A DNA stretch of 64,000 bases from Anadara kagoshimensis (Eukaryota > Mollusca > Bivalvia > Arcoida > Arcidae). How positions within the stretch are numbered: the stretch's first letter is position 1; the number at the start of each line of letters is the position of its first letter. Both the position numbers and the translations under genes were made by a program. Positions 1-64,000 of the stretch are shown here, in pieces. The notes under the pieces were generated by a model. That model did no database searches and had not been told where the DNA came from. It saw only the letters and a list, made by a program, of their open reading frames with translations. Location: the NCBI GenBank assembly GCA_021292105.1, contig CM037862.1, forward strand, positions 5,923,265-5,987,264, in the 5' to 3' direction.

Positions 1-3000
1 TTAATTGGCACATTAAAACTCGCCCTTGTTGGTTGAAAATTGGAGTTAATATCCCTTGGAATATTGTTTTGTTTGTTTATAGTATTCATGTCCCTTAGCC
101 CATTTCTAGCTGGCAAAGCTGGAGGCTCAAAAGGGACAAATTTTCCATTATGGAATCTTGGAAACAGAATACCTTTCATTCTCAACCGTAATATTTCCTC
201 GTAAAGCACTTCATCTCCTGGAATTGTTTCATAAACATGATCATCCTTTTCGTCTCTCCTTGGTGTTTGACATCCGGGAATGCGCGCGGTTGCATACGGT
301 GAACATCCGGTGTCAATAATTTGCATTCTTGTATTACAAGACCATAAAGGTACGTTTCCTTGGAAACTATTTAAACACTCATGTAATGGCGGTCTATTGT
401 CATTCATTTGTTCTATTTGCCGTAAATGCGGGTCCTGAAACCCATTCAGAGGTCTTGATCCTCTTAGCAGCACTGCGCGGTTTTGATTCTCATTGAAAGG
501 TTTCGGAACATCTTGAGCAGACCCATGAACAGGAACAATATTATTTTGGTTTTCGGTAAAGGATTTTGAAAATACTGTTGATGGGTGGTTGTTTACCAAT
601 AAATTGTCTCTAGAATCATTTCGTAACAAATTGTCCCTTGAACCATTCTGTGGTAAGCTGTCTCTTGGACTATTTCGTGACAAATTGTCTCTGGAACTAT
701 TTTGAGACAAATTGTCTCTGGAACTATTTTGTGAAAAACTGTCTCTTGGACTATTTCGTGACAAATTGTCTCTGGAACCATTTTGTGAAAAACTATCTCT
801 AGAACCAGTTTGTGACAAATTGTCTCTAGAATCACGTTGTAATAAATTGTCTTTAGAGTTTCGCCGTAAATTTTCCGCATTTTTTGCATTGTCTCTAAAT
901 TCATTGCGAACAAGACTTTCTCTTGAACCACTATGTAACAAATTGTCCTTTGAATGTCTTCGAACTTGTTCAACGTTCTGAACAGTCCTTGGTGGTTCGT
1001 ATGATGTTTGACGTTTGAAGTCTGGGTGAGGTCTCAGATTTCTATTTCCAGCGTCAAGATTATTGCGCTGAGGAAAGTTCGAAAGCGATGTTGGTCGAGC
1101 GGGCGGTACACGTGCTTCGGACTCACGTGGTTCACATATAGGACGGAATTCTGAACCAGTAGATTGTATCCGTGAACTAGGACCCCTTGCTCGAACATTA
1201 CCGACATCAGTGTGAACTTTATTAGATCCAGAATTTGGATTTCTTCTTCTTAAACTGTCATTTTGTGGATCAAATGGAAGCTCGCCAATTTGTTTCAAAA
1301 TACGAGCTTCCCCCAACTGAGGACCGCGTGGCTCTTGGCGGTCTTTCCTTTTTCCATTGTCCGGATTATTTGACATGAATATATTTTTAGGATTTTTCCT
1401 GCCCATTGCGAATCTAGAAGGTTCACTTCCCAGTGGTTTTCGCAGACATTTAATAGACATTCTGCTTTGGTCGTCTGCCGCTTTCAAATTATCGGATTTC
1501 TGATCACAAGTTTGTGTGTTTTCGTTTTCATTTGTTACGTCACCCGTTCCGGATTGTTTCTGGTTTACGTCCGTATCCATATCCTTGCTGAGAGTTCTTC
1601 GAACTTTTCGAAATTTTTTCTTGTTCGGATCAGAACTTTCATCGTCACTTTGCAAATCATGGATAATTTCGAACATTGATCGAGCCACTTTTGTCAACTG
1701 ATAATTTTGTCTCTGAACAGGTGAAAAACGAGCTGGGTTAGAACTCTCAATTTTGTCCGCTTGAACTTTTGATGAAAGTACATTTTGAATATTTTGTTTT
1801 GCTATTTCTTTTGCAATAGCTTTGTCCGGAACTACACGTTTCACGTTTTGCACATGTTCGTCCGCTACCATTTTTGATTCGTTTCCGCCAGGAAGAGAAT
1901 CCGACATAGAAAAATAATCCGTCGGTGTTGTAGGTTCATTGACTTTTTTCACATTTTTGTTTTTGCTTCTTATGAATATATGGTCAATCTCTGCTTCACA
2001 TGTTTGCATAGAGTCACTCTCATATCCACTAGAAATTGTCATCGGAGAAGCGTCACATGGATTAGCAACAGACATTTCACTTTCAACGTCTTTCAGTAAA
2101 ATATCATCAAACTGTGATTTTGAATCCTGAGTTTCGTTTAAAACATTTTCAAACGAATCTGACAATGATTTTTCGTCTTGGTGTACATTCTCACCCAACA
2201 GCAAGTCATAGTTCAGTTTACTTGACATATAAATACAATGCCTTTTAGGACTTCTCGCCTGTTCCGGTTTAGCATGTTCCAATGGTGACAAAACACTTCG
2301 CTTAAGATCATTAGATGACTTTGAACTATCGGATAAATTTTCCAGAGATCGGTTATCCTTCCAGCACTGTTTGATAGGTAATGATAACGGATTTTTATCC
2401 GAAAGTTTGAACTTGGACACTGTATCCGGTAGAGTCCTAACTCTGGGGTCCAGAACACAGCCGTTTACGTTGACCATAGCACTAGCACTGAGTCTATCAT
2501 CGGGCCTGTTCAGACAGTTATTGGAGATATTCAATATTGGGTTATATCTTTTACATCGGTAATTGTCACCCAGTTGTGTTCTGATTTGCTGATGTTTAAG
2601 TCCACCTTCCTCAGACAAAAGACTTTTCGGCTGATTTGTAGAATCGGATACTTTATCCTTAAAATAAGCCTGCTTATCTACTCGAATAATATCAGCACAG
2701 TTTGACGATTTATTACATCTTTTGTTATTCCTCGAATTATGTCCATTCAAGTAATGCATTTTATCTGCTTTGTGTCTACTCCGATAAGATGGTTCAACTT
2801 CCATTGAATTGCATTGATTTACACCATTACAAGTAATCTTTGTATTTAAGCACTTGTTGTTGTTTTTGTGCAGTCTCCCGAGTCGTTGTATATACGCTAT
2901 TTGATAACCTACAGTGATCTCTTTGCAACAGTTTTTTGTTATTTCATTATCTGTTAGATCAGCACTTATTGTTTTTGAGCAGGTCCCTGGATTATCTTGA

Positions 3001-5787
3001 GAACACACTATAAGCTCAGATTTAAGTATTATGCTCTGGTTGTGGTTCTTTGTATACGTCTTTAAGTCTGTGATATTGACTTCTTTATCGGTTGATTTTT
3101 TATAAACATTGGTTTTTGGCGTAGTATTGGGTGATTTTAGATAATTGTCGATATTGACACTTGTTTTGAAAAGATTTTTTGATTTTTCAGAATGGTTTAA
3201 ACACACGAAATCCTCAAAAGTAACATAAAGTAACCACATCTGCTTCGCCAAATTGTCGCTTCGATCTCTCAACTCCAACTGAAAATATACAAATGAAAAC
3301 ATATTACGTCATGGTTACTAGTATAAAATACGTATTACTTAACTGAATGCAACCTTTTTTTATATTTTCTCCATGTTATGTACTGCTCTCTCTCTCTCTC
3401 TCTCCTAAGCTGCTTAATTTTAAAAATACACATATTAGAGTTAACCTGTGAAAAGTATTGTTTGGTTAGTAACTTGACAAAATCTGGTTTTTCGAGGTTT
3501 TTTTGTGGGAGACATTTAAAATCAATACTTATGGTAATTGCCATTGTGCCTATGGGCCAATGGTTATTTTGACAACTGTTGCAGACATTTTAAAACTCAG
3601 ACGGCTAGGGTATATATCATTACTTAGCTTGAACTAATGTTTTCTACAAGAAATATATAGTTTGGTCGCAATCGTATTGTTAAAAAATTCAGATAATTAA
3701 AAATTGATAAATTATTTATTAATTTGTAAAATTTCTTGTATATGTAACAAAAAATCTGAATTTTTGCAAACTGACAAAAACATACCAAACCTATAATTTT
3801 TACAGGTAAATTGATCATATTAATTTACGTCTTGAATATATATTTTTTCAAGATCCTGGGATTTAATTCACCCCATAACATCACGTAACCGATCAATCTT
3901 CCACACTTTTACCCACATCAATAGAATTATTTAAAACAATGATACATTGATTGTTCGTTAAATCATATGTCGTTTTGTATACATGTGGCTATACTAAGTT
4001 ATTGTACAACCTGTCACCGCCATAATTCATTCAGGCATATGACGTTATCATGGATATGTGGTGTCTGAATCATTGTCCAGTGGCAAAGCTATGGTTAAAT
4101 TTAAAATGTTATAAAATTCACACCTTTATCATTAACTTGATAGAAGTGGTCACGGAACAAACCGCAAAACGGGTCACCTGAAGTTTACATGAAAACACCA
4201 GAAATTTTGGCATTCATAACACTTCCTACATATTTCTCAAAACCATAATTATAAAACATAATTATTAAAATATATCAAGAAGAGAATGTAGAATGTCAAT
4301 GTAGAAATGAAGCTTGTAATTGTCAATTGATTTAAGCCGTTATTTAAAGCATTTCGAGGATGGGTACTTGATGAGTTATGATAAATCAAATCTTCAATAA
4401 TTACTACATGCTGGTTAAAGCCCTTAATTTTATTCACAATTTGCCACCTCCACGAAGTTGAGGTCACATATTTTGAAAAAAAAAGTTATAAATAAAATAG
4501 CAAAACTTGAAGTTAAGGAATTTTAAATGAATTTTCTTATATACCAGTATCTAGTTTGTTTCAAATGTATTTAAAACCTTTATAGTGCACAATGACATAA
4601 GGTAATACATTTGATAATTGTTCAATGACCCAGTATAAAACGTTTAATTGTCCCAAGTTAATTTATATATCTGATTGTAATATTACAATTCTTATAACCA
4701 TGATTGAGTAATCACTAAAGACATATAATTTTAAAAAATAAAATAAAGATAAAAAAAAAAATTAAAAAAGGATAGAAAAGCACCACATGCATCATTGTAC
4801 ATTGTTAAGCAAATACTGTTTAAAGGAGACTATATAGAAAATATACCTTTTAAACATTCTTGTCCATGGTAAAAAATGAAAAAAAACATGTCCTCGAGTA
4901 GCCGGTGTACAAGTGAAGCAATTCATTAATAACTTTATCAAACTACTATAGAATTATTGCTCATCTCACTGACATTAAAAAAAACCCGATGACGTTACTG
5001 ATAGGAAGTATTTAGTGATGAATATAAAACACCTCCAGGTACGAATTGACAGCTAGCAGATACATCTGTCATACACCATTAAATTCCGTCACACTCAGTG
5101 ACCCGCCCCTGATCATAACCATCGATGTTTAATTTGTGTTTTAGTAAGAAGAAGGAGATTTATATTTTTTATCTTATTACTAACCATTTCCCCATTAATC
5201 TCTTGACAAATTTGATCCCCAAGATAGTAAAATCCTGATTATTATAAGACGAGTTTTCTTGTCATTTCGTCCTATTTTAGATGTATTACATCCTTTTTAA
5301 GACTTAAACAATTACTGATACGCGTCTCACGGATTGGGTTTCCGTAATCTATCTGTTTTCACCTATTCAGATATTATTATGACCCCGTATAAAAGACTCT
5401 ACCCTGTCACCGCTTTAACGAGTCGTTAACACCGAATCAGACAATTTATTTTAATTTGACTCCAATTGAAATTATTTTACACTTTTGGTCTAATTTGAAT
5501 TTCGATATAAACCAGACTGTTCTGAAATTACAAACGTTTTACATATAAATGAAAAGTTTTGTACTTTACAGGTTAAAGAGAGCAAGCATTGCATAACCCG
5601 ACATTTCTTATGAAGAATTCAAAATTCCTATAGGTTCCATAAACATTTGTTATGTGCGACTTGTAAGCACTACACAAGTTTTTTTCGCTGAAGTTTTAGT
5701 TTTTAGTTTACAAAATTGCCAACGTGCCCGCCCTCCCTCTCTCTCTCTCTCTCTCTGGGGCTGAGTGGTGCAGCACCTAGATTTGAA

Positions 5788-5832
<45 letters not shown>

Positions 5833-8800
5833 GAATACATAGTATTTTAAACGCGTGTAGTATTGCAAGGCTAGCAAATGCAATAATCCACATAACTAAA
5901 TGCAACTGAACACTGTGCACTCTCCACATACATTGACGTTCGGGTATATTGCTTGCACATGTTTAAGACAAGTTTTTTTTTCAGGTGATCAGATGGTGGA
6001 GTTTTAAAATAAACTCACAAAAAGCAACCTTTTTCTGGAACAACATGCATGTAAATTCACATACAGATGTTGGGTTCGTAAACAAATTACTTAGCCCACG
6101 CACAAAATTGAAAGGAAAAACCAGTGAAAACTATGCCATTTAACTGTTTCAGACACGAAAATGATATATTTTGTGACATTAGAATGACCAGCAATTAAAC
6201 TTGCTTACAATGAGTAAGACCAATCAAAATATATATGTTTATGATGAAGATGGTTTTGGCCAAGTCTAAAAAATATAAAATGTATTTATAATATGGAATG
6301 GTGGTGATATTTTAAAGTCAAACTCAGATTCCATGTTGACATTGAATGACCAGCCATGTTTGGTATGAGTAAAACCACACATTATTTATGTCAACTTGTA
6401 TATATGGTTTATGATAGAGTAAGTTATTTCTCCTCTGTCATAATATCTAGTAAAGAATGTTTAGTTACTTTTAATAAGCAATCAAAATAACATTCCTCCA
6501 AAGCTAACTTATCACGATCACTCGGATAAACTCTCCAGTAATGTCATCACTAAACTTACAGTGTACAATATCTAAAATGTTTGGTACATCTTAGCCTCTG
6601 TTCCTAATCGCTTTTAATGGGGGTATTTTATTTATTATTTTTTCTTTCTTTCTTTTTAAAAAAAAAATTCAAATATCTATGAAAAATATCCCAAATAGAG
6701 GGACTATTGCAACTACATTGTGCAATCCAAAAGCACTCTTCAAAACGAGTAGACAATAAGCGTTAAAATTATGGTACTCATAAAGTTTGTGTAGTGTTTG
6801 AATGTTTGTGTTTGGTTAGTCTCTTGCTTATGAATGTCCCCATCAACATTGGTAAAAGTAAAAGTAGCTACATAAGCTACATACCATATAGTATTTTACA
6901 TGCCGCTGGTAGAATTATTTATTTTGATATGAATGACAAAATGAAGTACTGTTGAACAGTGATTGGCATTTCACTTAATTTAAGCAATGACTTTGATATC
7001 AATACTGATGTAGTCGTCAGAAGACTGGTGTTTGTGATTGATCCACTATAACACTAAAACCGAGGATGTGCCAGATTCCGAAACTTGAAGATACTAACGG
7101 GTATTATGTGTTACACATTTAGAACATGACAACTGTTTTTATAAGGCGTTTTTTTTAAAACATTCTAAAATCTAAATTTTATTAAATTTTCATCTTACCT
7201 GAGAATTTTTTAAAGGTATACATTCCAAAAATATTTTTAAATTCCATAAATATAAAATCCATTAAGAATTTGAAAGGCTATCACACAAGTATTACATTAT
7301 GTAGATATATCTATGTATGAAAGTAAACCATCCCCTGTACATCGATACCACCTTTATAGTTTAGTGTGGCGTTACATTATAAATTCCCACTTGAGCACCT
7401 ACGAGTATTTAAATCTCACTGTTGACTAACTTAAGTAACGGTGCAGGCGTGTGTCAGATTTTGACAATTGGTTTATTTGCGACTCAAATACGGTACACCG
7501 ACCAAACAAAAGGCCTTCCGAACAGCTTAGGATAATAACGGCGCCGATGCGAAACAATAAACACAATAGGCTGGTCGTGATACTAGTATTTTTCTGCATA
7601 ATCAGTATCAGAATACACCCTTAGTGAGTACCCCTAAAGACGAGTTTAAAAATCTATTGTTAATTTATCAATTCTCACGCAAAATATCGATAAAATTAGA
7701 CCATAACACGGAAAATGTTAAAAAAAATATACAGTTTGTATCTTAAGGTTAATATGAGAACAATAGTACAGTAATTTGATATAAAATTATAACATATTGA
7801 AAAACGGGTTTTTGTTTTTGTTTTGTTTTTTAAGACATAAGGCGAAACATTTCGCCCACTGATAAAGGTATTGTCGCATGTCTATAAAATCCTTAACATA
7901 TAAGATTTTTTTAGTTGTTCTTTAGTGCGTACCCACGGGGTTTGTTTTAGTTGTTCTTTAGTGCGTACCCACGGGGTTTGTTTGAACGTATATTTTACGG
8001 GGTATTATTGTTTACTTAAATAAATCGAAATGACCATGCCAAAATATCTAGATTTTACACTTACTCGTAAAGACCTAAATTAAATCAACGAGACTTCTTT
8101 AAAATTCTTTAACTTACACAAAGCAATGTAGTGAAAATATTTACCAACCTGCTTTGTTAATCAGGGCAGTCGTATTTAAGCTGTTAGATATGTTTGTGTT
8201 TGGGATAATTCAGATCTGCCCTGATAATACAATTTATAACGATTACAAAACTGACAGGTGAAATTTGTCAAAAGAAACAAAATATTTCTTTTAAAATATA
8301 TATATTTCTAGTTAATAGATTTTATAAATTGTCCTTTTATTTTTGTTCAGCTTTATATATAAAAATGAAAATATTTGGTAAATTTAATTCGGAATATAAA
8401 CAACATGCTTTACCAGCTAAATATGACTGATGTTAAAAGTATTAAAGATAAGAAAAGAGTCTGTAATTTTATAAAACTTAAAATTATATTTTCATATTTT
8501 TAAATACCTAATAAATACAAATTAATACAGGCCTATGCTTAATTTTAACGATTTTTAAGAAAACAAGTTGGACAAAACAGACTAATACGGTTCATCATGT
8601 TGCTTTACAACAACTGATACCTTCTGAATAAACATCAATTTCATAGTTACAAAATCTATATGCATTTGAAAATTATAGTATTTTGCCACAGCAAAAGTTC
8701 TCCGGTGATTGTTGAATATCCTACAAACTATATAAATGGTTGCAATACAAACAGCGGCTACCAAAGTACAATCGGCGCGGGCCAAAACGCTTCCAGAGAG

Positions 8801-9527
8801 GACAAAGCCGCACTGCTTAGTAATGATGAAATAACAATGGATGAAAAGTAAAAAACATCTGAGCAAGCAAGGCAGTTTGAGAGATCGTGGCCTCACTTCC
8901 AAAACACCACAATGGTACTGGAACCTGTTTGAGTGTAATAGTATTACATACGCCATATGGTTTTTGTAAGCATATGTTCTGTTCATCTGAATACTAGTAG
9001 GTCAGACACTTGCTACACAGATACTTTTTAATATATTCATTCACTAAAATTAATTCATTATTAAATCCAGAATCAATTGGAGACAACTCTTATTATTTTC
9101 TATATAAATAATATTTTAATTCGGTGTGTACATATTAAATGTAACAAGTTTTTGATCCAGTTTTTTTGTTGACTTTTGAAATTTCTCTGTGCCAGGGTGT
9201 ACTGCCACGAATACACCACAATCTGGGATTAAGCGATATGATTTTTATAAAAACAAATATTTATCCGTTGTCTGTGCCAAATAGACAACACTTGTTTTAA
9301 ACGCTTTTAAATACTTGTACAAACAATATCGATTAATAAGAAATGAAACAATAATCAATAAAATAGACTTTTAAAATGTGTAACACTTCACATAGGGCCG
9401 ACTTGACACCTTGTGGGCCGAGAACAATCTACCACCAATCCAAGGACTAGTTAGAAACTGTGGGTAAACTAGAGTATTGTAACGATGGTTTTCTCGTGAA
9501 AGCTGTTTAAGCAAACGTGTTGCGCGT

Positions 9528-9571
<44 letters not shown>

Positions 9572-12500
9572 TTAGATGAAAGATGAACTCGTAAGGAAGA
9601 TAGATAGAGAGAAGTAAATGAAACCTGGTCATTTTTTAAAGTTTTTTTTAAATCGGCTAAATCAACTAAAATCATGTTAAGACATTATATCTTCGATTTC
9701 CATTAAATCGGTGAATCTAACATCTATCTATCTTACTTTAATACCAACAATCAAGATCTGGATTACCGGTCATAATCGTCAAGATCTCTAATTTTCAAAG
9801 AAAGCCGCCTTTCACAACCCGTTCATTGATTTTTGGTCGATATCTCATTAAATCGATAAATATTGAAATCGATCCGATCTCACAAATCAGGTAGTCTTTT
9901 TGGCCTTCTGTTGTTGTTTTTACTATCATTTCTCAGATTTGAGGGTATAAAGCTTGTTTTCCCTATGATTTCTCAGATTTAAGGGCAAGGTAAAGATGGT
10001 TTTCTTATTATTTTTAAGATTTTCGGATAAGGTAAATATGATAGACACCGTGTCCTAAACTAAACAAACAATAAAGTTATTGATTGATTTTTGATCGATC
10101 ACTGATTCAATCATTTATGTTTTAGAATAAATAATTATTTTTAATGCGATCTGTTATTTATAAATATTTACACACTGAAAGGTACACCGTTGGCTATTTC
10201 AGCATTTGATCTGGAAAAAAACTTTGTTGATTTTCTCATTTTTTCTTAGTTTGAAAGTTTGTACTTTGCTTTTGGATTGTGATTTGGATATAGACGGATA
10301 TGTTTGGCTTTTATTTCAAACCAAATTACATTAATGCTTTGAGATGTGTTTAGCTTTTCAATTCAGTTATTGTTCCTTATTGTCAACCAAAATAAATAAA
10401 TTTTTTGATAGAAGAATTCCTTTACCATTTTCAAACCAAACAATGTAAAAGCAATTGTATCTTGACAGCAAGTTTTTGGACATCTAGATATAACAAATTA
10501 GATAGATGCATCCCATATAATTATTTTATCAGCGTGTTCGTGTTTGAACTTTTCATTACATCGCCGACCAGACCATTTTCAGACAAGCTGGGATTTTGGA
10601 AAAAGATAAATAAAAAACAATGGTATATCTATTTCAAATTGAACATGAAAGTTTTCTGTTTTAAGATGCTTCTAGGTTCACAATATATTCGATATCTGTA
10701 ATGTTATTTAGTGCAACGATTTTCATTTAGCTAATTGGTGTATTTACTTATCAGTTGATAGCTAAGCATTGTGTACTCTCGAACTGAAATGGCAATGGTA
10801 CTTTCTGCTACATATTACAGTGTCATGTGCTGTTTTTGAATTTCTATTAAAATATTGCATTCAAAAACAGCACACAACTAGTTGTCATGTGCTGTTTTTG
10901 AATGCAATATTTTAATAGAAATTCAAAAACAGCACATGACAACAGTATTAAGTGCGTTCGAACTGAAATGGCAATCGTACCGGTATACCATTTTTTTCAT
11001 AATTTCACCTAAAACTTGACACGTGCAATCAATATATTAAACACTATAGAAAGTCACACCGTATCACATCAGTTAACTCACGAGCAAGCAAAAGAGTAAA
11101 TTGAGCATCATTGTACACAGTGCAATAATTACGGACATCGTGTAATCCGAAACCGTGTCACTAGTATCTAATTATGTGATCAACTTCCGTATCCGTTAGA
11201 TGAAAATCAAATGAGATACAATTTTCCTGAATTGTTCATAAAACGTTCCGAATCAATAAAAACAACCATAAAATACAATACATAACATGTTGGCAAGACT
11301 CAATTTCATTTAATGAAAAGCCTCAATTAATGCGAATTTCATTTTATGTTCTTTGAGGAGCCGGGGTACCCCAAGTTCTTTTGTTGTTAAAACATAATAG
11401 TATTTCTACCATGTCAAAATGTACATCAACCTTGTTATTATAAAATCTATAAACTTGTAAATGTACTGGATAACTCCAGACATCAATGATTTAACGGCAG
11501 AAATAATGATCTTTATCAAAATACGATATGACACAAGCTTTTACGGAATTATTAACAATTTGATAATATGCCAATATCCATGACAGTTTATGGGATGTTT
11601 AAATAAAACAGACAATGCATGTTAATTGAGCTTTCTTGCAAGATACCGGAAAATCACTGTTGAATCGAGAGGTTATTTGACCAAAACTCGGGGTAAATTG
11701 TGAAAAGCTGCTTTGGAAAATAAGAACATCATGATCACATCTTGCATCTTAATTCACAATTTGAAAATTTGCCAATACGCATGATAGTTTATGAGATGCT
11801 AAAGTAAAGCAGAGAATATCTATTGAAGTTTTTCTCCCAGACACCGGAAAATCAAGACGGTTCTTTGACCAAATGCAATAGCACAGGGTAAATTGTGAAA
11901 AAAAACTGCTTTGGTAATAAAAGACAATCACTTCCACATATTTCATTATTTATTACAAATTTTGAAGGAAGCACTAGCACTACTTTGCTCAGAACTTCAG
12001 AAAATTGCGCTATACCATTGGATAAAAGAGGAAACATATTAAAAATCAAAACATTAGAGAGCCGAATCCGAAATTAAAGCAAGCTATCGACTCGTTATAC
12101 TTTCGGATTGTCTATTCTTTCATAGCTATTTATTAAGGCGCCAGCAAAGTCTATTTTTTAATTGTAAGCTGTCAAAATTAAAGCACCTAGCCTGTTGCAT
12201 TGTACAGAAGAACGGTTACTGTTAATAAACATTTATAATTGACTTTGTCCTGCCATTGTGGTGTTATTGCTACACTGCCACATCTGGTACAGACCAACAA
12301 TGTAAACAAACCTTGCTTCATTTAACTCTATTCAAATATTTAAAAATAACAGTTACAATGCATATTATAATTTATATTTCTATTTTTACAGTTTCAAGTA
12401 TCTGATTAGGTGACAGATGCGTGGACAGGTAACGGAAGGGCAGGTGCGTTTAACTGGACAATTTAACAGAAGACAGTCCGGACACTTAAACCGCTACCGT

Positions 12501-15500
12501 GGACATTTAAAACGACCCGATACATTGTCTTTTGAACAGATGTACCAAGGAGATAATAAAGTCAAAATACAAGATGACCCTCCCGTGTTTAAATCCCCCC
12601 TTATTTTTAATGTCATCCTATTATTGACTTTTCAAGGTACACCTAATTGAACATCTAATGCACCTTTATGCACATTCATACCTGTCTCGCGCGTGAAGCA
12701 GAACGTGGCAGATGTCATTAAGGTGACAAGTTCATACATTACAATTACTAAATCAAATCTTTAATTTAAAATCTTCAAATTTGCAACAGTTTCTACTTCT
12801 GGTAATTTTTTCTGAAGACAACTTAATTTTCCCAATTTCCAACTGAATTGAATGTTACTAATTGAAAATTAGATTGTTTGTCCTTTGAAAAAATCCATTT
12901 GTGGCAATTCATGAAAATAAGATTAAAGACTGAATTTCTGTCAATACTAATACTAACTGCAATTTTCCAAATGGTAAAAAAACAAAGAAGTAAAGTTCCA
13001 ATTTTTGTTTCAAGTGGTACATCTGAACTTCAGTCCCGAATGCAAGATTTAGAGCAAAAGTAATGAAAAAGTCAACTGCAACATATAATATACTTTTGAA
13101 AAACGGTAGTACTGCTAATGTCATTTGCAGAATTTTGATTATTTACTTCGAAAAAAACATCATTCTGCACATGACACTAAACCTAGCCATTAATACCAAA
13201 CCTGGTCTGAACTGCTAAACATATATGCACTAAGGTTGTGTTTGGACCAAACTCGAGTTAGACAACATACTAGTTACGTACGTGTATCTGCATTTTTTTT
13301 TAGCTCAAGTCATCATTACCTATCGAATGTAAAACAGAAAAACACTTACCAAACAACCTGACGGCAAACGGAGAACGCGGACAAGACAAAATAGCTAAGC
13401 CGTTATGCACAATGTCCATGCTGTGCATACACAGAAATTTACTCACAAATATGACAGCTAAACACATACAGGCCAATTCAACTCGGTTTATCGAAGAGAA
13501 AATGGTTGTTTAAAGGATAATGATGCCAATCTGGATCATGTCAATGTTACATCCGGATACTCTGCTATATATGAAGCTGACGAAACAAAAAGTACAACAA
13601 TATGTGTGTACCATGTACCGGATTGTCGTATTGTTTCCATGTCGTCTCTATTTCTACACGGTGATTGATTTTTACTTATAACAAAAGAGAGCTCCATATT
13701 ATTGCCAGATATCAACATGTAAATTTTATAGATAAGGATCGATTTAAAACTTGATACACAAATGTATAATGATAAACTTCATTAAGTATGAATACCATAT
13801 ACTATTGTTTGAGACCTGACAATAATGTCCATGTCATTCTTAATATAGAGCTTATTTGCTTCAAATTAGTTTAGTCCATTTAGTGTATTCATATGAACAG
13901 TGAAACACAATTCATGGTAAATGCCAAGCAATTGAAAAGCAATGTGGCTCAAAGTACGAGTTTCATTCTTCATTAATGGAATTTAGGAATTTTAATTAAT
14001 TATTCATTTACATCTTTTGTCCAAAGTTGTTTGCTGTATACAACTTTAATAACTTTCACATTTTATACAAATTACTCTGCAAGTGAGATTGAAATGGTCT
14101 TATTTTAAGTTGGATTGTAGTTATTGACAGATTGTGTAAAAATCAAAACCATTTTTAGAAAACGCAGAAACAGGATATACATGTCCAGATAGTACACGAT
14201 ATAGTGTTTTGAGATCACGATGCTCTTTGTCGGCCTGTCAATTAAGGATGGCCGTCATAGGCTTTTAAGGCAAGGATTCTTTTTGTAAGCGCTACTTAAC
14301 TTCTAACTGAAAAGCCTAAATGATTGAATAGTGTGTTTTAGAACATTTCCGTGACTTTTTCCTTCAATTTTACATTGAATGAGCATTGCAAGTTGCACCT
14401 AGACATACAACTTCCGGTTTAAGTAGTATACAAGATATATATAGCAAAGTAAAAATAACGAACCAAATTCTTCATAACAACGGACATACGGACATTCAAT
14501 AACTTTTTGTCACTAGGGATTGCTTCAAACACATAAACAAAAGTTGCATTTCGCTGGACCAGACGACCGATGACACCAGATACAGCATTGCCATCTTAAT
14601 TATCTTATAATGACTATTTTCGATATTTACATCAAATGCATGTATAAAGCATATATCTTGCACCCTTATTTCACCTGGTTTAAATGTCACTATCGTGACT
14701 CCATCAATATAAAGCAAAACTATAAAATAATGAACCCCATTGAACAAAACCAGCAAAGTCATCATGGTTATTCAATTTAAAAATTTATATTGAAATCCAG
14801 TGAAATGTGAAATTTGATGGTAATACATAGCGATCTCTGGGTCCTCATATATCACATTTTATACCTCAGACATGTCAGTAAGATATCATTAGTATGTATT
14901 AGAACCTATTAACTTTATGTTATAAACCTAGTGAAGGTGTAATTAGAAAATCATTTAATTTTATAAAGTAAAAAGAACACGGTGGTCAAAATGTGTGTCC
15001 AGTTTATCTTTGAACCGTAAGTGAATAGCGGTATTCATATTAACCAAATCAACGGCCATCTATATCATAAAAGTATCATTATGAAATCAAACAATGCAAG
15101 TACTTGCTACACATACTCAATTTCATAAATCAAAAGCAATACGGTGGTCGGAATTCGTGTTCCGAGTTTATCTTTGAAGCATAAGTGAATAACGGTATTC
15201 ATAAAAGTATAATGAACAAATTAAACAATTACGGTATTTTCTCTTACAATATATATATACATGTATATTCACTTAATTTCACAAATTAAAATAAAAACCC
15301 CATGCCCAGCACTGTAAGTGAATTACGGTATTTATGACCAATGCAATGGTCATCCGTCTCATAAAGGTATAATCATATGATGAAATCAAACAATTACGGT
15401 ACTATATATACTTTATTTCTCAAAGTTAATAAGTCGAAATTCCGTGTCCAGCGTGTCTTTGCACCGTAAGTGAATTACGGTATTCATAATGACCAATGGT

Positions 15501-18500
15501 CAGTATTTTATTGCCTTAGCAATTGAATAATGATACAGGAATGTTCTTACTTGTAATAACTTTCAATGAAAGTCAAATAAACTGTCATATGACACACGTT
15601 GTTGGAGGTATATTTGCTACCGGACAAACGGTCAAGACTGGTCAATATGAACTCTTTAATTAATAAAAACGTCGTGTCCACATGATAACTTTGATTTTCA
15701 TTGGCTCTCCTACTGTTATTAGTCAGGTGTATCAGAACAAATTAATTTTTCTTGACATATAATAAAGATATCACAACCAAATATATACATGTAGTATACT
15801 ATACAATGTTATCATACTGGAAAGTGTGTTAAAACCAATGAACACCATAACTTTGTCTTGGGATTGTCATTTGGTCATGGACATGTATGTTTGTTTTTGT
15901 TTTCTTTGCACACAAACAAAGATTGTCACAATCGTTAATCTATATTTTCAAGCTATTTGGTGTTTTTGTATTTTATCTAAGAGGTTGATGCATGGAATCT
16001 GATTTAAAGTTAAACAAGTGAATGGTCTCAATAAGTGTTTATCTTGTTTCCTTTTTAGTTCAGTTTGTTGATATGGGTTTTTTGGCTATTGTTACAATGG
16101 CCAAATAAATGTTACATCTTTTCTAGTTTTAACTTATTAAGGGACCAATTCAATTTTATGTTTTTCGATTTTTGAACTGATTGCTTTCTCAAACTAGCCT
16201 ATGTTTTAATTATAGATACTATTATTAGTGTTATGTTTTGAACTTTTTAACAAAGAAATTCAAAATTCTGCACATGGCAATTTTGACATTAGTGCTAAGT
16301 TTCTTTACGCGAGAAACTATCAACTGTCTATTTCATAGTGACAAAAATGCTTAATCACGAAATCCTTCTTAAGGACTAATATACATAAAACATATTCGTG
16401 TAATAATATTCCTTATTTAGCCATATTTAATACGAATTAAATAGGATAGTCTATGAGACATCGCTTATGTAACTCAACCGAGGCAAAATACAAGTATGAT
16501 TAAAATAGGAAATGATTTTTGGAAAATTTTGTGTAACATTACAGATATGAGGTGGATAAACCCTCCAATATTTGTGGGGTGCCTACAGATTAAATCCCCC
16601 CAAATATTCAATGTGTAATGACCAAAGTATACGTCGATTTCTTTACCTGGGGGTTAACATAAAAGTAACTGTTTGAAGCCCACATAGACCTCTAATTAGA
16701 CACGTGGACAACATACTGTCACAGCAGGTACCCGTTCTGTACTCAGTTATAAATTCCTTTGATGAGTTTAACCCATCTAATAAACACCCAACACAATAAT
16801 AATTATACACGTCTTTAGTACATTGTTATATCTACCGGTGTGACATATAGGTATGGACATTACATGAAAAACAGAGGTGATAAAAACAATGCACTCCCAG
16901 CAAAGACCTGTGTCATATGAATTACAAACGGGGATTGAAATCGTAGAAAGTTTGCAACTGAAAATTCGTACTTGGCAACAACCAACACAACCAAGAGCAA
17001 AATATAATACCAGTAAATGATAAAATAGCCAAACGTGACAAGACAAACATGAGTTTGATTATAACATTGTCGACTTTGCCCGGGTATTGAGAGTAAATGC
17101 CTAGTGGTGTGGAGGTCAAATAACAATTGTTTCCAAAATATCGGAAAGATAGAAATAAATGTCGTTAAGCTATTTGAATGGGACAACATCACCATCATAA
17201 GAACAGCAATGCCAGATAACAAAGAACCAAACCTGATAAAAACTAGACATTCAAAACCAAAACTTTATACACAGGGGATAAATAGCATTAACACTAATGA
17301 TGCAGCACAACACAATGGATATACGTTTTGGCAAACATTAAGCTAAAATAACAAAAAATAGCAATACACACTCGAATAGGGCATTCACCACAAAACAGAA
17401 ACCAAGTGACCGCGCGGACGGTAAAATTGATGACCCTGTCAATTAACGAATTAAGATTATCATCTTATCTAATCGGATGATCTTACCTGTATATAAGATA
17501 CCAAATACCTGGATTAACAGGTAATAATACACCTGGACGAACAGGTAATAAAAACAATGTGTCCAAACCGGGGTAGATGTCCACTGGTGCAAAGGTTACA
17601 TCGTAAATAAGACCACTGGTCTAAATCATATGTTATAAAGAGCTCCAGACACTGGAAATCAATCAGCAATACACTGATGTGTATCTATCCGACAACTTAA
17701 ATATCTATAACGATACAGTTGTTTTATTTTCCATGCACGGCATTTAACGAGTTACAGAACAAGCTTGTCGAAAGTTTAACATTAAGCGAATGAATTGATG
17801 GCGAATCGGCAGATAAACCATAAGCTAAGACTCCTTATCGTGACAGCTTTTTGGTATCTGCTATCTATATATTTTGCAACTTTCCGGTAACTACGTACAT
17901 ACAGCTATTCATGTCTTGTCCACTCGTCGGCTGAGTATCGGCTTCTTTTCGTCATGTGAGTGTTAAACTTTCGACAGGTCTGTACTGTACATCTGAATAG
18001 AACAATAGTTAACTGTTCTAGACATTCATAAGTATCGGTTTTAAAGTATTAGTTTCTGTAATCACAAGTTTTAAGTTAAATAGAGGTAGTCAGTGAAAAA
18101 TGATCGTTTCTTTTAATGAGGGTTGATAAATCAGCGATCCTGGTCGCGGAAAATGTAGGTTTTTGTCACACAATAAGGTTCTTTGAACTAACAATATGCT
18201 TTATGTGGTTAGAAAGTTGTTTGCAACATGTATCGGATGCATAAGGAAAACACATAAATATAGCCTTATAAAGCATTATAGAAATCACATTTGATCCAGC
18301 TGTGTAACAAATAATGATACTGTGGAGGTAATTTCCGAAATTTAATTCCGATTCAAAGTCAGCATTATACAAAAGGTCATCTAATCATAGACTGATTTAT
18401 AATGTACTTTTAAACATTTTTTGTAAGGTTTTGTGATGAAAATAAAAACTTTCAAAAACTGTCATAAATGCAATAATAAGTGGCCAATCAAATGCATATT

Positions 18501-20748
18501 ATGCAGATAATCCATGCACATGTACATGTATCTAACACCAATAAAGAACTAATGAGTTTATGAAACTAGCATTAAACTAAAACTAATTTAAACTGATATA
18601 GGACCCGAATATATAAGATGTATTTAAATACACACCATCGTCAACATCAAATAATTATGTCTTGTAAAATAACATTGGTTAATAAGTGCATACACGTTAG
18701 TGATTGCATATTTTTGTAATGTCACACCAATGCTTCAAAACTGTTGTTCTTATCTCCAAGTCGCACACATACCGCCATTGTTCGCATTATATCACGAAGC
18801 TATTGCACGACTTTTTTTTAATTTTTTTTTTTTTACTTAATTTGAAATATAATTTAGTATAGCTTATTATCTTTAAATTCATCAAAACAAAAAACATAAG
18901 ATGTCTTAATGCGTTGATAACAATTTGTAAGTGTCTGTGAATTAAATTTTAGACAGTTATATGTGTATTTATGACCACCGGGGGTCAAATTTCTACATAA
19001 CATACAAAAACAGGTAAATGTCCCGATTAACAACTATAAAACGAAGATAAACATGTCTTAATTGACCATAAATAAGTTATGCATCGGGACGCTTCGTTTC
19101 ATAATATTTGTCGCAATTGGTCAGTCAAAACTGCCTTCAGCAATCTTGGTTTTGATTGGTTTATAATTGAATTATTCAATCAATCGCCTTGGGTGTAGCA
19201 AATGACATGCCTGATGGTCTAATTGCGAAATGAAAAGTAATAAATCACGGTTAATCACACAAGGTTGATATCATATTGATAGGTTTGTCATGTAATTATC
19301 AATTGACATTGCGACACTACACCATTTTATTTGTCACCAGGTGAGCATTCCGGCCTGCCTTACCAGATGCTCTCAGTTTTCCTATTCCTGCTACATGTTT
19401 CTCAGATAACTCTCTAGGTGATATAAGAATTATTATAATTTTACATCCACATTCGTTTCAAGCAATAGTAGGAAATACTAAAAATTTGATTTCCACTGAA
19501 AAGGCTTTAAGATGACGGAATCCAACTATTTGGGACATTTCTGTGAAAAAAATTAATTGGTTTGGGATACAAAAGGCAGTCTTGCTTAATGGTATATTAT
19601 CTTGCTTACCGAAACAATTTGTCATGGCAATTTAGCGAGAACAAGAGCTCAGAATGAATACACATTGGGACAAATGGGGATAAAACACGTGCGTTTAGAA
19701 ATGTACCTGGCATGTGCAGTGATAAAATGGTATCCAGCACTGTTGAAACAATTCTAACAGCTCATCGCTTTACAACCAATGTCCCTAACATACGTTGGAT
19801 GTCAGCAATTGCTATGGTTTAATACTAAGCTTGCTTTGTACAATTACCATGGCAATGGAACTGAAAAAAATATTGACTAAATCTGTAATTACTTTTGAAA
19901 TAATGTCTCTAATATGTTGTAAGATTGATTTGACCTGACCAATGGTGAAAATTCTAACATACACACTAGGAACAGTTAACATAATCAGTATTTATGAGGA
20001 TTTAAATATTTTTTTTATGTTGATAACGAGACTCCTTTACTAGATTCGACATCAATGGTTCACTTTTTTATCTTTATTACAAAATTATTTAAAGTTTATA
20101 GTGCAAAATTATTTAAAAAGCAAATAAAGCACGACTCACAGAGTATATTCATTCAAAATTGAAAGTATTATTTATGTTGGCTGCTGACACTCTATAAATA
20201 GTTCATAGCTTCAAGTCATTTATCTTATAACAATCATTTGATTTTTTCTTGTCCCACCTTTTCAAAACACGTGAAATTTAAACACAATGTTTGACATTGT
20301 TTTGCCTTAGAACATGATATAAAATTTAAACAGTTTGGTGATTATTTTAACCTTAGTCTGTCATTTCTTTAAATCTGGACACTTTTTCACTTGTAAACAA
20401 CACCCTTTAATTATAAAACATCAGCGTTTATCAGTATAATCTATAATGTTTCCTTGTTCACGCACAGGTGGGACGAAATGACACCTTTTGACAGGTTTCC
20501 ACATGGGCTTGTTTATATAACATTAAAGTAAAGGAAGGGATTGTATGGGTAAAAAGTTTAAAGAAGATTTTATTTTTTGCTCTCTGTTCCGTGGAATACG
20601 ATATTTTTCTACATGGTTTGACAGAATTTTCTGCCTCGGTTGACTAAATTGTACATTATGAGATACACAAAACATATTATTACTATAGATGTACTCGTGT
20701 GTAAATGTTTTATGTGTTCATTTGTAATGGTTACTAAACAGGCATATA

Positions 20749-20789
<41 letters not shown>

Positions 20790-20953
20790 ATGCGAATATT
20801 CTGTCGAGTTAGGTCAGTTCATGGATTGTGGAAGGGAATCGGAATGCTAAAGAAAACCACCAAAAGCGGAATGACAAGCTCATACTAGAGAGAAATTCTA
20901 ATCAAGGCGATGGGAGGCTCTGTGATAACGCGGCTTTATATTATTTGGACATC

Positions 20954-21007
<54 letters not shown>

Positions 21008-24000
21008 TTATCAGTTGGTTTGTTTGACAATATTGCATATACATTACAAAGAAACACGCACACGTACGTAAAGCTGTAGGTATCCTCTTTAATCAGCTTG
21101 CATTGTTTGTATAGTAACACTACTTGTAAGTTTATAAATATTCCAGGAGGTTTGTAATACTCCCGAGTTGCTGAGGAGATATGTTAGAGAAGACATCCAC
21201 AACAACCGATGACGAGAGCAAAGATGTGATAGATTCATATGTACACGAATTTCAATAACTAAAAGCTACTTCAGCATACATAGCTACAGCACAATAGTTT
21301 TAGGCATTCAAATAACATCTACTACAGCAAAATGTTTCAGACTATTTTAGACGTACCAGTTTATAGTACTACTGTTATCCCCTTTATAAGTGTCTGTATT
21401 ATTGCAGTAAAGCAAGGTCTTATCGTCTATTTATTCTATGAAGGCCTTTTCACCTCCAAGGTAAATTCACTGTAACTAAACCGAGATGTGGTATTTTATA
21501 TATCAATAAGGCCCTATCCCTTTCTAAATATTATTATTTTTCTTTATCCAAGTATGAAGGTGTATATACATTATAAATATTCATACAATTATTTTGACAA
21601 GCATATTAAATTGTTATGTCGCCAATTTGAGACTACTTCAATATGAAATGTTTCAATTTTAAAACAATTAGCAAATATGGAAGTAATTTTTACAACGTTT
21701 TGATACATACATACATCGATACTGCTTTACTGTTATCATTGCCAAATTGAAATATTATATTGCCTCATGTAATATTACAATATAACACAGTACTACAAAA
21801 CTTGAAAGCTGAAAATCAATTACGTAAATTTTTAAACAAAATTGTATTACCTGTTGTACATAGGTGTTACACTATCACAAGGTGTTATCTGATCTCAAAA
21901 GTCCTAACTTACTATGCAGGAATTTAGATCAAAAGAAATCACAAAATCACTCTTGTCATTTAGAGTGAAATAATCACACACAAGTTACCTGTAGAAGACA
22001 CACGGATGACATCGGCTTTTAATGTATAAACAATAAGTAAAGTTAAAAACTGTAAAATGTCGGTACCCGGATGATTGATGAGTTAGACTTAGCTTTGTCC
22101 AGATTAACAGGGTTATGTCGGCCTAATGCATACACAAATATTTGACTCTTTCAGAAAAGTGGTACGGATTTTCTCCACGAGATTTTGGGGAGTTACAGTG
22201 ATACTAAGGCGGATTAAATTAAAGTTTTACATCTTTAAAGTGGGTGGTGGATTTTTTTTAATAATTAGTCATGGAATTTCTGAATTCTGGCTTAATTGTC
22301 AAGATCAACACAACAACTCATGATCAGTAGACACATTTAGGAGCAGAAGTGTCAAGTTTTGGGAAAACCAACGTTATATAAGCAAAAGAAACAAAGTATA
22401 AATACAGAAGATAAACGGAAAATAGAAAAGGATTCATATGATTTATAAGGACGTTTTATTGTAAAGTACATGAACAATTTCAGCACAATTGTAGACTCAC
22501 CTAACAATGCAAGACTAAAGATAAGTTAAACTCGAAGATATCGCTGCTCTAGACAGATTGCAAAGAGGAATGTAAAATACCAAACTACAAAAAAGATCAA
22601 GTCGTATTTACAAAATGAAAGAAAATATGGTAGAATGTGCCAATGGTTGAGTAAACGGAAATAACCGAAAAAACGAATTGTAAAAGGTACAATAGAGACA
22701 AAACGAAACAAAGTCAACAAGTCAAACACTAACAAACCCTTTCATAACATGTTCAAATGCATCAAGCAATTGTAAAACTAAAAGCTACCATACACCAAGT
22801 AAACGGGAAATATAATAGGCGAACCACCGATACAATGGATAAACCACAGACAATGATTTTCATTGCTACCAATGTCAAGAAACACTAAAGCATTAGACTT
22901 TGTTTCTGAACCAGATTATGTATGTTAATTCATTAACGCTCTTTTATATTTTATGATGAGACCCGTGTTTTACAAACTGTCTCACACCACATGAACAAGG
23001 CCGACTTTTGATTTTGAAAATCAATTTTCATTTCCCATCCACAAAGAATAATCATCATCCAGTTAGCAAGATGAAAGGGGATTTATTTTCGTTTTAATTT
23101 TTATTACTAATTAAAACTTTTATGAGGAACCTAATTTCACACATCTTTATTACAAAAGCATTTGGACTATTAAACTCCGAATCTAGCTCGATGAAAGCCA
23201 TCTTCTCTATAAAGAGGCAATGTTCCGTATCACAAGATTTTCTTCTGTGTGAAAATGGACAAAACTAAATCCTACAGAAGAAAAGTGCTTTACATAGCTT
23301 CTTATTAGGTTAAACCCTTACCCCCGTATCTAGCAAACAAATAAACAATCTTTAAACCATGCTAACACGGATAAACAAATACATTTGCTGAATTAACATT
23401 ATCATCCGTGCTTTTATGCAGGATTTCAAATACATGTTTTAATATATGTTAAATAATGAATTAAGCCGTTACTATTACACGCATAAATAAAAACAATATA
23501 TCAAAATTATTGTCACTTTGTCGATTCTTATTTCTTTGAAATATTGCCAGGTGCCTCTTTGTATGAAATAATGCATTCAAGAGATTTCTGAATGCATTAT
23601 TACATAAAAATTCCAAAGTGGCAAATAACATGGCAATATTAATTATAGTTTGATTTCTACAGGACCCTAACTTCGTGCAAAAATATATAACAGTTTAATG
23701 GAAATATTAGCAAGCTATATTGCAAATTAATTCCTGTAAATTTATATTGATAAAGCCACATTGCAAGTCACTTCTTGAATAGGCTATTTATGTCGAAGAG
23801 CCACATTGCAAATTATTTCCTGAAAATTTATATTGAAAAAGCCACATTGCAAAAATAATTCCTGAAAATCCATATTGAAAGCGCCACATTGCAAATTAAT
23901 CCCTGTAAAATATTAAAAGAGCCACATTGCAAATTAACTCCTGAAAATATATTGAGAATTTTTTCAAACTATTACTTACCTTCGCTTACATCCATCACCT

Positions 24001-27000
24001 AAGTGTCATTCTGAACACCGAGATAATGTCATACAAACACCCATTATAAGTATATTTACAATGTAAACTACGTATATCAAAATCTAATCCACTTTTTGAA
24101 TTTTAAATCTGGGGTAAAACTAGCACACCAATCCCCCTTGTGATATGAAACTAAACAAGACAAAAATCGGATATCAAGATTAAAACTTGTGATTATTAAA
24201 ACGCGTCTACCACGCCTCCCGTGGCATCTTGTCCTATCTATGTAGGTATTGGGTATTTACTGAGAGTAACTAGATGTCCTCGGGGAATGTTATTCTGTCA
24301 TCAATATGAAAAGTTTGAGTATCTTAGGCATTCAGACGGGATCACGGATGAGAAGCTATCATTATTACATTTAAATATCTATCTAAACTTTACTTTTTTA
24401 TTTTTTAATTGAAAATGTTTTAAAGCTTGTGTTTGTAATTGGAATTTTGGAAATTAAATGTGCAGTGGTCTGTGATGAACAGTGGATATAAAGTTTAAAA
24501 GGTGTATCCAATAACAGATGGTTTATATGGACTGTCTATCATTGCCTTCACAGTCCCTTATTTTAATCTAGTGTTGTCTCATTTTCTTGGTTGCTTCGGT
24601 GTGTTTTCAACTACCAATGTATATAGTCCGCAATTTAATTGTAATTTATTACCAAACAACCATTGCATTTATCTCTACCAAAATGAAATTTTTGTTAAAA
24701 TCTGACATATGATTCAAATTCAAATTATTCCTACCGAATAATTTTGTTTGTTGCCAGTTTGGCGATTCCAGACCTTTGCTTTTGGTAAGGAATTGCAATT
24801 TGAAATAGCACTTCAAGTTTTTTGGCATAAGAGTCAAAGCGGATATGTCAATGTTTCTTTTTTCTGTGAATTGATAATAAATACAGAGAGGCTTGTATGA
24901 AATATGAATATGAATTGGAATTCTAGTGTCTCTTGGTATACACAAACATGACATATTAACAAGATTGTATCCGGGATACTACAAGAATTCACTTTGAAGC
25001 ATGTAAATACACTATTAAAACCCACCATGGTGCTGCGATTAGACTCGCATTGCTTTATTAAAGTGAGCCTGTTTTAACGTATATGTATTTGCAAATATTT
25101 GCAAAAAATTCTTCGCTTCAGTCTTTTTTGTTAGAATTTGCTCAACAAACTGGGCTTCCAATGTGTAATATACATGTGCATCAAGAGTTTTTTAAGATGC
25201 CACCCATCATTTCCATTTGACCAATTCGACACATACATGTTTATTCTAGTATATACACCTGGAAGTGCTTAAAATGCATTTAATTATGCAGGTGCACTCG
25301 AATTTTATAAAATTATCAAATAATTGTCAAATTACTTACTAAAATAATTTTAATAATTACCTGTATGTGTCAATTATGCGGTTATTTCGTACCATATCAA
25401 CACGTCCACGATAATTATTTCAAAATATATCAAAAGTCGTTATCTTAAACTTTAATATACTGTTTACCTGTGAAAGATTTTTTTAGCTACTAAATTATAG
25501 TTTTTCTTCAAGTGCTATGTATTCGGGGTCAGCAGAGTATAAAATAGAAGAAAACAATTTCCATTTAAGATAGAGCCTATCTCATTTAATATCAAGTTTC
25601 AAACAGAGTGAATGTGATCATCATTTTGTCAATAAAGATTTATATCACTTAAATCGGATTCACGGGTGTAATGGCACGAACTCATAAAAGTGCGATATTG
25701 AAAAATGCAACTACTTAAGTTTTTTTTCATTTTTAAACGATATAAACATTTTATAAACGTGTTTTATCAGAAAGTAGAGGGTTGTATTGATATTTAATGA
25801 AGTGTGTCTCAGTAGTATTTAAATAAATAATTAATTTTTTACAACCTTGAAAGAACTCTTGTATGGCGTTTAGGTTACAACCTGGTGAAAAAAAGTGCCA
25901 CTGTCAGGTATATGTGCAAATATAAACTTTATAAAATGAAATAGTTAACTCTATATTGATTATTTTATAGAGTGTTTCTTCTAATGATAAGTTTTAAAGT
26001 GAAAGTGAAAAGTATTTACAGGGGTTCTAAAAAGAACCAATTGCAGATTAATTGGAGTTACCCATCTTTGCGGTCATGACAGAGTCTTCAATGAAGCAGG
26101 GTTTATTGATTTCACTTTTTACTGTAAGCTGCTGTAAAACACATGCTTATTTATCACTTTACAGATATACTTATATTTTCACTTGTTTAACCTAATTTGC
26201 CACTTTCAAAGATTTTACTATACTTAGGGATTGTGGTTTGGACATGGATTAGTATGTTTGTTTTTTATTGCTGTGAACAGTTGTTGTGATCTAAATACAA
26301 GTACTTATTGAAAACCAAGTCAAATATATGACAGAGACTTAGATGTCTTGTACAAGGCACAAGCAGATAGAGGAAAGGTGGTCGCAAAATATCCAAAAGA
26401 TGAAGACAAACATAATTACTTCCCTTACTGGGATACCAAATGCATAACCATTAAAAACTTTCGCTATCATAAGAAGTCAAAGTTTCTAACCACATAAATA
26501 AGCATGGCTATTGAAATCTGAAGCTACTACACTAAACAGCATTACAACAAATCAAAAGGTATTGGCACAAACACCAGGAATCGCCAACACACTTCGACAT
26601 TTATGACTTGTCACCCAAAACTGACGAGAACGGACATAACATTATGTGGAATAATTTACATACTGTTATACATGTATGTACAAATTTGTTTCAAAAAGGT
26701 CTTGATACATTTGTCAAGTCAACAAAAGGCTGCAAATCTCTCTCTCTCTCTCTCTCTCTCATATACAGGCAATGCATTAATACATTTTAACAATACAAAA
26801 TGAATTCTGCATTTCAGCAAATACAAGCATGGATACTGTCTTGACTGTGTAATTTGAGAAGTGCAACAAACTTGTGTAGACGAATAAGTGTTGATTACTG
26901 AACAATTGTGACTAGTTTCCGTGTAATATCTAAATATTTATAACCAGTAGTCGGATCAAATTCCAGTGATAACGTCTCCTTATTGTTTGTAATCTTTGGG

Positions 27001-28625
27001 AGGTTGAAACTTTGTACTCCGTGATAAGGGAATTATCCATTTTTTATCTTAAAGATATTTGATAAATCTTTCCCAGATTGGGCATCTGTACATATGGGTC
27101 ACTTAACGCTAGTTGAAATCTCTTTGATTTTGAAAGGTGTTAAATAATTCCGCGTATTCAAATATTTGTTTTTAATCTTTACGTTTCAGTGGTTACGTGC
27201 ATTTGTAGATTTATCAGTTGAGCAGATAAATCTAAAATTCAATAAAATTTATCAGTCTATAAAATCTTATTGTTATCCGTGAGATTCACAAGAACATTTA
27301 CTCCAATTTCAAAAATGTTTGTAAGATGGAAATTTTGTTGAGGATTTCCCAGCCATCTTTTCAAAGAAACGCAGTGTCTTGTTTCCTCATATGAAAAACT
27401 GTATTATACATGTATACATATGTATAGGGAAATCTCGATTTTTAAAAAAAAAATCACATTGACAATATTGTAAAATAAGTAGGCAATTGAATTTAAAAAA
27501 AATACTTAGCTGTCATCTTGGAAATTTGAATAAGTGGGAAAATACGAATTATGACAATTCAAGGAAATAATGTAGAATTTATAATTTTGTGCACACCCAG
27601 ATGTAGGTTTTTAACCGGATTGACCAACTCTAATCCTAACCAATGTCTCAGACAAGATTTATTTTAGATATTCTCTCAAAATTGAAGAAAAAAAATTCAA
27701 ATTCCAACATTATCCGTGAAAATAATGAAGAGGTAATATTTGTGTGGAAGTGCACTCAAATGTAGGTTTTAACGGCTAGAACAACTTTAATTCAAACCAA
27801 AGTTTTCAATATTTATTTGAAATATACAAAATCAAAATTTGTAAGAAAAAATAAATCAAAATTTAACTGAAAGGTTGTTTATGTTTATCGTGCTACACTT
27901 ATAAGGGTTCATGAGGTCCATTATGGGTTTATGGGGCTTTAAAATTTAACAAGTGTCCACAAGTGTCCCACGATGACCCATCATGTATGTCCATTACTTT
28001 GTAGGGGGCACATATAACATTCACTCTACTATTAGATAAGCAGTATAGAAGTCACTTTATTACAAAAATCTCTCAATACTTTAGTCGTCAAGTAGACAGA
28101 ATAGAAAGTATTTGTTTTTCAAATATTTGTTTTTAAACAGTCAACATTACCTACCCCTGTCAGGTAGAAACGAGGGAGTTTATAGATGTTGAATTTCATA
28201 TGCACGTGTCATTTCTAAAGAGATGCTTATCAGGTTTATAAGATTTTCTATTCTTTAACGGAATTCTAAAATTAGATAATTATTTATCTGTTTATTTTTC
28301 ACACCTTTTTGACATTTTGAAGCCAATTTATCAACGTGCAAACTTTTAACCGATTGTTGTTGACATTTTCACACGACTTATATTGGAACCAGTTTTCATA
28401 CATAGAATGATTTGCATTTTTTTTACAAAGAAACATATATAGTATATATTCTAGCTATAAAGTTGCATCGTGATTACACAAGTAAGGCAAAATTGTTGCA
28501 AAGATGAGAACCGTTCTGGTGCTTAAAACATTTCATACAAAGCATGAACAAACATAATGTAAACTTACCATTTCAAATTTCAGCTGACCCAGCAGTTTGT
28601 CCATTGAATTATTTCCAATACCCAT
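1..28625 (-). CDS. Uncharacterised large disordered protein, two exons seen, C-terminus outside window
   Basis: Coding exons are 28625-28569 (19 codons) and 3278-1 (1,092 codons, no stop). The ATG has a strong context (A at -3, G at +4) with an in-frame TGA six codons upstream. The first exon ends at a gtaagt donor; the second follows a ttttcag acceptor; both junctions are phase 0. Residues about 8-40 form a leucine-rich helix that continues smoothly across the junction, probably a short coiled coil. The rest is mostly polar and low in order, with a conserved-looking basic/acidic patch near residues 535-575, a nonapeptide repeat block (about 793-913), then a C-terminal part with Tyr1035 (YETI), Tyr1045 (YEEI) and a PxxPxR motif at 1072-1077. 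YEEI is the classic Src-family SH2 ligand and PxxPxR a class II SH3 ligand, so a cytoplasmic adaptor is possible; that is inference. I do not recognise the family. Extra small exons inside the 25-kb intron cannot be excluded. Confidence 0.8.
595..965 (-). repeat. 27-bp coding tandem repeat (nonapeptide SRDNLSQNS)
   Basis: Inside the large exon of the uncharacterised gene, a 27-bp unit encodes nine-residue repeats of the type SRDNLSQNS, with variants PRDSFSQNS, SRDNLSRNS and SRDNLLRND. About nine clear units run consecutively, preceded by three or four decayed ones (SKDNLLQRD, SRESLVRNE). The core R-D-N/S-L/F-S is the best-kept part. Because the unit is a multiple of three, copy-number change keeps the frame. 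Confidence 0.85.
5729..5831. repeat. (CT)n microsatellite, interrupted
   Basis: CT runs at 5733-5755 and 5790-5831 are interrupted by about 35 bp. Similar CT/GA tracts occur at 3386-3404, 9530-9567, 20959-21005, 26737-26761, 29970-30023 and 60272-60294, a marked genome-wide habit. Confidence 0.9.
7547..8851 (+). CDS. Candidate small signal-anchored or secreted protein (78 aa), two exons, nested in an intron
   Basis: Exon 1 is 7547-7623: an ATG followed by a basic stretch (MRNNKHNR) and a hydrophobic segment of about 14 residues (LVVILVFFCIISI), ending at a consensus gtgagt donor in phase 2. Exon 2 is 8692-8851, after a ttttgccacag acceptor, and completes the split codon in frame. It encodes 52 further residues rich in Tyr, Asn, Ser and acidic residues, ending DEITMDEK and a TAA. 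Base composition in exon 2 is less A+T-rich than around it. A TATAAAT lies about 170 bp upstream of the ATG. The product would be a type II single-pass or secreted peptide. I do not recognise it. A 134-codon antisense frame (8582-8986) covers the same DNA and is an alternative reading. This is inference from splice-site and frame agreement only. Confidence 0.35.
7909..7980. repeat. Perfect 36-bp tandem duplication
   Basis: The 36-bp unit ttttagttgttctttagtgc... occurs twice head to tail at 7909-7944 and 7945-7980 with no mismatch that I can see, so the duplication is recent. Confidence 0.9.
10778..10980. repeat. Nested near-perfect palindrome flanked by direct repeats
   Basis: Two 54-nt arms (10821-10874 and 10888-10941) are exact reverse complements around a 13-nt spacer that contains acaactagttgt, itself a palindrome. 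Within each arm, gtgctgtttttgaat and its complement form a second inverted repeat, giving four alternating copies. A direct repeat of about 21 bp (cgaactgaaatggcaat, then g or c, then gtac) flanks the palindrome at about 10779 and 10959. Confidence 0.9.
11540..11945. repeat. Diverged two-copy tandem repeat, about 190-205 bp unit
   Basis: Two adjacent copies share ordered blocks: 'aatttga..atttgccaata', 'atgacagtttatgggatg', 'accggaaaatca', 'tttgaccaaa', 'gggtaaattgtgaaaa' and 'ctgctttgg'. The first runs from about 11540 to 11745 and the second to about 11945. Confidence 0.7.
14960..15500. repeat. Diverged tandem repeat, about four copies of a 140-170-bp unit
   Basis: The blocks 'gtgtccagtttatctttgaaccgtaagtgaat.acggtattcat', 'cataaaagtataat' and 'gaaatcaaacaattacggta' recur in order about four times. 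Spacing is irregular and divergence high, so this is an old array. Confidence 0.7.
16860..17264 (-). other. Hydrophobic open frame, possible membrane-protein exon or remnant
   Basis: The minus strand is open for about 134 codons here, with three hydrophobic stretches (around 17,240-17,190, 17,040-16,970 and 16,900-16,865). It has no ATG near its start and no clear acceptor. An open frame this long is only mildly unexpected in DNA of this composition, so it may be chance or an eroded multi-pass protein fragment. Confidence 0.15.
17632..17886 (+). other. Candidate TATA promoter plus first exon coding a signal-anchor segment
   Basis: A TATAAAG sits at about 17634. An ATG at 17798 opens 29 codons with a basic N-terminus (MANRQINHKLR) and a hydrophobic run (LLIVTAFWYLLSIYFATF), reaching a gtaact donor at 17887 in phase 2. 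If unspliced the frame stops at once, giving a 30-residue micropeptide. A phase-compatible acceptor with an open frame exists at 22155-22323, but nothing links the two. The design resembles the candidate at 7547. The ATG context is poor (T at -3). Confidence 0.2.
20751..21005. repeat. (GT)n and (AG)n microsatellite pair
   Basis: A GT tract of about 36 bp (20751-20786) is followed about 170 bp later by an AG tract of about 47 bp (20959-21005). Open frames crossing them are low-complexity artefacts. Confidence 0.9.
23540..23640. repeat. Imperfect hairpin with aatattgcca / tggcaatatt ends
   Basis: The outer 10-bp ends are exact reverse complements, and the centre holds ataatgcattca and tgaatgcattat around a 9-nt loop. 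It may be a very small inverted-repeat element. Confidence 0.6.
23715..23955. repeat. Tandem repeat, about five to six copies of a 45-50-bp unit
   Basis: Units of the form 'gagccacattgcaaattaattcctgaaaatttatattgaaa' repeat head to tail with small indels and substitutions. The most regular part is 23,805-23,955. Confidence 0.8.
27560..27860. repeat. Two diverged copies of a 160-bp segment
   Basis: 'gtgcacacccagatgtaggtttttaac' at about 27588 and 'gtgcactcaaatgtaggttttaac' at about 27748 start two segments that continue with similar order (caactctaat / caactttaat, then caaccaatgt / caaaccaaag). Weakly supported. Confidence 0.45.
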
Positions 28626-29974
28626 CTTTGAAATTTTGAATCAAGTATATGAGGTATGAAAGTTAATTATGCCATCCTAAATGTAAATGAGAAAACTCCC
28701 ATTGTTCCATGTTAGGTCTGCCCAAAACACGTCACTAATCCATCCTCCTACGTACATTGAAACCTGCAGAATAATTGAATTATTTTATAAATATTTACGT
28801 TATTCCACATGAGATAATTCCCAGCTATAAATCATGTTAATGTCGTACGTAACAATGTTGTCTGTCAGAATTCTAACAAGCCATTACGTGACACTACGAA
28901 ACAATCTGGACTCACCCCCGGGCACTAACACTCATTAATCGCTTGTTCTCATATCAATTATTTATCTTATTGACCGTTCAAATTTATGTCCAGAAAACAA
29001 ACTGAATGTAATTTTACTACAAAAGGTAAAATTTATGACCGTATTAGTAGACCATTATAACAATTAACAGATCAACTGACCAAGGGATCGACGTGAAACC
29101 TTAATCTTTATGGCCGTTTTGGCATCTTTTGAAAATACAGTATGTCAAAATTTTGAGGCATTGCTTCAAATTACACTAACATTAAATTCCTTACCATATT
29201 GTAATCTATATAATTACCAAGTTATGGTTTCCAAATCTCCAGTTCTTGTTATAAATTACCAGAGAACATTAAAATACATACTGCTTAATAATGGCCAGAA
29301 AACCACGATTTTTCCCGCCAACATCCTGTTCATAAGTGAAAATAACAAAAGTAAATTTTCCATTTTATAACTAAATTTTTAATTCTAAGTCAAATAATAA
29401 ATACAATTATTGTTAAATATTTGAATAAATTTCAAAGAGGACTCCCGCGTGAAGATAAATAAACACATTTAATAACTAGAAAATGCACACACACATAGGT
29501 TTATAACTAAATCATTATCCACTCTTGAGGTTTTAGAAAATTTTAAAAGCCTCTCTATTGTAAAGGTCAATTGGATGTAGAACTAAATAGCCTCTATGTA
29601 CGTTCATGTACATTGTATACTGTAGTTGTATCGGGTGAGAAAAACTTGACCATTGTCCAAAAATATTACACTGTTCGTTTGTCCACAATGGTCATTTTAA
29701 TTTTTCATAAAAATATGTAAACATTAAAGCAAAAGATTTTGAAAAATTGTTTGATTGGTCAGAAACCTATATTTTAGAATCAAAATCATTGTGAAATGCT
29801 TAATGTACACAGGAACATCTCCAGTAAATAACAATACACCACTAGCATTGGAAATTGACATTTTGGTGAATCTATAACGACAGGACCTAACCATTGCACT
29901 TACAAGATAAGACACATGTCTTCATAGCGCTTCTGATTCTCCACTTGCACACTTGTATTCTTGCATGCTTGAGA

Positions 29975-30031
<57 letters not shown>

Positions 30032-30969
30032 AGTATCTCGAAAATCCATTTTTCCTAAAAAGAACTTGACTCTGGGACTTTACACAACTCCTCGTCCTCC
30101 AATTTCAAATTTTGAATATTCGTTTGACTGTAAGTTCTATAGCAAGCACCTGACAGACCACGTACATAATTTTCATCAGAATTGGATACATTACTGTAAA
30201 ATTCTTGTTAGTCCGGCTATTCTTGGTAATGGTACGCGTGCATGTTTGTCGTTGATTCTCCTCGTCTAAAATACGGTGTGAAAGATAATCTGAACGTTAT
30301 ATGCACGTAACTTGATTATATAATAGTACCAAGATATCAGGCTTCATTGAAACATTCGGCAGTAAATCAGAAAAGTTAAAACGTTTTAATAAAAGTACAT
30401 AAAACGCAAAAATCCTTTGGATTAACTAAGGTGGTTAGGTAAACCAACTTCAAACGTAACTGCATTTTAAAGCAATTTCAATGAACACCTTAGTTTGTCA
30501 AATGATAATTGAAACTCTATTTTGATATCTAAAGATTCGGGGTTTTTAAGAACAGTTAAAAAGAGCATTGTTCCAAAGCTTATAGCGGTTGTCCTGATGA
30601 AAACGCATATGCATTTGTCATTGCATAGTTGTACATCATTTCCATAAAAAGACAACTGCTTCTCTAGATTGCAAAGATGTTTTGGCAGATAATTTGAAGT
30701 TATAAAATACAATGTATATAGTCCACAGTTTAATATACAGAATATTTTCCGTTTCCATTATTCGCAGTTCCCGTTTGAGTTGCTTAAGTCATATTGCAAT
30801 CAAACACAAACATACTATTTTATAGCCACAAAAGGTTTTAAAAGTGTAAAATTAAGTTAAGCATTGTGCTATACTCTTCCAATTTCATTTGAAGCATTTG
30901 TTTGTTTTCTTCTATTGTATTGGATCTTCAATCACCAGCCTAGCTTTCAGTATCAGTTAAAAAACAATA

Positions 30970-31150
30970 TAGTCAAACCTGTCTATAAAGGTCACCAAAG
31001 AGAATTAGCGAAAAGGGCCTTTATGGACAGGTGGCCTTTATATACAGGTTCAAATAATATGAATAAAAAACAATTGTGATACAATTCTACTGGCCTTTAT
31101 AAGCAGGTGGTCCTTATATAGAGGTGGTCTTTAAGGCAAGTTGGACTGTA
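30970..31150 (+). mobile_element. MITE with AGTCAAACCTGTCTATAAAGG ends (copy 1)
   Basis: About 180 bp starting agtcaaacctgtctataaag and ending ctttaaggcaagttggactg, so the ends form imperfect inverted repeats with TA at both borders. Inside, 'ggcctttata..caggt' motifs recur. Other copies in the window are at 34669-34830, 63065-63244 and, inverted, 60541-60714. The TA borders suggest a Tc1/mariner-like source; that is inference. Confidence 0.75.
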
Positions 31151-32059
31151 TACAAATCAATCGATTGTTTGGTATCCAAAGGTATGGAGCATATTTGTAA
31201 AAGCTTTGACAAATTAGCAAAATAAATCTCAATGAGATCAGACACTTCACTCTCGATCATGGCCTTGCGTACCATCGATTTTACTGAAACCAATTGCTAA
31301 CCAAATAAATATAAATATTTAATTACTTCGATTAGATGCCAGCCGTGTAAAATCGATATTTAACAAAAGGAATGTAGAAACTTGTGTTTGGAAAACCAAC
31401 AGCAAAAATAATCAAGAACAAGACAGAACCAATGAAACAAGAAAACGAAAACATTGATAATAAAACAACCGCAGACTTTGGACGAATATCGGATAACACC
31501 AACACAAAAATGAAGTGTCCAGGGGTGTAGTTGAACAATTTTTGTACGACCTTAGCCATACCAGTTACTAAAAATAGTGCGTCCCTATTTAACCTTATAA
31601 AAACTTACCCAATATAAGTTCGATGCCGACTCCACATTCAGTTAGGAGGAAATAAAATATTCCTCTTCAAAAACATAAAATGATAATATAATTGACGCAA
31701 GCTTAAGCTTTTCATTCCGCTCAATTCAACTAATGCATACATGTTTGAACCAATGCACAAATTATTTATTTATTTTTAAAAGTTTTAATTATGAACAAAG
31801 ATCTATATCTACAATTATCTATACATACATGCGTGATATAATTACTATATGTAATAGTTCTATTGGTATTTATTGATGAAATGAATTGATCTCTTTCAGT
31901 GAATTTACTTTTTAAACAGCACGCTTAATTTAGGGATTTATTAAGAAGTCAATAACATTTATATCAGCAACCAACCAATTTTTGTTCTTGTCACACTGCA
32001 GGAACGCCAAATACAAGTTTTGATAAAACCAACTAATTAAATGCTCCCAGTGTGAAACC

Positions 32060-32398
32060 GCTTCGATGGGTAAGTGGTGGAACGCCCGCCTGGAAAGCGA
32101 GATGTTGTGAGATCGCACCCCGGCCAAGTCTTATAAATCGTAATACCGCTTCCTTGTCTGGTACACGGTATTATGAGGACAGAGCATCGACTGGTTCAAA
32201 CAGTGCCAGGATAATGTGACTGGGGAGTGGTATGTTTGTCTGTGGCCTACTGATTTCTTAAACGACCCTGCTGAATATAGGCTAGTCAAGTGACAAGGCA
32301 GACCATAAAACATACTTGCACATCTCATGCATACATAAACTTGTTCTTAGATTGATCCTAAGAGATTAATAAAACTTGCTCTCCTCGTGAATAGCTGA
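32060..32398 (+). mobile_element. tRNA-derived SINE, family B
   Basis: The head (gatgggtaagtggtggaacgcccgcctgg...gagatcgcacccc) has Pol III A- and B-box-like segments. The body carries 'ctggttcaaacagtgccaggataatgtgactggggagtggtatg', then 'gacaaggcagaccataaaacat' and ends 'gattaataaaacttgctctcctcgtgaatagctga'. The same body and tail occur at 49963-50281. Confidence 0.75.
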
Positions 32399-32439
32399 TG
32401 CAAGGTTACAGCAACTCCAAATGTGAACGGGGTAGATTG

Positions 32440-32690
32440 GTAGTACCGGTAATGGAGTTTTGGGTTGAGTCAAGATTTTTTTACGTATACAGAGACGGTC
32501 AGTTCGCAGCGATGGTGGAGGAAACGGAAGTGGTCGGATAAAACCACCGAAAAGCGAACTGAAATTATTCTCGCACCAGAATTCCGAATGCTCGAGCACA
32601 GAAATGAGGCGATGTGGTCCGAAAGTACGCGCTTTAGACCACTCGCTCGCCGAGACAAACGGCAAACGGTTCCTCAAACGTTTAAACAGA
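32440..32690 (-). mobile_element. tRNA-derived SINE, family C (inverted)
   Basis: On the minus strand this reads cggcgagcgagtggtctaaagcgcg, then ttcggtggttttatccgacc, then cttccgtttcctccaccatcgctgcgaac, and ends in 'aaaatcttgactcaaccc'. The 'ggttt.ctccggtttcctcc' segment links it to family C copies at 33895 and 59205. Confidence 0.6.
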
Positions 32691-33164
32691 ACATCCGAAT
32701 TATCTCTAATAGTCGAACTATTCAAATAACCAATAACTCATACATGTACAATATTTGTTATGACTTGCACTTTACACACCGAGATTTTTTTTAAATGATT
32801 TCGAGTCGCAGTGATCATTTACACTAATAAAGATATAAAGATTTGAAATTAAGATAACGGAAATAATTATGATATATTTAAATTTAATTTAAAAAATCAA
32901 TTTAAAGCTGCAAATGTGTTCTAGTTTAAGTAAATGTTAATTTAAAAGTGTCACACAATTAAACACACTAATAGCGGGATAACACTTCTATAACAACTGA
33001 CACAGGTTCTAATTGATTTTATACAGATTAAATATATATATATGTAATGGAGTTTTAGTATATGAAAGTACCATCGAGATAAGATCGTCTATATCTACAC
33101 TTCACCAGCTATATATGAAGATGCTACACTTGTAATACACCATTGGTAAATGGCATTGCTGGTT

Positions 33165-33500
33165 CATTTTAGTGTCACGCCTGCCGCGAATTCCTCCGTA
33201 AGTGGGCGGTTGTGGGTTCGATCCCCGTACGGGTCTGACCCGACTTGATAGTGGGTAGTGACTGTTCTTTCGCCAAGCACTCGGCATTACGAAATGAAAG
33301 TCACGGTTCTTTCAGATGGTAACTTAAAATAAATGAGGTCCCGTGTCACTGTGGGATGGCACGATAAAGAACCCTGCTGTATAATGCCATCGCGCAATGC
33401 ACAGGCAAAATTTCTGCACCTTTGCCTATAGCTGGCGACGTCTCGATATAAGTAAAATATTCTTGACTGGGACTTTAAACACCATTACTCAACTCAACCT
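33165..33500 (+). mobile_element. tRNA-derived SINE, family A (copy 1)
   Basis: tRNA-like head with an intact B box (ggttcgatcccc) at about 33214, then 'gtgggtagtgactgttctttcgccaagcac', 'aaataaatgaggtcccgtgtc', 'aaagaaccctgctgtataatgcc' and a tail 'cttgactgggactttaaacaccattactcaactcaa'. This is the best-preserved head of the four long copies, all on the plus strand. Confidence 0.85.
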
Positions 33501-33894
33501 GTCGCGAATTCGGATATAAAACACTCGCCCGATAATAAAGATGGATTCAATAGTGTTTATTCTAAAGGAGCCCTTGGCCCTAATATAGATATACGGGCCC
33601 ACAAAAATGCCGACAATTGGCCAACATTGACCCATCTTGTGTGTTACAAAATACTGTTCTACCCCTGGTACAGATTGGTTTGTTAGTAAAATAAGACACA
33701 GTTCATTTGTCTTTTTATATACTAGTAATTAAGCCAACCAATACTAAATATGCTATTAAACCTCTTTGTGAAAATATTGTCCCTCTTTTTTCAAAGTCTG
33801 GGATCACATTATCCCACTAAGTTCAGTTCTAAATTGAACACTGATGCAAGTCAACTGGCTATTTTATTATGTAATCCGACCCTGTGATAATCAG

Positions 33895-34110
33895 AGCCTC
33901 AGTGGCCAAGGGGTGTAAAGAGCACTAAATGGACCACAACCTCCAAACACTTTCTAGGTTCGAATCATATTCGGGCAGCTCCTAATGTGAGAATTCCTTT
34001 GCTTATAATAGTTGGCTTTCTCCGGTTTCCTATACCATCTCATTACTGTCCGACTCACTATCAGTGAAAAAATCTTGACCTGTGTAAAAACATTACTCCA
34101 CTCCATCCCA
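33895..34110 (+). mobile_element. tRNA-derived SINE, family C
   Basis: Head 'cctcagtggccaaggggtgtaaagagcac...aggttcgaatca' carries A- and B-box-like segments. The body has 'cctaatgtgagaattcctttgct' and 'ggctttctccggtttcct', ending 'aaaaaatcttgacctgtgtaaaaacattactccactcc'. Tail-related copies are at 56265-56400, 59205-59403 and 62590-62822. Confidence 0.7.
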
Positions 34111-34668
34111 CCCTGCGATTTCTTTAATTCATGTGCCATATTTTATTTTAATCAGTTATGACAAGTCTTCAGCGAGTCACCACATTGTTTCTAAACCTTG
34201 CCATCTCCTGCTTTATTTGATATGTTAATTTGATTTGCCATGACAAAATGTTCAAAGAGGCACCACCAAATGTACAATCAACAATTTTATTGGAGATATT
34301 TATTTGGTCAGTCAGTCTTCATCAATGAGGCAAACAAGGCATTCTTTACTTTAACATAAGACATATCATTGTTGCAACATAACAGAATGATTCTGAAAAA
34401 ATCATCCAATGGTGACACGTTTCTTTGTAGTTAAACAATGGGCCTGATATGCTCAATTGATAAATAATGGTTAGCTGAAATGTTTTAAGAAAACACCTTT
34501 GGTCAAGTGAGCTAAACAACTTTCTGCTTTGTACAACTTTCATTAGTCAATAACTATGAAATGTTCAATGTACTGAAAGCTTTAACATCTGGGCAAGTTT
34601 CATTATAGACTGTCTAATGCATATCAATTTCTGATGATGAATTATGTTCAGAAAATGCTTACAATATA

Positions 34669-34830
34669 CAGTCAACCCTGTCTATAAAGGCCATCCAAAG
34701 GATCCAGTAAAGGTGACCTTTATATACAGGTTCAAAATATATGAATAAAGAACACTTAGGATACAATTATACTGGCCTTTTTAAGCAGGTGGCCCTAATA
34801 TAGAGGTGGTCTTTAGGACAGGTTGGACTT
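34669..34830 (+). mobile_element. MITE with AGTCAAACCTGTCTATAAAGG ends (copy 2)
   Basis: Starts cagtcaaccctgtctataaagg and ends ggacaggttggact, colinear with the copy at 30970. Confidence 0.75.
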
Positions 34831-36675
34831 CTTTGCTGCTTCAGTAGAAACCTGTCACTTTTTCAAAGAGAGATAATCCATTCTGGTTAGGCAAAACTAC
34901 AAGTTTTCTATATGAACAAAGAAAGATAACTCAAGTAGATGAGGTTGTTATAACTATTAGAAGAATAGAGAAATTGGGATTTCTAAATAAAAGACCAATG
35001 GTTTTGAAAGACAATCCCTGCAGAAACCGAGAAAATGTTACAAGACACCAGTAATAATGTGGGTCTATTTATTAGATTTAAGAAATGGGAAAAAATGGCA
35101 CAGTGTAACTTTTGAGTTTCAGACCTTGAAGTTACTACCAGTAATATAAACTTACAAGGAGCGGTAATCAATCAAATCAAGTTTAAAACTAGAACTGTCA
35201 AGAGCTAAATACCCCCACCCCAGCATCTACAAGGGTTTAATGTTTCTGACCTTGACCTTTCCAATATGACCTTGGTTCAAGGTCATGACACAAAGATTGT
35301 CTGTGTGAAATTTTTTGACAGTTGTCAAAAGCAATTATGAGATATGGACAAGATTTTACATAGACATACATGGTGATTCCTATATACCCCCCCCCCCCCC
35401 CCTCAAACTAGTTTGTGGGGTATAAATATTGACAAACAACACTGATCTGTCTGTTTGACCTTTGACTAAAATATTAATTGTGGGCAAGTAAATTAATGTA
35501 TAGGGAACTCAGGTCTTATTTCACCCTAATGAAAGGTCAAGCTGACAGGTAAATGTTGTTTGCCCATACCAAAGAACAGTCATAATATTTTGATCCTCAA
35601 TGTAATTGATATGGGCATTCAGTAGCAAAAAAAACTTTTTTCCATTTTTGGAAGTTGCTATTCATTTAACAAGTGCCATTAAAGATTAAGTTTGTTTTAA
35701 TCCATTATAATTTGATTTTTTAATCTGTATTTATAGTAAAAATACAACAAACAATTTCAAATTTATTATACATATATATTACCTATCCACAGGTCCACCA
35801 AATTGGTGTGTCTCTTCTAAAAATACAGATTTTAAAAATATTTCTTAACAGAATTTATTAAAAATATTCTTAACAAAAGTCTTAAATAAATCAAATATAA
35901 TGGATTTTTATTATTATTACATGTATATGAAAGAATTCAAATTTCTTTGAGAATTTCCTTTGAATCTATGGCTTCTAGGATTTTGGTTTATCCAAATTAT
36001 ACCACTCTTAAAATCAAGATATAGGCCATGAACATGAAATTCGTGAATTATTCAAACTGAAGAAGCTACAGATTTGTGACTTAAGGGTAACGGTTCTTTG
36101 AACAAGGCATTTAAATCTTAATTCATACTACACCAGTCTATGCAGCTGATAAATAAATGTGTATCAAAGGAATTACTTGGTGACAATCTTTGAATGATTC
36201 ACCGTCCCATACAACAGGGAAGTTTACCTTCATCCCACTAACACAGGAATAAGTGACTGTCTAATCAGTCTTTATGCTCAGGACAAACTTGAACTTTTGA
36301 TCTATTTATTAACACCATCAGGTTGTATCCACACATGCTTTGTATACAATCCAGGTAAGAGAGAGAAGAAAATGATGTTTCATGCTTCAGTTAAAATTCT
36401 TTCAATTACATAATAGGATGGTGAAAGAAACTGGAGTACCAAAAGGGATCACTGAAGTTCGAAAACGAATATCCAGGAAAATGCAATGTTGATGTCTCTT
36501 GATAACTACTAGTAATTAATTGATAAATCTGTTTTCCAATTCAACACAGAATGACCGCCACTGTTTATATTCATACATTCTGTATCGGATGTATCAAGGC
36601 AGCCACTGAGGTCGGCAAATGAATGATCCATAACATCTGTCAAGTGATTATCAGATTTCTGATTTAACAATATAA

Positions 36676-39600
36676 TCACACATTTTTTATCAGTTGTATC
36701 AGAGCATCAATAGTTCTTTCTATTCCAATCTCTTTCAACATCAACTGGAAATTCTCTGGTGCTTCTTTTAACACTTTCTCTTCATCCATACTCGATACTG
36801 AAATTGACAAAGCAAAGTCAGAAAAACGAGGTTTATTGGGCATGATATGCTCACTTGATAAATAATATATATAAAGCTAATTGAAATATTTTAAGAATAT
36901 AAAAACTGAAAACCCAATGTCAAAATCTTTACAAATAGTCAAAATTTAAAGCTTTTCCAGGTTATTAACCATTTCAGTTTTCTTTCCCATCTGTGATCTT
37001 GACCTTTGAAATCATGCACTGAGTCTATTCTTTGATGACAATCCTAATGAAATATTTAGAAAGAGCTATAGGGGACACAAAGTTAGCTGGAAAGTTTAAA
37101 ATAAACAAATGTTATTAAGTAATACTCCCTAATATATTTTTATGAAACTATTATAAGTGTTATATAAGGTGGCATATTTATTAAAAAAGCTTTTGCTTAA
37201 CCTGTGTACAATAAAACCTTGGCTGACTTTGATTTGTCAATCAGGAGTCTATCGGGTGTTACACGAGTATGTTAATGCGTATGTCTCAAACTCAAACTCA
37301 ACACAAACCGAATTTAAAAATTGGCAATAAATCTTGTGAGGCTTATACCTAAAACATAAAAAGAAATGAAGTTTAGGACTTCAAAATAATGTTGAGGTGG
37401 TAAAGTTATTGAGGGATATTAAAATGAGGTTTTACTGTACAAGGTAGCTGCCTTGAATCGTTAGCCTGTGCATTATACAATTTACTTACAACTTTCTGGA
37501 GCTTGAACCCCCAGTTCTATACAAGGCTGTGCTCTGTAAATATCATTTACTTTATACTTCCAACTCACTGCAAACACTGGCCTGTGAAATAAAATATGCT
37601 TACTGCTAGTAGTTACTAGTTACATGTAGTAGTGAAAAACTTTGAAATGAGTGAATTAATACTTATCAGTCTATGCAAGAATAAACTTCATTCTTGAATC
37701 CTACATTCAACAAAATGGATCGTGCAATCCTGAATGGAACTGGCAAAAGGTCTAATTGTTCCACTGCAACACAACAAATCAACATTTGGAACAATACCAA
37801 CAAGAAAGATTAAAGTAGACTTTGAATATGTTCAAAACAGACTGAGACCTTTGTCAGAGACAGTTTTTCTTGTATGTCTTGTATTAAGGGTGTGTGTGTA
37901 TGTGTGTGTGTGTGTGTGGGGGGGGGGGGGGGTAAATGGAATGTTTTTGGTCCCTGTCAAGATTTTTTCACTTGTTTCAGTCTGTTATGAAATAATAGAG
38001 AAAACTGGAGTACCAAGTGAAATCAACAACTTTCAGCAAGTTAGCTAACAAACTTTTCTTCACACTTGGATCAGTCCAGAGTGACATACTATTGAATCAA
38101 ATAAGACATTTACTATGTTTCCATTCCTGGTAGTCAAAATCACCACTGGCTACTAATTTCTGAGGAATTCTTTCAAAAAGTAACCTATTTTAGCAAATTT
38201 GTGGAAAAATACTTTAAAAAGGAATATGTTTTCACAAATTTTGAAAAATTTGGCTACTTATTATTTTTAATTTGTGGAAACGTAGCATTTTTTATTTTTT
38301 TGAAATACCAAAGATATTTTTACAACACATATTTTGGGTACATACCTATTTTTAGTATTAGGATTCTGAATGAGCAAATAAGGAACATCATCTTTTTCTA
38401 CAACACTTGTAAAATCTGGGTATGTCCGACAAAAATAGTCTAATGTGTCCTGTCTGTGTTGTGACCACTGTGAGTACGGTCCTAATATTCTATAAAATCC
38501 CTGTAATGATTTGTCACTTACAACCCTGAAAGTAAGTAATTTAAGTAGGATTGTTATATGAGTAACAGGAAAGAGAAAAAATGAAGGGTCGGACCACAAA
38601 TCAAAATCGGGACATCCCGCACTATAGGCAAGTGCTCTACCACTGAGCTACCAAGACTGCTACAATTATATGAGTATATATGACTATCTGTAAACACAAC
38701 CCTGATAATCACATTTTCAGGAATTTTCTATCTAAATATTGTTTAGATCAGTTGTATTACACTGAAACATGTATTCCTAATTACAAAAATGAGGTTACTA
38801 GTAACAGCTTAATAGGTTGTTTTAGTCAAAATCAAACATGTTTTCCTCTTTCTACTGAATTTCAAATTGTTAAAACTTCTTCCAATACAATTTAAAAGTC
38901 TGAGACATAATATTTTCAGGAACTCTTAAGGTTTTCCCATTACTTCAAATATTAAGATATTGTGGGAAAATAAACCCTCATGCTGCCAAATGGACAAATG
39001 TGTCTTTTACTGACTGCCTGCCACTAGGACACACATGTCAGGGTTCGATTTTAGCGATATTTACCACTAGCAAAAATTAGCTTGTACAATTTTTATTCAC
39101 TAGCTAAAATTTATGAAACAGTTTTAATAGCTCATAATTAACATTCAATTTCTTGGGCCATGTGGGACTTTTGCGACTTTTTTTTTTTACTTTTTTATTC
39201 ACGTGCTACAGTAAAGCATGACAGTAATGGGATTTCCACTGGTCTATTTTAAACAACGAATCAGAGACGAAGACTAAGTTAAGCAGCCAATCGTAGCCAC
39301 ATGTTCCAGGAAACCTAATATTATACATTGACATATATGCCCGAGTAATCCGAATTTGTTTATGATAGAGATGCCTAGACAATATGACTTATTTCGGCCG
39401 CTTTTCGTTTTTTTTTTTTTTGTTGTTTTAAATTTCATTTGGAACATACAATGTGACAGTTAATTGAAAAGTAGATTGTAAATGATTTAGCTTCTTTTAT
39501 TCACTCGCTCAACTATGCGAGTGGCTTTTATTTCCACTCGCTATTCGGCAGATCTACAAGCTATTAGCGAGTATGCGTGCCTAATTTTGAACCCTGCATG

Positions 39601-42600
39601 TCCTTTCAATGGAGTTGACAACTCTTGGTTAAAAGACTAAAGAAATGTTTATAATATCTTTGTAAACAGAAATGCAAAAAGTTTGACTATTGAGATCAAA
39701 ATCTACCATTGCCTAGGGATGTCATATGACCAAACACATGTGACGTCATAACCTATTGTTGACGTACTATCAATTTACATTGTATAAATCAATTTGGCAT
39801 GGTCTGATTATTACTAGAGATATACCTTCAAATCAACCTTATTTCCTTTAACCGAGTCATGAATTATAAGTGATTTAAAATTAATGCACTGAAAAAATGC
39901 ATATATTAAACATTATTTTTAACACTTATTTTGAAATTCATTGATTTTTGAAAATTTTGATTCTTAAGTGTCCATGAAAACAGAAAAAACTGCAAAACTT
40001 GGAACACAACAAAACTTTGATTTTACGGTATTACCTATCCAATCCAGGTCCTAATTCTCTGAAGACTTCATCAGGAACATAAATTGTTAGCTGTGTTATC
40101 TCTGCTACAGAACTAACATCATTATCACCATTACCATCATCAGCCTGTTAACATAGAAATTAACCACTTCTAAAATGTCCTATTATAGTGAAACAAGACA
40201 ATTTACATGAAGTCAAAAATTTGGACAGTCATTGTAAAGCTATTTCAGAAAACAAAGATCCAAGATCCAAATACCTTTAACAACAAATTTGTTTCAGTTG
40301 GCCAGATAGTACTTTGTATATAGTGTATCAAGTTTGACCTGGCCATTTGACCTTTAATTTGAATATTAGATTGAGCTAGTATAGGTAAACAACATTGACC
40401 TGTCCGCTTGACCTAGTAGTGTATATACTGGTTCATAACTACATTTTGTATTTGATCATACTGTACAAAGATTTGTCAATTCCTTTGCTTAAGGCTGGTT
40501 GTTGTTTTTTCCAGGTTCTCATGTTTCATCTACAACTCTAGAACTGAGTGAAATAGTCATGACTGGGACATAATATTATTCTAACCACCACATCCACAAC
40601 ACTATAGGTATCAGTCAATGGGACTGGTACCTGCCCCCAGTTTCACAATAATTTCTAAGTTAATATTCTCCTTATCTTAAATCAGTCAAATTAGAAATTT
40701 GAATAGTCTTTCTTTAATTTTTCAAGATATTTCTGAATTTAAGATGTCATTTTGAAGATCACTCTAAGCTTATCACATCCGTTTTAAAATTTTGCTGAAA
40801 TTTATTATTTGAAGTACCGTAAAATATTGTCAAAATTTGCCAGATTTAGGTTAAGGAAAATCTTAGTTGAGGCATAATTGTGAAACTGGAGCCAGGTCAG
40901 CCTACTAACAGATCGCCAGCCACGGCCACAATGTTCCGACAAAGGCAGCCATCACGGTACCAAAGCAGCGTCAAGGCAACTAATGACGTACTAGTGTCAG
41001 TGACGTCATTAAACGGCGCAATTCAGACCGAGCTTTCATTCTTTATGCGTGTAATTCAAGCATGCCAGACCTTTGTCGGAACATTGTGGGCGTGGTCAGC
41101 GATACGTCAATTGCCCCTCACTGTGGTCAGATAAAATGATTAACATTAGAATTTAGAACATATTTTCTTACCGATTTTTCCATCTTTTCTTCAACTTCAA
41201 ACTCAATATTAAACTGTATACCGGAACACTCTCCCTGAATTTTGTATTTTGATTGTAAACAAGATTGATCTATAAAACATAAGATTGACTCTTAACAACC
41301 TTATATATATGTACTTACTAAATATTAATGAAACATACATGGATGGCTAATGCAATTACCCCTATTGGCTGATTTCGGGATACCTTACAAAATGAAATAT
41401 TCCAATAAAACTGGAGTTACCAGTGACTTCTTTGTGATAAATATAAAGGCCTATGTTTGAGGCAGTTTTTATGTTTGTTGATATTTTGAATTTGCCTTGA
41501 TGGCTTGGAGCTACTGACAGATTAACATCACACGAGCCAAGGAAGTCATACAATTTCAAAGTAACATTTGTAACTATTTTCTGTAAACTATGTCATTGTC
41601 TGAAATTAGCCTGAAATTCTAAGTAGCCTCAGTCTCATATTTCAATTTCATCCCATATGAATGAATATTAATATCTGACTGAAAAGTTGGACCAATGGTA
41701 TGGCCTAAATTCTGAACCCTTATCATGTACCTAAACTCAGAACTAAAACCTGGTAGATTCAGCTCAATAGCCTTGCCTGGAAATCAATGCAGAGAAAAGA
41801 ATCCTTGATAACAAATCTGGACTTCCTGCTAGGGGTTGAGCAGAGGGCCTAGATGAAAATTAGCAGGGGCCCAGTACCCAATGACTACTAAAAATCAGTC
41901 TGGACCACTTAATGTTTTCACTTTTAAGCCATTTATTACTATTACAACTTCTTTTCTGAAGTGAGCTGGGCCCCTAACTCAAAATAGTTAAGCTTCATCC
42001 CTGGAGGACCAATCACCCTTTCTCATAAAACAACTTTGATTACAGAAACACAAAAAAGGTGGCCTATATTCCGCAGGGGAGTGAAAAGAGCCGACATCAA
42101 AGTCACATACAACATATATGCATACCTTCCTCTAATATTTGACTTTCACTGCTAGAAAAAGAGAATCCTGTCAATTTCTCCATCATTTCAATCTACAAAT
42201 ATAAAACAACAAAAAAATCAGTGCCAGTAAGTAATAAGTAATTAATAATAGATGACCTTGACATTCGACTTACAACATTCAGAATTTTGTGTTTCATAAT
42301 GTCAACCAAAGTTTGAACAAAATATATAGGATGTCTGTAAATCGATTAATAAATGACTACCACATTTTTTTTTCAATTATATTAATTTTTTAATTATGCG
42401 AGTACTGTAAATGACTTAATCATTCAATTGCCAAAATAATTTGAAGACTTAACTCTGCCCAGAAAATTTCCCTTTCAAAATTGTGAATCAATCAGAACAT
42501 ATCCTGATTCTGACTGAAACCATTTTTATATGGGAATCCTAAAAATAAGTGAGTTTATAGTCGTCATTATATTAGCATACTGGTAGGTATTTTTGAAGAT

Positions 42601-45418
42601 ACTAAATAAAACTTTGTAACAATTTCATTTTATGCAGTTATATTATTAAAGATATAAAACATTATTTAAAATTTTCAAGTCATTTTACATGATTTAAATA
42701 CATTCTGACCTTTTCCTCCATCTTTTCTATTTCTTTGTGTATTTCTTCTACAGATTTGTATTTTGGTCCTTCACCAGCAATGCTTTTTCTTTTGGATAAA
42801 AAGAAAAAAATCAAAACAAAAATGTCAGAAAAATAATGTAAGAGTATTTCATCTGTATACGTGTGTGACCATACATAAAGTGTGTTAATCATTTAAAGAC
42901 AATATATATTGTATAAGTTTTCTTTCTGTCAATCGTACAGCTTACAGATACATGCTAGGAACCAATCAGAATCTTAGAAATTAGGCTGAAAATCTAACCA
43001 GCACAAAATCCTGAATTTAAATGTTTTCTACAAAAACAATGTGGGTTCAGAAATTAAAGCCAGTATGTGGGTCTATGACTATTAAGCCAGACCTTTATCA
43101 TTTTGTAAATTATGGAATACAAACAATTTTTAGATTGGTGTCAGTTAGAATTTTAATCAATAATGGCCTAAATGACACAGAGAACATTTAAATCCTCTTC
43201 TGATAGAAGGCTTCATATAGCCTCTTGCATAAGCTGTTCTACTAAATCAGATTTTTGTGTGTCATGTCCGGTTGTTATATCTTCTTTGTAGATGCATAAA
43301 TATTCTTGATTACTCCAAAATCTGTCAAGTCTTCTTTCAAATGTCATTGATGTTCTTGCTTCCACTACTGGTGCTGATAAACTGTTCTAGATGTTGACTA
43401 CTCTGTTGCAAAACAAGTTCCTATAGAGTTTATACTTGTGAATTGTCTTTTTTAGTTTGAATATGTTTGATACCTCTTCATTTACAAAGTATTACAACCA
43501 ATACAGTAGTCATTGAATGTTCCATAACTTTAACTCACCTTTTGGATTTAAGTATTTCTTCTTTAGTAATAACTTCCTTCTCTAAATATTTAACTTCTTT
43601 TTCAAGCTTTGTTAATTCTTTTTCCTGCATCTGTGTAAATCTGCGTTTCTTAGCAATAGATTGTGACAGTGCAGAAACTGTATTATTTAAAGCATTTTCA
43701 ACTTCCATGCTGGGAAATCTAAAATAAAATTTAAAAATTAGTTATGGTAAAAAAAAAATCAAATCACAAATAACACTTACAGAATTGGACAGTCACAAAT
43801 AGCATGCAACTCAAACAGAAAACAATATATTTATTCTTTTGAAATGCACATTGTCTGCAGAATTTCACTTTGAAATCAATTTTGAAGACAGAAACAGTAC
43901 CAATAAATCCCAAAGATAGTATATTTTGGGAATTTCCAGAGAACTCAGTGAATTAAGATCCTGATGATATTAATTTATGATTTGCACGTTAATTCAAAGG
44001 GCTTTAACTCCCAGGAAAATGAGCAAACCAACTTTGGTTAAGGGTCATCCAAGTAGGAAAATTCAAGTGAAAACCATTTCGATGAAAAGCGTGAGATAGG
44101 GGTATAATTATGAAATTACCTACACAAGTGGGGAGATTTTTAAATAAAAATACAGATGGAATTAATAATTTAAGAAATTTTAAAATATTTGTTGTATTTT
44201 TTAAAGAAAATTGTGCAAAAATACACGTGTTGGGGAAATAGCTTACATTGTATAACGAATTAATTTTAAAAAATGAAAAGATATTAAGATAGTCAACATC
44301 ATAGAGCAGTGCAAAGGGGCCAGAGTTTGTTAAAGAAATACGAGGTTTTTGAAAACTCGACAATTTACTGTTGAGGTTATCTACGATTTATTTTCCTTTT
44401 AAAATGCATGTACCAGGCGTGAAATTTATATTCTAAGGCCACTACTAATCAAAAATACAACAAGTCACTAAAAGTGCACTGTCACACAATACTGTTCTAT
44501 TTAAATTGAGGTAAATATTGTTTGGTTTCAACAATGTTGAACTATATAAAGCCGAATATGCCTCAGCAATAATCAAGTAATATTCAAACTTAGCTTTTAT
44601 AATCTTCCCTTGGATCGTTGGTAGCCTTAGAATATGGACTATCACGCCTGGTACACGCATTTTTAAAAGGAAAACAAAACATAAAAAACCTCAACCGTAA
44701 ATTGTTGAGTTTTCAAAAACCTCGTATTTCTTTAACAAACTCTACCCCCTTTGCACTGCTCTATGACGTTGACTATCTTAATATCTTTTCATTTTTTGAA
44801 ATCAATTCGTTATACAAGGTGTAAGCTATTTTCCCCAACACGTGTATTTTTGCACAATTTTCTTTAAAAAATGCAACAAATATTTTAAAATTGCTTATTT
44901 ATCAATTCCTACTTTATTTTTATTTATAAATCTTCACACTTTTGTAGGTAATTTCATAATTATAACCCTCTTTCACGCTTTTCAACCAAATGGTTTTCAC
45001 TTGAATTTTCCTACTTAAATGACCCTTAAAGATATGCGCATCCCCTATCAATGCTTTGAATCAAGTTCCGTAAAATAGTTTTGGAAATTATTCAGAATAA
45101 GAACTGTCTGGGTGACTGGAAGCATGGGCACTTGCTATGTCACAATTTCGAAAAAAAAATATCCCCTATGAAAATATGGGGAGATTTTTTGGGGAAATGT
45201 GATGCCTGTGGCTGGAAGTTTGAAATTTAATTTTAATATTCCCTTTCTTCCAAGGGGGAGGGGATAAAAAATCATCAGAATATGATTTGCCTTTGCATGT
45301 GTTCAGTACCAATCACTTTATGTATATTCTTATATAATGCATATTATACACACTCTTTTATCTTCTGGTTGATATTTGACAACTCTATACCAAAACTTGT
45401 GTCCATATTTCCCGCCAT
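36676..45418 (-). CDS. CENPP: CENP-P, centromere protein P
   Basis: Coding exons from the likely start: 43708-43539, 42788-42710, 42192-42126, 41269-41172, 40144-40035, 38525-38346, 37581-37490 and 36797-36676 (TGA). All join in frame at AG/GT sites to give 305 residues; human CENP-P is about 288. Residues 1-90 are a charged coiled coil, followed by LTGFSFSS, then the conserved half: QFNIEFEVEE, LTIYVPDEVF, the aromatic helix SQWSQHRQDTLDYF, VFAVSWKYKVND and the C-terminal helix ENFQLMLKEIGIERTIDALIQLI. This order matches the tandem RWD-like region of CENP-P. In the family, CENP-P pairs with CENP-O in the CENP-O/P/Q/R/U part of the CCAN at the inner kinetochore. An upstream exon at 45418 opens with ATGGCGGGAAAT; it may be leader or may add about 25 residues through a weak phase-2 donor at 45353, so the true start is unsettled. 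The first intron is about 1.6 kb. Confidence 0.9.
38594..38664 (-). other. tRNA-like SINE head fragment
   Basis: The minus strand reads cttggtagctcagtggtagagcacttgcct, a clear A-box/D-arm like that of tRNA-Ala, followed by an anticodon-arm-like stretch and a poor B-box (gggatgtcccgat). It ends about 70 bp before the acceptor of CENPP exon 38525-38346, on the same strand. No full cloverleaf can be drawn, so it is a SINE remnant and not a functional tRNA. Confidence 0.6.
39039..39596. mobile_element. hAT-like non-autonomous DNA element
   Basis: Ends CAGGGTTCgattttag and ctaattttGAACCCTG form inverted repeats. Interior ends also carry related motifs (tagcgatatttaccactagc, and gctattagcgag). The catgtc hexamer borders both sides. 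The CAGGG terminus is typical of hAT elements, but I do not see an 8-bp target duplication. It lies in a CENPP intron and has no transposase frame. Confidence 0.55.
40635..40905. mobile_element. Inverted-repeat element with cAGTTTCACAAT ends
   Basis: cctgcccccagtttcacaataatttctaag at the left and cttagttgaggcataattgtgaaactggagccagg at the right are imperfect inverted repeats of about 30 bp around 200 bp of A+T-rich DNA, in the CENPP intron between 41172 and 40144. Confidence 0.65.
40926..41089. mobile_element. Short element with perfect 20-bp inverted repeats
   Basis: ccacaatgttccgacaaagg (40926-40945) is the exact reverse complement of 41070-41089. The 164-bp unit is much richer in G+C than its surroundings and creates an accidental 84-codon frame. 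It begins about 20 bp after the previous element, so the two may be nested or composite. Confidence 0.7.
44038..45029. mobile_element. 1-kb foldback element
   Basis: Arms of about 410 bp (44038-44445 and 44617-45029) are inverted copies with scattered differences, around a 170-bp centre. Matching landmarks include taagggtcat / atgaccctta, caagtgaaaaccat / atggttttcacttg, ttttgaaaactc / gagttttcaaaa and gtaccaggcgtga / tcacgcctggtac. It lies in the first CENPP intron, and transcribed RNA would fold into a long hairpin. No coding capacity. Confidence 0.85.
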
Positions 45419-45900
45419 CTTTGTTTACCTGGGGAAAAATCATTATTTAAAATAGTGAATTTAAAAATGTAAACACTTATCAAGTTTTAAATGTAGTATC
45501 CTCGTTTTAACATTCTTCTGTTAATTTAAACAGGCTAATTAGAATAATACATGATAAATGAATGGGTTTGATTGCATTCAATCTGTTTCAACTAAAACTA
45601 GCCAACAGGTGCTCCCTCCAAAAGGGAGCAAAAATTGTCTTAAACAGATGACATAAGAAATCACTGAATATTATGGCTTATATTGCACGAAGAGTAATAT
45701 ATATTTATTTTTTCAATATAATCAATGTAAACATAGATATTATAAACTTTATAACATTTATTTTTACGTAACATTTAATAAAAAAATAACTGCTCCATTT
45801 AGAAAAGTTCCAACTTCCGGTTGAAGGAAAACAAAAACACGTGTATTTTCTAGTGGCAATTTTTTAATGATATAGCAACATGGTAATGAAGTTGACAGTA
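45405..45900. promoter_or_regulatory. Shared divergent promoter of CENPP and NOL8
   Basis: On the CENPP side, tttcccgccatcttt (45408-45422) combines an E2F site (TTTCCCGCC) with a YY1/TISU-like AAAGATGGCGGG on the minus strand, overlapping an ATG. On the NOL8 side, ACTTCCGG (45813-45820) is an ETS site and CACGTG (45838-45843) a Myc/USF-type E-box. A gtaaga donor at 45898 fits a NOL8 leader exon that joins the acceptor ending at 46709. No TATA box is evident. Motif matches are direct; function is inferred. Confidence 0.55.
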
Positions 45901-46709
45901 AGATAATGGTAAGTTAAGACATGGTCATTTAGTTGTATCTGATGTCACACTACAAATGCACTTTGAAGTGAATTTCACCTGGCTCAAGTTTATCCCATCT
46001 TGCCCAAATTTATGTCAAAGTTCATATGTTAAGTAATTTAGCATAAAAGAAGTTATGTTAGATTACAGAGTCGTGTTTTTACCCCCTGACACGCTGTGTT
46101 TTATAGATGAAACACAAACTGTCCATACTAGAATGGTAAAAAGCTTATCAGAATAGTCTTTCAGATGAGACTCAAAACCATAAACATACTAATCCATGCT
46201 CGAATCACAATCCAGAAGCCTAGTAAAAACTTTGAAACTGACAAGTTAGGTTAGACACCCAAAGTTCCACCAGGGAAGTGAGGCCGGTGCTCCAGAAAGG
46301 ACATCAAAAATATCTAGGGCAATCCTGGACACTGACATCAAACTTATCAACAATATTGTAACGACAGCCATAAAACTTTTTCAGGGCCTTGATTAGTTTA
46401 GGATTGCAATATCCCTGGGTCAACAATTTAAATTTCAAAACCAAAGTGCTGTGTCTCCGTGCATGTTAAAAACACCTCTGTAGAGTTTAAATAAGAGTAG
46501 GCCATCTGTGGCCACTGCATAGGACGCTTACAACTAGAAGCAAATGAAACAGACTGAGCAAGAAGATAAGATCATACTGCAGATGTAAGCATGATAGGCA
46601 GATTACATACATTATTATTAAGTGTCTTAAGACTTTTAGTGAAAGTTTTTTGATGGATATATAATAAGTTTTTAAAAAGACAGCAATAGTAAGTGTGTGT
46701 AATTTTCAG
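45901..46709 (+). other. NOL8 leader intron (no gene seen)
   Basis: From the gtaaga donor at 45898 to the ttttcag acceptor ending at 46709. I see no coding exon or known repeat within it. A sentence-like 300-bp stretch around 46,200-46,500 with higher G+C may be an old repeat. Confidence 0.45.
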
Positions 46710-46717
46710 ATAAATGT

Positions 46718-49700
46718 ATGAATGATGTTAAAAGACTATACATAGGTGGATTGTTTTCTGGCATATCAGAATCTGAAATAAAGGAAAGGTTTTCCAGATT
46801 TGGAGATGTGACAGAGGTCGAAATTAAAAATAAATCTAATGATGGTAAGTATGTGTGATTAATATTATATATTAAAACCGTTTAAACTGAATTCTGAATA
46901 ATCTTAGAACCTGTCTAAACTGATCACTAATTGTAGATAAACCAAAAAAGTGTATAGTATGAAATACTATTGGAATGGTTTTGCAAGTAAACATGAATAA
47001 ACCACAACCTTATCACATCTAGTACTGAAGGGCTTATGTTGAGGTTGTTGAAAAAATGAAGGTTACAGTTCTTTTGGATGGGATGAGGTCCTGTGTCACT
47101 GTAGGCTTGGCATGATAAAGAACACCATTACTCAACTCAACGACTAAAGAAATATAGACTTGTATTTACATGTATATAGAGGTTCTCTATATGAATCTTA
47201 ATCACTGATCTGAATGGACTGGTTGTCTTGTAAAGGTCTGTTTATAGATGATCATTACAGCTGGTTTACTATATAGACAGTTGGTCTTTATATTACATGT
47301 ATTACTGTAATCTTAATTATCAATTTGTTGTTTCTTTATTTATAGGTGCTCCAGAGAAAACGTTTGCTTATCTGAATATCAGAACAACAGATGATCAGCT
47401 GAATAAATGTGAGTACATGTATCATTAAACAAACAGAAAGACAGGGCATGAAAGTTAATTGTAAAAGTTAAACTTATAAATAATATTTTGGATTTGATGT
47501 CTTGGCCATGCATCATTTTTCAAACCATCGACTGTTTACCCATCCAAATTGATTAAACAATCTCTTAAAGTGTCAGGGTTTTCATGTTTAGCCTAATCCA
47601 ACACTGTTTATTTGCACCACTGTCATTTACCACAAAGGAAAAATATATACTTCTGAAATTCTATCTTTTTCTGGTGATAACTGAAGGTGAATAAAATGAT
47701 TTTGACAGTCATTAAAACTGACTCATTTATGAGACCACTGTGTTAGCGCAGTTGATTGAGTGCTCCCTTCTTAAGTGGAAGGTCGTTGGTTTGAACCCCA
47801 AAGGGTTTGACACAAGACTTGAAAGTGTGTAGTGACTGTTCTTTCGCCAAACACTCAGGATTACGAAATGCAAATCACAGTTCCTTCAGATAGGAAATTA
47901 AAATATATGTGGTCCCATGTCATGATGAAGAGCCCTGCTGTATAATGCCATCAGCGATACACAAGGGTAAAATTTCTGTACCTTCGCCTATAGCTGGTTA
48001 CATCTCGATATAAGTAAAATATTCTTGACTGAGACGTTAAACACCATTACTCAAATACTCCTACTCATTTATGAATTTTTGAAAATATTTCAAATACAAG
48101 TTAACTTATTTTGTCTATCTCTCTCTCACTATATACATGTAACTATGATTTTCTGATTTTGTTTCTGCAGGTATTGGAATTTATAACAAAACCAAATGGA
48201 AAGGTACAGAACTTAAAATCCAGAAAGCAAAGGAAAATTTCCTGGACAGGTGAGTTTTTGTACGGCGTTTCACGACAGTGAACGTGTACTTTGCTATCGC
48301 TTTTTCCAAGATATCGGGCTTCTTTGCTATGAAATTATAAGATATGAGTACACATGGGAATAGTGCGCCTGGTAAATGAGTGTGAAAGAAATATATCTGT
48401 TTTATTGTGAAATATGTATTCTGAGACGGGTAATGCATTTGGTTACATATGCACATTTGGAATAAATTTTCGGAATACATTTCGGAATCTAGTAAAATAT
48501 TGCGACGGGATGCATCCAATAATTTCTGCAATTTGGCGAACTGATCTCGTGTTTACAATAAAAAGTAGTCCGAGAAGTTTGCATCCTACGATGTAAAATC
48601 ATAACTTTTTATGAAATAAACAGCAATGGCAAGTTGATTTAATTAATTCTTCATGAAATCTACGGTAATTTAAATTTATTTTGAAGGGTATGATAACGTA
48701 TTTTGATGTTGAGGCAATTGTGTCATATTTTAAAACTGTTTATCGATTAGATTTCACTTTCGTGAAAGGGAAATAATTCGTACAGTGTTGTGTGCAAATG
48801 ACCACATGTGGATTTTAAATACTTCACCATTAACATGAAACCGGAATATTGTGAGTGATAATCAGCAGTTTATTAAAACCCAGATTTAACAGCAAATGAC
48901 CCAGTTACATACAACCGCTAGAATGTACCCCCTCATAGCGACGATAGGGTCTGCAAAACTCTACTTTCTCTTTATCCGAAATGACAAAACGATCGGGTAC
49001 GACTTTATTAAATTTTAATTACTGATTGTAAATTATGAATTTTTGAAAATATTTCAAATACAAGGTAACTTAACCCCCCCCCCCCCCCCCCCCCCCCCAA
49101 CAACAACACCATTTTCCCAACTACGCCGTACAACAGCACAGCAGTGCTATGTTTAATAATCAGTTTAAGAAGTGTACAAAATACAGAAGAGCTAATCTTG
49201 TACTTTTGTTTTGACCATCAATATTAAATGTTTAAAATTTTGTTAATAATGTAATGGACTAGATTCAGAGGCAAGATATACTGTTTATCTGACAATTCTA
49301 GTTTTTAGTGTCTTGGATGTTTAAATGCACATTGTTAATCATGTTTGTCTAGAATACTCTTGAAAATTTTCAAAGAAAAAATTATATTCGCATAACTACG
49401 GGTAGATTAAAATTGTGCATTTGATCAAGTTCGTTTGCATAGCATGACTCTTAAATGAAAACATACCAGTAAGTTGTGTTGAGAGAACACGTAATGGATG
49501 GGATTTTTAGTTACCATTGATTATGAAAAACGAACGTTACCACTTTGCCAAATCATTTTTATGGGCATGTATGTATTCTAAATCATTTACCACAAATGTT
49601 GAGAGGTACCAGAACATATCACATCTAACCTGTAGATCCCATTGAATCACTTCTGTATTTGTGATCAGCTATTTTACTAGCTCACTATGTGAAGTGAATG

Positions 49701-52700
49701 TTGTATATCCTGTCTTGTTTTTTCTTAGTTAGAGGAAATGTTTTTACTTTATAGGCTAAAGAAGGAGAGAGAAGAAGGATTTGTAAAAGAAGTTGAAGAA
49801 AGTAAAAGGAAGAAAAAGTTAAAGAGCGAATTTCATGACCCATTTGTAAATGTACCAGAGGTTGATAATTATGTGATGAAGGGTGTTGTACCAGGTACAC
49901 CAATACCCGGTGAAGAGGTAGGTATACAAGGAGATATATCACTGAAAGCTTCTCCTCTGTCTTTGATGGAGGTCGCAGTGGCCTAATGGATAAAATGTCA
50001 GGCTCATACTGCTGTGAGTTTGAGTCCTGATCAGACCACATGTGTGAAAGTGAATTATCCTTGCTGTTGGCCTTTACTGGTTCACCCGGTGTCAGTATAA
50101 TGTGACTGATTGAGTGGTATGCTTGCCTGTAGCATACTGACTGGGTGAGGTAGCACATTAAAAGTCTCCCTGAGTGTGCTTGTACAAGACAGACCATACA
50201 CAAGACACACACTTGACATGCATACACAAACATTAATCCATAGAGATTAATAAAACGGTTCTCATCGGGAATAGCTGAAAAAAAATTGCTAATGCAACGT
50301 TAAGCAACATTTAACCAACTGACCAACCCTCTGTCTTTCTAAATGGTTCTATCATTTGCTGCTAATTGTTGATACTTGTTAGTCGTGATGTAATTGAAAT
50401 ATGAATGGCATACATGTACCCAATATTTGCTATGTGCATGCATGTATATATCCATGCCATAACAGAGTGTTTGAGGGTTTAGCTTTGTCTATCTTTGTAC
50501 ATAGGCCATAACTTCAAGGTTTTGCCCACTACACAAAAATATTCTACTGTACTTTACCTATATCCTGGTGTTTAATATTTAAGCAACACATTGTACAAGT
50601 GGGTTATAGTTTGTTGGTGTCTGTTGTTGGCATATTGAATATGATACATGTACATTTAACATAAGATGATATTTGTAATGCAACTACTAAATAATTTGAT
50701 AAATTGCAAAGATAAATCTTAATGCTTTTTCAAGTAAATAATTATGTAAATAATAAATATTGTTCATGTTTGTTGTATCTGCTTCATGGTGTATTTTCAG
50801 AATTGGGTTGTAGGAAAGTATGGCCGAGTATTGCCAATAGTCCATGTGAAAAAGAAAGGCAAAAAAAGTATATCCTTTTACTGTTGACTGGTAGTCAAAT
50901 TTACAAGACAATGCCTGTTCATAAACAATTCTCTTAATTTTATTGTCGATTGTGAAGAAGTACTCTAAATTAGAAGCTGTATTGAAGGGTATGCGGGAGG
51001 TCATGGTTGCGATCCCCTACCTGGACCAACCCAAGACTTTAAAAGTGGGTAGTAATAATGCCAAGCATTCAACATTACGAAATGAGTCATGGTTCTTTTG
51101 GATGGGAACTTAAAATAAATGAGGTCTCATGTCATGGTAGGCTTGGCATGATAAAAACCCTGCTTTGTAATGCCATCAGGGCAGTGCACAATCAAAATTT
51201 CTGCACCTTCGCCTATAGATGGTGATGTCTCAATATAAGGGAAATATTCTTGACTGGGACGTTAAACACCATTACTCAACTCGACTCTAGTGGTTGTGGA
51301 TAAGACATGTATGTACTTCAAGTTGAAAAGCAAATTTGTAAAGTCTTAATATAAATTTGACATTTTTGTGGTTTGTATTTTCCTTAATATTGTTTACTTA
51401 ATGAAAGTAGATCCTTCCAAATTCTGTCACAATGTAAAGAGAATGAAAGAAGATGCTTTACTGACTGATGATAAAGACGTAAACAGTTTGACGTGGGAAA
51501 TGGAGGAGAAAGACACAGAAATTTCTCGTAAAAGGAAGGGTGAATTTCCAGAATGGCAAAGTAAACCAAAACCCAAGATAAAACGGGATCTTAAAGAAAT
51601 AAAGTCTCCTAAACAACAGGAGGAAAATGACCCAGAATCAGACTTTGAAGTTGTGTCTGTCAGTAGTGAAGTTAGAAATGGTTTTAGCAAGGAGAGCTTT
51701 AACAAGGGAGATAATAGTGATTCTGATTCGGACTCAGATTATACATCTCTTAAAAATCCTGTGAATAAGCCTAAACAAAACTTAAACATTAACAAGAAAT
51801 CTTCTTCAGGCAGCATAAATTCTGTGTCAATATTGTCTTCAAAGGACAATAACTCTTTTAACAAAAGTGGAAATTCAAATTTAAGTGAAAATGCAAGTGA
51901 AAAAGTGACCCCAAAACCAAAATTACAAGCATTTAAAGGTTTAAAGTCTCTTTATACTGAGAATGATACTTCTCCAGTGACATGTAGTGTTCAAAATCTG
52001 GAAAATTCTGTTTCATTATCCAAAGGTCAAAGTCCTAAAACCGAGTCATTTAAATGTAATAAAAGTGATAATCTGCAATGGACAAAACCAAAACTTCAAG
52101 AGTTTAAAGGTACAAAATCATTATATGAAAGTTTGAATATTGATTCAAACATATCTGACAAAAAGGAAAGTCATGTATCAACCAGTTCCCCAGTGACAGT
52201 TAAAACATTGGGTAAAAGCGATCCTAAGAAATTGTCAAGTGGACTTTCAGACAGTAATGTTAATGTTGATAGTAAAAAGGTTATGTCAAAACCTCTAAAT
52301 AAGGCTGTAAAAGGCAAAACTGTAAAAGACAGAGAGTTTACTAATACCTCAGAATCTAAAAATATCTCATTGGACCGTGACTCTAATAGTGATTCCGCAT
52401 CATCAGCAGACACGGATGAATTAATATCTAGGTCAAAAGGGAAAGGAAATATAAGTCAAGCAACCAAAAATAAATCTGATGTGTCGTTTATTTCAAATTC
52501 TGCAGCATTTAATGAATTTTCAAGTGGTTTGGTTGGAGGTCAGTTAAAGATCAGTGCTAGTTCTACCTCTTCATCAAGTGATGATGAAGTTGATGACAGT
52601 GACTATGAAGAAATGTCAAAAAGGTTTGAAAATAATAAATCATTACAGTTGAAAGCAGTGCAGAATTCGTCTGTAAATGAAAAAGCTGAAAAAGATAGAA

Positions 52701-52780
52701 CCAAACCGCAAAATATGTCTGTTGCTAGTGTTCATGGGTATGATTCATTTGAACATGGAATTGATGATGACGATGATGAC

Positions 52781-52817
<37 letters not shown>

Positions 52818-54151
52818 GTGATTCCTCAAATTCGGAAAAATCTAGTGATAGTGGTCATATTATTAACGCCAATGGAAAGAAAGATGTAAAGGTCATGTCA
52901 AGTTCAGCCAATGGAAAGAAAGATGTAAAGGTCATGTCAAGTTCAGCCAATGAAAAGAAAGATGTAGAGGTCACATCAAGTTCATCATCTAGTGATGATA
53001 GCGAGGAGGAGGATAAATCTAGGTCACTGAATAAAAACAACTTAAATCAGGATGTTAAGAAACCTTTGCAAAGTAATAAAAAAGTCCAAAATGTGAAAGA
53101 GAGTTTGAAAATACCAAATGTTAAAGACCACAATGAGACAAAAGAATCACAAATAAAAAACAAAAATGTGAAAGAAACTCTGAAAGATCACAACACCAAA
53201 GTGGCAAGTACAAAGGACCGTAACACAAAAGAATTGCAAATAAAAGAGGCATTAAAAGAAAAAACAAAAGAAACAAATACAGACAGTGCAAGTAAAAAAT
53301 CCCAGCAGGTAGATAAAAATCCTTCACTTACGACAGCAAAGTTAAATACAGCCAAGAATGAGAAAAAAGAACATACAGGACCAGATGCCAACAAAAAGAG
53401 ATTAGAAAGTCTCAAACAAAGGAAAATGGAAAACCAGTCTCAGAAAACAGCAATAAAAGAAGCACTAGCCAATGTGGTAAGTCAGATGTCTTATGTCAGG
53501 TTTAAGCATTAATGGGGTGGGGTGAGGGGCTCATAATGGAGCAGTTTAAAACACAAACTTATGAATCACTGAACTTCTTGATGTCTAGGTTGTAATACCA
53601 CTTCATCCTTGGTTCCTAGTACAAGAAATTTTGTTGGTTCTTTTGCCGAGAGTCAGATTTTCACTCCAATCCCTTGAATATTGACAGATAAATGAGTGAA
53701 AAAAAACAATCATTCCAATTCACTCCTACCAGCAGCAGGATACAGATATTACCTTTCTAGTGGAGACACTGTGTTTTCTGTATTGACATTTGCACAACAT
53801 TAAACAATCTGTTCTAACAGTTTTACCATAGCTCTTGCCATCATGGTTGGAATGATGCGATGTGACATTTTAAAATGGTCTTTTTTTTGCTAGTTTATTC
53901 TACTAAAAACTTGTCTTTGCCCTTGCTAACAAGTTTATTATATATTACTTATAGTGATCAAATTTTGGAAATGTAATCATTGCAAAATCTCTTGTTAAAA
54001 TGTTTCCAAAAACTTATAATTTCCTTTATGTATGTTGTTAATGGGATTAATAGCTAAAACTGTGAAAATTCCACAACATTCAACAACCATTTTTAGCTCA
54101 CCTGGCCTAAAGGCCATGTGAGCTTTTGCCATCACTCGGCGTCCGTCGTCC

Positions 54152-54186
<35 letters not shown>

Positions 54187-57100
54187 CGTCTGTAAACTTT
54201 TCATATTTTAACTATCTCCTCTGAAACCCCTGAACCAATTTTAACCAAACTTTACAGGAATGATGTATAGAAGGTCCTTTACTAAGATTGCCGAAATTAT
54301 TTTGATCCGCCAAAAAACATGGCTGCCAGCGCAGAAGATAGTTTAACATGGGACCCTATGGGAAAAATGCATTTTTGACTATTTCCTCAGAAGTAACTAG
54401 AGCAAATTTAACCAAATTTTACAGGAATGGTGTAAGGAAGGTCCTTTACTTAGATTACCAAAATTTTTCTGATCCGTCAAAAAACATGGCCGCCAGCACA
54501 AAAGATAGTTTAACATAAGACCCTATGGGAAAAGCATATATTTGCTATCTTCTTTGTAACCGCTGAGCCAATTTTAACCAAACTTTACACGAATAATGTA
54601 TGTAAGGTCATTTACTAAGATTGCCAAAATTTTTCTGATCCGCCAAAAAAAATGGCCGCCAGGGCCAAACAAAGTTTAACATTGGGCCCTATGGGAAAAC
54701 GTACATTTTGGCTATCTCCTCTGAAACGACTAAAGCCAATTCAATTAAACTTTACAGGAACGATGTATGGAAGGTCTTTTGCAAAGATTGCTGAAATTTT
54801 TCTGATCCGCCTAAAAACATGGCTGCCAGCGGGGAACATAATTTAACATTGGACCCTATGGGAAAAACACATTTTGGCTATCTCCTCTGAAACTACTGAA
54901 GCAAACTTAACCAAACTTTACAGGAATGATGTATAGAAGGTTCTTTACTTAGATTGCCGAAATTTTTTTGGTCAGCCAAAAAACATGGCTGCCAGCGCAG
55001 AAGATAGTTTAACATAGGACCCTATGGGAAAAATGCATTTTTGACTATTTTCTCAGAAGTGACTGGAGCAAATTTAACCAAACTTTACAGGAATGGTGTA
55101 AGGAAGGTCCTTTACTTAGATTGCCAAAATTTTTCTGATCCGTCAAAAAACATGGCCGCCAGCACAGAAGATAGTTTAACATAAGACCCTATGGGAAAAG
55201 CATATATTTGCTATCTTCTTTGTAACCACTGAGCCAATTTTAACCAAACTTTACACGAATAATGTATGTAAGGTCATTTACTAAGATTGCCCAAATTTTT
55301 CTGATCCGCCAAAAAAAATGGCCGCCAGGGCCAAACAAAGTTTAACATTGGGCCCTATGGGAAAACGCACATTTTGGCTATCTCCTCTGAAAAGACTAAA
55401 GCCAATTCAATTAAACTTTACAGGAATGATGTATGGAAGGTCTTTTGCAAAGATTGCCGAAATTTTTCTGATCCGCCTAAAAACATGGCTGCCAGCAGGG
55501 AACATAGTTTAACATTGGACCCTATGGGAAAAACACATTTTGACAATGTCCTCAGAAATGACTGAAGCAAATTGAACCAAACTTTACAGGAATAAAGTAT
55601 AGAAGGTCCTTTACATAGATTGCCAAAATTTTTCTGATCTGCCATAAAAACATGGCTGCTAGCGGAGAACATTGTTTTACATTGGACCCTATGGGAAAAG
55701 CATATATATACAAATTTGCTTTAAAAGCAGGTGAGCGATACAGGCTCAGCCACACTGAGCCTCTGGTATTGTAATGTCATTTGTAGCAATTGAATTTGTT
55801 TTGTCTGTCCATTTTAGGATAAAGGGAACGCATTAAACAAGAAAATAGTGTTTGACTCTGATAGCGAGAATGAAGTACCTCTAACTGTTAACACTCCAAG
55901 TAGTACCAGGAAAACACAGAAATCATCTTCTTCGTCATCATCATCCTCATCATCCAGTGATGATGACAGCAGCAGTAGTGATGAAGACAATGATAGTAGT
56001 GGCAGTGAGGAAAATAACAAAAGTATGGATAAGAAAGAGGTAAGTATATCAGGAAACTGCTACGTCAATACTTGTATTTACTTCCATCAGTATTAGCCAA
56101 TCTGTTCAAATAACAGAAGATTTGTCATAACCCCCACACCCAGTGTTAGCATAAGGTTCAGTATTCAATTTTAAACTTTTTCACCTCTTATATTTTGATA
56201 GAGGGATGCTTCTTTCCACCTAGAATTGAATCTTATTCTGACAGGCCCTGTCTTGAAAAAGTTTGTCAATCCACTTGTCAAAAGTCAATGGTTTTTCTCT
56301 GGGAACTCTGGTTTCTTTCATCATCCCTGAACTTACCATCTCAATATAAATGAAAGGATTTTGACTAGGACATAGAACACCATTATATCACTCCATATTT
56401 TAAATAGTTCCAATGATGTTGATGAACAATAACTTATACCACATTCTGCTTTTAAATAACTTTTACATTGTTTTAAGACATAAGCTGTTTCTCCTCTATT
56501 TTACAGATTTAACCAAAGGATTCTTTATCATGATTTCCACAGAAATTAAAAGGTCTTGAAATACTGTATATTGCTCTATTTTCACGGTCTCAAATTTTTG
56601 CAGTTTAACGGTGACTAGTGCATTCGTGGTGTCATATTTTCGCGGTCTTTTCTGATTAAAGTAAAATGCCTGAGTCAAGACATCCTATGAAGGATCCTAC
56701 TCAATAAAAGGAAGAAGAAAAAGAAGACTATCAAGATTAATGGGCTGGTAATACCAATGTATTTTCGCGGTTGTTTCATTTTTGCAGGAATACACTAAAC
56801 CGCGAATATAAAGAGAAAATGAAACCACGGCAAAATATAAGCATTATACAGTATGCCAGATGATTTGAAAATACATGTACACAGGATATGTATTTGAAAA
56901 TCCCTTTGAATGTCTTCAAATTTGACATTCTGTTTAGTATACATGTATGTATGAGTGTTTTGTTGAATAAATTTAGAAATTTGTAGAAATCACACATTTA
57001 GTTTTACTATTTTACAGAAAGCCAAGACTGCTAAGAAACCAGCCCTGTTTGAAGAGTCATCGTCTGATAGTGATGATAGTTCCTCATCATCAAGACATGA

Positions 57101-60100
57101 TGATATGTTCCGTATCAGACCACAGTTTGAAGGAAAGAGTGGAAGCAAGGTATAGAATAAACAAATTGTTTTACAGATTGTTTGTATTGTAAAGGATTCT
57201 TGACAGAGAGTAATTATCTCAGGCATTACAAAGTTTGTACGGTATTTACAAAACTTTTTAAACTGTTTGAATACAAATTTATGTAATTTTCTATGCCAAC
57301 TTTCAGAAACAATATAAAAAACTTGCTTATTCTATCAGCTATAAAGTAAAACCTCCTATGACTGCCTCTCAATAACTTTGCCACCACACTATTTTGAAGT
57401 AAAATAAATCCATTTCTTCTATGTTTGCCTATATAAGCCTTCCTCGACTTATTTTCAAAACCCTTTATAATGCTTAAAACTGACTGAACAAATGATGGCA
57501 ATGATTCAAGGTTTTACTGTATAACCCCAAGTGTGTGTGGTGATGCTGGTTGCACTCTATCTCTTTAACAGTGTATCTTCATAATTAGATAGTGTACTTT
57601 GGCCAATATATGAGTTCAGCTACTTCATACTTGTGTTTGCTTTTGATTCAGAATTTTATATTTTTTCTTTTTCTTTACCAAAATAAGGTGAACTGCATCA
57701 TAGCATGATTGACCACTCAAGCATACCTGCCAACCTATTTGAAAGTTTGGAGGAACACGGCGCTGTATCGAGACACCGAAGGTGTCGAGGGGGAGAGTGT
57801 GGGAGGGGTGTCCCCTCCCGCTGGTAGGGTCTGTTTATCTGCCTCCCCCAGAAAATTTTTTAAATTTTGATGTAAAATGGTGCATTCTGGTGACTTTAAA
57901 TTGTAAAATTCAATGCTATATTTTTTATGAAATAATCAAATTTAATTCTTTTAAATCAACAATGAACCAAATACCAAATTGATATGAACATAACATAAAA
58001 TTGTGTAACATTAAAATGCATTTATGTACAAAATCTGAGCAAATTAAAATGACTAGAAGAAAATTTAATTAACTCAATTTGATAAAACATGACTAGAATC
58101 AAAGTCAATTAACTCAATTTGATAGAACATGTTAAATGCTACTTGGCACATATAAATTGTATGAGCTAAAAATGCTAATACTTGGCACATACTTGTATCT
58201 AATGATACTTGGCACACATCTAACAAAAGTTTCGCAAAACTCTAGCAAAAATACAGGAGATTACTTTTTAAAACAAATTAAATGTCCTCAAAGCTACTTG
58301 GTAGACTCAAGTTTTAAAGCAAGGTTACTCGGAATTAGAGTCTCAAAATCGGAAAGTTCCGCGAAAATCGGAATGGTTGGCAGGTATGCTCAAGAATTAA
58401 AGCCCATTTGTTACTAAAACAATTTGTTTTGATAGAATAACACAATAAACTCATTTTTATGTCAGTATATGCAATATATATTTATATAACTGATTTGTGA
58501 ATACTTTTGAAGTTGATGGCACTGCAGTCAAGATTTAGTAATGATGACAGATTTAAACTGGATGAAAGATTTGCAGAAAGTAGTGAGGATGATGATAACA
58601 ACAATGATGATGATAAGACTGAAAGGGGTAGGTATATTATGTTTACCTTCCATGTATTGTCATCGCTTCTTTAAACACACCACTGCGGTAGATTAGTTGG
58701 TAGAGTGTTCACTCCGTAAGTGGAAGGTCGTGGGTTAGATCCCCGGCCGGGTCTAACCCAAGACTTGAAAGTGGGTTGTGACTGTTCTTTCGCCAAGCAC
58801 TTTTTTTTCAGATGGGAACTTAAGTAAATGAGGTCCTGTGTCATGGTGGGCTTGGCACGCTAAAGAACCCTGCTGTATGATGCCATCAGCGCAGTGCACC
58901 GGCAAAATTTCTGCACCTTCCTCTATAGCTGACGACATCTTGATATAAGTGAAATATTCTTGACTGGGACATTAAACACCATTACTACTACTACTCTCCT
59001 TTAAACATTATGCTTCAGCTTATGATCAATTTAAGAAAGCAAATGAACAGTTCAAATGTTAAGTTCAAATCTATGGTCTTACATCGCTGCAATATGAATT
59101 AAAAATGCATGAAACAAAAAATGTGAATTAATCAGATCAAAAAAGCTTAACAAACTATAGACATCAGTGACTGAATGGTCTTAAAATGCTTGCTGATAAG
59201 TGAATAAACCACAGTATCTCTCACCGCTAAGGTTAAAATTCTACTTAGGCAGATCTTAATGTAAGAAAGTTTTCGATTAGCTTGCCGAAGGCTGGTGGTT
59301 TTTTCTGGTCACTCTGGTTTCTTCTACCATCTCAGAACTGAACATCTTAATAAAAGTGAAAAAAGCTTGATTGGGACATAAAACACTATTACTGCACTCC
59401 TCTTTAGTCACAGCTGAAAAATGTTGATTAGATTTGTCACTGTTAGTTGAAAAATGCTGGTTAGATTTGTCACAATTGGCTGAAACATTGCTGAATGAGA
59501 AGTAAAACAACGTGTGAACAAGCAATGTCTGGATAGTTTAGTTTCAATGATGGTCTTACCTGATAAGTAAATTCTCAGACTTACAAATCTAGCAGTATCC
59601 TAAGTGGTTTTTTCTCTCATTAATTTTAGGTGATGAGGATATTGAGATGATTGAAGACACAGAGAGATCGCGCACAATGAAAATATTACAGGAAGTTGTA
59701 GGAGATAAAGTCATCCTTAATTCTGACAAGCGGGACAGGAAAAAACAAATGTTTAAGTAAGTCTGTCAAGAAAATCAATGCTTTATTTGAAATGAAACAT
59801 TGACCATCCATTAATTGAGCATTGGACTTCAACATTTTATTGGAAAACAAATCAACACAAACATACTGGTATATGTTCAAATCAATATTCTAAAAAGCAA
59901 AGTAAAAATGAGACAGTGGCAAATTGAGTTTAGCCTCACCAGGTTAATTTGACCAGGTGTTCTAGAATGGTAAGTACATCCTGAGGGGCTAGCTATACCG
60001 GCCACATGTGAAACCAAAATTGATTATGGAAGGGACGTCAAATATATCCAGGGTAATTTTAGATATTATGCTGTGGTGTTTCTTATAAAAAAAAGATGGA

Positions 60101-63100
60101 CATTAAATATTTATTGATTTGTTGTTCATTTCAGAGACATATCAGCACTTCAGTTTGACCCGAGTAAGGAAGGTCACAGTCAGTTTGAAGTAAAGCAGGA
60201 AATAAAAACGAAACCAGATAAAAATAAAGACAGGTAATTTCTGTGAAATGTTAAAACAACACAACACACCACTCTCTCTCTCTCTCTCTCTCTCAGCTCT
60301 TCTCATTGGTTTTCAATTTTGAAAGACAAGTGAAATACTAAAAGACATTTTAGTTAAATATTATTGTTTAAGATTTAGGTACATATAAATTTTTCTCCCA
60401 CTAAGCAGTATATATTCAATAATTCAGGTGAAAAATATACACATAGCATACATTTGCACCAAGTACTGTGAGTAAAAACACCATTTTGGGGGATGTTCAG
60501 TCTGCATTTTTTCACTATAGATTTCTAAAAGTAAAGGCAAACTAGCCTTAAAGACCACCTCTATATAAGGGCCACCTGCTTTTATAGGCCTGTAAAATTT
60601 TATCTCAATGGCTCTTTTACTCAGTTTAATTGAACCTCTATATAAGGACCACCTGCCCATAAAGTCACTTTTATAAGTTCCATAGGGTGATCTTTATAGA
60701 CAGGTTTGACTGTACATGTATTTCAACTAATTTTTATATAGAAAGAAGAAGAAAGATGTTATTGCTGAGCAGGATGAACCAGTTGAGGAAACTCCTATAG
60801 TGGGTAAAGAGAAGTTTTATGAGGTAACTGATTCATTGAGACAAGCCTTTGTACAGAAGGAGACAGAAAATGCTGATAAAGGGACATCATTCTCTCTACT
60901 GGCTGCATTTGGAAGGACAAAAGACCCTGATGATGACAAAATGGATGAGCATAGATATGATGATGATAGAGGTATGATGACGTTCACAATTTTAAAACAA
61001 ACCATAAAATGTCTGTAGATTTAGAAATGCATTATTATTTTTGTTTAAATTTGCCATGCTTATCTTTAAAAAATTTCTGGATACTGGAAACTTTATTGCA
61101 AGTACAGTGCCCTCAAAAATTTTAAATTACAAATAATTGTAAACCATTTCAGTACAAAAAACTAAAATATGGTTTGTTTTACTTTAGTTGGTTTTCCTTA
61201 TGTTTCTTAAAAAGGAAAACACAGGTTTATTAATTAATTAATTTACATTTATATATTTATTTATTTGTTTATATTTTATTTATTTATTTATTTATTTATT
61301 TACATGTATTTATTTATTTATTTATTTATTATTATTATTTATTTTTTTTTACATGTATTTTTTTAATTATTTATTTTATTTTATTTATTTAATCAGACAC
61401 TGAAATGAAAACAATAGTTAGCGGCAACAAAAACATATTTCCTTGGCAAGAAACAAGATTTAAATATGACAGTAGTGACACAGAAGAAGAAGGTAGTGAT
61501 ATGGATACAGACGAGGAGTCGAAACACAAGAGGTAAATCATTCAGGTGTGACTTTCTGAGGTATATCATTTAAGTGTGAAATAATTCAGGTGTGACTGAA
61601 GCCAATCATTCATTTAATGAATTTGCAAATATCCTTGCATTAGGCCCTAACTGCTGAAAACTTATATGGTCCCTGTAATTAGTGAATTGTCCATTGCATG
61701 AGATATGACATAACCTCGGGTGAGCGTTAAGACCCTTGTTCAACATTGCAGACAGATTCTTTTCAAACATTGCTGGCTTCTTCCTTATCACCTGCAAATG
61801 GTCCCATGTTTTTCTGTTTTGCTCTCATTATTTATTAGAGAGCTATGCCTTTCTGTCGACTTTGAATTTTTCAACATTGGTAACATATCTGTACATCAAT
61901 CTCCTCTCACATTAATGCATTGAGATACAGATGACCCCTGACTTTTGTGCATTGCTGTGATTATTTTTAGGGAGTTTTGTTCTCTTTAAATTAAAATTTT
62001 AACATTGATTTGGTTGTCTCTATAAAGTGACAAAGACCTCGGATAGAATATATATAGCAGTAAAATCAAATAGATTGAATATCAGCTTATTTTGTTGAAT
62101 ACTTTCTACGTATGAGAATAGTGTATTTTCTTTGTCAAACCTGCACCTCACATATGGTCATAACCTGCTTGTGTATCTTACCTCTTTTATTTTCAGATCT
62201 GTAGATGATGATAAAGTTAAACCAGTTGTATTTAGTACAAAAAAACAACAATCATTCTTCTTTACAGAGGATGATGATAGAATTAAAGGTACTATAACTG
62301 TAAATTATCAAACCTCAGATAAGGTGCAATTGTTCTGTGTTGTTGAGGGAGATATACTGTAAACGTATTTATTTTTCGCTTTGTACAAATTTTTGCTTGT
62401 TTCATGGTCGTATGTTTTGCACCTAAATTAATCCAGAGCGATAATTATACTATGCTTTTTGTGCTATAATGCATATTAAAAAATAACACGAAAGTTTAAC
62501 TACTATACTGTGAAAAATAAATACACACAAATTTAAGTATGTTTACAGTATTTAAACTTAGCTATGGTTACCTTTAACTTAGGGGCCTCAACTTGTTGGA
62601 CTAAAGCATAGTTTTATAGATCACAGTGCCCTTTACTACTGTAGATCAAATCCCACTCAAGGCAGATCCTAGTGTGAGAAAGTTTGCTATTTCAATTGCA
62701 GTTGGTCAGTAGTTTTCTTCAGACTCTACTACTGTTTTCCCCACCAACCCTAACTGACCTTTTTGATATAAGGTGAAAGAATCTTGATTTGAGTGTAAAC
62801 TCCATTATTCCACTCTGTTCCACTCAGTTCACTTCAGTAACATGTTCTGGTTTTTATCAGATACAAAACTTTAATAATTCATATATTTTTCTTCATTGTC
62901 CTATAGAATCTGATAAATCCAACTTCATAAAGTTGTCCTTCATTTCTCCTGTACTTCAACAGATGTTGAGGCTTAACTAAACAAATAAAATGGATTAATG
63001 TTTGAATAATGTACTATCATTTTAATGATTAGACTGGAAACACGAGACTTAATTTTTCAACATACAGTCAAATCTGTCTATAAAGGCCATCCAAGGGAAC

Positions 63101-63699
63101 CAGTAAAAGTGGCCTTTATGGACAGATGGCCTTTATATACAGGTTAAAATAATATGAATAAAGAACAAACGGGATACAATTCTAGTGGCCTTTGTAAGCA
63201 GGTGGCCCTTATATAGAGGTGGACTTTAAGGCATCTTGGACTGTTATTATGCTTCAGCCATTTCATCCAAATACGATAAATATTTATCAGTGATTTTGTT
63301 ACATTTTTTGAAAACTACCTTCTGCCTTTATGATTGGAAAAATTGAAGTTCCAAGATCTAACAAACTGCATTATGATATACTAGCAATACCTATTATATT
63401 GATTACAAAGACATTATGTTGTGGTGCTATCTCATATTTTGTGGGTAAAGACAGCAAGATTGAATTTTCTTGTATAACAATGTTGTTTTGAGGAATTTTA
63501 GTGGACAAATTGGGAATTTTTTGTCATTATTCCCTAGGGGAAACTATCTTTATTCGGTGGTAATCTTAAGCAAACAAAATCACTGGTTATTAACCTAAAA
63601 AATCACTTAATTACAGAAGGCATAGCATTCTTTTGGAGAAAAGAAGACATTGAAGTTATCAGAGAGCAGTGGTTAGAAAAGAGACCATACCTTATTGAG
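46718..63699 (+). CDS. NOL8: Nucleolar protein 8, 3' end outside window
   Basis: Fifteen coding exons join in frame: 46718-46844, 47346-47408, 48171-48249, 49755-49917, 50801-50867, 51408-53476, 55818-56039, 57018-57149, 58513-58627, 59630-59756, 60135-60233, 60742-60971, 61397-61532, 62197-62288 and 63617-63699, giving 1,268 residues and ending at a gtaagc donor. Residues 5-80 are an RRM with RNP2 (LYIGGL) and RNP1 (KTFAYLNI). Family marks follow: NYVMKGVVPGTPIP, GKYGRVLPIVH, DPSKFCHN, SLTWEME, then a long Ser/Asp/Lys-rich middle, and the conserved C-terminal part FRIRPQFEG, LQSRFSNDDRFKLDERF, DISALQFDPSKEGHSQFE, SFSLLAAFGR, NIFPWQETRFKYDS and AFFWRKEDIEVI. Human NOL8 is about 1,167 residues. 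Known for the family: nucleolar RRM protein (Nop132), binds the helicase DDX47 and supports pre-rRNA processing. An acceptor 8 nt before the ATG shows an upstream leader exon. Confidence 0.95.
47045..47142 (+). mobile_element. SINE family A fragment
   Basis: Holds 'ggttacagttcttttggatggg', 'atgaggtcctgtgtcactgtaggcttggcatgataaagaac' and 'accattactcaactcaacg', the middle and tail of family A with an internal deletion. In a NOL8 intron. Confidence 0.7.
47731..48062 (+). mobile_element. tRNA-derived SINE, family A (copy 2)
   Basis: Head 'ccactgtgttagcgcagttgattgagtgctc...ggtttgaacccc', body 'gtagtgactgttctttcgccaaacactcagg', tail 'cttgactgagacgttaaacaccattactc'. It ends about 110 bp before NOL8 exon 48171-48249. 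Confidence 0.8.
48258..49133. mobile_element. Element with TTGTACGGCGT ends inserted beside a splice donor
   Basis: ttgtacggcgt (48258-48268) and acgccgtacaa (49123-49133) are perfect 11-bp inverted repeats. The 876-bp unit has no long frame. Its left end is 8 bp after the last base of NOL8 exon 48171-48249. Near its right end are a 38-bp copy of sequence found at 48070 and a run of 25 C (49074-49098). Confidence 0.65.
49963..50281 (+). mobile_element. tRNA-derived SINE, family B (copy 2)
   Basis: Head 'gatggaggtcgcagtggcctaatggataaaatgtcaggctc...gtttgagtcctga', body 'tactggttcacccggtgtcagtataatgtgactgattgagtggtatg', tail 'gattaataaaacggttctcatcgggaatagctga'. It starts about 45 bp after NOL8 exon 49755-49917. 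Confidence 0.75.
50982..51288 (+). mobile_element. tRNA-derived SINE, family A (copy 3)
   Basis: A damaged head (ggtcatggttgcgatcccc) is followed by 'aaagtgggtagta' with a small deletion, 'gaggtctcatgtcatggtaggcttggcatgataaaaaccctgc' and 'cttgactgggacgttaaacaccattactcaactcga'. In the NOL8 intron before the long exon. Confidence 0.8.
51408..53476 (+). CDS. NOL8: NOL8 long central exon (disordered, repeat-bearing)
   Basis: This 2,069-bp exon codes residues 167-856. The acceptor is taken as the first AG (51406-51407), which joins the previous exon to give GKKIDPSKFCHN, better than the next AG at 51409-51410. Two copies of the motif KPKLQ-x-FKG-x-KSLY occur at about residues 335-350 and 393-407. 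A run of 18 Asp starts at residue 619 (52763-52816), and a 39-bp unit repeats three times (52868-52984). Many SSSDD/SDSDSD stretches look like CK2 sites. The rest is Lys/Ser/Asn-rich and probably unfolded. Confidence 0.92.
54093..55772. mobile_element. tagctcacctgg...caggtgagc element with a higher-order tandem core
   Basis: The left end is tagctcacctggcctaaaggc, with a (GTCA/GTCC)n tract at 54135-54192; the right end is gcaggtgagcgatacaggctcag. Between them are nine monomers of about 166 bp marked by 'aactttacaggaat' (54248, 54414, 54580, 54748, 54914, 55081, 55247, 55415 and 55580). Monomers 1-4 match 5-8 in order, so a 666-bp four-monomer unit is repeated twice and monomer 9 begins a third. 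This type of element is common in bivalve genomes as I know them. Confidence 0.85.
56265..56400 (+). mobile_element. SINE family C tail fragment
   Basis: 'tggtttttctctgggaactctggtttctttcatcatccctgaac', then 'catctcaatataaatgaaaggattttgactaggacatagaacaccattatatcactcc' match the tail of family C; the tRNA head is lost. Confidence 0.65.
57716..58394. mobile_element. Non-autonomous DNA transposon with 14-bp TIRs and 6-bp target duplication
   Basis: CATACCTGCCAACC (57722-57735) and its exact complement (58375-58388) bound a 667-bp element, flanked on both sides by ctcaag (57716-57721 and 58389-58394). The interior carries 'gaaggtgtcgagggggagag' and tandem 'atacttggcacata' motifs (about 58140-58215). 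It lies in the NOL8 intron between 57149 and 58513. Confidence 0.8.
58676..58998 (+). mobile_element. tRNA-derived SINE, family A (copy 4)
   Basis: Well-preserved head (ccactgcggtagattagttggtagagtg...gtgggttagatcccc), body 'gactgttctttcgccaagcac', tail 'cttgactgggacattaaacaccattactactacta'. It begins about 50 bp after NOL8 exon 58513-58627. Confidence 0.85.
59205..59403 (+). mobile_element. SINE family C copy
   Basis: 'gcagatcttaatgtaagaaagttttcgattagc', 'ggtcactctggtttcttctaccatctcagaactgaac' and 'aaaaaagcttgattgggacataaaacactattactgcactcc'. The tRNA head is eroded. Confidence 0.65.
60541..60714 (-). mobile_element. MITE with AGTCAAACCTGTCTATAAAG ends (inverted copy)
   Basis: Reads as the complement of the 30970 copy: left end agccttaaagaccacctctatataagg, right end tctttatagacaggtttgactgta. 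Confidence 0.7.
61228..61392. repeat. (TTTA)n microsatellite at a NOL8 splice acceptor
   Basis: About 165 bp of tttattta repeats with two acatgtatt interruptions ends only 4 nt before exon 61397-61532, so the repeat itself supplies the U-rich tract ahead of the cag acceptor. Confidence 0.9.
62590..62822 (+). mobile_element. SINE family C copy
   Basis: Degraded head 'gatcacagtgccctttactactgtagatcaaatccc', then 'gcagatcctagtgtgagaaagtttgct' and the tail 'aaagaatcttgatttgagtgtaaactccattattccactc'. Confidence 0.6.
63065..63244 (+). mobile_element. MITE with AGTCAAACCTGTCTATAAAGG ends (copy 4)
   Basis: Starts cagtcaaatctgtctataaagg and ends ctttaaggcatcttggactgt, colinear with 30970-31150; it lies in the NOL8 intron before the last exon seen. 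Confidence 0.75.
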
Positions 63700-63794
63700 G
63701 TAAGCAAAATGATTCACTTATATCCAGGTGTCACCAGCTATAAGTGAATTAGCAGAAATGTTTACCTATGCAGTGCTTTCATGGTAATGTGCAG

Positions 63795-64000
63795 GGAGGG
63801 GTCTTTAATGTGCCACACCTGCTGTAACACACGACATCTGTTTTAAGGTCTCTTTCAAAGAACTCCATGACTTTCATTTGTAAATGCCAAATGCTTAGTA
63901 AAAGAACAGCAAGTACCTATTTTCAGGTATTGGTCAGACTTGGCAGGGGTTTAAACACACGACCTCCCACAAACTGAGCAAGCACTCTAGCAAGGGCTAC
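63795..64000 (-). mobile_element. SINE family A related copy, cut by the window edge
   Basis: On the minus strand from the edge: 'cttgctagagtgcttgctcagtttgtgggaggtcgtgtgtttaaacccctgccaag', then 'cttgctgttcttttactaagcatttggc' and 'aatgaaagtcatggag'. The tail (cacattaaagacccctccc) differs from the other copies, so it may be a subfamily. Confidence 0.6.

Follow-up and report, generated by a model that had tools for sequence, protein, structure and literature searches.

A divergent CENPP-NOL8 gene pair in the bivalve Anadara kagoshimensis and its candidate shared promoter

CENP-P is an inner-kinetochore protein of the CENP-O/P/Q/U arm, and NOL8 acts in the nucleolus in ribosome biogenesis. Human NOL8 and CENPP are adjacent and divergently transcribed at 9q22.31. 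From the letters of 64,000 nucleotides of Anadara kagoshimensis DNA (here called the window), the original prediction read the same two genes as a head-to-head pair that predates the protostome-deuterostome split and is perhaps held by a shared promoter. The locus therefore raises the question of whether this gene order is ancestral to bilaterians, an age of more than half a billion years, and what would have kept it.

The minus-strand gene was analyzed through its spliced protein. Eight exons running from 43708 down to 36676, with GT/AG borders and consistent phases, give an uninterrupted frame of 305 amino acids. This protein matched the Pfam CENP-P family (PF13096) with 83.7 bits (E = 1.7e-23; residues 113 to 299, profile positions 2 to 177 of 177), 58 bits above the gathering cut-off of 25 bits, and human CENP-P in the PDB gave a co-linear match over residues 67 to 300 (E = 2.8e-13). 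On these protein matches, the gene is firmly assigned to CENP-P, a subunit of the CCAN. The assignment depends on the spliced protein, because a six-frame, exon-by-exon search of the A. kagoshimensis genome with the Pfam CENP-P profile returned zero matches and its control was also empty, probably as a result of the short exons. The exons, including a proposed first one, are as follows (window positions).

45354 to 45418, minus strand: proposed CENPP exon 1 (MAGNMDTSFGIELSNINQKIKE), with a YY1/TISU-like ATG start and the frame kept into exon 2
43539 to 43718, minus strand: CENPP exon 2, containing the ATG at 43708 that starts the shorter model
42710 to 42788, minus strand: CENPP exon 3
42126 to 42192, minus strand: CENPP exon 4
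41172 to 41269, minus strand: CENPP exon 5, where the Pfam CENP-P match begins (residue 113 of the 305-residue model)
40035 to 40144, minus strand: CENPP exon 6
38346 to 38525, minus strand: CENPP exon 7
37490 to 37581, minus strand: CENPP exon 8
36676 to 36797, minus strand: last CENPP exon, with the stop

The 5′ end of CENPP had been placed at 43.7 kb, but the true first exon is probably the one at 45354 to 45418. This candidate extends 65 bp from an ATG at 45418, joins exon 2 in frame and would add MAGNMDTSFGIELSNINQKIKEFPS to the protein. Its donor, AGA/GTGTGT, is the best available, yet weak. Inspected by eye, the two other donors that keep the frame offered no improvement and were discarded.

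NOL8, on the plus strand, has fifteen coding exons within the window, from 46718 to 63699, which encode 1268 open residues. The gene does not end at 63699, as had been proposed, since a sixteenth and last exon was found just past the window at 64416 to 64496, adding 26 residues and a stop.

45851 to 45908, plus strand: probable 5′ untranslated exon of NOL8, its 5′ end being a guess, with a strong donor (ATAATG/GTAAGT) at 45909
46709 to 46844, plus strand: first NOL8 coding exon, with the ATG at 46718 and the start of the RRM
47346 to 47408, 48171 to 48249, 49755 to 49917 and 50801 to 50867, plus strand: NOL8 coding exons
51408 to 53476, plus strand: large NOL8 exon (DPSKFCHN ... ALANV)
55818 to 56039, 57018 to 57149, 58513 to 58627, 59630 to 59756 and 60135 to 60233, plus strand: NOL8 coding exons
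60742 to 60971, 61397 to 61532, 62197 to 62288 and 63617 to 63699, plus strand: NOL8 coding exons, continued

One NOL8 intron carries a 167-bp unit repeated nine times in tandem (54206 to 55699). A Pfam search covering two pieces of the protein, its first 257 and last 293 residues, found RRM_1 in the N-terminal piece (E = 4.1e-8, residues 7 to 79) and zero families in the C-terminal one. In a blastp comparison with an approximate human NOL8 sequence, the best match reached 188 bits (E = 2e-52) over residues 3 to 225, that is, the RRM and beyond, and others followed at residues 961 to 1138 (1e-14), 828 to 876 (3e-5) and, weakly, 336 to 349 (0.008). As a control, none of 50 shuffled human NOL8 sequences exceeded 25.8 bits, and no match was obtained with the human sequence reversed. 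At the level of protein sequence, the likeness to NOL8 extends past the RRM and into the C-terminal third. An origin of one of the frames from another family, the supposed NOL8 being for instance an ordinary RRM protein, would fit two observations: RRM_1 is the only family in the pieces given to Pfam, and the 47 PDB sequences listed include no NOL8. However, the human NOL8 matches reach far beyond the RRM, through residues 80 to 225 and into the further regions, and CENPP clears its Pfam cut-off widely, so that such a misassignment is hardly credible. A protein search placing a frame in another family had been named in advance as a refutation; the comparisons with Pfam, the PDB and human NOL8 supported CENP-P and NOL8 instead.

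The exon models on opposite strands bear out the head-to-head order: CENPP (minus) and NOL8 (plus) are divergently transcribed neighbors, and the interval between them, read by eye, held no further convincing coding exon. In the firm models, 3010 bp separate the two start codons. The actual 5′ ends are apparently much closer, with predicted start sites spaced by about 400 to 490 bp if CENPP exon 1 (45418) and the NOL8 donor (45909) are correct.

Around the pair, a crude codon-score listing inspected by eye, which can miss genes, revealed none of its human neighbors within 90 kb to the left or 110 kb to the right. A large gene without an assigned family lies to the left, followed further left by a DOCK match; to the right are a Toll-type receptor lookalike recognized by eye (a 40-residue piece of which had no Pfam match) and, beyond it, an XPC match. 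Six of seven flank pieces compared with Pfam had no family at all, and a weak resemblance to a prostaglandin reductase (E = 0.0043) stayed below the cut-off in Pfam. A minus-strand open frame of 1,100 residues at the left edge of the window (1 to 3308), which runs on beyond that edge, had no Pfam family.

Linkage was then considered at the scale of the chromosome. IARS1, NINJ1 and FBP1 are taken here to be human 9q22 genes, FBP1 at 9q22.3. Four other human 9q22 families were placed in the genome, in which C6, the chromosome carrying the pair, accounts for 67 of 1115 Mb. Both IPPK matches were on C6, about 23 Mb from the pair, as were 8 of 11 ninjurin matches, counted at the level of the family to which NINJ1 belongs. 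Two tandem ninjurin genes lie 3.5 kb apart at C6:12709511-12713337. Isoleucyl-tRNA synthetase (ileS) had three of its nine matches on C6 and six on C22. The C6 synthetase is regarded as the IARS1 kind because the two exons tested both had 'Isoleucine--tRNA ligase, cytoplasmic' as best PDB match (1.2e-30 and 1.2e-34). The synthetase frames on C22 contain many in-frame TGA codons and are mollicute-like, one scoring 760 bits; C22 probably represents DNA of a symbiont or a contaminant. All four FBPase matches were on C15 and none on C6, which counts against linkage of the whole arm. With three of the four families having matches on C6, the pair is retained as a two-gene unit on a chromosome that is itself partly conserved. 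The sequence style is plausibly molluscan; a genome search for the molluscan hemocyanin family came back empty, as did its control.

Searching the A. kagoshimensis genome with either protein recovered the whole divergent pair a second time on C6, near 8.82 to 8.84 Mb. This second copy (C6:8786001-8855000) is collinear with the first, flanks included, from 697 to 67685 in window numbering at an offset of 2.861 to 2.865 Mb, collinearity being assessed outside about 9 to 17 kb. The left neighbor of the pair is likewise present, and 350 residues of the 1,100-residue frame are 100% identical in the second copy. Between copies, 19 of the 330 CENPP positions compared differ, counting the stop (dS 0.133, dN/dS 0.20), as do 77 of 1002 in NOL8 (dS 0.120, dN/dS 0.30). 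The NOL8 comparison runs from RLYIGG through the exon whose end is at 58627, and thus omits the residues before RLYIGG and the final seven coding exons. Both genes are open in both copies across the compared parts. In the second copy of NOL8, a single additional base stands directly after the position of the first copy's ATG, so that this copy must start elsewhere or has a disturbed 5′ end. CENPP intron 1 contains an imperfect foldback of about 1 kb (44038 to 45029) with arms of up to 172 nt, and zero bases of the second copy align opposite 44000 to 44999; given that nothing there aligns to it, the foldback is perhaps a recent mobile-element insertion.

Counted from BLAST pieces of at least 150 bits, divergence between the copies is 2.9% in the left flank and 2.2% in the right flank. 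Non-coding divergence is 7.3% across the pair (36100 to 64500), with a peak of 13.3% around the promoter at 43.7 to 49.2 kb (43720 to 49152). IPPK and IARS also occur twice on C6, each about 1.1 Mb apart, the IPPK copies being 99.3% identical over 1763 bp, a match confined to the right side of loci 3192 bp long, and the IARS copies showing 16 mismatches in a 600-column alignment with 26 gaps; FBPase, unlike these two, is single. The second copy is probably an unpurged haplotig, that is, two alleles left in the assembly, a reading favored over a real duplication because flank divergence of 2 to 3% fits two alleles. The raised divergence over the pair could stem from haplotypes of great age or from introgression; it could also mean that gene conversion has homogenized the flanks of a real duplication, or that divergence is simply patchy in the ordinary way. 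That the species maintains two long-lived divergent haplotypes of the pair, with their divergence peaking at the promoter, seems improbable.

Within the interval between the genes, three features stand out at the candidate promoter.

45411 to 45422, minus strand: YY1/TISU-like site AAAGATGGCGGG, overlapping the proposed CENPP start codon (ATG 45418)
45634 to 45690, no strand: 57-bp block identical in both copies, a run reached by 7 of 5000 column shuffles
45801 to 45850, no strand: conserved block with an ETS site (CCGGAAGT, minus strand, 45820) and CACGTG (45838)

The 9-mer AAGATGGCG of the YY1/TISU-like site occurs three times in 264 kb and the ETS site five times, each with one occurrence in the CENPP-NOL8 interval. 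The two sites (45421 and 45820) are separated by 399 bp, and the ETS site and CACGTG sit just upstream of the candidate NOL8 leader. Among 1500 Markov-simulated intervals of 2990 bp, AAGATGGCG was present in 12, CCGGAAG in 99 and its eight-letter form in 26, and AAGATGGCG and CCGGAAG were together in none; these frequencies are indicative only, because the choice of motifs followed inspection of the sequence. The TISU element has the 12-letter consensus SAASATGGCGGC and lies at start codons preceded by a very short 5′ UTR. The proposed CENPP start agrees with this consensus at 10 of 12 positions, a level (at least 10 of 12) that is common, with 34 cases in 264 kb. TISU as a form of YY1 site is described in PMC2518114.

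The YY1, ETS and CACGTG motifs and the NOL8 leader donor at 45909, which would splice to 46709, all recur in the second copy, where the YY1-ETS spacing is 400 bp. Promoter identity between the copies is 83% over an 849-bp window interval. Besides the 57-bp block, the longest identical runs are those of 46 and 41 bp at 45341 to 45428, covering the proposed CENPP exon 1, its donor and its start site, and those of 27 and 22 bp in the ETS/CACGTG block; the YY1/TISU and ETS sites fall inside these five, and no shuffle reached the four longest summed. The proposed exon 1 is open in both copies with one substitution in 65 bp, and the identical run stops 13 bp beyond it. A footprint from two copies that are perhaps alleles is shallow, and half of the four longest runs consist largely of the proposed coding exon. 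Nonetheless, this conservation supports a functional CENPP exon 1 and promoter, and the postulated shared promoter gains indirect backing from the two conserved sites: it is likely, as judged from motifs.

Taken together, we favor, with a probability of roughly 0.7, an orthologous divergent pair inherited from the bilaterian ancestor and held mainly by one compact promoter of about 400 bp that starts both transcripts. The promoter, at about 45.42 to 45.85 kb, would fire both ways, with CENPP transcription starting just upstream of the YY1/TISU-like ATG and NOL8 transcription starting near the ETS/CACGTG block, so that its first exon would be untranslated and spliced to 46709; being indivisible, it would keep the genes together. 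The products work separately, CENP-P at the inner kinetochore and NOL8 in the nucleolus. Promoter sharing would reflect common housekeeping or proliferation-linked expression and no joint complex. A stricter version, in which a YY1/TISU plus ETS promoter has existed since the bilaterian ancestor and its constraint, not chance, kept the pair while the surrounding genes were reshuffled, is held only tentatively.

An ancestral pair might instead have been kept by inertia, the chromosome rearranging slowly and holding its genes linked, with no working promoter common to both. The other human 9q22 genes, non-adjacent on the same chromosome, do indicate that old linkage can last without tight constraint, but the recognized flank genes differ from the human ones, so that rearrangement was common and yet left the CENPP-NOL8 boundary intact; the compact conserved 5′ interval also speaks against inertia, which we consider unlikely. 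Independent joining here and in vertebrates draws on the comparison being one of two lineages without an outgroup. For one named pair among about 25,000 genes, however, chance adjacency with divergence is roughly estimated at 1/(2N), or about 2e-5, perhaps some twenty-fold higher if both genes were already on one ancestral chromosome, and independent joining is accordingly very improbable. In our own judgement, a single origin of great age is highly probable. The predicted origin before the protostome-deuterostome split is the best reading and rests on parsimony, because two lineages only, this genome and vertebrates, are compared.

For the vertebrate side of the comparison, published work shows the two genes in a shared neighborhood. 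A legend in PMC6293640 places NOL8, CENPP, OGN, OMD, asporin, ECM2 and IPPK in one such neighborhood, and an excerpt of PMC11464144 reports 9q22.31 variants as eQTLs for several local genes, CENPP and NOL8 among them. Here the same two genes form one neighborhood, whereas OGN, OMD, ASPN, ECM2 and IPPK, nearby in vertebrates, were not recognized beside the pair. No description of the pair outside vertebrates was found among the open-licence papers listed, and neither gene name appears in the main text of the gene-order papers PMC3815023 and PMC2871058. Should further phyla confirm it, CENPP-NOL8 would rank among the oldest surviving divergent animal pairs, joining chromosome segregation to ribosome making, and its small promoter would allow one to test directly whether gene order is preserved by shared regulation.

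Ancient metazoan bidirectional pairs, reportedly described by Irimia et al. in 2012, are divergent housekeeping genes like CENPP and NOL8, and their start-site spacing of <1 kb is shared here only if our model is right. In amphioxus, a passage of PMC6292497 gives 25% of neighboring genes (3,950/15,884) as arranged in bidirectional promoters, with 372 bidirectional pairs putatively ancestral in chordates and most of these lost in vertebrates. CENPP-NOL8 thus adds to a known class, of which it would belong to the retained minority, and its presence in an invertebrate is a good new example of known ancient divergent microsynteny. A similar promoter design involves NRF-2, an ETS-type factor. In the PREPL-C2ORF34 pair, whose genes are 405 bp apart, NRF-2 and YY-1 drive expression, according to an excerpt of PMC2713978. 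That pair resembles CENPP-NOL8 in its spacing of about 400 bp and its NRF-2/ETS and YY1 sites, which are predicted motifs here, and differs in being GC-rich in human, whereas the CENPP-NOL8 interval has about 30% GC and no CpG island.
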